Below the pieces are notes generated by a model, which saw nothing but the letters and a program-made list of their open reading frames with translations, ran no database searches and was not told the DNA's origin. This document shows, piece after piece, positions 1 through 42,523 of a stretch of DNA of 42,523 nt. Each line of letters begins with the position of its first letter. Position 1 is the first letter of the stretch. Position numbers and translations under genes: made by a program. The DNA comes from a virus. The DNA lies in the IMG/VR virus record IMGVR_UViG_3300044678_003932, positions 1 to 42,523 of that record; one strand, 5' to 3'.

Positions 1-558
1 ATGATCACACCAGAACGGCTAAAGCTACACGCTAAATGGTTCAAACGGGAAGAAGGTGGCGTGCGGTTGAAAACACAAAACGCCGATCTCAGCGGCGCAT
101 GCCTTCATGGAGCCAATCTACGTCTTGCCATTCTTAAGGGCGCATGCCTCGTTGAGGCCAACCTTCGCGACGCAAACCTTACAGGAGCCGACCTTCGCGG
201 CGCTAATTTTGGATGCGCCATACTTGAAGGGGCCAATCTTCGCTACGCACACTTGGAAGGCGCCATAGGCCTGCCGATTGCTGACGATGCGCCGCAGCGT
301 TTACAAGCCGTTGCCGCGGCAGTGCTCGGCGATGATGATGCAAAACTGTCAATGAGGATATGGCACACATGCAATACAACCCACTGCCTGGCCGGCTGGG
401 CGATCCATCAAGCTGGATCCGCTGGCAAAATCCTGCAAAGACTACACGGCCCACACATGGCGGGCTTGCTATTGCTTGGCCACGAAGCGGCCAGTCACTT
501 TTACGACAGCGACAAAGAAGCTACTGAATGGTTGCGATCTGTGGTAGAGAAAAGTTGA
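1..558 (+). CDS. Pentapeptide-repeat protein with C-terminal phage-type domain
   Basis: The 185-residue protein has about a dozen tandem pentapeptides of the A(N/D)Lxx type at roughly residues 28-89 (for example [20 protein letters not shown]). These predict a right-handed quadrilateral beta-helix. A separate alpha-helical C-terminal part (about 95-185) carries the [13 protein letters not shown] stretch, a type I associate with cyanophage and cyanobacterial pentapeptide proteins. The ATG is the first base of the window, so an upstream start cannot be excluded. No signal peptide is seen, so it should be cytoplasmic. If the genome is circular this gene directly follows the Rieske-type gene at the window's right end. 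Pentapeptide proteins can mimic DNA or act as scaffolds; which applies here is unknown. Confidence 0.85.
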
Positions 559-599
559 TTCTTTGTTCCTTGCCTATCCATCCCCCAACCCCTCCTGTC

Positions 600-872
600 A
601 TGACAACCCCCATCGCCCTGCCCACCATCCACCTGAACGGCACCGGCGCCACCGGCCTCCGGGATGAGTACCGCGCCGTCCGGATCGCCGCGGCAGCCAC
701 TGCTGACGCCCTCTGGAACGCCACCTGCAACGCCCGCGACTTCTACCCCCAGGAGCCCGGAGCGTTCCAGCAGGCCCAGGCTGACCGGCGAGAGATGTTC
801 CGCCTGCTGGAGGTGGTGCAAGCCTATGCCGAGGCCTGGGAAGCCCGCGCCGCCGACCACATCCGTGGCTGA
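600..872 (+). CDS. Hypothetical small phage protein (90 aa)
   Basis: I chose the ATG at 600 (protein begins MTTPIALPTIHLNG) over an in-frame start at 528, because the extra N-terminus would overlap the preceding gene. The predicted protein is soluble and mostly helical (about residues 20-85), Ala-rich, with no recognisable motif. Its stop codon overlaps the start region of the next gene. The function is unknown. Confidence 0.6.
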   Translation: MTTPIALPTIHLNGTGATGLRDEYRAVRIAAAATADALWNATCNARDFYPQEPGAFQQAQADRREMFRLLEVVQAYAEAWEARAADHIRG

Positions 873-1056
873 CGCATCACCCCGCATCGTCGCCGTCTGC
901 AGCTGCAATCGCCTCGCCTACGGGCTTCACGCGCCCCTGTGCCGCGACTGCTGGCGCAAGACCACCGCCGGCCGCGAATGGCAGCGGCTGCAGACCGCAG
1001 CCAGCAGGAAACGGCAACGGGAACGGCAAGCAAAAACCCCCCAGGCCGAAACCTGA
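865..1056 (+). CDS. Small putative zinc-ribbon protein (63 aa)
   Basis: It starts at GTG 865 and overlaps the end of the upstream gene by 8 nt. The 63-residue protein has two cysteine pairs, C12-x-C14 and C26-x2-C29, spaced like a small zinc-binding knuckle, followed by a strongly basic tail (residues 31-60, many R and K). This suggests a small nucleic-acid-binding protein, which is an inference. A longer reading from 664 in the same frame is rejected because it lies over the upstream gene. The gene's end overlaps the hairpin at 1031-1060, the terminator of the convergent minus-strand genes. Confidence 0.5.
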   Translation: MADASPRIVAVCSCNRLAYGLHAPLCRDCWRKTTAGREWQRLQTAASRKRQRERQAKTPQAET

Positions 1057-1060
1057 GGGG
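1031..1060 (-). terminator. Rho-independent terminator of the minus-strand late genes
   Basis: Read on the minus strand, a C/G-rich stem (CCCCTCAGG pairing with CCTGGGGGG, one mismatch) with loop TTTCGG is followed by TTTTTGC. It lies 56 nt past the stop of the peptidase gene and should end the leftmost minus-strand transcript. The same stem has no T-run on the plus strand. Confidence 0.75.
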
Positions 1061-1115
1061 CATTGCGTCCGAGGTCGAATTTGCCCGTTCGACTTCAGAA
1101 CCCATCCATCCTACA

Positions 1116-1856
1116 TCAGCGGACGATAATCGCCCATCCGGTCCCAGGCCCCTCGACCATCCACCGCTTGGCGAAATTCCTGCGCGAGTACCGCACCCCC
1201 TCGCCAGTGCGGGCGATCGTTGCGCCGGTGATCATGTCCGCCTCGCCCAACGGGTCGTGCAGGATCAACGCATCCTGGTCGTAGCCGATCACGATGGCCC
1301 AGTGCCCGTCGCCAGCAGGTGCGCTCACCGGCCCCCGGTGGAGATAGCCGACGGGCACCGGCACACCGCGATGGATCGATCGCTCGATCGCCGCGAAGTC
1401 CGCCCGTTGCGCGAAGTTGGCATTGACCCCGTAGGACGCCAGTGCGCGGAGCTGCGCATCGGCCTCGGTGGTGTCGCCGTACATCCTCACCCGCGCCAGG
1501 TACTGGTCGTCAGCGTTGGGCCCATGGATCAGGCCCGGCCGGATGGTGGCGAGGAGCATGGCGCAGCTGGAGGAGAAGCACATCCGGCGCCCCTGATCGG
1601 TGACGCTGTCGAGCTGTCGGAAATACGGAACATTGAGACGCAGCGAGGTGGGGATCGCGGGCTTGCTGGCCTCCGGTTGCTTGCCGTCCTGGCTCCATGT
1701 ATGGAACCAACTCCGGCTGCGGGTCATCACCGACTCATAGGTGGCGCCAGGCTGCCGGAACGCCTCCTCCATCTCCTCGATCGCCGCAAGCTGATGCGGC
1801 AGGCCGCGGAAGTAGGTGAACAGCTGCCGGAAGGTGATGGGTGCGTGGTTGGTCAT
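1116..1856 (-). CDS. C39-like cysteine peptidase, probable endolysin
   Basis: The 246-residue protein has a papain-like C39_2/YvpB-type domain from about residue 72 to the end. The likely catalytic residues are C93 (in MCFSSSCAM), H185 (in GHWAIVIGYD) and D201 (in LHDPLG). The N-terminal 70 residues are a helical extension of unknown role. There is no signal peptide or membrane span, so release to the wall would need a holin. Its start overlaps the stop of a small upstream gene (ATGA), and two membrane proteins lie just upstream, which fits a lysis cassette. The fold assignment rests on the motifs. Calling it the endolysin is inference: it is the only cell-wall-enzyme candidate I see, but C39-like enzymes can also process proteins. 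Confidence 0.7.
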   Translation of the reverse strand: MTNHAPITFRQLFTYFRGLPHQLAAIEEMEEAFRQPGATYESVMTRSRSWFHTWSQDGKQPEASKPAIPTSLRLNVPYFRQLDSVTDQGRRMCFSSSCAMLLATIRPGLIHGPNADDQYLARVRMYGDTTEADAQLRALASYGVNANFAQRADFAAIERSIHRGVPVPVGYLHRGPVSAPAGDGHWAIVIGYDQDALILHDPLGEADMITGATIARTGEGVRYSRRNFAKRWMVEGPGTGWAIIVR

Positions 1857-2032
1857 GACGATGGGGGAAGGTCAGGTAGGCGGTCGCCGGCGAGGGCGTC
1901 GATGCGGCGATAGGCCCTGCTGCCGAACGCAGCGGCGAAGGGGCGCAGGATGCCATGATCCACCGCGGCCCATGCGGCACGGCCCAGCAACCACCCCACA
2001 GCCACGTCAATGCTGAGATGGGCGTCGGTCAT
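1853..2032 (-). CDS. Small hypothetical protein of the lysis cassette (59 aa)
   Basis: This 59-residue frame starts MTDAHLSIDVAVG and is joined to both neighbours by 4-nt ATGA overlaps (2029-2032 and 1853-1856), which strongly supports that it is translated. The first 40 residues are hydrophobic to amphipathic (GWLLGRAAWAAVDHGILRPF). It could be membrane-associated, but no clear transmembrane span is seen. Its place between a membrane protein and the peptidase suggests a lysis accessory role. Confidence 0.6.
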   Translation of the reverse strand: MTDAHLSIDVAVGWLLGRAAWAAVDHGILRPFAAAFGSRAYRRIDALAGDRLPDLPPSS

Positions 2033-2334
2033 CGCACACCACCGTCTGCGGGGCCCTCAGGATCCTCTTCCGGCTTGCGCAGGGCCGGATTCCAGGTGTT
2101 GAAGCCGCGGCCGAACCCATTCCGGTCCCCCAGCGCATAGCCCCCGATCCCGATTGCAGCAGCAAGCGGCCCGCCAGATCCAAGCCCGCTGATCGCCAGG
2201 CCTCGATCCCAGCATTCCGCCACCTCCCCGCCATCGCGGCGGCATTCACGCACGTAAAGGAACCCGATCGCTGCATTCAGGCTCACCACCACCGAAGCGG
2301 CCACAATCCCAGCACTGGCCAATCGCTGCATCAT
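2029..2334 (-). CDS. Small membrane protein, holin candidate
   Basis: The 101-residue protein has one clear hydrophobic segment near the N-terminus (about residues 6-26, ASAGIVAASVVVSLNAAIGF) and a weaker Gly/Ala-rich one (about 49-69), then a charged, Pro-rich C-terminus. I take the ATG at 2334. A GTG at 2400 in the same frame would run through the conserved CGGAAAGCT motif at 2358-2366, whose usual distance to a start codon (23 nt) fits 2334 exactly. It is coupled by ATGA overlap to the 59-residue protein and then the peptidase. Holin is inferred from size, membrane segments and position. Confidence 0.6.
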   Translation of the reverse strand: MMQRLASAGIVAASVVVSLNAAIGFLYVRECRRDGGEVAECWDRGLAISGLGSGGPLAAAIGIGGYALGDRNGFGRGFNTWNPALRKPEEDPEGPADGGVR

Positions 2335-2357
2335 CGCTCGCACAGGCCTGAATCCAT

Positions 2358-2366
2358 AGCTTTCCG
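2358..2366 (-). promoter_or_regulatory. Late motif CGGAAAGCT, divergent pair
   Basis: The motif lies 23 nt upstream of ATG 2334 in the direction of that gene. One base separates it from the oppositely oriented copy at 2368-2376, so each of the two divergent genes has its own copy. Confidence 0.65.
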
Positions 2367-2367
2367 G

Positions 2368-2376
2368 CGGAAAACT
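2368..2376 (+). promoter_or_regulatory. Late motif CGGAAAACT for plus-strand gene 2403
   Basis: The motif is followed by CAAGGCA and lies 26 nt upstream of ATG 2403. The same extended form (CTCAAGGCA) follows the copies at 7806 and 26439. Confidence 0.65.
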
Positions 2377-2402
2377 CAAGGCAACCGCCCCCGTGATCAC
2401 CC

Positions 2403-2714
2403 ATGGCCATCACGATCGCCTGGGGGCCACTGGACAGCTTCGACATCGGGGAGCGCATGGTGGTGCAGGGCCGGCGGTTTGATCTGCTGCCAGCCGGGAC
2501 CATGTTCAAGGCCTCCGGGATGCTTCACGGGGTCATGGGTCTGCCTTTGCGCCAGGTCACCACCACCAAGCTTGAGGTCATGGGCGCCAGCTTCGCCCTT
2601 GTCGGCTGGGCCGGCACGCCACGCGAAAGCCTATTGCCATTCGAGGAGCAGATCCTGGCCGCCTACCGGCTGGCACAGCTGCAGTTCGGGGCGGGTGCAC
2701 CGGCAGGGGAATAG
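2403..2714 (+). CDS. Hypothetical protein, isolated plus-strand late gene (103 aa)
   Basis: This is a single plus-strand gene among minus-strand lysis and tail genes. It converges with the coiled-coil membrane protein gene (stops 2 nt apart). The soluble 103-residue protein (MAITIAWGPLDSFDIGERM...) is predicted to be mixed beta/alpha, with no recognised domain. It has its own copy of the late motif 26 nt upstream, so it is probably co-expressed with the late genes although it points the other way. Confidence 0.6.
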   Translation: MAITIAWGPLDSFDIGERMVVQGRRFDLLPAGTMFKASGMLHGVMGLPLRQVTTTKLEVMGASFALVGWAGTPRESLLPFEEQILAAYRLAQLQFGAGAPAGE

Positions 2715-2716
2715 GC

Positions 2717-3151
2717 CTAACGGTGCGGTTGAACCATCGGCGGAGGTGGTACGCGGCGCTCTTGGTGCAGGATCTCCCTGGTGTTGCGGCCGGAGTTGAC
2801 GAGGGCCAGCAGGGCAACGATCACACCGGCGCCTGCCATCGCCACCGCTGCCCATGCGGCAGCTTGGGTGCTGATGCCACCCAGCGCTCTGTCCTTCCCG
2901 CGATCCTCAGCCACCGCTGTCGCCAGGCGGCCCAGCTCAGCCGACAGGGGCTTGAGGTCGTCCTTCGTGGCCAGGTTGCCCTCGATGGTGTTCAATCGCC
3001 GTTCAAGCGTCTCCACCCGCTGATCCCTGGCCTGATTGCCCTGCTGCCAGAGGTTGATTGACGTGAGGATGCTGGACACCTGGCCGGCCAGCATCCCCAC
3101 CTGGTACTCCAGGCTCCCCTTGTTGGCGGCGTTCAGGTCGGTGTCACTCAT
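2717..3151 (-). CDS. Coiled-coil protein with C-terminal membrane anchor, possible lysis protein
   Basis: The 144-residue protein has a helical, heptad-like segment (about residues 40-95), then one strong hydrophobic segment (about 98-119, AAWAAVAMAGAGVIVALLAL), and a short basic/Pro-rich tail. This coiled coil plus C-terminal anchor layout resembles XhlA-type holin-associated proteins, but the resemblance is architectural only. Its start overlaps the upstream stop (ATGA), so it is translated with the tail-fibre genes. Alternatively it may be an unrelated virion membrane or assembly factor. Confidence 0.6.
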   Translation of the reverse strand: MSDTDLNAANKGSLEYQVGMLAGQVSSILTSINLWQQGNQARDQRVETLERRLNTIEGNLATKDDLKPLSAELGRLATAVAEDRGKDRALGGISTQAAAWAAVAMAGAGVIVALLALVNSGRNTREILHQERRVPPPPMVQPHR

Positions 3152-3708
3152 GGCACCATGCTCGGCTGCAGTGCCGCCAGGAACTCAGCCGGCAGGTGGC
3201 AGTCGCTGGCCTTGCCGACGATCGCGGCGAGGTCAGCGGGGGGCATCTGGGATGCCAGCAGGAACTGCCCCCAGGTCTGCTCGAATGCCGGGTAGTTTTC
3301 GCGCAACCTGGCCTCCTCCATCGCGGTAGGTAGGCCGGTGGTAGCGGGCTCCCCCTGCGGGTCGGTGCTGGCGCGGGCGGCCTCCATGGCGGACATCATG
3401 GGCGGGAACTGGTATAGCCACGCCGCGAACGGGAGCCACTCGGCGACGACAGGCGGGGGTGGTGCGGGGAGCACTTCCCAAGCTTGCTGCCATTGGTTGT
3501 CTACCTCGGTCGGCAGGGTCTCCCTGACCTGCTGGCCGTCGCCAGGAACGGGGGGCGTGGTGGGTGCGACGACACGCCAGCCATACGGCGCTACGTCCTC
3601 ATCGCGTGGGTTGTCGCCCACGGCCAGGCCGGGGAATGCGGCGCGGAAGTCGGCGACTGACCGGGGGTAGATGTCAGGGGTGGAAGGAGCGTAGAGAATG
3701 GGTGCCAT
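3148..3708 (-). CDS. Tail-fibre-associated protein (186 aa)
   Basis: The protein begins MAPILYAPSTPDIYPRSV. Its N-terminal half has the pattern W-R-V-V...P-P-x-P-G-D-G-Q then E-V-D-x-x-W-Q-Q-A-W-E-V, common in short proteins next to phage tail fibres and sometimes annotated as tail-fibre assembly proteins. The C-terminal half (about 110-186) is helical. It sits between the LamG protein and the coiled-coil membrane protein in one run of overlapping genes. An assembly or host-specificity accessory role is inferred from pattern and position. Confidence 0.5.
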   Translation of the reverse strand: MAPILYAPSTPDIYPRSVADFRAAFPGLAVGDNPRDEDVAPYGWRVVAPTTPPVPGDGQQVRETLPTEVDNQWQQAWEVLPAPPPPVVAEWLPFAAWLYQFPPMMSAMEAARASTDPQGEPATTGLPTAMEEARLRENYPAFEQTWGQFLLASQMPPADLAAIVGKASDCHLPAEFLAALQPSMVP

Positions 3709-3713
3709 GGTCG

Positions 3714-4382
3714 TCAGGAGTCGGGGAATGGGGCGGTGGGTGGGGCAAAGTTGGCGGTGTAGTGGGCTACGCCTTTGGCTTTGCGGAATTCGTCAATGTA
3801 ACCATTGAAGGAGAAATTGGTGCCATCAAGCCATATGCCTATTCTTGTTGTACCAGTAGTGTTATAATTTATAGAGTTTGAGGCGGATGCAATCTGCGCG
3901 CCATTCTTAAACAGCCGTATTGTTGACTCGGACCTTGTTAATGCAACATGCGTCCATGTGGCAACTGGGAAGTTGACCATATCGGTTAATAAAATAGTGC
4001 CTGCAGCATTTACCACTGCTAGTGTTTGAGCGCTCCAGAGTCCAATCCCAAAACTGGGATTGCTATACATAAATCTTGCCCCGCCAGAAATCCAGTATGC
4101 CCAAAACTCAATAGTAAAATCTGCCGCACCGGGTACTAGGTCAATGCTGGGCCCTATGGACAAGGAGTCCCCAGTCCCATCAAATACAATACTCGCCCCG
4201 CTAAACCTGCTCTGCGCAGTGCTGATCTGCGCGTTACCAACAGCCGTCACCGCCTTGGGCGACGGGCTGCTGTCAATGATCGTGGTGCTGCCGTTGGTGC
4301 CGTCGCCATGCAACAATAAAGCGACGCCAAAAAAAGGCAACGCATCCCCCCCGGCTTTGAGTAACAGACTACGCCCTAACAT
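3714..4382 (-). CDS. LamG/concanavalin-like domain protein, probable receptor-binding accessory
   Basis: The 222-residue protein carries a Laminin-G-like beta-sandwich (about residues 20-215). Signature stretches are LLLHGDG, the F.FDGTGDSL strand, DFTIEFWAY, the TWTHVALTRSESTIRLFKNG segment and the final YIDEFR...A.Y strand. LamG folds in phage tails bind glycans. The ATG at 4382 overlaps the fibre stop (TGATG); a GTG at 4385 is the alternative. The stretch at about 3780-4200 is visibly richer in A and T than its surroundings, which suggests module exchange. A second, diverged LamG domain sits at the end of the protein at 13732-16593. Confidence 0.75.
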   Translation of the reverse strand: MLGRSLLLKAGGDALPFFGVALLLHGDGTNGSTTIIDSSPSPKAVTAVGNAQISTAQSRFSGASIVFDGTGDSLSIGPSIDLVPGAADFTIEFWAYWISGGARFMYSNPSFGIGLWSAQTLAVVNAAGTILLTDMVNFPVATWTHVALTRSESTIRLFKNGAQIASASNSINYNTTGTTRIGIWLDGTNFSFNGYIDEFRKAKGVAHYTANFAPPTAPFPDS

Positions 4383-7300
4383 CACGTCCTCCCCCGCATT
4401 GGTGCAACGTAGACCGTGGCTGTACTGAACGGTGTGCTTGCTATGGCTGGGGTTATCCGAACAATTAACGTTTCAATCTCACCGGCCGTTGGCGTTGCGG
4501 CGCTGTTGCCGTCCCACGTAGTGGTGAAGCCAGCGGCTGAGATTGTGATGATGCCGGATGTATAGCGGAAGTCTACTTCAACTTCGACGTATTCCGCAAA
4601 CGTGCTTGTTACCGCCAGGTCTGCAACGTTAGAGAATGCAATCGTAGTATTCCCCGCAATAGCTGCTGCCAACATGAACCGATTAGCGGCGCGGATGTCG
4701 CACGTGTAGGTCGATCCCGCAACCGTAACGATCTGCGCCCGAGGGAGGACATTTGAGCCCAGCACAGCCGCGTAGCCGGTGCGTGGTGCAACACCACCGA
4801 GCCCAACGCTGGTGAATCGGCCGGTGCTGGGGGATGATTCGCCAATTGCTCCGGGGGCAGCCTTGGCGCCGCTCCACCAGTTCGCAATAGCCTGTCGTAC
4901 CCGCTGTGCAGTCCACGCCCGGCGGGTGGCTGCCGTGCCGGCCTCTGCCTCTGCTTGGGTGATGGTCTCCGCAGTCCACTCCCTGTTATCCGATAGTCGG
5001 CCGTCATCACCCGCAGCCACCGTGCCGGCTGTCGTGCCGACGCTGAGCGAAAGATTCCGATTGCGGATTTGGAACCCGCCGGCGTCTGTCGTAGACGTGT
5101 CGGAAATACTGATCGGCTGGCCGGCTGTAACCGTCAGCCCCTGCAGGAATCGGCTGGTAGTGTACGACCTGGCCGCAAACTGGGTCGGTGCGGTGTTGCC
5201 ATCGCTGACGCCTGTGCTGGCTAGCAGATTTATGTCATTGCTGACCTCCTGAAGCTGCACGCCAACGGTGCTGATGCCGCCGTTACGCGAGAAGGGGCCG
5301 ACTGCATTCAGTCCCGACAAGTTGAAGGAACTGGTGTTGATCGTGACGGCGCCGGTGGTGCCGTCGACCGCGAACGCACCACCCGCAATCTTGAAGTCGC
5401 CAACGTCGTTGACGGTCGCACCGAAGACGCGGCCAAAATTGGTCTCTACGGTCTCGTTGGCGCGGATCGGCACGCCACCATTCCACGGCAGCGCGGAGTA
5501 GTTGGTGCCGCTGCCGACGTAATTCATCGTGTGGCAGCCGGCGTTGATCTGGCTGCGCAGGCGGAAGTTCACCGCTGCGCCCGTGGATGCCGCCGCCGCC
5601 AGGCCCGCGCTCGTGGGCGAATAGAACGCGACCCGGAAACCGCCCGTGATCGGGGTGGCGCTCTGCACCACGTAGACGGTGCCAGCAAGCAGCATGAGCT
5701 GGCCAGGGCCCGGACGCGAGGCGCTGCCGATCCGGTTGGCGCTCAGGCTGCCGATGTCAACGGTGGTAGCACCCTGCGCCGCATCCGCCAGCAGGGCGCC
5801 GGTAAAGATTGCCGCGGGGCTGTAGCCGTCGGCCATCAGGCCGTAGGTGCCGAACTCGCTGCAACCGCCGCCGCTCATCGTCACCTGGCCGCCGGTCTCT
5901 GCCCGGACGTGCCACGTTCCGAACAGGCCGAAGAAGCTCACCAGCTCCGCATAGGCCTCATTCCGGACGATGATGCCAGGGCCGCCCAGGTTCTGCTGAG
6001 TGAACCCGTAGACCACCATCGAGCGGACCGGGGAATTCGCCGCGCACTTCGCGCCATCTACCTCTACCCCGCCGCCGCAGTCGCCGGTGCTGGTGCTGCC
6101 GGCCTCGCCTGCGTCATCCTCAGCGGTGATGCTCAGGCAATCCTTGATGTAGGGCGAGGCAGTGAGGAATACGCCCGTGCCGCCGTTGGCGAGTTCGTTG
6201 AATTGGATCGCCCACGCCCTGGTGCCAACCGTCGAATCGGTGGCGCTGGTGTTCTGCGCCTGGTGGCCCGCGAAGGTCAGGCCGATGATCATACAGCCGC
6301 TGTCCACGGCGAAAAAGCTATTCAGCTCCTGCCCTGCGGCTGGCGTGATGCGGACCGATCGCTGACCGCCCTCGGAGAAGATCAGCACATTTGAGGCCAC
6401 CCGCATAGGCAGGGATGCCTCGATATACGTGCCAGGTCCGACCTCAATAACCGCACGCTCAGTCGGGTTGGCGGCCCGGTAAGCGTTGGCTGCCGTGACT
6501 GCTGCGCCGATCGTCAGGAACGGCTCGCCGGGGCTGGTGCCGTTGTTGCTGTTGCTGGCACCGATGCGCTTCGAGACATAGAAGGTGCGGGCATCCCGGA
6601 ACTGATCCAGCCGGGCGGACAGCGCCGCCACTACATCACCCGCCGCCACGGTGCCGGCGATTGTGCCGATGTTGCGCAGGGCTGCGTTGCCCAGCGCGGG
6701 GCCGATCGCCACCGCCAGGCTGCCAGTGCTGGCATGGCTACGGCTGATGCTGCCGACGCTCTGCACACGCCCACTGGTGGGGATCGTCGATGTCAGGCCG
6801 CCGCCGACGGCCACGAAAACCTCAGCCCTGAGCGCAAACGCAGCCGTGTTTTGATTGACCGTTTCGCCGCTGATGACGCCATGTCCATCCCTTCCGCTGC
6901 CAGTGGCGGCCAGCGCAGCATCCAGCAGGGCGAATGCCGGCATCTTCGTCGGATCGCCGGCATCCGCAGCAACGACTTCCAGTCGGTCCGTATCGCCCAC
7001 GGCCCCAACAACGCAAACCGGCGTGCCGGCTGCCAGCTGAACTCCGCTGACGTTGCGGACGTGGGCGTATTGCCGCCCCGCGAGATCGCCATGGATGTGC
7101 GGCAGGATCGCCGCTTCCGCACCCGTGAGCCAGCCAGAGGGCACCAAGCCGGCTGCGGTGGTCGACACCAGTGGCAGGGTCACATCCGCGCCGGTGGAGC
7201 TGCTCAGCAGCCGCGTGGCAGGGTCATAGCTGAGGTTGGTCGCGCCGGTCGCCGTCAGCGCCCCGTCGACGATCGACAGGCCGGCGCCCAACGGCAGGGC

Positions 7301-7426
7301 CACGGCAAAGCCTGGGGTGGCCTCAGAGCGCCCCAGCACTGCAGGGCCTGTCAGGGTGGTGCTACCGCTGCCAGGAGGGCCAGGAGGGCCCGGTGTTACG
7401 ACCTCAATGACGGCAGGGCAAGTCAT
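4382..7426 (-). CDS. Tail fibre/spike with collagen-like start and right-handed beta-helix
   Basis: This is the largest fibre protein in the window (1014 aa). A PGPPGPPG collagen-like stretch lies at about residues 12-19 (trimer initiation). It is followed by an N-terminal region with several phage-fibre-like segments and, from about 280 to 590, a right-handed beta-helix (pectin-lyase-like) beginning with the FYVSKRIGASNSNNGTSPGEPF motif of tail spikes. The C-terminal part (about 600-1014) is Gly/Thr/Ser-rich beta structure and ends in a small beta domain. It is virion-exposed and likely binds the host surface; whether the helix cuts glycans cannot be told from sequence. It overlaps both neighbours by a few bases. 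Confidence 0.85.
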   Translation of the reverse strand: MTCPAVIEVVTPGPPGPPGSGSTTLTGPAVLGRSEATPGFAVALPLGAGLSIVDGALTATGATNLSYDPATRLLSSSTGADVTLPLVSTTAAGLVPSGWLTGAEAAILPHIHGDLAGRQYAHVRNVSGVQLAAGTPVCVVGAVGDTDRLEVVAADAGDPTKMPAFALLDAALAATGSGRDGHGVISGETVNQNTAAFALRAEVFVAVGGGLTSTIPTSGRVQSVGSISRSHASTGSLAVAIGPALGNAALRNIGTIAGTVAAGDVVAALSARLDQFRDARTFYVSKRIGASNSNNGTSPGEPFLTIGAAVTAANAYRAANPTERAVIEVGPGTYIEASLPMRVASNVLIFSEGGQRSVRITPAAGQELNSFFAVDSGCMIIGLTFAGHQAQNTSATDSTVGTRAWAIQFNELANGGTGVFLTASPYIKDCLSITAEDDAGEAGSTSTGDCGGGVEVDGAKCAANSPVRSMVVYGFTQQNLGGPGIIVRNEAYAELVSFFGLFGTWHVRAETGGQVTMSGGGCSEFGTYGLMADGYSPAAIFTGALLADAAQGATTVDIGSLSANRIGSASRPGPGQLMLLAGTVYVVQSATPITGGFRVAFYSPTSAGLAAAASTGAAVNFRLRSQINAGCHTMNYVGSGTNYSALPWNGGVPIRANETVETNFGRVFGATVNDVGDFKIAGGAFAVDGTTGAVTINTSSFNLSGLNAVGPFSRNGGISTVGVQLQEVSNDINLLASTGVSDGNTAPTQFAARSYTTSRFLQGLTVTAGQPISISDTSTTDAGGFQIRNRNLSLSVGTTAGTVAAGDDGRLSDNREWTAETITQAEAEAGTAATRRAWTAQRVRQAIANWWSGAKAAPGAIGESSPSTGRFTSVGLGGVAPRTGYAAVLGSNVLPRAQIVTVAGSTYTCDIRAANRFMLAAAIAGNTTIAFSNVADLAVTSTFAEYVEVEVDFRYTSGIITISAAGFTTTWDGNSAATPTAGEIETLIVRITPAIASTPFSTATVYVAPMRGRT

Positions 7427-7782
7427 GGGTCTCTCCGTGTTGAGCGAATGGCGACGCTGGCGGGACCTGCTGCCAGGAAGGGGTCATCAGCTAATGACGC
7501 CCCTGGCGCCACCATCAGGCAGTCGTAGCGGTAGGCCTTACCGGGTCGCAGCTGCGCCACCGTGGCCTCCAATGCGATCAGTCGCACCGTGCCCAGCGCG
7601 GCATCAGCTTCCACGGTCACCGGGTAGACATTCCGGCCGCTGGCGTCGCTGATCGTTGCGTTCACGTCGTAGCCAGTGAAAATCCATGGCGTGGTCTTCG
7701 CAGTGTCAGCCCACAGGCGGAACGAGAGGGGGTTGTCCCGGCCCTGCTCCAGCTCCCAGGTTCGGCCCTCAACCCACGCCAC
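7423..7782 (-). CDS. Fibre-attachment or baseplate accessory protein (119 aa)
   Basis: It starts at GTG 7782, 23 nt after the motif at 7806-7814. The 119-residue protein is mostly beta-strand (residues 10-110) with the pattern L-S-F-R...F-x-G-Y-D-V-N-A-T-I-S-D and later Y-R-Y-D-C-L-M-V, similar to small Ig-like domains that precede fibres in siphoviruses (BppU N-terminal type). That likeness is weak. It is coupled to the fibre gene by a 4-nt ATGA overlap, so a fibre connector role is likely. Confidence 0.5.
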   Translation of the reverse strand: MAWVEGRTWELEQGRDNPLSFRLWADTAKTTPWIFTGYDVNATISDASGRNVYPVTVEADAALGTVRLIALEATVAQLRPGKAYRYDCLMVAPGASLADDPFLAAGPASVAIRSTRRDP

Positions 7783-7794
7783 CGCTTGATCGCC

Positions 7795-8043
7795 TTACTG
7801 CCTTGAGTTTTCCCGCCGCGGCCTCGGTGCCTTCGCCACGCCGCTCTGAACCTCAATCTCGGGCTCGGGTTCAACTGCCGCCACGGGTTCATCCATAGGG
7901 GTGATCACCACCGGCAGCGGTGCCTCAGCGGGGGGCTCGGTGGCAGCAGGTGCCTCGGGTTCCGACTGGCCGACCAGCCTCAGGTCAGGCGCGGCCATCC
8001 CAAAGGAAAAGACTTGCAGGGGAGGGGTCAGGGGCTCAGTCAT
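7795..8043 (-). CDS. Acidic Pro/Glu-rich hypothetical protein (82 aa)
   Basis: I took the ATG at 8043 (MTEPLTPPLQVFSFGM...) rather than a start at 8157, whose extension is rich in R, C and G and runs into the upstream gene's end and a hairpin. The chain is low-complexity: Pro, Glu and Ala dominate residues 30-65, and the tail is basic. It is probably disordered. Position among capsid and fibre genes suggests a virion or assembly role; nothing else supports this. Confidence 0.45.
   Translation of the reverse strand: MTEPLTPPLQVFSFGMAAPDLRLVGQSEPEAPAATEPPAEAPLPVVITPMDEPVAAVEPEPEIEVQSGVAKAPRPRRENSRQ
7806..7814 (-). promoter_or_regulatory. Late motif GGGAAAACT before the fibre unit
   Basis: The motif lies 23 nt upstream of GTG 7782 and is followed by CAAGGCA. 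It overlaps the last codons of the upstream small gene. Confidence 0.6.
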
Positions 8044-8078
8044 CGCTCGAAAGCAGAGGAACATGCAAACGCAGAGAA

Positions 8079-8112
8079 GGCGGGCAGGGCCGGCGAACCA
8101 GCCCCTCCCGCC
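8079..8112 (-). terminator. Possible hairpin terminator after the capsid unit
   Basis: On the minus strand, GGCGGG pairs with CCCGCC and an inner GGGC with GCCC, with mismatches between them and a T/C-rich stretch after. It lies just past the stop of gene 8126-8614. The stem is imperfect and the T-run interrupted, so support is weak. Confidence 0.35.
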
Positions 8113-8125
8113 ACGCTGCAGCCGA

Positions 8126-8614
8126 TCAGAACGGCTGATAGTGGATGCTGGCTGCACTCACGTTGGTGGGCACCGCCAGGCCGTTGAGGCCCACGCCGGT
8201 ACCAGCCACGAGCCGTAGGGCCACCACACGCACATCACCGGTGATTGCCGGGGAGGCGTTGGCGCGGACCAGGGCGTCGATGGTGGCGCCGGACAGCGCG
8301 AACTCAACCGGGGTCGTACCGAGGAAGCTGATGCTCCCGAGGCGGACGTAGGCGGCAGGGTTGGCGGCGCCGACGGCAGCACCGCGGGCAACGTGCGCTA
8401 CCTCGATGAAGTAACCACCGGAGGCGTTGGAAGCGCCACCGTTGGCCACAACCTTGAACATGTCCGCCAGGTTCAGGCTGTTGGACAGCAGACGGGCGGA
8501 CCCATCACGGGTGCCAGCGGCTTGATTGTCGCCGGCGCGGATGGCGCCAAACAGGACGGCATCACGGTCGACCAGGTAGCCCCGTACAGGGGCGAGACCA
8601 GTTGCTTGAGGCAT
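8126..8614 (-). CDS. Probable capsid decoration or head-stabilising protein (162 aa)
   Basis: It lies directly downstream of the major capsid gene (41 nt gap). The protein is predicted mostly beta, Ala/Gly/Val-rich and free of charged clusters or membrane segments. It contains stretches such as GYFIEVAHVARGAAVG and DVRVVALRLVAG. Size and position resemble decoration proteins of lambda-like phages, but I recognise no family. The ATG at 8614 has no strong ribosome site; translation may depend on the capsid transcript. Confidence 0.5.
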   Translation of the reverse strand: MPQATGLAPVRGYLVDRDAVLFGAIRAGDNQAAGTRDGSARLLSNSLNLADMFKVVANGGASNASGGYFIEVAHVARGAAVGAANPAAYVRLGSISFLGTTPVEFALSGATIDALVRANASPAITGDVRVVALRLVAGTGVGLNGLAVPTNVSAASIHYQPF

Positions 8615-8654
8615 GATAAATCAGGGGATGAATGGGATGGAATTGGCCTGACTA

Positions 8655-9617
8655 TCAGGAGACAGGAGTGGCGTCGGTGATGTTGTTCAGACGAGCCGCA
8701 GCACGCTTGTTCTCCATCACCAGGTTGATGTACCAGGCGATTCGGGTGAGCACGTGCGGGGTCTGGTGCATCTCGCCGATGTCATAAACGGCCAGGCCTT
8801 CCTGACGGCCACCGCTGGGCACCTCGACAAAGCCTTGGATGCCAGTCACCAGGCCCTCACCGAATGCAACGCAGTAGATGCTGCCGGTGCTGTTGGCTTC
8901 CGTGAACCCTTGGATGGGTTCGTTGGCCTCGTCCACGTCCGTGCGGACGATCTGCACGTCGTTGTAGTAGGTCGCCTGCTTTCCGAACTGATTAAGCTGA
9001 AAATCAACATTTCCAGCGAAGCTCGGATTACTGGCGGCAGCCTTGAGCATGCGGCCCATTTTGCGGCCGACAATCAGGATCTTCTGGTCAGGCGGAACGT
9101 CCACCGCATCGATCAGCTCATCGAGCTTGGTGCGGGAGAGGGGGCCGGCAGTGGCGTGGTTGTTGATCAGCTGGCTGGAACCAGAAGTGATCAGGCTTTC
9201 CAAGCCGCGCATGTTGCGCCCGCCGCTTTCGGTGGGGCTGCCCTTGATCACATCACGCTCCAGACGAAGCCGGAGGGCGCGGGCGTTCATTTCCAGTTGA
9301 CGCCGGTGATGGGCGATCCCGAACATGTCAATTGCGGCGCGGTCGCTTTTCACGTCCTTGCCGTAGATCTTGAGCACTTCGGCTTCTTGCGTGATGTTGC
9401 CCACGCTGTCATCGTTCGCCTCGTTCAGGGCACGAGGGGCGATGGTGGGAAGCTCGCGCTCCAGCCCGTAGGCATAGGCGCCACCTTCAACACCAATGAA
9501 GGGGATGAGTGGGTTGAGTTCGGAATAGTTGATGCCGCGACGAACGGCCAGCTCTTGTGTGGGTGCGCCTTGCTCGGCGCGGAGAGCGAATTGCTCCCAA
9601 AGGGTGAGGGTTGCCAC
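8655..9617 (-). CDS. Major capsid protein (HK97 fold, encapsulin-like type)
   Basis: The 320-residue protein matches a capsid family whose N-terminus has a 'LPF...G..Y.Y..E..LP...R.LNE...S.G......E.L.I.G.DV..DR' arrangement. Here it reads NPLIPFIGVEGGAYAYGLE, LPTIAPRALNE and EVLKIYGKDVKSDRA (residues about 35-95), followed by a long helix and a beta-rich A-domain. The start is GTG 9617. A scaffold-like gene precedes it and a possible decoration protein follows. The location is odd: it is downstream of the tail genes, 18 kb away from portal and terminase. It has a long leader (about 200 nt) with a 15-bp repeat and the late motif at 9815-9823. Confidence 0.88.
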   Translation of the reverse strand: MATLTLWEQFALRAEQGAPTQELAVRRGINYSELNPLIPFIGVEGGAYAYGLERELPTIAPRALNEANDDSVGNITQEAEVLKIYGKDVKSDRAAIDMFGIAHHRRQLEMNARALRLRLERDVIKGSPTESGGRNMRGLESLITSGSSQLINNHATAGPLSRTKLDELIDAVDVPPDQKILIVGRKMGRMLKAAASNPSFAGNVDFQLNQFGKQATYYNDVQIVRTDVDEANEPIQGFTEANSTGSIYCVAFGEGLVTGIQGFVEVPSGGRQEGLAVYDIGEMHQTPHVLTRIAWYINLVMENKRAAARLNNITDATPVS

Positions 9618-9852
9618 TGGGCTTGATGATTAGGGGACGAGTGGATGGAGAACCACAGACGCGCTTTCGTACTGCATCGGCGACACCTGCCCGGAATCGC
9701 TCCGCTGCGGTGTTGCTGACGCGAAAGGCATCAGGTGGTGGGTTTGCCCCGTGTAGGCATCGCGCCAAACGGAAGGGCGAACCTGTAGGCATCGCGCCTG
9801 CCAGGTCCGCCCTAAGTTTTCCCGCTACTTACAGCAGGCTTCTTCTACAGAA
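9618..9852 (-). promoter_or_regulatory. Major capsid gene leader with 15-bp direct repeat
   Basis: This 235-nt gap is the longest within the minus-strand late block. It holds the late motif (9815-9823) and two copies of TGTAGGCATCGCGCC (9752-9766 and 9784-9798, plus-strand reading). On the minus strand each copy contains an ATG: 9792 opens a frame that runs into the capsid gene in another phase, and 9760 opens a nine-codon frame. Neither looks like a real protein. A translational or mRNA-stability element for the highly expressed capsid gene is an inference. Confidence 0.4.
9815..9823 (-). promoter_or_regulatory. Late motif GGGAAAACT before the capsid leader
   Basis: The motif lies 197 nt upstream of the capsid GTG, much farther than the usual 22-33 nt, but 22 nt upstream of an ATG at 9792. 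It is followed by TTAGGGC, close to the consensus tail. Confidence 0.6.
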
Positions 9853-10665
9853 TCAGTCCGGGTAGGCCATGTTCAGCAGCTGGGTGGGGGTCATCTTGGC
9901 CAGCTCCTTCGCGTCGCGGCCTTGGGTGGCGCGATAGCCGCGGGCGTTGATGAGGCCACCGGAGCCGGCACCACCGACGGGCTTGAAGTGCACGCCGATC
10001 ACGGACGAGGAATCAGCCTTGAGGTTGAGCCAGTCCTTCAGCTCGATGGGCCCGCTCTTGTCGGCCGCCATGATCGGATCGCCGTCCTTGTCCACCACGA
10101 TGGTGCGGCCGTCCTTGAGCACGAAATTGGCCGCGAGCTGATTGAAGACCGCTTCCGAGTGGGTCAGGCCATCCTCGCCGCCGGGGCGACCGTCAGCGGC
10201 GTTGAACGCCTCGTTGAAGGCGGTTCGGATCGCCAGCTGTTCCTTTGCGGCGATGGCGGCATCACGCTCGGCCTGGAGGCTGTCGCGGTCTTTCTTGTGC
10301 TTTTCGTCCAGCCGGCGGCGGGTTTCATCCACGGCCCTGGTCTTGTCCTCTTCAGCACGCCGCACGCGCTCATCGGCCTCCTCGACCCGTCGACGAGCTT
10401 CAGCCACCTGCTCGGCGATCTGGGGGGACATGTTTTTAAGCTCCCCCAGCTGGCGTTCCAGGGCCCGCACGCGGTCGCGTTCCTTGCGCAGGGCATCCTT
10501 GCCGGCAGAACCCAGGTCGTCGTCATCGTCGCCAGCGGCCGGATCCTTGGCGCCTGTGGCCTTGCCGGTTTCCTGCCCGCCGCCGTCCTCGTCGCCGTCC
10601 GGTGCCTGGTCGACACGGTTCAGCAGCTCGGCCAGGAGGGTGCGAGCGGTCCAGTTGATCTTCAT
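9853..10665 (-). CDS. Scaffolding protein
   Basis: The 270-residue protein sits directly upstream of the major capsid gene. It has a short N-terminal helix, an acidic linker (residues about 20-55, DGDEDGGG, DDDDDLG), a long charged coiled coil (about 55-150, rich in R, E, K and A) and a C-terminal globular part (about 150-270). The C-terminal part has a DGRTIVVDKDGDPIM segment seen in phage head-scaffold/DUF4355-like proteins. Such proteins guide capsid assembly inside the prohead and leave it afterwards. The ATG at 10665 has the late motif 42 nt upstream. Confidence 0.75.
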   Translation of the reverse strand: MKINWTARTLLAELLNRVDQAPDGDEDGGGQETGKATGAKDPAAGDDDDDLGSAGKDALRKERDRVRALERQLGELKNMSPQIAEQVAEARRRVEEADERVRRAEEDKTRAVDETRRRLDEKHKKDRDSLQAERDAAIAAKEQLAIRTAFNEAFNAADGRPGGEDGLTHSEAVFNQLAANFVLKDGRTIVVDKDGDPIMAADKSGPIELKDWLNLKADSSSVIGVHFKPVGGAGSGGLINARGYRATQGRDAKELAKMTPTQLLNMAYPD

Positions 10666-10707
10666 GCGGTGCCGGGGCGTCGCGCCACCGGTGCAAGTTG
10701 CCCCGAT

Positions 10708-10716
10708 AGTTTTCCG
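10708..10716 (-). promoter_or_regulatory. Late motif CGGAAAACT before scaffold
   Basis: The motif lies 42 nt upstream of ATG 10665. A GTG at 10688, 19 nt after the motif, opens an eight-codon frame whose TGA overlaps the scaffold ATG, a possible leader peptide. Confidence 0.6.
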
Positions 10717-10723
10717 GTTGACC

Positions 10724-10885
10724 TCAGCCTTTCGTCGCTCGATTCAACACGCGATCGATCATGCGGCGGCGATCTTCCGCCTGCTGCAACCGCCGACGGT
10801 TGGACAGGGCCAGCAGGGAAGACACCTCAGCCAGGGAAGCGGCAGCGGCGGGGATCGTGATGGGTTGGCTGGTGTTGTCGCTCAT
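10724..10885 (-). CDS. Small hypothetical protein upstream of scaffold (53 aa)
   Basis: This 53-residue frame fills the gap between the tail-associated protein and the scaffold. It begins MSDNTSQPIT, has an Ala/Leu-rich helix (about 12-30) and a basic second half (NRRRLQQAEDRRRMIDRVLNR), giving an amphipathic helical hairpin-like profile. It ends just upstream of the late motif for the scaffold. No family is recognised. Reading frame and fit into the gap are the only support. Confidence 0.45.
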   Translation of the reverse strand: MSDNTSQPITIPAAAASLAEVSSLLALSNRRRLQQAEDRRRMIDRVLNRATKG

Positions 10886-10898
10886 GGGAGGAAGGAAA

Positions 10899-12527
10899 TC
10901 AGAACTTGAATGCGGCCTCTGCTGGGTCCGCTTCAGCCAATGCTTGTGCCTCGCTTTCGGACAGCATCAGGTCGGCGGGGGTGAAGCCAAGCCGTGTCAG
11001 CTCGATCCAGCAGGCAAGCGGTCGATCCCAGTCCCATGCGGCAACAGGGATTTCCAGTTTGGACAGAAAGTAGCTCACCCTGGTCTTGTCCAATTCTTGC
11101 TGCGTTCCTGCAAATGTTTGCCGAACAACCTCACTTCTGTATGGCTGTCGATTGAGGCGCAGTGCAAGGTTTGCTGCCGTTGCGCCATCATTGCGGAACG
11201 CCATCGGATCATTGGCGTAGACTGAGCCATCAATCGGCGGCGCCGGAAAGAAGTAGTAGTTGTGAGTTGTATCCTGCTCGGCTTCCGGCATCACAACGTC
11301 AGCGGTCAGGAAGTACGCTGGTGCATCGATCGGGAAGTAGTTGTCTCGTGCATACTGGTAGCTCATGCCATTATCTAGCATCGTCCGGTCGCCATTCTCC
11401 TTGTGAAACTCACCCCTATAGTTCTTGATGAACGAGAACACGGCAGGCGTATTGCCCCAGCCTGGCGTCTGTCCATCCTTGTCGCGGTTCACCAGGTAGC
11501 CATAGCCGTAGCTGCGCATCAGCGGATAAAACACCCATTCGCCAACGATGTCAGGCCCGCCTGGCGCCGAGAACTGTAAAAGCGTGGGCTCTTCGTATGA
11601 GTTTGGCGTCGTCACAACATCCAGTCCTTGGTCGTACACGACACCCGTGACCTGGCTGGAGACCTGATAGGTATAAGTAAGCAGTACCGCAGGTTTGTTT
11701 GTGTACTCGATCTCAAATACAACAACCTGAGTCAGGCCGGTGGATGCGTATTTTGGCTCGCCCGTGTTGGCGACTTGCCCTGCGCCTGTTGCGATCTTGT
11801 ACTTTTGGCCGATGACGGACCTGGCCTGAGCTGGCCAGCCCTCTTTCACAAGAATACTGGTCCTGCTCACGGTCACGGAGTAAAACCAGGGGTTGATGGT
11901 GTAGCTGCTGACCAGTCGTTGGCTTGGTGTGTTTGTTTGGGTGCATTCGTTTTTGCTGTCTACTCTTACAACGGTAACGTCTGGCGCATTAAAGACAGCT
12001 TGTAATGCCGGGTCATTATCTGCTTGCTCAAGCGCCTCGAAGCAAGATGCGGGCTGGCAGTTTGTGTAAACCGTGCTTCCTGGCACTTCGCTGTAGGTAA
12101 CACCACCGTCCCATCCGTAAAATAATATAACCATTCGATCGCCGCCAGCGGGGAAGGCCTCATGCCAAAGCGGAACACTCGGCAACTGGATCTCTCGCAA
12201 TACCTGTCGGTCTGCAGTTGATATTGTGAGTCTTTCGTTTTGACCGTATTGGAAATAAGCTCCAGCCACCTCAAACCGCCTACCCAGAATCCTCGCCCGC
12301 GCCTCTGGCTGCGGATCAAATTCCGGCACCGCGCCCTTCCACAGGTCGTTCTTCGCGGCCTTGCTGATGCGGTTGTCAGCAAAGGACCGCGCACGCTGCA
12401 CCAGTCGCGCCGCCTTCCGTTCCGCCCATCCATCCGCCTGCCGATCTTCCAGCCGCTGGCGATTCCTCAGTTGCAGCGCCCTGGAGACTTCGTTGACCTC
12501 TGCTGGTGTCCGAACCTCGATCCGCAT
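10899..12527 (-). CDS. Tail- or virion-associated protein of unknown function (542 aa)
   Basis: The protein has a charged helical N-terminus (about residues 1-75), then a long, mostly beta region rich in Tyr, Thr and Val with no internal repeats. ATG 12527 overlaps the upstream stop (TGATG); GTG at 12530 is an alternative. It is the last gene of the tail-tip run before the scaffold. Base composition is less GC-rich from about 11100 to 12260 than in neighbours, which may mark an exchanged module. I recognise no domain; its position suggests a tail-tip or appendage protein. Confidence 0.5.
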   Translation of the reverse strand: MRIEVRTPAEVNEVSRALQLRNRQRLEDRQADGWAERKAARLVQRARSFADNRISKAAKNDLWKGAVPEFDPQPEARARILGRRFEVAGAYFQYGQNERLTISTADRQVLREIQLPSVPLWHEAFPAGGDRMVILFYGWDGGVTYSEVPGSTVYTNCQPASCFEALEQADNDPALQAVFNAPDVTVVRVDSKNECTQTNTPSQRLVSSYTINPWFYSVTVSRTSILVKEGWPAQARSVIGQKYKIATGAGQVANTGEPKYASTGLTQVVVFEIEYTNKPAVLLTYTYQVSSQVTGVVYDQGLDVVTTPNSYEEPTLLQFSAPGGPDIVGEWVFYPLMRSYGYGYLVNRDKDGQTPGWGNTPAVFSFIKNYRGEFHKENGDRTMLDNGMSYQYARDNYFPIDAPAYFLTADVVMPEAEQDTTHNYYFFPAPPIDGSVYANDPMAFRNDGATAANLALRLNRQPYRSEVVRQTFAGTQQELDKTRVSYFLSKLEIPVAAWDWDRPLACWIELTRLGFTPADLMLSESEAQALAEADPAEAAFKF

Positions 12528-12985
12528 CACGCCACCGTGGTGATGTCGTCCACGAGGGTGAACACCTCAATGCCCAGCGGCTGGCCGGGGGCGAGGGTTT
12601 GATCCTCGGGCAGTATCGGCAGGATCCCGGCAACGTGCGTGTCCCATGTGGTCGTTCCGCCGCTCAGCGTGCCGAGCACCAGGTAGGCGGTGTTGAACTC
12701 AAGCCCGATGCCGCCGGAGGAGGCCTGGAACGCTGACAGGTTGCCGGTGCCCTGCACGAGCCCGAAGGTGCTGCTGTAGGCCCCCGCAGGGAGCGTCCAC
12801 ACCACCCTGGCGTAGCCGTTGGCGGTTTGGCTGGTGATCTCCACCGCATCCCACTGGGCCGTGGTGGACTCCTTCGTCAGCCCGGCTGAGTTGATCGCCA
12901 GGCACAGCCGAGCCCGGCGGCCCTGATACGCGAGACCATGCACCCGCAGAAGCTCTGCATTGCTCCACTGCATTGCCAGAGTCAT
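12527..12985 (-). CDS. Putative tail structural protein (152 aa)
   Basis: The protein is all-beta by prediction (alternating hydrophobic pattern, many Thr and Gly), without charged clusters. It starts at ATG 12985 and overlaps the upstream stop (ATGA), so it belongs to the tail-tip run. One stretch, GLEFNTAYLVLGTLSGGTTTW, suggests a beta-sandwich virion domain. No family is recognised. Confidence 0.5.
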   Translation of the reverse strand: MTLAMQWSNAELLRVHGLAYQGRRARLCLAINSAGLTKESTTAQWDAVEITSQTANGYARVVWTLPAGAYSSTFGLVQGTGNLSAFQASSGGIGLEFNTAYLVLGTLSGGTTTWDTHVAGILPILPEDQTLAPGQPLGIEVFTLVDDITTVA

Positions 12986-13716
12986 AACACCACCCCCCTC
13001 ATTGATGCGGTGAACGCGCCAAGCGCTGGATCAAATGCCACGTTGTAGACTCCGCCTGCGCCGAGCGTTACGGTCTCCGGCCTGATGAGTTTTCCGGTCG
13101 TGACTGCCTGGCTCGTGATCGTCGCGGTGTTCGTCACCGTGATCGTGAAGGTGTTGGCCGTGACGTTGGCGATGGTGAAGGTGCCATTCATCCGCGGGAA
13201 CGGCAGCTGGTCAATCACCACCACGTCGCCATTGGCCAGAAGGTGCCCGGTGATCGTCAGGGTGACTGTCGTGCCGCTCTGGGCCACGTTGGTGATGGAT
13301 GCCTGGCCCGTGGTGCCCGCTGACACCATGGCCGCCGTGATGGCGCCAGAGCTGAACAGCGATCCGATCAAGTTCTTGGCGATGGCCGTGTGGTTGTAGA
13401 AGTTGATCGACTTGAATGCAAAGCCGCTGCTGATTGCGCTGATCGTGGGGATGAATGATGGGTTGAACTGGTACGTGCCGCCGATCCATGCGGCAGGCTC
13501 CGTGACGCTTACCGTGACACCCCCCGTGGTGTAGCCGTTGCCGTTCGCCACCTGCACGATGTCGGCGAGGACCGTGTGGCTCTGGATCAACGGCACGCCG
13601 GTGCCCAGGGCAGCCTTGATCGTGTGGATTCCCAGGGCGTGGATGCCCTGCGAGAATGCAGCCGGGACGAAGGCGTGGAACGGGACGAATCCGCACGTTC
13701 TGGTGACAGTGGTCAT
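12982..13716 (-). CDS. Tail protein with embedded beta-domain shared with the major tail protein
   Basis: In this 244-residue protein, residues about 145-225 (ITNVAQSGTTVTLTITGH, GDVVVIDQLPFPRMNGTFTI, NTFTITVTN) follow the same order of signatures as the domain inserted in the major tail protein: 'hGLxxGDxVxVxxxxxxxVNGxFTVxxVxxxTFTYxxT'. This is an immunoglobulin-like or related beta domain found on many virions. The N-terminal 140 residues (HALGIHTIKAALGTGVP) are unplaced. The late motif at 13723-13731 ends only 6 nt before ATG 13716. Confidence 0.6.
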   Translation of the reverse strand: MTTVTRTCGFVPFHAFVPAAFSQGIHALGIHTIKAALGTGVPLIQSHTVLADIVQVANGNGYTTGGVTVSVTEPAAWIGGTYQFNPSFIPTISAISSGFAFKSINFYNHTAIAKNLIGSLFSSGAITAAMVSAGTTGQASITNVAQSGTTVTLTITGHLLANGDVVVIDQLPFPRMNGTFTIANVTANTFTITVTNTATITSQAVTTGKLIRPETVTLGAGGVYNVAFDPALGAFTASMRGVVL

Positions 13717-13722
13717 ACCATC

Positions 13723-13731
13723 AGGTTTCCG
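13723..13731 (-). promoter_or_regulatory. Late motif CGGAAACCT, 6 nt before ATG 13716
   Basis: The motif begins right after the stop codon of the upstream gene. With only 6 nt to the start codon, a -10 reading would put transcription start at or near the A of ATG, a leaderless mRNA. Alternatively this copy acts differently from the others. Confidence 0.5.
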
Positions 13732-16593
13732 TTATGGGTTCGGGTAGGCCGCTGTCGGTGGCGTGAAGTTGGCATCCACCACCCGGCCCGGCTCAATCAC
13801 CACATCATCGATGTAGCCGGCGAAGATGGCGGTATAGGCCTCAGCACCGCCAACCCGCACGGTGGTGGTCGTGATGTTCGCCGTAGCTGTTGCGCTCGTG
13901 ATCGTGTAATCGCTGCTACTCTTGATGCCATCCACAAACACCCGCACCGTGTTGCCATCCTTGCTGGCCAGCACATGCACCCATGTGGCATCAGGGATCG
14001 GGTCGCTGAGCGCCTCAAACTGCAGGCCATCATCCAGCCAGGCGATCAGGTTGTCGCCACCGGATGGGTAGACGTAGAGGCCGGGGTCGCCGTAGTCGGG
14101 GCCAAACTGAACGATCGCCCTCTCATCAAAGTTGCCGGCATCAAGGCGGATCCAACCATGCACGGTCCAGTTGCCGACCCCAAGGGCCAGCGCTGCTCCG
14201 GTTGTCTCCACGAATCCATCGTTCCCGTCAAATGCCGCGGCCTTCCCGCCAAACTTGGACTGGGTGGCGCTCAGCGCTGCGTTACCGTTGGCGGTGACCG
14301 TGTAGGCGTTGGTGCTGCTGTCGACGAAGGTGGTCCCGTCGAAGTGCAGGATCAGGGCAGCGGGGCTGCCGAACCCACCCACCTGGGTGAGGGTGGCGGC
14401 CTTGGGCTCGATGATCGCACCACTGCTGGTGCCGATCAGATGCACCACGCGACCCATGGCGCCCACCTTGACGCCACCGGCGGCTTGGATGGTCTTCGGC
14501 AGCCACCGTTGGAACCGCACCTTGGCGCCCACCCTGACGCCACCACGGGCCCGGATGGTGATGTTGTAGGGCTGCACGAACCGCGATGGGGAGATCGTCG
14601 CCCGCGGCGTCGGCGCGAGGCCTGACGGCAGGGCTCCGAACAGGGTCGACAGGTTCGGCGCCAACGGGTTGAAGCCCCCTGGGATGGCCATGGCATTCGG
14701 CGGCCTTGGGTTGGCGTTGGTGGTCACCGCAGCGGCGCCGGGGAGGCTCGCGATGCCGGGGGGCAGCGGGAACCAGGCATTGGCCAGGGTGCCGTCCACA
14801 GCGGCCCAGAACAGGCCATCGGTGGTGCAGCGGACACCATCGGCCGCGAGGGTCCATGTGCTGCCGTTGGTGCGGTAGCAGGCAGTGCAGCTGTTGACGC
14901 GCACGTAGAGGGGTGCAAACGGCTTGGCGGGCAGGTCCAGTGGGTGCAGCTGCAGGCCCTGCCCGTTGCGGTTGCCGAGGAGGAGGCGGTTTTCGCCTCT
15001 CGTGAACCCTTGGGCTTCCTGCTGGGCTGAGCCCTTGACCACTACATAAGCGCCGCCTGTTTTTATAACTCTATCGTCACTCACGTAAGGTGGCGAAAGC
15101 TCTACTGCGGCCTCACTTGCTGGTGAACCCATCGCAAAGACGACTTCGGAAACACTCTCAACGGATGGTGAATTGGCAGATGGATCCTTCGCCAGTGCTG
15201 CAGCGTTGCGCTCCTGCTGCTTCGGGCGGCGCTGCAACCCAAACTCTCGTTCGGTGCGGATCCGAGTCTGGCTGCCGTAGCCCACAAGCCGGCCAGCGGG
15301 CACGATGAGTTCCTCGACGGGCTCCCCCTCCTCCCGCAACTTTGAGATGGCATCAGCGCCAAATGGTGTATTAACGTATTGAGTTGCGTTGCGAGTTGTT
15401 GTTTTCGTGATGCCAGATGCTTTGTCCTTCTCGTAGGTTGTGACACGCCAGCCAATTTGGGTCGTGCCGCGGCGGAACGTCTGAGCATGGGGGCCATTGG
15501 CGCCGCAAGTTGCCAACAGGTCGCCTTTGGGGCCCCATTCAAGGGTGCGCTCCTCTCGCACGTCGGCAGTATCGGCCCCGTCCTCGGTGCTGTTTCCATA
15601 GACAAACGTGGTCAGCGTTTCGCGGGTGCCATTGAGGCTGCTTGATATCTCGCGTCGCTCTTTTACCCTGTCGTCGGCGTCATAACTTGTGGTGGTGAGG
15701 ATATAGTCGTTGTAGGTCAGATACTCCTTCCGTGACTGCCCCGCTTCGTCCGTGTAGGTGTGGATTGCCTGGACGGGGGCACCGAAGACAACTTCCTTTT
15801 CCCAGTTGCGCCGCTGAACCTTCTCCTCATCTTCAGTGCCCGGTGTTGAGTTGCCTTCTGCGTCCACCTGATCGGGCTGGCGCAGTATCAGGCTGGTGTA
15901 ACGGGCGAAGGCAGCATCTCCCGGCAGGTCGCCCACGTTGACGGGTGACATTTCAAGGATCTGCGCCCCGGTGAGCAGCGGCCCGGCACCTGGCGGGTCG
16001 GCTCGCTTGCTGATGAATTCAACCTGCTCCGATTCGTTGATCCATGCGAAATACCCCTCGCTGTGCGCGATGTTGCCCAATTCTTCTACATATCCTGCGC
16101 TCATGTCCCATTCGTCCACCACCCGCTTGATGAGGAACGGGAACCCATTTGCAGCGGTCAGCCCCAGCCGCGACAGGATCTGCCCCGCCACCCATGCCGA
16201 CGACATCGGCAGCACCGCCACCCGGCGATCGATCTCCGAAACCTCTGTGTTCTCCTCCGTCTCCTTGAGCACCTCCACCGGCGGCTTGCGGTTGCTGTGG
16301 TAGGTCAGCAGGCACCCGGCGCTGATCGTGGTGATCCCCTGCAACGGATCCACCTGGCTGGACAGCACCCTCAGGCGCCGCGGCACCCTGGCGATCCAGT
16401 TGACCCCATCGCTGTAGGCTAAGCTCACCGGTGAGCCCGTAGCAGGCCGGTGCGTGCCCGTCAGGGTGATCGTCGCCCGCGTCATGCACAGGCCCTGGCC
16501 CTGCACATGATCCTCTTGGATTGACACGGGCGAGCGGGGGTCCACCGGCCCCAAGGAGCAGAAAACCCAGTGGCGAAGGTCCATGCTGCTCAT
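13732..16593 (-). CDS. Tail-tip (hub-like) protein with C-terminal LamG domain
   Basis: This large 953-residue protein lies in the tail-tip position after two tail genes. Residues about 35-450 look like a tail hub/tip protein: beta-rich, with long charged repeats of TYEKD and T.Y..D..K.RRE type. Residues about 640-735 are Gly/Ala/Pro-rich linker containing twofold GGVRVGAKVRFQ / GGVKVGAMGRVV segments. Residues about 750-945 form a LamG-like domain (LILHFDGTTFVDSS, AAAFDGNDGFVET, NWTVHGWIRLD, TWVHVLASKDGNTVRVFVDG, YIDDVVIEPGR). The start overlaps the upstream stop (ATGA). Host-surface binding by the C-terminal domain is inferred. Confidence 0.65.
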   Translation of the reverse strand: MSSMDLRHWVFCSLGPVDPRSPVSIQEDHVQGQGLCMTRATITLTGTHRPATGSPVSLAYSDGVNWIARVPRRLRVLSSQVDPLQGITTISAGCLLTYHSNRKPPVEVLKETEENTEVSEIDRRVAVLPMSSAWVAGQILSRLGLTAANGFPFLIKRVVDEWDMSAGYVEELGNIAHSEGYFAWINESEQVEFISKRADPPGAGPLLTGAQILEMSPVNVGDLPGDAAFARYTSLILRQPDQVDAEGNSTPGTEDEEKVQRRNWEKEVVFGAPVQAIHTYTDEAGQSRKEYLTYNDYILTTTSYDADDRVKERREISSSLNGTRETLTTFVYGNSTEDGADTADVREERTLEWGPKGDLLATCGANGPHAQTFRRGTTQIGWRVTTYEKDKASGITKTTTRNATQYVNTPFGADAISKLREEGEPVEELIVPAGRLVGYGSQTRIRTEREFGLQRRPKQQERNAAALAKDPSANSPSVESVSEVVFAMGSPASEAAVELSPPYVSDDRVIKTGGAYVVVKGSAQQEAQGFTRGENRLLLGNRNGQGLQLHPLDLPAKPFAPLYVRVNSCTACYRTNGSTWTLAADGVRCTTDGLFWAAVDGTLANAWFPLPPGIASLPGAAAVTTNANPRPPNAMAIPGGFNPLAPNLSTLFGALPSGLAPTPRATISPSRFVQPYNITIRARGGVRVGAKVRFQRWLPKTIQAAGGVKVGAMGRVVHLIGTSSGAIIEPKAATLTQVGGFGSPAALILHFDGTTFVDSSTNAYTVTANGNAALSATQSKFGGKAAAFDGNDGFVETTGAALALGVGNWTVHGWIRLDAGNFDERAIVQFGPDYGDPGLYVYPSGGDNLIAWLDDGLQFEALSDPIPDATWVHVLASKDGNTVRVFVDGIKSSSDYTITSATATANITTTTVRVGGAEAYTAIFAGYIDDVVIEPGRVVDANFTPPTAAYPNP

Positions 16594-17366
16594 GCGGCGG
16601 CGCGGATCTTGGTGGCCGTGAAGCTCACATCAAACACGGTGGTGACGACCCCCGCGTTGCGTTTCAGGCGAGCGACCGGGGGGCTCCACCCGCTCGGAAA
16701 CCAGGTGTTGTTCACCGGCGATGGCGTGGCCGTCGTGGTCCTCACCCAGCTCTCAAGGGTCGGCAGGGTGGCGCTCGTGACCCATCCGCGCACCTCCCTC
16801 GTGTCAACGGTTGCCAGATTGCCGGTGATCACATGCACGCCGGCGGCGGATAGCTCCAGTTGCGGTAGCCCCTCGATGTTCTCGGCCCTGGCGGTGAGGT
16901 TGATCGTTGCCCCGCCGAAGGTCACGGTTCCGAGGTTGAGCGCCTCCTGCTCTTCCTCCCCCTCCTCCAGCTCCCGCAGGGCCACCGCGAGGGCCTGGTT
17001 GGCGTCCACGAGGGTGAGCCCCACCCGCGTGAATGGCCCTACTTGCGAGGGCTTCTCAATACTGTCGATCCATGCGGCCCGGTTACTCCATGCGCTGGCG
17101 CCCGAGTAGCCCGGCCCACTGGCAGTCACCAACACCACGGCGCCCACGGTCCCGGTGCGCTCCGGCGCCTCCTCCGCCAGCTTGGCGGTCCTCCAGCTGC
17201 GGAACAGGTTCAGCAGGCTGTCTGCCTGTGGCTTGAGCAACAGGCCCGACGGCTGCAGCGACTCCGGCGCCCGGCCGCGTCGCACATCCACCGCATCAAA
17301 CGCCAGCGGGTGCTGATCCAGGTTGGGGAACGTGAAGGACGCGCCGCCGTAGGAGAGGGTGAGCAT
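16590..17366 (-). CDS. Distal-tail-like protein (258 aa)
   Basis: It lies directly downstream of the tape measure gene (1-nt TGATG overlap), where distal tail proteins are usually encoded. The sequence is mixed beta and helix. It begins MLTLSYGGASFTFPNLDQHPLAFDAVDVRRG and has an acidic helix around residues 129-145 (ALRELEEGEEEQEAL). Length fits the distal-tail class. The call is by position; I do not recognise a specific family. Confidence 0.55.
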   Translation of the reverse strand: MLTLSYGGASFTFPNLDQHPLAFDAVDVRRGRAPESLQPSGLLLKPQADSLLNLFRSWRTAKLAEEAPERTGTVGAVVLVTASGPGYSGASAWSNRAAWIDSIEKPSQVGPFTRVGLTLVDANQALAVALRELEEGEEEQEALNLGTVTFGGATINLTARAENIEGLPQLELSAAGVHVITGNLATVDTREVRGWVTSATLPTLESWVRTTTATPSPVNNTWFPSGWSPPVARLKRNAGVVTTVFDVSFTATKIRAAA

Positions 17367-20300
17367 CAGAATCCGCCGATGGACCGGAGGATCCCGGCAT
17401 TGCTGGGGCTGATCACCTGCACGTTCCAGTCCTTGGCCACGAGGGCGTCCATGCGCGAGGTGAGTCGGTTGATGGCTGCATTGAGTTTTCCGACCCCCTG
17501 CACGCTGCCGGAGCGCTGCGGAGCGATGGCCGCCCTGCTGCCCCCGCGGCCGGACGATGCACCAGCGGCCCCGAATGCTCCCCCGGCGGCCAGGGAAGCG
17601 GTGATGCCAGCGGGTATGACCGTACCGGCGGTGGGGGGCGTCCAGAACCCGTTGCGGGGGGCGGAGATCAGCGACAGATTACCGGCGCGGTCCAGGAACG
17701 ATTCCCGACCCAGCTCGTTGATCCGGTACCGGGTGCCGGCCTCCACATCACCACCAGCCCATCGAGCCTGGGGGACGCTGGCCATGCGCTGCAGGGTGCC
17801 CAGCAGGGCCGTAGCCTGTGTGTTCGCGTTGGCATAGCCATTGGCCAGGGCGCCGGCAGCATCGGCGGCGGCGGCCGTAGATCCGGCGGCGGCATCAAGG
17901 CTGGTCCTGATTTGCACGGTCTGGCCGCCCACGGAGATGAATCCTGCGCTGATGGTCCGCAACTGCCCGGCAACCTGCGCCGTGGATCCGGCGGCGGCGT
18001 CGAGGCTCTGCAGGGGGCCACTGAGCGCGGTTTCCCACCCCTTGGTGGCGGCCTGGGTGGCGAGGCTCCGGGCGGTGGTCTGCTGCTGGGCGGCGAGGGT
18101 CCGTTGCTCAAGACCGAAGATCACCCCGAGGGTCTGGAGCCGGCCGACCTCCGCCTGCTGCTGCTGCTGCGCCAGCCCGATCGCCTGCCGCTGCAAGGCT
18201 ACCTGCTGCTCCAGCGCCTGCCGTTGCCCCCCACCGATCGACGGATCCACCAGCTGCCCCTGCAGCTCCAGCAACCGCTGCCGTTGCTGCAGCGTGTTCT
18301 GCGCCGCCGCACGTTGCGCCGCTTGCGCTTCCAGCACCTGTTGCGCCTGCTTCAGCTCCAGCACGCGCCGCTCCAGCGCAAACCGCTGCTGTGCCGCCGC
18401 GATCGATGCCTCCATCGCCCGGAACTCAAGATTCTCCGCCCCGCGCTTGAGGCCGTTGATCCGTTCCTCCTGCTGGCGGATCGCATCCACCCCGGCCCCG
18501 CGATCCCGCAGCCGCCCTAGCTCCTCCTCAGCCGTCCGCAGCGCAAAGCCCTGCCGGGCGCTGTCCAACCCGAACTGGCTTTCGACCAGCCCTTGCTGCG
18601 CCTGCTGGAGCCCCAGCAAGGCCTCGGCCACCTGCTGCTGAGCACGTAGGCGGCCCAGTGACAGCTGGCTGGCGGTGTTCTCCAGCTCGATCTGTCGGCT
18701 CGTGATGTCCAGTCGCCCCTGCGCGAGCTGCAATACCTGCTGCCGCCGCTGTACCTCCGCCTGAGAGGCTGCCGCTTCGATCTTGGCCACCTCCAGTACC
18801 TTCTGGGCGCGGGCAGACTGCGCCGCAAGGAGGGCCTTCTCGTTGCCGCTTTCTGCGCCCTGCGCCTTGGCTTGCTTGAGCCTGGCGATCAGCTCATCCT
18901 GCCCTTTGATCTCCTCCTCCAATGCCTGCTTACGGGCCCCGGCCATCGCCTTGTCGGCATCGGCTTGGCTGAGCCTGCCTGCCGCGACTTGATTGACCAG
19001 TTCCGCCTCAGCCTCCAGCGCGGACACGCCGATGCGCTGGCCGTACAAGGCGTTGGATTCCTGCTGCGCCTTGACATTCTCATTGAGCTTGCCCTGCAAT
19101 GCAGTCAGGGCAGCGGCTTGCGCATTCACATCAGCGGAACCGTCTTTATTTTGCTTGCGGTAATTTATTGCAAGCTGCTCAAAGCTGGTGGAAATAGCAT
19201 CTGCCGCCCTTGCGTCAATAATCAAGCTGTCGCTTATGGGATCCCTTTTCACCCCTGATAGCCTTACTGCGTTGTCGTATATCCCCTTAAATGCCTCCTC
19301 TGATAGATTGTACTCCTTCCGCAGCCTTTGCACGTTTCCGAGCAGCGCCGCTTGCTCATTACCAAGTCCGCCGATGCTTGACGACAGGCCTAGCGCGACT
19401 CCTTCTTGTTGAAGTTTCAGCTCTGCAATCGCGGCGGTCAGTTGCTTTACCGCGCCAGTGATGACCGGCAGGAGGTTCTGCCCAAAGGCAGTCTGCAGCG
19501 ACTCCCATTCGTTCGTAAACCGTTGCAAGTTCTGCGCGGCGGTTGGCATCCCTTCGGCGCCCTTGGTCAGATCATTCAGGCCCTTGGTGAATGCCGGGAA
19601 GAACTTGTTTGATGACAACTGGCCGGTTTCAACCAGCTTGATCAGCGATTGCGTGCTCATCCCGAGGCCCTTAGCGGTAGCGGCCAGTGCAATCGGCAGT
19701 CGTTCCCCCAGCTGCTGCCGTAGCTCCTCCATGCTCACCGTTCCCTTGGATGCAATCTGCTGCAGCGCCAAGAATGCACCGTTCACCTCATCACTGGTCA
19801 GCCCCAGCGATTGCCCTGCACGCGATACCGCCGTGAAAAGCTCCTGCTGTTGCTGCAGCGGCACATTGGCCGCCGTCGCGGCTGCCGTGAAGCGCCCATA
19901 GCTGCCAACCAGGTCACGAAACGACAGGCCAAGCTGATCGCTGATCCCACGCACAAACCCTAATGCGGCGCCAGCACCCTGCTGGCCGAGAGTATTTGTC
20001 AGCCGACGTGTTGCGGTCTCCAACTGGATCGCCTGGTCAATGGAACTACGGAAGAACTGGGTGATCGCCAGCCCCACCGAAACGCCACCCAGCAGCCCCA
20101 GGGCGCCGCGGACCAGTTCAACCCCCCTTGCAGCAATTCCACCAGCTGCCCCGGCCTTTCTAAGCTCGCGCTCCACGCCATTAATTTCGCTTTGCAGCAC
20201 ACGGAATCGTTGCGATCCGATCGCCACACGTTCCAATTGACCAGTCAGCTCGCCCAATCGACTGCGTAGTGCTGAGATACTGCCGGTGGCTGCTTCGTTC

Positions 20301-20620
20301 ACCTCCTTGGCGAACTGCCCCAAGCTGCGATTCGCGTCTTTCAGGCCCTTGTCGAGCTTCGCCAGCCGGTTGAACACGTCGTCCGGCACCACCTGGCCGC
20401 TGGCATCCTCGAACCGCAGCTTGGTTTTGTTGAACGCCAACCCAACACGCTTGGCGGCGGCTTCCGCCTGGTTGACGATCCCGTCCAGCCGCTTCTGCGC
20501 CTCGCCAGACAGCGACTCACCAAACACCTGCCCGCCGGCCCGGCCGGCCTGCTCCAGTTGGCCCACCAGGTCCTTGGAACCCTCCAGGATGAACCTGGCT
20601 GAGACTTCAAGATCTGCCAC
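17366..20620 (-). CDS. Tape measure protein
   Basis: The 1084-residue protein has an N-terminal coiled region (about 1-165), one strong hydrophobic segment (about 170-187, GALGLLGGVSVGLAITQFF), then a classic tape-measure domain (about 190-360). A very long Gln/Ala/Leu/Arg-rich coiled coil follows (about 480-830), and a Gly/Ala-rich end. At about 0.15 nm per residue the length predicts a tail of roughly 160 nm. The start is GTG 20620, exactly 23 nt after the late motif. It is internal to the tail tube and may help DNA or membrane passage. Confidence 0.9.
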   Translation of the reverse strand: MADLEVSARFILEGSKDLVGQLEQAGRAGGQVFGESLSGEAQKRLDGIVNQAEAAAKRVGLAFNKTKLRFEDASGQVVPDDVFNRLAKLDKGLKDANRSLGQFAKEVNEAATGSISALRSRLGELTGQLERVAIGSQRFRVLQSEINGVERELRKAGAAGGIAARGVELVRGALGLLGGVSVGLAITQFFRSSIDQAIQLETATRRLTNTLGQQGAGAALGFVRGISDQLGLSFRDLVGSYGRFTAAATAANVPLQQQQELFTAVSRAGQSLGLTSDEVNGAFLALQQIASKGTVSMEELRQQLGERLPIALAATAKGLGMSTQSLIKLVETGQLSSNKFFPAFTKGLNDLTKGAEGMPTAAQNLQRFTNEWESLQTAFGQNLLPVITGAVKQLTAAIAELKLQQEGVALGLSSSIGGLGNEQAALLGNVQRLRKEYNLSEEAFKGIYDNAVRLSGVKRDPISDSLIIDARAADAISTSFEQLAINYRKQNKDGSADVNAQAAALTALQGKLNENVKAQQESNALYGQRIGVSALEAEAELVNQVAAGRLSQADADKAMAGARKQALEEEIKGQDELIARLKQAKAQGAESGNEKALLAAQSARAQKVLEVAKIEAAASQAEVQRRQQVLQLAQGRLDITSRQIELENTASQLSLGRLRAQQQVAEALLGLQQAQQGLVESQFGLDSARQGFALRTAEEELGRLRDRGAGVDAIRQQEERINGLKRGAENLEFRAMEASIAAAQQRFALERRVLELKQAQQVLEAQAAQRAAAQNTLQQRQRLLELQGQLVDPSIGGGQRQALEQQVALQRQAIGLAQQQQQAEVGRLQTLGVIFGLEQRTLAAQQQTTARSLATQAATKGWETALSGPLQSLDAAAGSTAQVAGQLRTISAGFISVGGQTVQIRTSLDAAAGSTAAAADAAGALANGYANANTQATALLGTLQRMASVPQARWAGGDVEAGTRYRINELGRESFLDRAGNLSLISAPRNGFWTPPTAGTVIPAGITASLAAGGAFGAAGASSGRGGSRAAIAPQRSGSVQGVGKLNAAINRLTSRMDALVAKDWNVQVISPSNAGILRSIGGF

Positions 20621-20643
20621 CGCTGCTACCCGCTCTTGTCCTC

Positions 20644-20652
20644 AGCTTTCCG
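20644..20652 (-). promoter_or_regulatory. Late motif CGGAAAGCT before tape measure
   Basis: The motif lies 23 nt upstream of GTG 20620, followed by GAGGACA. It is paired divergently with the copy at 20688-20696. Confidence 0.65.
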
Positions 20653-20687
20653 CATCGCGTCTAGGTTTTTACCGTGCAGGTACGGTA

Positions 20688-20696
20688 CGGAAAGCT
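20688..20696 (+). promoter_or_regulatory. Late motif CGGAAAGCT before plus-strand basic protein
   Basis: The motif lies 26 nt upstream of ATG 20723, the same distance as at 2368-2376. Confidence 0.65.
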
Positions 20697-20722
20697 ACGG
20701 TCAACAGCATCTGGTTTTATCC

Positions 20723-21301
20723 ATGGCACGGTCGTACAGGCGCGACGCGAACGGGCGATTCTCCTCTGGTGGCGGGGGCGGCAAGTCGGCAGGTCGCGGC
20801 AGCAAAAGAGGCGATCAACGATCCAACGCTCCAGCCAGCAAGGCGGCTGCCAGCAGGGCCGCCAACACCGCACGCGCTTCTCAGCTTCGCGCCGGTGGCA
20901 CCACCGCAATCGGCGGCCGGGTCAAGGCGAAGGGCTTCACCGGCGGGGCTGGTGCTCAGCAGCGCGCCGGTGGACTGCGTCGGGCTGATCAGACCAGCCT
21001 GAAACGAGCCAGCGGGGCCGGTGCTGGCACCCGATCCGGAATGAAGGCCGGCGCAGCGGCCATGACGAAGGCTCGCATGGCTGCCGCGAAGAAGTCTGCA
21101 GGGCCCGCAAAGGCCACCCAGAAGATGAGCAAAGCGCCGGTGAGCGCCGCCAAGGCCCGCTACAAGGAGCTGAGTGGCAAGGCTCGATCTGGATCGGCCT
21201 ATCGCACCGCCAGCGAGAACCGCGCTGCTGCTGGCGCCCGCCGGAGCCTCAACGCCATGGAGAAGTCCCGCGGTGTGACCAAGAAAAAGAGCAAGCGCTG
21301 A
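20723..21301 (+). CDS. Histone-like, highly basic DNA-binding protein (192 aa)
   Basis: The protein is extremely rich in Ala, Lys, Arg and Gly, with repeated short blocks such as TKARMAAAKKSAGPAKATQ and no acidic stretches, like histone H1 tails or bacterial Lys-rich nucleoid proteins. It starts MARSYRRDANGRFSSGGGG. I take ATG 20723 (26 nt after the late motif) over an in-frame start at 20636. It is an isolated plus-strand gene inside the minus-strand tail block. Likely roles are DNA condensation in the capsid or cell; a virion protein is also possible. Confidence 0.7.
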   Translation: MARSYRRDANGRFSSGGGGGKSAGRGSKRGDQRSNAPASKAAASRAANTARASQLRAGGTTAIGGRVKAKGFTGGAGAQQRAGGLRRADQTSLKRASGAGAGTRSGMKAGAAAMTKARMAAAKKSAGPAKATQKMSKAPVSAAKARYKELSGKARSGSAYRTASENRAAAGARRSLNAMEKSRGVTKKKSKR

Positions 21302-21316
21302 TCGCCGTCCCGCGGT

Positions 21317-21343
21317 GGGGCCCTGGGGGAAACCCTGGGGCCC
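21317..21343. terminator. Possible bidirectional hairpin between convergent genes
   Basis: Two GGGGCCC copies (21317-21323 and 21337-21343) can pair, with an inner GGG/CCC, in the 45-nt gap between the basic-protein gene and the tail-terminator gene. No clear T-run follows, so termination is only suggested. Confidence 0.35.
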
Positions 21344-21346
21344 TGA

Positions 21347-21781
21347 TCAGGCCTCAAATACCAGCGGCGCCTGCCACGACAGCGCCCGCTGCTCCAGGCC
21401 TGTCGTCAGGTCTGGCACGGTCGTATCAGCGGATCGGCAACCTGGCAGTAGGAGTTGAATCCGCCGCACCGCCGCCTGAAGGTGGTAGGCAGCCGGGGTG
21501 GCTGCCGGTTCCCACTGGGTCGCCACCATCCGGATCGTCGGGTTGATGATCACCTCCCCGGTGGCGCACGCTTGGGGGTCATCGGCGGTGATGCGCCAGA
21601 TCACCACCTCCACCCCACGGGGCACCGTTGTGGGCTCGTCCTGCGGCTGGTTCGTGAACTGCCGCGACAGGGCCGGCAGGGTGGTGCCATCGGGGAACAG
21701 GTACGTGCCCAGCAGGCCCGCCAGCGTGGTGTCCGCCGCCAGCAGGTCGTAGACGCCTTCCGTGGTGGTGGGGAGGGCCAT
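21347..21781 (-). CDS. Tail terminator-like protein (144 aa)
   Basis: The N-terminus MALPTTTEGVYDLLAADTTLAGLLGTYLFPDGT has the helix-then-loop start of DUF3168/tail terminator proteins. The C-terminal half has LVF strands and a central basic/hydrophobic motif (PAAYHLQAAVRRIQLLLPG). Located between a tiny basic protein and the tape measure, it fits a protein closing the tail tube. I give it moderate weight because order in the tail module is otherwise unusual. Confidence 0.5.
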   Translation of the reverse strand: MALPTTTEGVYDLLAADTTLAGLLGTYLFPDGTTLPALSRQFTNQPQDEPTTVPRGVEVVIWRITADDPQACATGEVIINPTIRMVATQWEPAATPAAYHLQAAVRRIQLLLPGCRSADTTVPDLTTGLEQRALSWQAPLVFEA

Positions 21782-21784
21782 GGA

Positions 21785-21940
21785 TCAGCCGAGGATGCGC
21801 ATGGGGCGTGTGGGCTTGGGCTTGGGCTTCGCCTTGGGCTTGGCGGTGGTGGTGGCCGTGGCCGTGGCCTTCATCTTGGTTGCCCCTGGCTTCTTCTTCT
21901 TCGCCTTGCCGGTGGTGGTTTTCGCCATTCCGTTCATCAT
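21785..21940 (-). CDS. Small Lys/Thr/Pro-rich basic protein (51 aa)
   Basis: The protein begins MMNGMAKTTTGKAKKKK and then alternates Ala, Thr and Lys with Lys-Pro pairs, like a histone H1 C-terminal tail. Its stop is 3 nt upstream of the next ATG. The late motif at 21969-21977 is 28 nt upstream of ATG 21940. It is the second of three strongly basic small proteins in the late block. DNA binding is the likely property, inferred from composition only. Confidence 0.55.
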   Translation of the reverse strand: MMNGMAKTTTGKAKKKKPGATKMKATATATTTAKPKAKPKPKPTRPMRILG

Positions 21941-21968
21941 CGCCGTGCCCGCGAGAGGTTCATGCTCT

Positions 21969-21977
21969 AGCTTTCCG
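21969..21977 (-). promoter_or_regulatory. Late motif CGGAAAGCT before small basic gene
   Basis: The motif lies 28 nt upstream of ATG 21940 and is part of a divergent pair with 21988-21996. Confidence 0.65.
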
Positions 21978-21987
21978 CAGGGGATCC

Positions 21988-21996
21988 CGGAAACCT
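21988..21996 (+). promoter_or_regulatory. Late motif CGGAAACCT before plus-strand gene 22030
   Basis: The motif lies 33 nt upstream of ATG 22030, the longest distance among the ordinary copies. Confidence 0.6.
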
Positions 21997-22029
21997 CCCC
22001 AGCAAACCAGCACCCCAGGAGTCGCGGCC

Positions 22030-22311
22030 ATGAATGAGCAGCAACCGATGGCGACGACGGTGGCGCAGCAGTTTGAATTGGAACGGATGCGGCGCACCAT
22101 CGAGGGCACCACGGACGTGGTGGAGCTGCAGAAGCTGGCAAAGATGCTCCTGCAGGCCTGGCAAAGCCAGCGGGCGGCCACCGCTTGGGCGATGCGGCAG
22201 GGACTGCAGCGGCCATGGGTTGAGGTCAGAACCGCAGCGCGTGAAGTCCTGACGAGCCAACAAAAAGGCGCCCCCCACGAGGCGCCCGATACTCACGCGA
22301 CAAAAGGCTGA
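22030..22311 (+). CDS. Small helical phage protein, isolated plus-strand gene (93 aa)
   Basis: The protein begins MNEQQPMATTVAQQFELERMRR. A predominantly helical segment (about residues 12-65) ends in AWQSQRAATAWAMRQ. I have the impression of a related short family in cyanophages but cannot name it. It converges with the major tail protein gene. Its C-terminal coding region overlaps that gene's terminator-like hairpin at 22261-22287. Its own late motif lies 33 nt upstream. The function is unknown. Confidence 0.55.
   Translation: MNEQQPMATTVAQQFELERMRRTIEGTTDVVELQKLAKMLLQAWQSQRAATAWAMRQGLQRPWVEVRTAAREVLTSQQKGAPHEAPDTHATKG
22261..22287 (-). terminator. Rho-independent terminator after the major tail protein gene
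   Basis: On the minus strand, GGCGCC pairs with GGCGCC around the loop TCGTGGGG and is followed by TTTTTGTTGG. It lies 50 nt past the stop of gene 22338-23186 and inside the end of the convergent plus-strand gene. With the late motif upstream it makes the major tail gene a likely single-gene unit. Confidence 0.7.
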
Positions 22312-22325
22312 GACCCCTCTCAGCC
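22306..22325. terminator. Hairpin between convergent genes
   Basis: GGCTGAG (22306-22312) pairs perfectly with CTCAGCC (22319-22325) around a 6-nt loop, at the end of the plus-strand gene. It lacks a T-run on either side, so it may stabilise 3' ends more than terminate. Confidence 0.4.
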
Positions 22326-22337
22326 CCCCGCCTGCGA

Positions 22338-23186
22338 TCATAGGCCCACGTTGTCGGGGATGGTGCGGGCAGCGCCGATCATGCTGATCGTGCCGCTGAA
22401 CTTCTGCAGGGTGCCGGCGTCGCCGTCCTCGGATACGGTGACGCGACCGAAGCCGATCTGTGCCTCGCTGGAACCTGCAGGGCCCTGCCGGAGGAACTTG
22501 ACCGCGAGGCCAGGGATCACCCCGTACTCGGACACCATCGTCAACATCTTCCAGGCGTAGCTCTTGCGATCCACCAGCCCGCTGATGGCGTAGGAGAACG
22601 AGTTGGAGCTGGCTACTTGAATGGTGGCGCCGTTGTCCTCAGGGTCGAGGGTGAGGCTCTCGTCGGTCTGCGTGTCGGTGGTCCGGGGTATGCCGGTAAG
22701 GCCCATGATGCGGATGGCCTTGTCGGTGCCATCAAGCTTCAGGATCCCCTTGGCGACGGTGCCGGTGTCAACGCCGGATGCGATGGTGGCGCCGGTGTTG
22801 GCGTAGGTGAAGGTCGTGGTGGTCGGTGCCGACGCAACGGTGAAGACGCCGTTGACAGTGGGATGGGTGGCGGAGGTAACCTGCACACGATCGCCAGCCA
22901 CCAGCCCGTGGGTTGCGGACGTGGTGATGGTGGTGACGTTGGTGGCGCGGGCCACGTTGGTGATCGTCAGGTTGACCTTGTTGGCGAACGAGACGAACGG
23001 CGACGCTTCGGTGCCAACGCCACTCCACTCAAGCCGACCGCGGCCGGTGAGCGCAGTGCTGGTGTCGATGAATGCGGACAGGTTGGTGCGGGCAGCTTCG
23101 AGCTGATCACTATCGACGAGCGACGCCAACATGGGAACCATGTGGGTGATCACATCGACGGTCGCCCCATAGGTGGCGGCAGGCAT
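22338..23186 (-). CDS. Major tail (tube) protein with inserted beta domain
   Basis: The 282-residue protein begins MPAATYGATVDVITHMVPMLASLVDSD. Ends of the chain (about 1-70 and 160-282) form the tube-type beta fold, with ELS/SLTLDPEDNGATIQVA and GVIPGLAVKFLRQGPAG segments. Residues about 74-145 form an inserted beta domain (INVARATNVTTITT, HGLVAGDRVQV, VNGVFTVASAPTTTTFTYANTG), also found in the gene at 12982. It is predicted to be the most abundant tail protein. The ATG lies 25 nt after the late motif, and a strong terminator follows. Confidence 0.75.
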   Translation of the reverse strand: MPAATYGATVDVITHMVPMLASLVDSDQLEAARTNLSAFIDTSTALTGRGRLEWSGVGTEASPFVSFANKVNLTITNVARATNVTTITTSATHGLVAGDRVQVTSATHPTVNGVFTVASAPTTTTFTYANTGATIASGVDTGTVAKGILKLDGTDKAIRIMGLTGIPRTTDTQTDESLTLDPEDNGATIQVASSNSFSYAISGLVDRKSYAWKMLTMVSEYGVIPGLAVKFLRQGPAGSSEAQIGFGRVTVSEDGDAGTLQKFSGTISMIGAARTIPDNVGL

Positions 23187-23211
23187 TTCTTGGACTGGTG
23201 ATGGTGCCCTG

Positions 23212-23220
23212 AGCTTTCCG
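23212..23220 (-). promoter_or_regulatory. Late motif CGGAAAGCT before major tail protein
   Basis: The motif lies 25 nt upstream of ATG 23186 and is followed by CAGGGCA, close to the consensus tail. The copy lies between the chaperone gene's stop (23227) and the tail gene start. Confidence 0.7.
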
Positions 23221-23226
23221 CGTGGC

Positions 23227-23880
23227 TCAGCGAATGATCGGCAGCGTTACCCCCTCACGGGCGAACATGAATGCACCGGTGGTGGCAAGCGCGGCGGGGA
23301 TCATCAGGTCGACCGATTCGCCCTCCTCGGACCAGAGGGTGCGGGGTTGACCGACGGCCTTGCGATCAACGATCAGGAAGCCGCGCCAGTGGTCGGAATC
23401 AGCACGCCATGGGGCAAGGATGATCACATCATCAGCAGCCCAGCAGAGGCGTGCAGGAGGCTCGTGGCCGGCGCCAACCTGCTCCAGTGCCTCGCACCAT
23501 GGCCCGATCGCCCAGCCTGGCATCAGGTCGCGCTGCAGCAATGCCAGCAGGGCGGCACCAGCAGCAGCCGGCGGCAGGGCGGCTTCGGTGCGATCGGCGA
23601 AGAAACAGAAGTCCGCCAGCTCAAACGGCTTGCTGCGTTGCTTGCGGTCCCGGTTTGATTCTGCCTGCATCCATGCGATCTGTGCGGTGCTCAGTTCGGC
23701 GCTGTGGAGGGCATCGCGGCGGCTGCGCTGGCCCTTTTCGATCGCTTGGAGGATGTAGGGCGCCGGGAGCTTCCCGAACCTTTCGCGGGTGCCGTCGGGG
23801 TCGGAGGGGTAGAGGTCTCGGAACTGCCAGAACAGCTCTCCCCAGTCGGGTCTGGGCGAGGTGAGGGTTCCGGCAGCAGC
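23227..23880 (-). CDS. T-like part of tail assembly chaperone, read by -1 frameshift
   Basis: This frame is open without a stop from the slippery site at 23880-23886 to 23227. After the slip it reads GKAAAGTLTS, then WGELFWQFRDLYPSD and ERFGKLPAPYILQAIEKGQRSRRDAL, which is ordinary protein sequence. The zero frame there is only low-complexity Ser/Pro/Arg. The only independent ATG in this frame is at 23670, so the fusion product is more likely the main form. The full fusion (start 24437) is 403 aa. It should act with the short form on the tape measure during tail assembly, as gpG/gpGT do in lambda. Confidence 0.75.
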   Translation of the reverse strand, partial: AAAGTLTSPRPDWGELFWQFRDLYPSDPDGTRERFGKLPAPYILQAIEKGQRSRRDALHSAELSTAQIAWMQAESNRDRKQRSKPFELADFCFFADRTEAALPPAAAGAALLALLQRDLMPGWAIGPWCEALEQVGAGHEPPARLCWAADDVIILAPWRADSDHWRGFLIVDRKAVGQPRTLWSEEGESVDLMIPAALATTGAFMFAREGVTLPIIR

Positions 23881-24437
23881 TTTCCCAGGTCAGCCTCCAG
23901 CTGCGCAATCTGCACCGCGGGATCCACCTCAGGCGTCATGGCGATCTCTTCCCGCCAGGCAACGCCCGCGATGGCTCGCTGCAGCGGCGGCGGCAGTTGC
24001 TGGCTGTCGGCATCAGTCCAATCGGCGCAGCCTTCCAGCCGGCGGACCATGGCGGTGATGCGCCTGATGTTCTGCTCATCCTGCAGCCGCTTGCCCAGGT
24101 GCACGAGGGGCACAAAGATGGCCCAGTGGCGGATCTTCAACGCCTGGTGTTTACGCGACAGGGGCTTGCCGATCCCGCATAGGTTGGCGACGATATTGGC
24201 GAGGGCGGCGTAGGCGTCAACGTCCTGGAGATTGGCGACGCGGGCCAGTTCGACAGCAGCGGCACAAGAATCGGTGTACTGACGGTTTTCAGGATCAAGG
24301 TCACCGATGATTGCCGCTTCGTCACCCCTGAGCCAGCCGTAGAGGGGGATCTGAAGGGTGCCGACGCGATCATCGCCCACGGTGACGAACGGCTCGGCGG
24401 GTTCCGCTGGCTTGACAATAAAGGGTAGGTTTTTCAC
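23691..24437 (-). CDS. Tail assembly chaperone (G-like), 248 aa
   Basis: This is the zero-frame product of the chaperone pair. Residues about 1-170 are conserved-looking (VTVGDDRVGTLQIPLYGWL, NIVANLCGIGKPLSRKHQALKIRHW). The last 60 residues, after the slippery site, are Ser/Pro/Arg low complexity, typical of a C-terminus read only when no slip occurs. I choose GTG 24437: it overlaps the upstream stop as GTGA and lies 25 nt after the late motif. ATG 24452 in the same frame gives only 10 nt. It lies next to the major tail gene, as in lambda. Assigned by synteny and the frameshift. Confidence 0.75.
   Translation of the reverse strand: MKNLPFIVKPAEPAEPFVTVGDDRVGTLQIPLYGWLRGDEAAIIGDLDPENRQYTDSCAAAVELARVANLQDVDAYAALANIVANLCGIGKPLSRKHQALKIRHWAIFVPLVHLGKRLQDEQNIRRITAMVRRLEGCADWTDADSQQLPPPLQRAIAGVAWREEIAMTPEVDPAVQIAQLEADLGKLLPEPSPRPDPTGESCSGSSETSTPPTPTAPAKGSGSSRRPTSSKRSKRASAAAAMPSTAPN
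23880..23886 (-). promoter_or_regulatory. Slippery site GGGAAAG (-1 programmed frameshift)
   Basis: On the minus strand the zero frame reads CTG GGA AAG; after a -1 slip the codons are GGG AAA. This is the same heptamer used by phage lambda in gene G. It precedes a long open -1 frame, while the zero frame ends 63 codons further in low-complexity sequence. The site also resembles the late motif by chance (GGGAAAGCT), so it is not counted there. Confidence 0.8.
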
Positions 24438-24940
24438 TTGACGGTTTTCCATGCGCGTTGGAAGTTTTCCCGGAATGATTGCCTCAATGGGAACACCGGG
24501 ACGCCGGGGTAGGGATCAAGGCCCAGGGGGGCGGTGACGAACGGGCGAGGGGGAAGATACACCTTCGGCCGGCTCTTGTCGCCCCACGGGTGGATCATGG
24601 CGCCGTAGTGGACTGCGGTGGCGTAGCCCAAGGGGAATTTGAAAGTTGCGAGCGCTCCATTGACGATCATGAACCCGGACGCCCGCAGCAGGCCGGTATC
24701 GACGATGTTGCGGGGGCTGCCGACGGGTTTGCCCTTGGTGCGGGTGCCATCCTGCCGATAGGTGGCGCCGCGATAGGTGATGCGCCCTCCTGGCCACTGC
24801 CAGACCTCGCTGCCCATGGTGTCGAGGATGTGGGCCCAGGCCTGGTCGAACGTGATCCTGGCGGCCTGGTTGGCGGCTGCCTGCACGCGACGGGAGAAGG
24901 TGGCATCCACGGCCACACGAGTGCGGACGGTGGCCCTCAT
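24434..24940 (-). CDS. Tail completion or head-tail joining protein (HK97 gp10-like, 168 aa)
   Basis: The chain begins MRATVRTRVAVDATFSRRVQAAANQAARITFDQAW and contains GTRTKGKPVGSPRNIVDTGLL and ATAVHYGAMIHPWGDK, the arrangement of HK97 gp10-like proteins that complete the neck or tail. The C-terminal third is Pro-rich with KVYLPPRPFVTAPLGL. Start ATG 24940 overlaps the previous stop. Position between connectors and chaperones fits. The family call rests on motif order and synteny. Confidence 0.7.
   Translation of the reverse strand: MRATVRTRVAVDATFSRRVQAAANQAARITFDQAWAHILDTMGSEVWQWPGGRITYRGATYRQDGTRTKGKPVGSPRNIVDTGLLRASGFMIVNGALATFKFPLGYATAVHYGAMIHPWGDKSRPKVYLPPRPFVTAPLGLDPYPGVPVFPLRQSFRENFQRAWKTVK
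24463..24471 (-). promoter_or_regulatory. Late motif GGGAAAACT before tail chaperone
   Basis: The motif lies 25 nt upstream of GTG 24437 and overlaps the end of the upstream gene. It supports GTG 24437 as the start of the chaperone gene. Confidence 0.55.
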
Positions 24941-25413
24941 CGACCGTCGGCGAAGATGCCGGTGAACTCATCACCAGCGGCAGCCCTGACGATCGCATCG
25001 ATCCCGCCGGTACCGGAGAGGGTGCCGATGGTGAACCAGCCGTGGCGGCCATTGGTGGCGATGGGCAGCTCGCTGAGGGGCCCTTCCCAGGCCTGTAGGC
25101 GGGTGCCGGCAGCAAAGCCGGGTGGTCGCAGGCCGGTGTCCGTCCACGCCCAGGAGGCGCCAGCATCAAGCCAGTTGGCACCATCGGGCACCACGGCCCA
25201 GCGGGTGATATTGCCCTCCAGTTGTTGCGACCCGATCTCAATACCGCCAGCATCCTGCCCGGTGGGTCCGGCTGGTGTGGCATCGATGTAGGCCTCGATC
25301 ACCACGAGGCGCACCGCCGCCGATGCGGGGCCGTCCCGGAGGTTGACCGGCTTGGCGGTCGGGTCGCGCCACAGAAGGCGCAGGCTGGCGAAGGGGGCGA
25401 AGGGGGTGGGCAT
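24937..25413 (-). CDS. Head-tail connector candidate (158 aa)
   Basis: The protein begins MPTPFAPFASLRLLWRDPTAKPVN and is predicted as mixed beta, with a GTLSGTGGIDAIVRAAAGDEFTG segment near the end. Its stop overlaps the gp10-like start by ATGA, and it follows a small basic protein gene. Position between head and tail genes suggests a neck component. Nothing in the sequence identifies a specific family. Confidence 0.45.
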   Translation of the reverse strand: MPTPFAPFASLRLLWRDPTAKPVNLRDGPASAAVRLVVIEAYIDATPAGPTGQDAGGIEIGSQQLEGNITRWAVVPDGANWLDAGASWAWTDTGLRPPGFAAGTRLQAWEGPLSELPIATNGRHGWFTIGTLSGTGGIDAIVRAAAGDEFTGIFADGR

Positions 25414-25416
25414 GGG

Positions 25417-25623
25417 TTAGGGCTTGCGGGTGGCGGGCTTCTTCTTCGCCTTCTTCGCCACCATCGCCGCTTCCGACAACGCGATGGCGACCGCCTGCTT
25501 GCGGCTCACGGCCTTGGGGCCCTTGCCGGGGCCTGGCTTGCCGGTCTGCAGCTTGCCAGCCTTGTATTCACGCATCACGGTGGCCACCTTCTTCTGAGCG
25601 GCAGTCGGCTTCTTGGCGGCCAT
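25417..25623 (-). CDS. Small basic protein, DUF6496-like (68 aa)
   Basis: The protein MAAKKPTAAQKKVATVMREYKAG... has the core pattern KVxxVMxExKxGxLxxG then KAVSRKQAVAIALSEA, which I recognise as the DUF6496 type found in bacteria and phages. It is Lys-rich with a basic tail (AKKAKKKPATRKP). Its role is unknown, with DNA or RNA binding plausible. The start is 23 nt after the late motif at 25647-25655. Confidence 0.7.
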   Translation of the reverse strand: MAAKKPTAAQKKVATVMREYKAGKLQTGKPGPGKGPKAVSRKQAVAIALSEAAMVAKKAKKKPATRKP

Positions 25624-25638
25624 GGAACAAGGCGTCGG

Positions 25639-25818
25639 CTACTCCGAGGTTTCCGCAGCTTCGCTGTCTGCTGGGTCATTTGATCTGAGGTTAAGCCCCG
25701 CAACGGTCAGGCCTGTAGCAATCATTGTCAGCGATCCGACGGTCTTGGAAATGTAAAGATTTGATTCCTTGATCATGTCTTCAACTTTATCAATGAAGGC
25801 TTCAACTTCGCTGGCCAT
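25639..25818 (-). CDS. Small membrane-associated protein (59 aa)
   Basis: I chose ATG 25818 (MASEVEAFIDKVEDMIK) over a TTG-initiated extension from 25845. Residues about 22-46 (YISKTVGSLTMIATGLTVAGLNL) are hydrophobic enough to span a membrane, with a charged helix before and an acidic tail. It is less GC-rich than its neighbours. Holin-like or virion-associated roles are possible but not supported beyond this. Confidence 0.5.
   Translation of the reverse strand: MASEVEAFIDKVEDMIKESNLYISKTVGSLTMIATGLTVAGLNLRSNDPADSEAAETSE
25647..25655 (-). promoter_or_regulatory. Late motif CGGAAACCT before DUF6496-like gene
   Basis: The motif lies 23 nt upstream of ATG 25623, inside the last codons of the upstream small gene. 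Confidence 0.6.
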
Positions 25819-25874
25819 TGGATGGGATGCGATGAGCCCACACAATAGCAGTGCCCGCCTGTGAATACCAGCCC

Positions 25875-26408
25875 TCAGCTCCTCACCAGCCCCGTGTAGC
25901 CGTAGCCGCCATTGGTCACCGGCTGTTGATCCAGCGCCAAGGCGTCAAGCACACGGAACCGGAGCATGGAGATTTCCGCCCGCCGCTGCCCGTCAGCAGT
26001 GCCGGCCGCACCCGCCGCGCCACCGAACTTGTACCGGGCCTTGAGCAGGTCCGTGTTCCATGTCAGCTTGCCGGCCTGGCTCAGCTGCTGGTCCCTCGTG
26101 GGGCTCGTGCCGGGGATAGGGCCCTCGTACTCCTCCGCGTTCGCCAGGTGCGCTGTGCCGGCCCCTACGGCATCGCTGTGGTCCAGCTCCAGGTTCTCGA
26201 TCTGATCCAGCCAGCTCTGAATTGACGCCACGGTGGGCGCGTACCCCTCCGCCAGCTCGTTCATCCGCAGTGTCAGGGTCTGCATTGCCTCGTAGTGGCC
26301 GCCCCAGCCGACGTGCATCCGGATCATTTCGCGGTCGTCCTTCGTCGCCGGTGGCGTGGCCAACATGCTGCGCCACAGCGCATTGAGCGGGGGCAGTGGC
26401 TGAGGCAT
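25875..26408 (-). CDS. Connector or head completion protein (177 aa)
   Basis: The protein begins MPQPLPPLNALWRSMLATPPATKDD. It is mostly helical by composition, with acidic stretches (LENLELDHSDAVGAG, EEYEGPIPG) and an end LDALALDQQPVTNGGYGYTGLV. It is the first gene after a tandem terminator and has its own late motif 30 nt upstream. No family recognised; position suggests a head-tail joining component. Confidence 0.45.
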   Translation of the reverse strand: MPQPLPPLNALWRSMLATPPATKDDREMIRMHVGWGGHYEAMQTLTLRMNELAEGYAPTVASIQSWLDQIENLELDHSDAVGAGTAHLANAEEYEGPIPGTSPTRDQQLSQAGKLTWNTDLLKARYKFGGAAGAAGTADGQRRAEISMLRFRVLDALALDQQPVTNGGYGYTGLVRS

Positions 26409-26438
26409 GGAACGGGGAGGCGCGGCCGGCTTGCCTTG

Positions 26439-26447
26439 AGGTTTCCG
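26439..26447 (-). promoter_or_regulatory. Late motif CGGAAACCT downstream of tandem terminator
   Basis: The motif lies 30 nt upstream of ATG 26408, followed by CAAGGCA. It sits directly after two terminator-like hairpins, the clearest place where a promoter is needed. Confidence 0.7.
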
Positions 26448-26463
26448 GGGGCGGTCGGCAACA

Positions 26464-26545
26464 AGAAAGGGCCCCGAAGGAGCCCTTTCTCACAAAACAA
26501 CCCCGATAGCTGCTCTGGCCTGAGAAACGAGCGCAGCTGTCGGGG
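26464..26545 (-). terminator. Tandem rho-independent terminators after portal/MuF unit
   Basis: Read on the minus strand, the first hairpin (26501-26545) has a 13-bp stem with one mismatch (CCCCGACAGCTGC with GCAGCTATCGGGG) and is followed by TTGTTTTGTG. The second (26464-26490) has a perfect 9-bp stem AGAAAGGGC/GCCCTTTCT, followed by TGTTG. They end the unit of portal, MuF-like protein and gene 26597-26956. Confidence 0.8.
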
Positions 26546-26596
26546 ACACCACCGAGGAAGGAGCCCCGATGCCCAAACAATACCACCCCCACGCCC

Positions 26597-26956
26597 CTAC
26601 CGGAAGGCCTTCCCCGGATTCCGCCGGGGCCCGTCAAGCCGCGACAGCCAGAACCTGCTCACCGGGTCGCTCATGTTCACCAGCAGCTCCCCCAGGCCCT
26701 GCGCTTCCTCGTCCCCCAGCGTGGTGGCCGCCAGCCGTAGGCCCTGCCGCACGCCCTCCTCTGATCGCGTCAGCACGCCCGCGTAGAGGGCCAGCAGCAG
26801 CTGCAGATCAGGGCATAGGCTCTCTGGCGCCGGCTCAGCCACGGCCTCCCCGGCATCGGTGCTGCCCTCGCTCAGCTCCGGCTCGTACCAGCGGAACACC
26901 GGCGCATCGGTGACGCCATCCGCAGCGACATCAGAAACGGCAACAGCAGCGGCCAT
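26597..26956 (-). CDS. Hypothetical head-region protein (119 aa)
   Basis: The protein is acidic in its N-terminal half (residues about 20-50) with a helical C-terminal half (about 55-105, LALYAGVLTRSEEGVRQGLRLA...LGDEEAQGLGELLV) and a basic tail. It follows the MuF-like gene and precedes the tandem terminators. No family recognised; a head accessory role is possible. Confidence 0.45.
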   Translation of the reverse strand: MAAAVAVSDVAADGVTDAPVFRWYEPELSEGSTDAGEAVAEPAPESLCPDLQLLLALYAGVLTRSEEGVRQGLRLAATTLGDEEAQGLGELLVNMSDPVSRFWLSRLDGPRRNPGKAFR

Positions 26957-27026
26957 GGTGTCAAGCGGTTCGGGTCAGTTTGTGCGGATTCTTCAGATTT
27001 TGCAAGGCTGATGGCATGGGGGCCCC

Positions 27027-28094
27027 TCACACCACCGGCAGCGCCGCGGTCTTGATGCCAGGGAACTGCCGCTTCTCCGATGGCGACGGCTTGCGCAGGT
27101 GCTCCTCCAGCACCTTCGAGGCCCGCTCAAACGGCCAGCCCTTGCCCCGTGCAAACGCCTTGGCCACGTCCTCCTGTGACTGCTCCCAGTAGGCGCTGCG
27201 GAGCATCTGGGCGCGGGCCTTGGGGTCCTTTTCTTCTACAGCTTCGGAAGATACCGCAGCGATTGAACACTTGCAGCGAGGATGCTGAGTTCCCACTAAC
27301 TCGCTGAGCAGGTATATGTTCCCATGGCGGCTAACGCAGTATGCACAGGTGTTTTCGCTTTTCGTCGCAATCCACCGCGCATACTCATACCCATTCCGTT
27401 CCGCCGCCGTCTTCTGTGCGTTCACGTAGGCATTGCTCAGCTCGCTCCTGGCGATCAGCTCGGCACGTTGCAGCAGGCCCATGGACCGGGTGAGCCCCTG
27501 CGGATCCTTGGCACCCTGCAGCGCCACCCGCACGTCCCGCTCAATCGCCCGGAAGCCCTGGCCCCTGCTGACACCGCTGGTGACGATCTGCCCGAGGCGA
27601 TCCCGGAAGCTCTCCACCTCCGCCCTGATGTACGCGCTGGTGGTGTTGGCCGCCGCCTTGATCGCCTCACGGTTGGGCCCCACGAACGGCGATGCGGCCA
27701 CGGTGTTGGGTGCGGTCAGCTCAATCAGCTGGCGTTCCAGCTCGCCCCCAAGGGCTGTGGCAGCTTCCAGATCGGCCGCGTACCGCTGGCTCAGCGCCTG
27801 CAGTTGCTTGGGGCCCAGGAACGCCTGAGCGATCTTCTGCAACTCGGTGAGCTTCCGGCTGCTCTCGGCGATGCTGTAGGACCGTGGGCGCCTGGTGACG
27901 CCATCGGCGGAGCGTTCGGCCGGCAGCTGGGGATTGACCGCATCCGCGTACCAGCGCCGGAGATCCCGCAACGTGGCCCGCATGGCCGCCAGCAATGCCT
28001 TCCTGGTGTTGGCCGTCGATCGATCGCCGATCCCGTCAAGGGCTTCGGCGAAGTCGTCGGCAAGCGTCAGCTGCTGGTCGCCGATGGTGGCCAT
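27027..28094 (-). CDS. Phage head morphogenesis protein (MuF-like)
   Basis: The 355-residue protein has a C-terminal MuF domain (about 205-295) with RAELIARSELSNAYVNAQ, then ENTCAYCVSRHGNIYLLSE and a final QHPRCKCSIAAV, the Cys pattern typical of this family. A long helical N-terminal half (about 1-200) contains coiled-coil-like RRWYADAVNP and ELERQLIEL segments. Such proteins work with the portal in prohead assembly and are often packaged. It is directly downstream of the portal gene. The start is ATG 28094. Confidence 0.85.
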   Translation of the reverse strand: MATIGDQQLTLADDFAEALDGIGDRSTANTRKALLAAMRATLRDLRRWYADAVNPQLPAERSADGVTRRPRSYSIAESSRKLTELQKIAQAFLGPKQLQALSQRYAADLEAATALGGELERQLIELTAPNTVAASPFVGPNREAIKAAANTTSAYIRAEVESFRDRLGQIVTSGVSRGQGFRAIERDVRVALQGAKDPQGLTRSMGLLQRAELIARSELSNAYVNAQKTAAERNGYEYARWIATKSENTCAYCVSRHGNIYLLSELVGTQHPRCKCSIAAVSSEAVEEKDPKARAQMLRSAYWEQSQEDVAKAFARGKGWPFERASKVLEEHLRKPSPSEKRQFPGIKTAALPVV

Positions 28095-28097
28095 GGG

Positions 28098-29627
28098 TTA
28101 CTCGTTCGGCTCATCCACCACCGGCCCCGCCCCCGGTACGTCCCACCCGTTCGGATCGTTCGCGTCCGGCGTGTCCGCCCCGTTTTCTTCATCCGCCTTC
28201 TGCTCCTCCTCCAGTGCCGCCACCTCATCGTCTGCCGTCATGCCCTGTGGCAACAGGCCAGCACGCGCCACCAGGCTCACCGCAGTCTTCCGTGTCGCCA
28301 GCGTAGCATTATACCATTCGCGCATTTCTCGTAGCGTTTCAATATCAATCGGCTTCTCAACTAGCCCCTTCTCCATCTCCAGCCCAGCATCCGCCGGCAG
28401 CTGCTCACCCGCCATCTCCGCCCACAACGCCATCACGCTCTGCATCACGCTCCCCTTCGCTTCCGCCACCCCCGCCAGGGAGGACGTGAGTTGAGCGCTG
28501 GCCAGGATCGCCTCTGTGGCCGTTCGATCGGTTGCCGAGCCACTCATCAGGAACGCCAGCGTCTGGCGGTCCATCAGCCCCTCCGTGTGCTCCAGGCTCT
28601 TATGCCGCAGCTCCAGGCTGCTCCCGCTGATCTCCTCCCACCGGAAGTCACCCTCAGGGTTGGGAATGTCCACGATGCTGTTCGGGCCGATCTCAAGCGG
28701 TGCCGATCGCGGCTGCCCGTCAGCCCCCATCACCGACGGCATCCCCTTGCGCACGCCAACCGGCAATGCGCAGCGGTGCAGCAGCTCCTCCTGGTCGGAG
28801 TCCTTGCGATACCAGCTGAGCGATAGCTCCGCCAGGTTCTGCAGCATCAGCAGGCCACGGCCAAAGCCGCCACCAACTGACCCTGAATACCAGACCACCG
28901 GCGGGGCCTGCAGCGGCGTGTCACCTGCGCCGGTGAACACGCCCCGATCCACCACCTTCTTCTCCCACGAGCCCCGCCGCTTGCTCTCAACCAGCTGGAT
29001 CAGCTGCCACTGGCCGCCCCTCATCACCCGGTACCGCGGCTCGATCTTGACCCCGAACTCACCATCCTCCACCTCGTGGAATTCGCGCACCGTCACCGCG
29101 ATCGGCACCTCTCGCCCATTGACCTTCACCGTTCGCCAGTTCAGCACCGACGACCGCTCGGCCATCGTCAACAGGGGCCGCCGCTGCAGTGCCCTCTCGT
29201 CCCCGCGGTTGGCCGGTAGGTCCTTCGGCATGTCGACCATGAGCAGGCAGCCCTGGTCGCGCAGCACCAGCGCATCGGCAAGCAGCAGGAATGCCTTCAG
29301 GCTCGTGCCCTCCCCGTCGATGTTGTCCTGTGCCGTCTCGAAGCTCTGCGGGGCTGATCGCAACGACCATCGACTGAGGGCACCGGCAAAGCCGATCACG
29401 CCATCGCGGTAGAACGAAGGGTATTTCGATCGCATCACCCGGCCGGTATATGCCCGCTGCGGTTCTTTTGGTTCCTTCGGTAGATATTTAGCCCTTGCAC
29501 CACGCAGTAAATCCCAGCAGTCGCGCACCATCTCAAGGTCGTCAGCGACTTCCTTCAGCCCAGGATGCACGTAAGACGGCAGATTGGGGTCGTCTGTTGG
29601 ATGTGAGATCTTTTCGGCTTGCGCCAC
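28098..29627 (-). CDS. Portal protein (DUF4055-type)
   Basis: The 509-residue protein resembles DUF4055-type portals. The N-terminus contains HPTDDPNLPSYVHPGLKEVADDLEMVRDCW and the YLPKEPKEPQRAYTGR region, with a beta-rich stem and wing domain in the middle. A helical crown near the C-terminus ends in an acidic Asp/Glu-rich tail. The ring of subunits forms the DNA channel and docks the terminase. The start is GTG 29627, 30 nt after the late motif, directly after the sigma factor gene. The placement terminase, sigma, portal, MuF supports it. Confidence 0.85.
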   Translation of the reverse strand: MAQAEKISHPTDDPNLPSYVHPGLKEVADDLEMVRDCWDLLRGARAKYLPKEPKEPQRAYTGRVMRSKYPSFYRDGVIGFAGALSRWSLRSAPQSFETAQDNIDGEGTSLKAFLLLADALVLRDQGCLLMVDMPKDLPANRGDERALQRRPLLTMAERSSVLNWRTVKVNGREVPIAVTVREFHEVEDGEFGVKIEPRYRVMRGGQWQLIQLVESKRRGSWEKKVVDRGVFTGAGDTPLQAPPVVWYSGSVGGGFGRGLLMLQNLAELSLSWYRKDSDQEELLHRCALPVGVRKGMPSVMGADGQPRSAPLEIGPNSIVDIPNPEGDFRWEEISGSSLELRHKSLEHTEGLMDRQTLAFLMSGSATDRTATEAILASAQLTSSLAGVAEAKGSVMQSVMALWAEMAGEQLPADAGLEMEKGLVEKPIDIETLREMREWYNATLATRKTAVSLVARAGLLPQGMTADDEVAALEEEQKADEENGADTPDANDPNGWDVPGAGPVVDEPNE

Positions 29628-29657
29628 CAGCCGCCCCGCAATCTTCCTATTGACTGG

Positions 29658-29666
29658 AGCTTTCCC
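29658..29666 (-). promoter_or_regulatory. Late motif GGGAAAGCT before portal, first late copy
   Basis: The motif lies 30 nt upstream of GTG 29627 and 10 nt past the sigma factor stop. It is the first copy in transcription order and sits at the apparent border between early and late genes. Confidence 0.65.
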
Positions 29667-29675
29667 GCCCGCTGA

Positions 29676-30650
29676 TCAGAGGCCTAGGCCCAGTTGCTCG
29701 GACACCTCCACCAGCGCCTTACCTTCCTCACCCGCAGCTGCCACCATTCGCCGGGAGGCCTTCACCGGGCCCAGGCCGCATTCGATCGGGAAGTCCAGCG
29801 GTGCCCGTTCGGTCTCGCCCCGCACGTGATGGCGACCCACAAGCCGCCTGACGGCCGCCGCGAACTGCCCGAGGGGATGGCCTGGCACATGCCGTCGCTT
29901 TGCCTTCCAGCCTGCTGCGATGGCAGCACGATCGCCCGGCTCCAGTCGGCGCCATGCACGGGTCGCCAGGTCATAGAGGCTGTTCAGTTCGGCCGCATCC
30001 TCAAACTCCTGGTCTTCCAGCACATGGGCATTCCGCACCCGCGGCTCGCTGTCAAGGCCCAACACCTCGTCCCAGTGCTTGAAGGTGCGGCTGACGTGCA
30101 GCATCTCCCTCACATCATTTTCCGTGATGATCGATCCGCCGCCAGGTCGCAGGCCGATGGCCTCCACGATCTGCGCTGCGGTCTTGCCACCTTGCGCGAG
30201 CCGCCGCACCTTCGGCATGTGCTCCCGCCAGCTGTGCGGGAACCGGACGCTGTAGCCGTAGTCCCTGATCCATTGCTTGATCGTCCCGACGATCTTCGGC
30301 ACCGCATGGGTGGAGAACCTGTTGCCCCGCTCAGGCTCAAACGTGCGGGCGGCCTTGATCAGGCCCCACATCGCGGCACCATGCAGATCATCAGCGCCGA
30401 ATTTGGTGCTCAGGCCCATGCGGCGGGCATAGCAGCGCGCCAAGTTCTCGTTTTCGACGATCAACCGATCGGATTCCGGCGTGCGCTCCGGGAGCCCGTA
30501 GGCGTCATCCTCCGGGGCCGCTTCCACCAGCACCGCATCATCCCCCTCGATCGCCAGCAGGGGGGCGTCAGCGGCTTCCGTGGGCTCGGCAGCCGGGGCA
30601 GCTGCAGCCCGGCCACTGCGGCGCCTTGTGGCCTTCGGGGGTGCGGTCAT
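29676..30650 (-). CDS. Phage RNA polymerase sigma factor (group 3-like, SigB/SigF type)
   Basis: This 324-residue protein has a Pro/Ala-rich leader (about 1-60). Region 2 follows at about 62-140: NENLARCYARRMGL (2.1-like), then DDLHGAAMWGLIKAARTFEPERGNRFSTHA and VPKIVGTIKQWIRDYGYSVRFP. This matches the 'FDP.RG..FSTYA...I.GEI+R.+RD+G..V+.P' pattern of SigB/SigF-group sigma factors. A helix-turn-helix-like region lies at about 150-185; no clean region 4 is visible. The ATG overlaps the terminase stop (ATGA). I infer that it directs host RNA polymerase to late promoters. Confidence 0.8.
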   Translation of the reverse strand: MTAPPKATRRRSGRAAAAPAAEPTEAADAPLLAIEGDDAVLVEAAPEDDAYGLPERTPESDRLIVENENLARCYARRMGLSTKFGADDLHGAAMWGLIKAARTFEPERGNRFSTHAVPKIVGTIKQWIRDYGYSVRFPHSWREHMPKVRRLAQGGKTAAQIVEAIGLRPGGGSIITENDVREMLHVSRTFKHWDEVLGLDSEPRVRNAHVLEDQEFEDAAELNSLYDLATRAWRRLEPGDRAAIAAGWKAKRRHVPGHPLGQFAAAVRRLVGRHHVRGETERAPLDFPIECGLGPVKASRRMVAAAGEEGKALVEVSEQLGLGL

Positions 30651-32308
30651 GACCACCCGTCGCCAGACTGCGCCGCCTGTTGCAGCCGCAGCTCTTCCAG
30701 TGCCCTGATGTGATCCGCAGTCATTCCTGGCAGAATTTCAAGGTCTGCGCTCAGCATACTACCCGCACCGTGCCCATAATGCACAGTTGAAACGTGCATC
30801 GGCCCAGTGCCCATCGTGAAGTTCACGGCTTGGGTGGTGGCGTCCACCAGGTCGTCATAGGTGCCGCCTGGGAACTCCAGTAACTGGGCGGTGAGCGTGG
30901 GGGTGAGCGGATGGAAGCGCGGGAAGAAGACACGGCCTTGCGTGAACTGGGGCGTGCTGGCGTTGGCCCTCGCGGTCTTGCCGCCATCGGGGGTCACGGC
31001 GTGAACCGTGAAGCCGACGGCAGCTTGGGTGAGGCTGTCGATCACGGCTGACCCGTTGGCTTTGTCCTCCACCACTGCCTCCCCGAACTGCCAGGCCGGG
31101 TGCAGCAGCTTGATCGTTTCGAGCGTCACGCTGAACGACATCCGCTGATTCTTCATATCAAGCAACCACAAGCCTGCGTTAGTTTGCCCCCATAATTGCA
31201 TCGCTACCATATCATTGCCAGGATTATCCTTAAATGCACAATCGACTGAATTAAACTTACGGATGAAGTGTCGCGGCACCACCACATCGCCCGGCTCGCC
31301 TGGCACGCCTTCCGGCACCCAGAAGCGGAGCATCTTGGTGGAGAAGATCGTGCCGCCATCCGGGGCAGGGCGTTGCTGGTACAGGGCCGCCCAGTCGCGC
31401 TCTGGGGTGTTCAGTTCCTTCTTGCGGGCCCATTCCTTGTCATAGCGCTCCGGGTCCAGTGCCTCCCCTGGCTGCCGATCGTCTGGCTCTCGCGTCAGCG
31501 TCGCCGGCACCGGCGTTTGGATCGCCTCAGCGATCAACGGCATCTCGATCACATGCCACGGCTCAGCCGCGTCAGCATCGCCGCTGCGCTCCAGCTCCTC
31601 CACTTGCTTGATCAACCAGCCGATCAGGTCCGCCGTGGCCCACCTGGTGTGGGTGATCAACTTGATGCAACCGGGCTCCTCCCTGGTGTTCAGCACCGAC
31701 GACCACCAGTTGTAGAGCCGACGGCGGTAGGCGGCGCTCTCCGCCTCGTCCCGATTCTTGATTGGGTCATCCACGTTCAAGAAGTGCGCCGGCAGGCCCG
31801 TACCGAGGCCCACGCCAGCACCCCAGTACCCACCCAACGCATTGGCGACCGACCATCGCCCCTTGCCGGCACTGCTGGGGTCAAGGATCCCCCCGGAGGC
31901 CACAAAGTAATCACGGGCGTCCTGCCCGAACTCCTGCGCCAGCGTTTGCGTGTGGGCGCCTTGGCCCCAAGTGCGCTCCGGGTACCTCCGCAGGAAGTAG
32001 GCGGGCCCGAATCGACTGAAGATCGTGCTCTTGTAATGCCGCGGCGGCAGCATCAGCAGGGTACGGGTCAGTTCCGCATCAAACACCCGCTGGCCGATCT
32101 CTACTAGCCTGGTGGTGTGCCGCGTGAATTGAAACTTGGGGTGAACGTCAAGGATGAAGTCCCCGAAGCTCTTGGCGTAGGGTTCCGGGGGTTTGACGAC
32201 AGGTCGCTTGGCGCGTTCCTCAGCCTCCCGGATCTTGGCGTCAATCATCGCCAGCGGCAACGTGCGGCCACCGGCATGGCACAGGATCTGGGAGGTGTGG
32301 CGGCTCAT
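30647..32308 (-). CDS. Terminase large subunit
   Basis: The 553-residue packaging motor has an N-terminal ATPase and C-terminal nuclease. Walker A lies at about 87-94 (LPPRHYKST), Walker B with HFLNVDDP around 176-182, followed by a coupling region. The nuclease domain has catalytic acidic residues D356 (NSVDCAFK), E414/D415 (VVEDKANG) and D485/D486 (YDDLVDA). It cuts concatemeric DNA and drives it into the prohead through the portal. The gene overlaps the sigma factor gene by ATGA. A possible small subunit lies 5 kb upstream, an unusual separation. Confidence 0.92.
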   Translation of the reverse strand: MSRHTSQILCHAGGRTLPLAMIDAKIREAEERAKRPVVKPPEPYAKSFGDFILDVHPKFQFTRHTTRLVEIGQRVFDAELTRTLLMLPPRHYKSTIFSRFGPAYFLRRYPERTWGQGAHTQTLAQEFGQDARDYFVASGGILDPSSAGKGRWSVANALGGYWGAGVGLGTGLPAHFLNVDDPIKNRDEAESAAYRRRLYNWWSSVLNTREEPGCIKLITHTRWATADLIGWLIKQVEELERSGDADAAEPWHVIEMPLIAEAIQTPVPATLTREPDDRQPGEALDPERYDKEWARKKELNTPERDWAALYQQRPAPDGGTIFSTKMLRFWVPEGVPGEPGDVVVPRHFIRKFNSVDCAFKDNPGNDMVAMQLWGQTNAGLWLLDMKNQRMSFSVTLETIKLLHPAWQFGEAVVEDKANGSAVIDSLTQAAVGFTVHAVTPDGGKTARANASTPQFTQGRVFFPRFHPLTPTLTAQLLEFPGGTYDDLVDATTQAVNFTMGTGPMHVSTVHYGHGAGSMLSADLEILPGMTADHIRALEELRLQQAAQSGDGWS

Positions 32309-32325
32309 TTAGACGTGGGGGAGAA

Positions 32326-32559
32326 TCAATCAGGCGGATTGGCCCGCACCAGCTTACGCTTTATTTCACTCATCTTTGCGCCAACCCGCTCCTCCAGCTT
32401 TATGCAGGCAAGCTGCTGCTCGGGGGTCATGTCCTCAAACGGCACCCGTAGCGGAATCAGTCCGTCAGAAGTTAGTAGCCGCGTGGGGTTTTCCACTGCG
32501 TCAATTAGCTCAATCAGCTTTTCGACGGTTGGGCTGTTGTTGGTGTCAGGTATTGGCAT
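32326..32559 (-). CDS. Hypothetical protein next to terminase (77 aa)
   Basis: The protein begins MPIPDTNNSPTVEKLIELIDAVENPTRLLT, has a helical core with a charged C-terminus (LEERVGAKMSEIKRKLV), and ends before the terminase start. It overlaps the upstream gene by 14 nt. Function unknown. Confidence 0.5.
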   Translation of the reverse strand: MPIPDTNNSPTVEKLIELIDAVENPTRLLTSDGLIPLRVPFEDMTPEQQLACIKLEERVGAKMSEIKRKLVRANPPD

Positions 32560-32848
32560 GGGTCAGAGGAAGGAAAGGGTTTGCGGTCTGATCTGCTTGC
32601 GAATCCGCCCGGCGTGCTGCGACCGCATAACCGGCGATGTCGCGCCAGTGCTCCGGGTCATGTGGATTGCGGCCTGATAGTACCCTGCCGATCTTGTGCA
32701 CGATCACGTCAAGTGCTTCGCGTTCACCGGGTGTCAATTCGGTCCAGTTTTTGCTGAAGCGCATTTCCTCCTTAAAGCCTTGGCTCAACGTGCCGACAGC
32801 TTCCATGCCGCCGTGTTGTTCGTCTCGATTTGGGATGTCAACGTCCAT
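32546..32848 (-). CDS. DUF6378-like phage protein (100 aa)
   Basis: I take ATG 32848 (MDVDIPNRDEQHGG) because the longer frame reads proline-rich noise from over the neighbouring gene. The conserved core is LTPGEREALDVIVHKIGRVLSGRNPHDPEHWRDIAGYA, the pattern I associate with DUF6378 in bacteriophages (helical, small). Its role is unknown. It lies in the tightly packed early region. Confidence 0.65.
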   Translation of the reverse strand: MDVDIPNRDEQHGGMEAVGTLSQGFKEEMRFSKNWTELTPGEREALDVIVHKIGRVLSGRNPHDPEHWRDIAGYAVAARRADSQADQTANPFLPLTHANT

Positions 32849-32918
32849 TTGCTGGTTGGGGGTAAAAGCGGTGCTTCCCGCTGTTGGATTATAGCCTATT
32901 TGGGGGGTTGTTTCTGGG

Positions 32919-33752
32919 TTATGGCTGCACCTCCCCCTTGTTGGCGGCGGGCACCGAGAGCGCCCAGTAGGGGCGCCAGTAGGTGTAATTGCCCTGGTAG
33001 GTGTCGAAATACCAGGCTCCACCCCCAGCGGGATCAAACCACCAGCATTCACCCGTTGAGTGAAGGGTGTCACCCGCCTCCGGTTGCTCACTCGCTGGCC
33101 TCGCCCGCACCGCAGCGCCGCCCCAGCGGGCAAGCACGGCGCGGGCGTAAGCAAGGGCGCCGGTGTTGAGTGAGACCCTGTAAAGGCCGGGTCCTACCGG
33201 CGTGCCATACGACGCCAACCGCGACACTGTGGCCAGATCGTCTCTGAACTGCTGGGGCATCAGCTCTAGCAGCTGCTCATCCGTCAGCCCCGCCTGCGGC
33301 AGCGGCCCCGCCTCGCGGGTGGCGGCCGGCGGGGTGGCGTGATCGCGCCACGTCTGCAGCGCCCGGCGGATGTGCGTCAATTGGCTTGCTCGTAGGCCCA
33401 ACTCAAGATCGATTTCAGTCAGCGCTTCTTCCGCCATCTCCAGCGCCCGGATCAGCTCCGGCGGCACGATCGGCGTGGTGGGGCAGCTACAAGCGCCGGG
33501 AAGTGGGCAGCCGCGAGGTTCTAGTGGTGGGGCCGGCGGGGTGGCCAGGGCAGCGCGGGTGCAATCCACTACAGCCTGAAATCTTGGCCCGTCGTTGGTG
33601 TCGATAACGTCGTCGTCAATAGCCTGTAACAGCTCCTTGCACAACGCCCTCCAGTCGGGCGCGGCCGGCAACGGCGTGGGGTCAGTCATTGGGGGTCTTT
33701 GTGGTGGATACACAGTTAGATTCTTACCAAAGAATTCATCGGGGTCACTCAT
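32919..33752 (-). CDS. Hypothetical protein with duplicated start region (277 aa)
   Basis: A start at ATG 33752 is followed in frame by a second ATG at 33689, both preceded by ACCCCCA and followed by GASTGACCCC-type bases. Either could be used. The chain has Ala/Leu-rich helices in the middle (about 95-125) and a beta-rich end (WWFDPAGGGAWYFDTYQGNYTYWRPYWALSVP) with Trp and Tyr in pairs. No family is recognised. It overlaps the upstream gene by 8 nt. Confidence 0.5.
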   Translation of the reverse strand: MSDPDEFFGKNLTVYPPQRPPMTDPTPLPAAPDWRALCKELLQAIDDDVIDTNDGPRFQAVVDCTRAALATPPAPPLEPRGCPLPGACSCPTTPIVPPELIRALEMAEEALTEIDLELGLRASQLTHIRRALQTWRDHATPPAATREAGPLPQAGLTDEQLLELMPQQFRDDLATVSRLASYGTPVGPGLYRVSLNTGALAYARAVLARWGGAAVRARPASEQPEAGDTLHSTGECWWFDPAGGGAWYFDTYQGNYTYWRPYWALSVPAANKGEVQP

Positions 33753-34044
33753 TGGGGGTCTCCGTGGGTGTGGGTTGTGTTTGCCCGCCGTCCAGCTCGG
33801 CGGCGATGCCGAGGATGTCGGCGCGCTTGATCATGCGCGATAGGAGTTCATCGATGCCGGCATCGTCCCCTGAGCCGTCCCGTGTCGGGCATATCTCCTC
33901 GGGAAGCACCTGCTCCACCAGGGCGCGGATGGCGGCGGCGATCTCTAGGCGAATCAGCGGGAAGGCCAGCCCATTGGGCACTGGAACCTGTCCAGCGGCA
34001 TCCAGCACCGCTTGAGCGGCGGGGGAAAGGAGCGGGGTGGTCAT
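33745..34044 (-). CDS. Hypothetical protein (99 aa)
   Basis: The protein begins MTTPLLSPAAQAVLDAAGQ and has a helical core (about 27-50, PLIRLEIAAAIRALVEQV). It overlaps the upstream gene by 4 nt (ATGA) and the downstream gene by 8 nt, so it is part of one polycistronic run. The C-terminal 15 residues (GGQTQPTPTETPNE) are disordered. Function unknown. Confidence 0.5.
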   Translation of the reverse strand: MTTPLLSPAAQAVLDAAGQVPVPNGLAFPLIRLEIAAAIRALVEQVLPEEICPTRDGSGDDAGIDELLSRMIKRADILGIAAELDGGQTQPTPTETPNE

Positions 34045-34262
34045 TGGGGTGCCTCGTGTGGTGGGTCAATGCGCAGCCAGGCGTTCATCATGTTGTCGCC
34101 GATGGCGAACTCGCCGCGCCATTGCCGCGAACGATTGGGAAGCTCTGCATCCACAAGTAAGGCGCCTTTCCTCACGTCAATGCGCTCAACTCTCCAATGC
34201 TTGCCGCGTGGCGATTGCCAGACTTCGCCGACGCGGAACCGATCGGGGATGGGGTGGGTCAT
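34041..34262 (-). CDS. Small 'F-x-V-G-x-V-W' domain protein (73 aa)
   Basis: The protein begins MTHPIPDRFRVGEVWQSPRGKHWRVERIDVRKGALLVDA. The pattern F-x-V-G-x-V-W ... W-R-V-x-x-[IV]-D recurs in the protein at 40482-40745 and looks like a small SH3-like beta barrel (residues about 7-40). It may bind nucleic acid or protein. Start and end overlap neighbours by ATGA. Function unknown. Confidence 0.5.
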   Translation of the reverse strand: MTHPIPDRFRVGEVWQSPRGKHWRVERIDVRKGALLVDAELPNRSRQWRGEFAIGDNMMNAWLRIDPPHEAPQ

Positions 34263-34990
34263 CGCCGCGCCTCCCGCTCAAGATCGGCGGCAGAGCCGCA
34301 ATTGCCCATACTGCGCAGCCATTGGGCCACCGCGAGGATTACGGCGCGGGCCTTACCGCCTTGGACGGGGTGAAGACCGATAAAGTCCGCGACTACATCC
34401 ACCAGCCTCCTATCGCCCGCCGGTTCCTGGTTGGGCTCGGGGGTGGTGCCCTGCTCGGCGCGGCCGGCGGCTAGGCCATGCTGGAAGCCGTGGTCCCACA
34501 CAACAAGCAGACCTTCTTTAGTGCCCCCCGGGGCGTCATTCCAGATCCGAAGAAGCTCATCACCCGACGGCGCCGCTGGCGGGATGGGGGCGGGCTTGTG
34601 GGTGGGACGCGTGGCGCAATTCTGCTCAATCAGTTTAATAGCTGAACGCAAAACATCGCGGTGCAGATAATCCATGTATCCATCGCCGTAGTACAAGCGG
34701 TTTCCGTAGGGGCGATCCTTCCAAAAGCTGTCCGCATCCGCCAAGCCCTCCAGTCCATTCTGGCCCAGGAAGACGCCATTGACGCTGAGCGCTTCTTGCA
34801 CCGACGTGACAGGCGTGGTGGGGACGGTGGTGGATGGCACTTGGACGGGCGCTACCTGCTCCGCCTCCAGCGCCGCCACGCGGTCGCGGAGTTCACGAAT
34901 GGTGCGGCAGATTTTGTCGCTAAAGTTTTCCGAGAGTTTTTCGACCGCTTGCCAGTCTTCTTCTGATGCCTTAAACGGTTCGTCTGCCAT
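34259..34990 (-). CDS. Hypothetical protein with coiled-coil start (243 aa)
   Basis: The protein begins MADEPFKASEEDWQAVEKLSENF with an N-terminal coiled coil (about 15-45), a Thr/Pro/Val linker, and a Gly-rich middle with aromatic residues (FWKDRPYGNRLYYGDGYMDYLHRD). Two helical segments follow near the C-terminus. It overlaps the downstream gene by ATGA. No family recognised. Confidence 0.45.
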   Translation of the reverse strand: MADEPFKASEEDWQAVEKLSENFSDKICRTIRELRDRVAALEAEQVAPVQVPSTTVPTTPVTSVQEALSVNGVFLGQNGLEGLADADSFWKDRPYGNRLYYGDGYMDYLHRDVLRSAIKLIEQNCATRPTHKPAPIPPAAPSGDELLRIWNDAPGGTKEGLLVVWDHGFQHGLAAGRAEQGTTPEPNQEPAGDRRLVDVVADFIGLHPVQGGKARAVILAVAQWLRSMGNCGSAADLEREARR

Positions 34991-35174
34991 GGGTCTGTCG
35001 GGGATTGGGTGAGCACAGGCCGCGTGCAGCGGCTGATGGTGAGCGCCAGCGGTGGTCAGGTCGGGGGCGCTCGGTTGAAAGCATAGCCTAGGCAGGTCCG
35101 ATGTCCAGCCCTGTATTCATCTATACTGGCTTTTCGTAATCACTTGACCCTAGGGCACGTGACAGGGTGAAAAT
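34991..35174. other. Intergenic stretch, possible promoter region
   Basis: This 184-nt gap contains a more A/T-rich part (about 35110-35150). On the minus strand it has TATAGA and a TATGCT-like hexamer, either of which might be a -10 for the genes below, but no matching -35 is clear. No late motif is present. Confidence 0.3.
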
Positions 35175-35636
35175 CTACTGATAAGTTAGCGGGGCATCTT
35201 CCTGGTACAGAGCACCCTGAAGCTGCCACCGGGCATGGCGCAAGAAGCGAGCCGCGCCACGTCGGCCGTAGTTAGGGTGATCAATTAGAAAGTCGTCTAT
35301 CACACATTCAATCCCGCATATTTGCCCGTTATTTGCTGTCACCCAGATTCTCCATTGCGTGGCCTCATTATCCAACCTGCGTCGGTCCCATCCACGATTG
35401 GCCCAACCTTGGGCATGCTTGACCTTGCAAAAGCGCTTGGTCCTGTGTCGATCAATGCTTGCAGGCTGCGACTGCTGCGGTGCTGGTTGAAGTGGGGGCA
35501 TGACTAGGCTGAAAGGAGGGTTGGAAAGGATGAAACCAACGCAGTCGGTGAGCATCCCGCCGGTGCCGCACGCCGGAGGGTACTTGTCAGTGGCGCCCAG
35601 GCGGTCAAGGATGGCGCGTGGAGGGTACCAGGTCAT
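35175..35636 (-). CDS. Hypothetical protein after NUMOD4 remnant (153 aa)
   Basis: I take ATG 35636 (MTWYPPRAILDRLGATDKYP) because the longer frame reads across the NUMOD4 gene. The protein has a CGTGGMLTDCVGF stretch and a C-terminal half with WRIWVTANNGQICGIECVIDDFLIDHP and RHARWQLQGALYQED. A DNA-interacting role is possible but not supported. It may be all or part of a decayed gene, as it overlaps the preceding NUMOD4 fragment by 32 nt. Confidence 0.4.
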   Translation of the reverse strand: MTWYPPRAILDRLGATDKYPPACGTGGMLTDCVGFILSNPPFSLVMPPLQPAPQQSQPASIDRHRTKRFCKVKHAQGWANRGWDRRRLDNEATQWRIWVTANNGQICGIECVIDDFLIDHPNYGRRGAARFLRHARWQLQGALYQEDAPLTYQ

Positions 35637-35844
35637 GCCGCGGCCTTTGTGTTGCGGGTCTTGGGGCGTCGGTGTTGTTCCGGCAGCTGTTAGCTGGGTT
35701 TGAAAAAAGCACACGCTCCTTGATATTTCTATAAGCATTGCCGCGGCCGTGAGGAACTTTTCTTGCAACACTTTGCACAAGACCACTGCTTGAGACTTCG
35801 TAAGAACCTTCATAACCTGGAATTGGTCGCCACATATCACTCAT
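35605..35844 (-). pseudogene. NUMOD4-like remnant of an HNH homing endonuclease (79 aa)
   Basis: The start MSDMWRPIPGYEGSYEVSSSGLVQSVARKVPHGRG has the NUMOD4 pattern 'W+PI.GYEG.YEVS..G.V.S..R' (about residues 5-27) that sits before the HNH nuclease domain in homing endonucleases. The chain then ends in low-complexity sequence, and no HNH motif follows in any nearby frame I could read. I take it as a truncated, inactive remnant. It could also still be expressed as a small DNA-binding protein. Confidence 0.5.
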
Positions 35845-35847
35845 CCC

Positions 35848-36150
35848 TCAGCCCTCCATCTGCCTTTCTGCCGTCGCGATGCTGTCCAGGTGGCGCAGCA
35901 CGGTGGCGGTAGGGCTTTGGGGCTGGAGCTGATTCAGCTGCACGGCGATCAGCGTTCGCCAGTGGCTGTCGCGGGCAGCGGTGGCCTCGGACCAGATGGC
36001 GGACTCTTGGCGGGCCAAGGCGAAGGCTTCTAGGCCCTCGGCCAGCTCGGTCTCGCGGCGGCTCAGCTCAGCCTCGCGTTCGGCAAGCTCCTTGGCGGCG
36101 GTGGCCAGCTCGTCAAGGGTGGCGCTTAGTTCGGTGATGGTGGTGCTCAT
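35848..36150 (-). CDS. Coiled-coil hypothetical protein (100 aa)
   Basis: I take ATG 36150 (MSTTITELSATLDELATAAKEL), which overlaps the upstream stop by ATGA; the longer frame adds a basic, unlikely N-terminus. Residues about 4-55 are a regular coiled coil with E-x-x-L repeats (ELAEREAELSRRETELAEGLEAF). The end is TVLRHLDSIATAERQMEG. Function unknown. Confidence 0.5.
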   Translation of the reverse strand: MSTTITELSATLDELATAAKELAEREAELSRRETELAEGLEAFALARQESAIWSEATAARDSHWRTLIAVQLNQLQPQSPTATVLRHLDSIATAERQMEG

Positions 36151-36995
36151 TGGGTGGGGCCTTGGGAGATTGTTGTCGCGTTTGTTCCGTTGCCGGTGAA
36201 CTCGCCACACCAGTCTTCAACTGCCACGCGGGGGAATCCGTCGTGGGTTGGGGCGTGACGGCAACACAGACCGGTTTCGCTGTTGTTGTCGGAGTACCAA
36301 CGGCAGCCGCCGCAGGAGAAGGACTCGGGGCTGGCCGGCTCCGGTGCTGGCGTGGACCATTCGCCGCGGCGCTTCAGTTCGCCTTCAAGGTCGCCGACAA
36401 CGACCGTTTCCGGCAAGCTGCGACTATGTAATAAATCTTTCAAGTCACTCTTTAGCCCTGCGTTCTCCTCCTGCAAGAGAGTCAGATCACGGGCAAGCTC
36501 GCTGTTTAATTCCGATGTTGCCTTGGCTTCCACCAGGCAACGGCGGTAGCCGTGGGCATCTCCACGCTGATAGAGGGCGCGGTGGGCGACGATGTGATCC
36601 CTCTGGTGTTTGAAGTGCGAGTCGTCCCATGCAGGGCCTCCCGTGCCTGGCCTTGCCCGCTCTCTTGCCGCACGGGCAAGCTCCCACAACTCACAAGCCC
36701 ATGCCACACGGTTGTAATCAATGAACTCCGCCACGGCCGGCGATGGCTCGGCGGCAGGCTCGGGGGTCCGCTCAGGTTCTGCCGCGGCGGCTGCCTGCTC
36801 GGCGATGGCGGCTTGTTCGGCTTCCGCGTTGAGTGGCCACCACCGCTGGCCAATGGTGACTATTAGATAATTTTGAAAAAGCTTGACACACCCTGGCGTG
36901 TCTGGCTTGGAGTCCATGTCCCTGGGAATTAATACGTCTCCATAGTCATCTGCATCCGCCTTTGTCGGCGGCCGATGCGTAATCCATTCGCTCAT
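36147..36995 (-). CDS. Phage protein with C-terminal Cys/His zinc-binding motif (282 aa)
   Basis: I take ATG 36995 with AGGAGA just upstream; it overlaps a small upstream gene by ATGA. The chain has an N-terminal domain (WITHRPPTKADADDYGDVLIPRDMDSK), a helical middle (about 100-200, with a coiled coil ARDLTLLQEENAGLKSDL) and a C-terminal Cys/His cluster (CGGCRWYSD..GLCCRHAP, then DWCGEF). That ending is seen in several phage proteins of unknown function. Zinc binding is inferred. Confidence 0.6.
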   Translation of the reverse strand: MSEWITHRPPTKADADDYGDVLIPRDMDSKPDTPGCVKLFQNYLIVTIGQRWWPLNAEAEQAAIAEQAAAAAEPERTPEPAAEPSPAVAEFIDYNRVAWACELWELARAARERARPGTGGPAWDDSHFKHQRDHIVAHRALYQRGDAHGYRRCLVEAKATSELNSELARDLTLLQEENAGLKSDLKDLLHSRSLPETVVVGDLEGELKRRGEWSTPAPEPASPESFSCGGCRWYSDNNSETGLCCRHAPTHDGFPRVAVEDWCGEFTGNGTNATTISQGPTQ

Positions 36996-37162
36996 CGTCC
37001 TGTCTCCTGTTTGTTTTTTTGTGGGGTGTAGCGAGTTAGAAGAATGGCAACAAAAAGAAACCATCCCCAGCCTGGTACGCCGTGCACTGCGGCGACAGTG
37101 GCGCAGATGATGGCAGCGATACTGCCTATGTTCATTATGAGCGCAAGGGCTAGTATTTTCAT
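36992..37162 (-). CDS. Tiny two-span membrane protein (56 aa)
   Basis: This 56-residue frame begins MKILALALIMNIGSIAAIICATVAAVHGVP and has a second hydrophobic segment WGWFLFVAILL, so it likely spans the membrane twice. It is joined to both neighbours by 4-nt ATGA overlaps (36992-36995 and 37159-37162), which supports translation. Position in the early run argues against a simple holin. Unrecognised. Confidence 0.55.
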   Translation of the reverse strand: MKILALALIMNIGSIAAIICATVAAVHGVPGWGWFLFVAILLTRYTPQKNKQETGR

Positions 37163-37599
37163 CGCCCCACCCTCCCCTGCTGGCGACGCCCACCAAACAC
37201 CATCCGCAGCCGCTCCCAGCGTTCTGCGGCAGGCTGCCGGCGTCGCTGCTGTTGATACTCATCTGGCAAGCCGCCTTGGTGATACCACGGTCGCCCAGGC
37301 AACGGCTGGGGCAGCATCTCCAGCTCATAGCAGGGGCGGCCACGAGCACCGCTCAGCACCCGCACCACGCCCAGGGCGCGAATGCCGGCCATCCGGCGGC
37401 TCACCCCATACTGCTCCGTGCGCCACAGGGCCTGCAGCCGTTCCGTGCTGACCTCACCGGGGCATAGGCCCAGCTCAAACAGCTGCAGGAAATCAAGGAT
37501 CGCCTGGTCATGCCGCGGATCGTTGTTCGTCCGCCATCTCAGGCGGTCAATCGAAATTGACGCGAGCGGAAAATCCGCCCGCTTACTGATGATCGTCAT
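37159..37599 (-). CDS. Winged-helix-like DNA-binding protein candidate (146 aa)
   Basis: I choose ATG 37599 (MTIISKRADFPLASISIDRLRW), which overlaps the upstream gene by 17 nt; the longer frame lies over that gene. The middle (about 45-100) has two helices with ERLQALWRTEQYGVSRRMAGIRALGVVRVLSG..GRPCYELE, which looks like a winged-helix with a beta hairpin. The C-terminus is Arg/Gln-rich. Possible regulator or packaging-related factor; family not recognised. Confidence 0.5.
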   Translation of the reverse strand: MTIISKRADFPLASISIDRLRWRTNNDPRHDQAILDFLQLFELGLCPGEVSTERLQALWRTEQYGVSRRMAGIRALGVVRVLSGARGRPCYELEMLPQPLPGRPWYHQGGLPDEYQQQRRRQPAAERWERLRMVFGGRRQQGRVGR

Positions 37600-38485
37600 T
37601 GGCCTGTTGCTGGTTGGCACCGGCCGGCAATGCTGCCGGTGTTTTTTCAGCATATCCCATCTCCTCCTGCATGGCAAGCATCGCCTCAAGCCGTTCCAGC
37701 ACTGCCTCGATCCCCACGGCCTGACCCCAGTTCTCGCGGCCTTGCGTGCCCATCTGGTTGGAGCTTTGCGCCAGGCGATGGAGAGTCGTGGTCGCGGTCG
37801 CTAGCTGGTTCTCGATCGCGTTCTCGAGCTTCTGCAGGCCTGCCAGCACCTCCGGCGGGGCATCAGGGTCGTTCTTGGCCTTCGCGCTGATCTCGGTGAG
37901 CCGGGTGATCAGGTCGGCGCAATGGCTCGACATCTTCACGAACGCATCGCTAAGGCCACGGGCGGCCTTCAGCTGGCGTCTGCCGAGGCCCAGGATTGCC
38001 ACCCGGAACTCCTCCTGAGCTTGAAGCGATCCGCGCTGCAGGGGCAACACGACCTCGGGCTTGGCGCCATCGGCAGGGCTGCGGATCGCCATGGCATCCA
38101 CGAAGACCGCGACAGGCGGTGGCGCGGTCGGGCGCGGGTCGTCCACCACCTCCACGACCTCTGCCGCATCCTCCTGGCTCTCCGGCGAGTCCTCAGGCTC
38201 TGGCGCGTCAGCCTCGGGCTCTCCCGCAGGCTTGGCGCGGAACGTGCTCGGGGGGTTCATGGGCCCATACAGGCGCTGGTACTGGTCGAACGCAGCGGCA
38301 CGCTCCTCCCAGTTGCGGCGCTTGGCCAGCATCCACACGGTGGGCACGCTGATGCTGCAGGCCTCGGCGATCCTCGTGAGCACCCTGGGTCGGGCTTCAC
38401 GCAGGTACAGCTGAAACCGCTCGTACTGCTGCGGGGTTTCCCTTTGCCCCTCAGGGATGCCCTGTCCACGCTCCCAAAGATACAA
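37583..38485 (-). CDS. Terminase small subunit candidate (300 aa)
   Basis: The N-terminal part (about 18-70) contains YERFQLYLREARPRVLTRIAEACSISVPTVWMLAKRRNWEERAAAFD, a helix-turn-helix with the Y...YL...R...A......V..W..R..W..RA...D pattern of phage small terminases. The middle is acidic and Pro-rich (about 85-130), and the C-terminal half is helical with coiled-coil character. The best start is TTG 38485; no ATG or GTG occurs nearby. Alternatively it is a regulator using this region's palindromes. It lies 5 kb from the large subunit, unusually far. Confidence 0.45.
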   Translation of the reverse strand: MYLWERGQGIPEGQRETPQQYERFQLYLREARPRVLTRIAEACSISVPTVWMLAKRRNWEERAAAFDQYQRLYGPMNPPSTFRAKPAGEPEADAPEPEDSPESQEDAAEVVEVVDDPRPTAPPPVAVFVDAMAIRSPADGAKPEVVLPLQRGSLQAQEEFRVAILGLGRRQLKAARGLSDAFVKMSSHCADLITRLTEISAKAKNDPDAPPEVLAGLQKLENAIENQLATATTTLHRLAQSSNQMGTQGRENWGQAVGIEAVLERLEAMLAMQEEMGYAEKTPAALPAGANQQQANDDHQ

Positions 38486-38789
38486 AGCCAGTCACCGCAA
38501 GGGATTTGCCGTATTAGGACGGCCTAAGACCCATATTAGCCCCCCTTCTTGCGCAAAAACGAGCCCTTATTGAGAAAACCAGTTGCAGCAGGCGGTTTTG
38601 GCGTATTAGCCCCACCTAAAATGGCTTCTTAGGTGGGGGCCTGCCCCGAGTAAGCTGGGAGGGGCTGCCGGTGGCCGGTTCGGCTGGCGCACGGCAAACT
38701 CTGTTGAGCGGTGGCCGACGGGTTGCTGCTGGCAGAAAAAAACCCAGGCACGACCCTGGGTTGCCTTCTTTCTCCATTGAGGATTCTAC
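38486..38789. promoter_or_regulatory. Divergent control region with palindromes
   Basis: This 304-nt non-coding stretch separates the minus-strand block from the plus-strand replication block. It holds three TATTAG elements (38512, 38534, 38604 by start of the hexamer), an inverted repeat TTAGG-ACGG-CCTAA (38513-38527), a 10-bp inverted repeat CCCCACCTAA/TTAGGTGGGG around 38610-38638, and the hairpin at 38736-38762. The mixture fits early promoters and operators for both directions. A GAGG at about 38777 precedes ATG 38790. No -35/-10 pair can be named with confidence. Confidence 0.5.
38736..38762 (-). terminator. Rho-independent terminator facing leftwards
   Basis: On the minus strand, AACCCAGG pairs with CCTGGGTT around a 6-nt loop, followed by TTTTTTT. 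It would stop transcription entering leftwards from the plus-strand block, shielding the control region from antisense reading. Confidence 0.7.
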
Positions 38790-39917
38790 ATGTTCACGGA
38801 CCACGAGACAACGGCTGAGGCCCCAGCAGGGCAGCGGCCAACATTCACGGCGCTTCCGAATTGGATGCGCGGGCGATTCAAGGCAGAGGAGATCGGGCTG
38901 CTGTGGTGCCTGCAGTCGTACTACCCGGACATCCGCCCATCGATCGGAACGCTGGAGCAGGAGACGGGGATCAGCCGACGGCAGCTGCATCGGATGCTGA
39001 CGGTTCTGGATCGTGATGGGGTGACGGCTCGCCGATCAAGGCGCCGTGCGGATGGAGGCAAGACGGCGAACTCATACGGGCTGCGGATCTGGGACGAGGA
39101 CGCGGGGAGAACGATCCGAACGGGGGGTGGGATGGCCCCAAATGGGGGAGGGGCATGTGCCACGGTGGCAGATACCCCATGTGCCAGGCAGGCACATACC
39201 CATGTGCCACACAGGCACATCCCATGTGCCACGGTGGCACATCAGGAAGAAGAACAAAGGGAAGAAGAACAAGGCTTGAAGAAAGAAACCCAACAGCCAA
39301 ACCCCCCTTTGATTCCCCCCGTGGACCGGGGGGAGACCCCGCAAGCGGGGCCCGGTTGTGGTGCCCCTGCTGGAAAATGCCCCACAAGGGCCAGGAAGAC
39401 CCCCCAGGCGCCCACTGACACGCAGCAAGCCCAGCAAGCCCCTTCCTGCGCCCCTGAGGCGCCAGTGGCGAGCGTTGCAGCCCTCAGTTCCAACCCAGTC
39501 GCGGAAGCGGCTGCCAAGCCCACCACGAAGCGTTCCGCGGCGGCGCGGGATCCGTTCGCATCGAAAAACCTGCCTGCGACAGCGATTCCGGACGATCTGC
39601 TGGACTGCCAGCAGCTGCTGAGGGAATGGTGGACCGTGAAGGCCCGTAACCGCACCCAGGTGGCATTCGATCGAGCGTGCGGGTTGCTGCGGCAGCAATC
39701 ACCAGAGGATCGGAAGCAGATGCTGACCAGGGCGGTGATTGGCGGTTACCAGGGGCTGTTTGAAGTACAGAAAGGCCGTGGTGTTTCCAACGGGCAAAGG
39801 ATGGGCTATGATGACCGAAGGCTGACGCCCGCCATGCAGTCCACGCTGGATGCAATGGCCATCACCCGCGGCGAGCGGCCTGGTTTTTCTGCTGTCTTTG
39901 GCCCCCATGCGAAATGA
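38790..39917 (+). CDS. Replication initiator, lambda O-like (375 aa)
   Basis: The N-terminal part (about 19-100) contains FTALPNWMRGRFKAEEIGLLWCL and PSIGTLEQETGISRRQLHRMLTVLDRDG, a winged helix-turn-helix of the HTH_36/phage O type. The middle (about 115-260) is low complexity, and its codons 122-151 are the four iterons. The C-terminal part (about 270-375) is helical with DDLLDCQQLLREWWTVKARNRTQVAFDR. As in lambda, the origin lies inside the initiator gene. I infer that the N-terminal domain binds iterons and the C-terminal end recruits a helicase loader or helicase. ATG 38790 has GAGG upstream. Confidence 0.7.
   Translation: MFTDHETTAEAPAGQRPTFTALPNWMRGRFKAEEIGLLWCLQSYYPDIRPSIGTLEQETGISRRQLHRMLTVLDRDGVTARRSRRRADGGKTANSYGLRIWDEDAGRTIRTGGGMAPNGGGACATVADTPCARQAHTHVPHRHIPCATVAHQEEEQREEEQGLKKETQQPNPPLIPPVDRGETPQAGPGCGAPAGKCPTRARKTPQAPTDTQQAQQAPSCAPEAPVASVAALSSNPVAEAAAKPTTKRSAAARDPFASKNLPATAIPDDLLDCQQLLREWWTVKARNRTQVAFDRACGLLRQQSPEDRKQMLTRAVIGGYQGLFEVQKGRGVSNGQRMGYDDRRLTPAMQSTLDAMAITRGERPGFSAVFGPHAK
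39155..39242 (+). repeat. Four palindromic iterons (ATGTGCC-N5-GGCACAT)
   Basis: Four 19-bp units begin at 39155, 39179, 39202 and 39224 (spacings 24, 23, 22). Each has 7-bp arms ATGTGCC/GGCACAT around a 5-bp loop (ACGGT, AGGCA, ACACA, ACGGT); only the first has a mismatch. They lie inside the initiator gene in frame. Together they should bind several initiator dimers. Confidence 0.8.
39155..39300. other. Predicted replication origin
   Basis: The four iterons are followed at 39243-39300 by a purine-rich, A-rich stretch (GGAAGAAGAACAAAGGGAAG...), the arrangement of lambda ori, where iterons precede an easily opened A-rich tract within gene O. Two strong hairpins follow (39315-39333 and 39337-39350). 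This is inferred from the arrangement alone. Confidence 0.65.
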
Positions 39918-40489
39918 TTGAATCCGAACACTTTTTTGCGGCCTTGCACGTCCTCTCGGAGGTGCTGCCATATCAGAAGCAACTGAGCCCGGAGACCCGC
40001 GGCGCCCTGTGGGAGCTGTTCCCGCCGGAGGCGAAGCGTGATCTGACGGCAGCTGATCTGCAGTGGGCAGTAAGCCAGCGGCTGATTGATCCAAGCCCAC
40101 CGCGGGAGATGGCGATCAGCTTCGTCTTCCTGCACTACCTGTACCCGAAGCGCGACGGCTGGCCGGCGTTGGATGCGGGGCCACGGCGGAGGGATCCGCA
40201 AACGGCGGTGCGGGATGAGCAGAAGGTCTTCAGGGCGTGGCCGGTAAGCCCCAGGGAGGGCGCGGCTGCTGGGTGGTTACCAGGGCAGGTGCTGCCGGAC
40301 CCGGAGAAGACCCGTCGCTTCGATGCCTTGTACGTGCAGCAGCCACGGACCGATTCCCCGGATCTGCTGCAACGAACGGCGTCGGCAATGATGCGAACCC
40401 CGATGCACCCCGGCGGCGAGGGCCACGACGGCCCGATCCCCCCGATCTGGAGCGAACCCAACTGGCAGCGGAGCGGTCGTCATGGCTGA
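39914..40489 (+). CDS. Possible replication partner (lambda P position, 191 aa)
   Basis: It overlaps the initiator stop by ATGA and so occupies the place of lambda P. The chain begins MIESEHFFAALHVLSEVLPYQKQLSPETRGALWELFPPEAKRDL, mostly helical, with a basic/Pro-rich middle and a PMHPGGEGHDGPIPPIW end. I do not recognise a helicase-loader motif. Its job could be helicase recruitment or something unrelated. Confidence 0.5.
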   Translation: MIESEHFFAALHVLSEVLPYQKQLSPETRGALWELFPPEAKRDLTAADLQWAVSQRLIDPSPPREMAISFVFLHYLYPKRDGWPALDAGPRRRDPQTAVRDEQKVFRAWPVSPREGAAAGWLPGQVLPDPEKTRRFDALYVQQPRTDSPDLLQRTASAMMRTPMHPGGEGHDGPIPPIWSEPNWQRSGRHG

Positions 40490-40745
40490 CCCCAAGACCC
40501 CGCCAGAGTTTGCAGTGGGACAGGTGTGGGTGTTCTACATGGAGAGCACCTGGCGCGTGGTGGATGTCGTTGACGACGGCGCGGTGGCGGTGTTGGAACT
40601 GCTGGGCTATGGCAGCATCTGCCACTTGCCGCCGAACTTCACTTGGCACGCCTCTCGCCGAACGGCTCGGCTTGACCGGCGCAACCAAGTCGCGATGTCC
40701 ATGTGGGCGATGAGACCCCCGGCGCCGGTGGAGGTGTTGCCGTGA
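40482..40745 (+). CDS. Small 'F-x-V-G-x-V-W' domain protein, second copy (87 aa)
   Basis: The protein begins MADPKTPPEFAVGQVWVFYMESTWRVVDVVDDGAVAVLELL, sharing the F-x-V-G-x-V-W...W-R-V-x-x-V pattern with the protein at 34041-34262. It likely forms an SH3-like beta barrel. The C-terminus is Arg/Pro-rich. It overlaps its upstream neighbour by 8 nt. Function unknown. Confidence 0.5.
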   Translation: MADPKTPPEFAVGQVWVFYMESTWRVVDVVDDGAVAVLELLGYGSICHLPPNFTWHASRRTARLDRRNQVAMSMWAMRPPAPVEVLP

Positions 40746-41371
40746 AGGAGCGACCGATCATTTTCAGCGCTCCCATGGTGCGGGCGATACTGGAGGGCAG
40801 GAAGACGCAGACCAGGCGGATTGTCAATCCCAAATGGTCATGCGTTGACTGGGAATATGTCAGCGTCGGTGATCGTTGCCATACTCTCGCATCACATGCG
40901 CATGGCACCATTGGCGATCGGCTGTGGGTCCGGGAGGCGTTTGCTCGCGTTCCAGCCACGGCATACCGCTGCAGCACCGGGGTCCATCAAACCGCCGATC
41001 CTGGTGATTCCGATATGTGCGTGGTCTACCGGGAAGGATGGGAGCGGAGTTCGCCAGGTGGCTGGCGCTCACCGATCTTCATGTTCCGCTGGGCCAGCCG
41101 TATCACTTTGGAGATCACCGGCGCCAGGGTGGAGCGCCTGCAGGCGATCACCGATCAGGATGCGCAGGCAGAGGGCATCCGTGAGCTTCCGTTGCAGGAG
41201 GGCCAGCCCGGCGCGTGGTGGGCGGCCGATCCGACATGGCCCAAACTGCACGGCAGATCACCGGTCGATGCCTACGCCAAGCTTTGGGGGTCCATCCACG
41301 GCGCCGGCTCGTGGGACACCAATCCATGGGTGTGGGTTATTGAGTTCAACAAACTGGAGACAACCAAATGA
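40742..41371 (+). CDS. ASCH-like phage protein (209 aa)
   Basis: I take GTG 40742 (KERPIIFSAPMVRAILEGRKTQTRRI), overlapping the upstream stop as GTGA. That start, with GDRLWVREAFARV and FMFRWASRITLEITGARVERLQAIT further on, matches a common phage family with an ASCH/PUA-like fold that probably binds RNA or modified bases. It ends in WVIEFNKLE. Function unproved; the fold assignment is from the recurring motifs. Confidence 0.75.
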   Translation: MKERPIIFSAPMVRAILEGRKTQTRRIVNPKWSCVDWEYVSVGDRCHTLASHAHGTIGDRLWVREAFARVPATAYRCSTGVHQTADPGDSDMCVVYREGWERSSPGGWRSPIFMFRWASRITLEITGARVERLQAITDQDAQAEGIRELPLQEGQPGAWWAADPTWPKLHGRSPVDAYAKLWGSIHGAGSWDTNPWVWVIEFNKLETTK

Positions 41372-41520
41372 TTGACCGTATTCTCTTCGCCATTGTCATT
41401 CTTTGCCTTACCTGGGATGCGGAGCTAAACAGGTTTCAGTGGGCGATTCTTTTTGCTTTGCTGTCTTGTGTTTCAAGCCTTTTTTCCATTGTCGAAATCC
41501 TCGCCAAACTGCAACCATGA
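41368..41520 (+). CDS. Tiny two-span membrane protein (50 aa)
   Basis: The 50-residue frame begins MIDRILFAIVILCLTWDAELNRFQW and has a second hydrophobic stretch (AILFALLSCVSSLFSIVEIL), so it likely spans the membrane twice. It is linked to both neighbours by ATGA overlaps (41368-41371 and 41517-41520). It is less GC-rich than its surroundings. It resembles the small membrane protein at 36992-37162 in architecture, not clearly in sequence. Confidence 0.55.
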   Translation: MIDRILFAIVILCLTWDAELNRFQWAILFALLSCVSSLFSIVEILAKLQP

Positions 41521-41927
41521 CCCAACTCTTTGAAAAGCGCGGTCGTTGCTACTTCCCGTGGGGCAACGGCGGAACGTTTGACGTTGACCACGACGGCATG
41601 GCCATCGGCGAGTTTCGCCTGATCCACTGCCCCGAGCCCGGCCACTACCGGCAACACACGAATGTGACCCCCGATCGCGCTGCGTTCCTGGCGGCTGCAG
41701 GAGAGGCGCAACACGCGATGGAGAAGGCGATGGCCGCGGCGGCTGTCGCCAAGCCGCAACTGGCCATGGGTGAACAGCTGACCGCGGAGCAACTGGCGAT
41801 CATTGATCGCTACCGCGCTGAGATGGCCGCGACGGGTGCGCTGCTGCCGCGTTTTTGGGTTCATGCCAGCGCGTCGGAAATCGCTCAGGCGGGGATCGAT
41901 GCGGTGCAAGAGAGGATGGAACCATGA
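41517..41927 (+). CDS. Hypothetical protein (136 aa)
   Basis: I take ATG 41517 (MTQLFEKRGRCYFPWGNGGTFDVDHDG), overlapping the small membrane gene by ATGA. The N-terminal 50 residues look like a small beta domain with C, H and aromatic residues. The rest is Ala-rich helix (AAAGEAQHAMEKAMAAAAVAK). It ends ...AVQERMEP, very like the ending of the next gene. Function unknown. Confidence 0.5.
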   Translation: MTQLFEKRGRCYFPWGNGGTFDVDHDGMAIGEFRLIHCPEPGHYRQHTNVTPDRAAFLAAAGEAQHAMEKAMAAAAVAKPQLAMGEQLTAEQLAIIDRYRAEMAATGALLPRFWVHASASEIAQAGIDAVQERMEP

Positions 41928-42523
41928 CCACTCCACCGCCTATTCACATGGATCGTTTTATTGAATTTATGGCCGCCAATCCATCACCCATAGACTGTGT
42001 TGTTGGTAAGTTCTACCAAGTACCCTGCATAAGCCATGAAAAACTAAAGGGGTGCTACAAGGCTTGGAAAGAGTGGATTCCACTGATAGGCCCGCCACAC
42101 CAAGACAAGGAGATTATCGGCTTTGAGCCGTGGCACATACACGTAGACTCACGGTTTCAGACCCTAAGCGATCTTGCGATGTATTCAGCTCTTGCGCGAG
42201 TTGTAAATCTAACCTCCAGGCATGAACCGCATGTAGGATATGCCGAAGACATACGAGAAACCGCAAGGCTTGAAATGCGGCGGATGAAATGCCGCCGTTC
42301 CGATCCGCCTATGTTTCCCGATGTGTCTTTCCAAAAACCACTAGAATCCGCCTATGCGGGCTGCCGCGCTGTCAATGGCTTGTGTCCACATCGTGGGATT
42401 ACAATAGCTTGCGGTCGAAGGATGGACGATGCCGGCGCACGTCAGTGCCCAGGCCATGGCTTGGCATGGAACGCTGACGGCACCATGGCGCCAGTCGCGG
42501 TGCGGGAGAGGATGAAACCATGA
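41924..42523 (+). CDS. Rieske-type [2Fe-2S] domain protein (199 aa)
   Basis: The C-terminal part has C154-x-H156 (CPHRG) and C175-x2-H178 (CPGHGLAWN), separated by 18 residues, the ligand set of a Rieske cluster. The N-terminal half carries IPLIGPPHQDKEIIGFEPWHIHVDSRF, a pattern I associate with phage Rieske-like proteins. No membrane anchor is seen, so it would be soluble, and no partner oxygenase domain is present. The gene overlaps the upstream stop by ATGA and its own stop is the last base of the window. A redox or iron-sulphur role is likely; the reaction is unknown. Confidence 0.7.
   Translation: MTTPPPIHMDRFIEFMAANPSPIDCVVGKFYQVPCISHEKLKGCYKAWKEWIPLIGPPHQDKEIIGFEPWHIHVDSRFQTLSDLAMYSALARVVNLTSRHEPHVGYAEDIRETARLEMRRMKCRRSDPPMFPDVSFQKPLESAYAGCRAVNGLCPHRGITIACGRRMDDAGARQCPGHGLAWNADGTMAPVAVRERMKP

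Follow-up and report, generated by a model that had tools for sequence, protein, structure and literature searches.

In the window, i.e. the whole 42,523-nt stretch of viral DNA analysed here, a gene for a sigma factor of the SigF/SigB type (group 3) is located between TerL and the portal gene, and it is the last gene before the first copy of a short motif that recurs in front of late genes (Table 1). The gene matches PHROG 351 (sigma factor, E=6.5e-22), and its product matches Pfam Sigma70_r2 (E=1.5e-9) and NCBIfam SigBFG (E=2.6e-18, covering region 2 only); SigBFG and SigF are its top NCBIfam matches, under the full-length cut-offs. Region 2 is present in six of six sigma homologues, in some of them under the Pfam gathering score, and no Pfam match to region 4 was obtained at E<=10 in these six, nor at E<=1 in three more. 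Region 3 gave no Pfam match in the sigma of the window and a weak one (E=0.015) in the homologue from contig G007. AlphaFold models of the protein are weak: the first (mean pLDDT 42) is unusable, and the second (mean pLDDT 58) is confident around region 2 only and moderate in region 3 (helices 141-190), while three low-confidence C-terminal helices could represent a degenerate region 4. The best Foldseek matches are nearly all sigma factors, with low TM-scores. A search for the sigma in species genomes found none, and a portal profile search found Cyanobium contigs.

The motif, [C/G]GGAAA[A/G/C]CT, was searched as exact 9-base matches on both strands of the window. This search returned 19 copies compared with 1.67 expected (sd 1.40), close to the two or so chance matches originally estimated, and the enrichment withstands shuffling, as none of 100 dinucleotide shuffles reaches 19. 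Fifteen copies lead codirectional late genes, plus-strand genes included; all are present where the original prediction had placed them, on the same strands and always pointing with their gene. To these the exact search adds four minus-strand copies located within genes (13088, 17484, 23878 and 34924). Altogether, 14 of the 19 copies fall 5-45 nt ahead of a start codon in the same direction, a zone that covers 2.4% of positions (P = 2e-19). The spacing of 22-33 nt claimed for 12 copies applies to most of them and fails at 21988 and at 24463 if the first ATG is taken; the three exceptions named at the outset (9815, 10708 and 13723) have the very gaps that had been reported. At 24463, an in-frame GTG 25 nt off aligns with the ATG of the relatives L017 and L020. 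Gene-start matches occur only on the late side of sigma, and genes deep within units are devoid of the motif. Terminators are modestly commoner just upstream of motif sites (12/93 vs 17/336), an excess not seen in P-SS2.

Table 1. Sigma gene, predicted late promoters (16-base elements) and terminator in the window. Gap, distance from the last base of the 9-mer to the start codon.
Feature	Positions	Strand	9-mer	Gap (nt)	Remarks
Late promoter, gene starting ATG 2334	2351..2366	-	2358	23	matrix score 10.3
Late promoter, gene 2403-2714	2368..2383	+	2368	26	CGGAAAACTCAAGGCA
Late promoter, gene 7423-7782 and downstream tail-fibre genes	7799..7814	-	7806	23	GGGAAAACTCAAGGCA
Late promoter, major capsid unit (start 9617)	9808..9823	-	9815	197	leader ~190 nt; conserved in L009-L013
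Late promoter, scaffold gene 9853-10665	10701..10716	-	10708	42	
Late promoter, gene 12982-13716	13716..13731	-	13723	6	predicted +1 = A of own ATG (leaderless)
Possible internal promoter, tape measure gene	17477..17492	-	17484		CGGAAAACTCAATGCA; 117 nt before start 17366; score 19.2
Late promoter, tape measure unit (start 20620)	20637..20652	-	20644	23	motif and matrix match
Late promoter, gene starting ATG 20723	20688..20703	+	20688	26	motif and matrix match
Probable late promoter, small basic gene (start 21940)	21962..21977	-	21969	28	tail poorly matched, <9 bits
Possible late promoter, gene 22034-22252	21988..22003	+	21988	37	tail poorly matched, <9 bits
Late promoter, tail protein 22338-23186	23205..23220	-	23212	25	CGGAAAGCTCAGGGCA
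Late promoter, tail-chaperone gene	24456..24471	-	24463	10 (first ATG)	likely start GTG 24437, gap 25; matrix score 9.0
Late promoter, gene 25417-25623	25640..25655	-	25647	23	CGGAAACCTCGGAGTA
Late promoter, gene 25875-26408	26432..26447	-	26439	30	CGGAAACCTCAAGGCA
Intrinsic terminator	26463..26488	-			aaagggctccttcggggccctttctt; directly upstream of 26439 promoter
Late promoter, portal unit (start 29627)	29651..29666	-	29658	30	GGGAAAGCTCCAGTCA; 9 bases past sigma stop codon
SigF/SigB-type (group 3) sigma factor	29676..30656	-			

The 9-mer belongs to a longer element of 16 bases, [CG]GGAAANCT-CAAGGCA, which fits promoter positions -15 to +1 with an A at -11, a T at -7 and a purine at the start. 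Across the window family, an alignment of 40 sites shows conservation only from -16 to +1; this extends to columns -6 to +1, which had not been selected for, with +1 being A in 31/40 sites and a purine in 37/40. The tail that had been noticed behind the motif is real: a weight matrix built from relatives only yields 18 window matches above 9 bits, compared with 1-3 in simulated sequence. At 21969 and 21988 the tail is weak or missing, and the sites at 2358 and 24463 are barely over the threshold. Per column, the same 40 sites hold no information at -60 to -17, and upstream word searches for a -35 element returned no convincing enriched word; CTAG is over-represented in the upstream stretches of P-SS2 (9 vs 1.3), an excess that probably reflects the stop codons of preceding genes. 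A -35 element as second promoter half is not supported by the column information or the word searches. A scan for sigma-70-type promoters in positions 1-34000 gave no excess.

Several sites are retained in related genomes. In L014-L020 the motif lies 13-15 nt beyond the sigma match, and the leaderless register at 13723 is identical in four relatives (L009, L010, L011 and L157), with leaderless sites also present in G007, L017 and P-SS2. The motif at 24463 is kept in place in L016 and occurs as GGGTAAACT in L017 and L020. The intragenic site at 17484 is present in L009-L011, where coding constraint can account for its presence. The copy at 23878..23886 (minus strand) was rejected as a promoter, being the lambda-type GGGAAAG slippery heptamer of the tail assembly chaperone frameshift; its slippery context is the same in L016, L017 and L020, and a further GGGAAAG copy occurs in contig G007 at 10910.

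The motif also recurs beyond the window family; a comparison with related phages had been proposed in the original prediction. A de novo motif search recovered it ahead of genes in P-SS2, S-CBS2 and S-CRES3, all with TerL-linked SigF, and in four cultured cyanosiphoviruses with a terminase-linked sigma it lies 19-31 nt before starts. In these four and the window taken together, 68 copies have gaps of 19-31 nt (3.0 expected) and one has a gap of 7-14 nt (1.9 expected). By contrast, S-CBS1, S-CBS3, KBS-S-2A and S-LBS1, which are devoid of a TerL-linked sigma, show GG[AC]ANNCT at or only slightly above expectation, the slight excess in S-LBS1 amounting to 3 vs 0.55 (P = 0.02). The pattern stands 15-35 nt before 73/429 starts in phages with SigF and before 5/203 in those without it (Fisher P = 1e-8), although these are not independent events because sigma-bearing phages share ancestry. 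A pattern scan of the whole IMG/VR returned 108 stretches, mostly chance-like, and yielded the lineage G007/G008/G010; in G007/G010 the sigma is 36% identical and the gene order is TerL-sigma-portal, and G007 has 12 motif matches (1.55 expected), most of them at gene starts. By association in their genomes, the same pairing of promoter and sigma is found in distantly related cyanobacterial viruses.

The motif is very probably the -10 element of late promoters that lack a -35, at which host RNA polymerase would act together with the phage SigF/SigB-type sigma. This reading draws on the enrichment, orientation and position of the motif, the boundaries of the conserved block, the absence of -35 conservation, the domain content of the sigma and the co-occurrence of both elements across phages, from which we infer the binding of the sigma to the motif, the exact start base and the late timing. 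The 16-mer [C/G]GGAAANCTCAAGGCA would span -15 to +1, with A-11 as the flipped base, T at -7 and the closing A as transcription start, and would act with no -35 element, so that late 5' ends are predicted 6-7 nt downstream of the T of GGNANNCT. The phage sigma would keep region 2 and a region-3-like part, its DNA-reading region 4 being no longer recognisable. Its gene, overlapping TerL, would close the early/middle leftward block; once made, the sigma would activate the portal promoter right past its own stop codon and about 14 others, distributed over the two strands of the late half, giving leaders of typically 14-25 nt, or none at all.

The original prediction had proposed either a late promoter's -10 half or an RNA element. 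The -10 assignment is the better of the two suggestions and the other half fell away, since no -35 was found. Four features favour a promoter acting at the DNA level: the geometry of the block, the occurrence of leaderless sites, the divergent copies placed back to back, and the agreement with the -10 box of SigB. An element of the 5' untranslated region, such as a translation enhancer or a protein-binding site, would suit the fixed short spacing to the start codon in most copies and the scarcity of Shine-Dalgarno-like sequences at motif starts, although the latter (3/13 vs 9/37 elsewhere) is not distinctive. It is nevertheless very improbable: the conserved block stops at the would-be +1, the A-11 register agrees with sigma biochemistry, the 9-mers of the divergent pair 2358/2368 are one base apart, leaderless sites offer no leader to act in, genes deep within units do without the motif, and there is no Rfam match. 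Hardly credible is a -35 element of ECF type with its -10 further downstream. Its GGAAA does resemble the GGAAC boxes of ECF sigmas (GGAACA for M. tuberculosis SigH), but no conserved block follows 16-17 nt downstream, the start would fall ~33 nt beyond the box, which is already coding sequence in many genes and, at leaderless sites, well inside the gene, and the sigma of the phage resembles SigF and not ECF factors.

It is also unlikely, if slightly less so than an RNA element, that the promoter is read by a host sigma (SigF or SigA) instead of that of the phage. Host SigF-type sigmas are expected to use related -10 boxes, the hexamer xAxxCT is similar to TATACT, and GGTATACT-like sites stand before some non-late genes in S-CBS2, S-CRES3 and KBS-S-2A. 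However, the four phages with little or no excess likewise infect Synechococcus, gene-start matches are found on the late side of sigma only, and TATAAT and the motif disagree at -12, -10 and -8. A real possibility, if not the favoured one, is that the set is mixed, most copies being promoters and a few (21969, 21988, 24463 and 17484) chance or coding matches, which is compatible with the -10-only late promoter. The poor tails at 21969, 21988 and 24463 point this way, as does the overlap of 24463 and 17484 with coding sequence; on the other hand, 21969 and 24463 are at the standard distance from starts and 24463 is conserved in L016, L017 and L020.

We found no earlier report of the motif in the open literature, most subscription papers being outside this coverage. 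In the P-SS2 genome paper, the promoter scan was restricted to the sigma-70 type and no cognate motif was given (Sullivan et al. 2009; PMC2784084), while P-SS2 has the same group 3 sigma gene adjoining TerL and, in the present analysis, the motif. Our reading would supply cyanosiphovirus group 3 sigmas with their cognate promoter, a question standing since that paper of 2009. It predicts base-exact start sites in the cultured phages S-CBS2, S-CRES and P-SS2, and the motif may serve as an annotation tool for late units of uncultured cyanophages. A late promoter motif has been described in the cyanophage Ma-LMM01 (PMC5780444), but it is SigA-like and dependence on the host sigma was proposed.

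The closest counterpart of the box itself is found in promoters of the SigB/SigF type (S. aureus SigB, cyanobacterial SigF), with a -10 core GGGWAW that sigma2 and sigma3 of SigB read while -11A, its fifth base, is flipped (PMC11156646). The core [C/G]GGAAA of the window is in register with it, with A at -11 and C or G as first base. Unlike the SigB box, however, that of the phage continues to C-8 T-7, and SigB promoters have a -35 element (GTTTWW) and SigB a region 4, neither of which is found in the window. The late box of T4 is TATAAATA, different from the GGAAANCT of the window, and the sigma is SigF/SigB-like (group 3) and not classed as gp55, no gp55 family being among its PHROG matches. 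T4 late genes nevertheless use a phage sigma devoid of the DNA-reading domain 4 and promoters devoid of a -35 element (gp55/gp33/gp45; PMC2988020), and the likeness to T4 rests on these two features, -10-only promoters and a sigma with no detectable region 4. This points to an origin of both traits, a sigma without domain 4 and late promoters with only a -10, in lineages other than T4 as well, and on balance we think it rather probable that a minimal late system arose in the cyanosiphoviruses independently of T4, with a SigF lacking the -35-reading domain, a -10-only promoter and some leaderless transcripts.

An exact search of the 42,523-base window for [CG]GGAAA[ACG]CT gave 19 matches against 1.67 expected, a count equalled in none of 100 dinucleotide shuffles. 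The enrichment over shuffled sequence thus holds, and all 15 copies of the original prediction were recovered. Of the 19, 14 sit 5-45 nt upstream of a codirectional start, a placement expected for 2.4% of positions (P = 2e-19). For the copy at 24463, which is likewise present, the short distance is accounted for by a GTG start at 24437 (-), aligned with the ATG of related contigs L017 and L020 and leaving a gap (last motif base to start codon) of 25 nt. Four further matches (13088, 17484, 23878, 34924) all lie within genes; that at 23878 is considered non-promoter because it is explained by a slippery heptamer, GGGAAAG, for a -1 frameshift of lambda G/GT type. A weight matrix trained on related contigs alone and then applied to the window yielded 18 matches above the 9-bit threshold (1-3 in simulated sequence), the majority at gene starts.

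Among 40 aligned sites from the window and its relatives, which include orthologous and hence not fully independent ones, conservation is confined to -16 to +1, with flanks devoid of signal. Columns -15 to -7 are set by the search pattern; the unselected columns -6 to +1 read CAAGGCA or CAGGGCA, and +1 is A in 31/40 and a purine in 37/40. At 13723 the gap is only 6 nt, and the predicted +1 is therefore the A of the ATG, a register preserved in four related contigs (L009, L010, L011, L157) and found at other genes (G007 15381, gap 6; G007 8903, gap 5; L017 11356). P-SS2 has a site with gap 5 immediately following a terminator-like sequence. In five SigF-bearing phages, gaps of 19-31 nt number 68 (3.0 expected) and those of 7-14 nt one (1.9 expected). 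Transcription starting at the predicted base would account for leaders that are either absent or no shorter than ~13 nt. The capsid gene has a leader of ~190 nt with a conserved hairpin beginning about at the predicted start, for which Rfam returned no match.

Alternatively, the motif might act as an RNA element. The conserved block, however, covers the span of a promoter and ends at +1, no leader is left for such an element at leaderless sites, copies on the two strands form divergent pairs (2358/2368 in the window, 20429/20436 in G007), and each inverted single gene has its own copy, all of which favours a promoter. Terminators occur directly upstream of motif copies in several phages, a statistically modest tendency with the opposite trend in P-SS2. 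Genes whose products start MAR-TYKRD-GRFA-like are dispersed in both orientations, and every one is accompanied by a late motif of its own; they resemble a cargo gene family whose members are transcribed independently.

Features of the window and of related contigs and phages
Feature	Position (strand)	Remarks
RNA polymerase sigma factor gene	29676-30656 (-)	PHROG 351, E=6.5e-22
Capsid gene leader	9617-9823 (-)	hairpin AGGGCGGACCTG...CAGGTTCGCCCT
Slippery heptamer	23878-23886 (-)	tail assembly chaperone gene; kept in L016, L017, L020; copy also in G007
Pentapeptide-repeat protein	1-558 (+)	Pfam PF00805, E=6.5e-18
Four head-to-tail 23-nt repeats	39152-39243	CCCATGTGCCACGGTGGCACATC-like, palindromic
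Replication-initiator-like gene	38790-39917	contains the repeats
MAR-TYKRD-GRFA-like gene, window	20723 (+)	
MAR-TYKRD-GRFA-like genes, L016	8375 (-), 9670 (+)	
MAR-TYKRD-GRFA-like gene, L020	20471 (-)	
MAR-TYKRD-GRFA-like genes, G007	20436 (+), 20429 (-), 14361 (-), 13041 (-)	
GGTAGACT, S-CBS2 (L023)	16833	22-25 nt upstream of sigma gene
GGTAGACT, S-CRES3 (L027)	12572	22-25 nt upstream of sigma gene
GGTAGACT, P-SS2 (L025)	2091	22-25 nt upstream of sigma gene

The phage sigma factor matches the SigB/SigF/SigG family across region 2 only (E=2.6e-18). Pfam region 2 was detected in it and in five homologues, region 4 in none of these even at E<=10, and region 3 weakly in one more distant homologue. 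Its gene follows TerL, as in S-CBS2, S-CRES3 and P-SS2, and its stop codon lies nine bases upstream of the first late motif; in seven related contigs the motif lies 13-15 nt beyond the end of the sigma match. Upstream of their sigma genes the three named phages share GGTAGACT, a motif variant with T at -12, which could represent a promoter of middle type or one under autoregulation.

The record, an IMG/VR virus record and possibly a fragment, carries siphovirus genes (tape measure, portal, major head protein, TerL), with a pentapeptide-repeat protein at its left end and 23-nt repeats that could be origin iterons. Its portal protein is nearest to those of cyanosiphoviruses S-CBS2, S-CRES1-3 and P-SS2 (37-38% identity). 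A search with a profile built from these portals found a Cyanobium metagenome-assembled contig (L146) with the order TerL, sigma, portal, and a picocyanobacterial host is therefore likely on sequence grounds.

An unguided word search of stretches upstream of genes, with P values that withstand the many words tested, found GGAA..CT in 17/40 stretches of P-SS2 (P=1e-20) and GG.A..CT(A) in S-CBS2 and S-CRES3 (P < 1e-12); in S-LBS1, which is without TerL-linked SigF, no word fell below P=2.8e-5. Similarly, the fixed pattern GG[AC]ANNCT, counted per phage 15-35 nt before starts, occurs in SigF-bearing phages (window 11/50, S-CBS2 17/101, S-CRES3 10/94, S-CRES1 14/73, P-SS2 21/111) more often than in those without TerL-linked SigF (S-LBS1 3/51, S-CBS3 1/46, KBS-S-2A 1/63, S-CBS1 0/43; Fisher P = 1e-8), an association rather than independent replication because the phages are related. 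A further lineage, G007/G010, with a sigma 36% identical, has 12 and 8 strict matches, respectively, against ~1.5 expected each. Our search of open-access papers turned up no previous description of this motif.

The best-supported mechanism is that the host enzyme would read early and middle genes, and that the phage sigma, made at the end of this block, would together with host core recognise late promoters consisting of a -10 element only. Sigma-motif pairing, exact start base and late timing are what we infer from these patterns. If the T is numbered -7, the invariant A falls at -11. Sigma2 and sigma3 of S. aureus SigB recognise the -10 box GGGWAW, in which the fifth base, -11A, is flipped (PMC11156646), and the phage [C/G]GGAAA aligns with this box at each position. 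The nearest working parallel is T4 gp55: T4 late promoters are without a -35 element, and gp33 substitutes for domain 4 without reading DNA (PMC2988020). The flap could be occupied by a gp33-like partner or by the sigma's own C-terminal helices, which are predicted in a low-confidence model.
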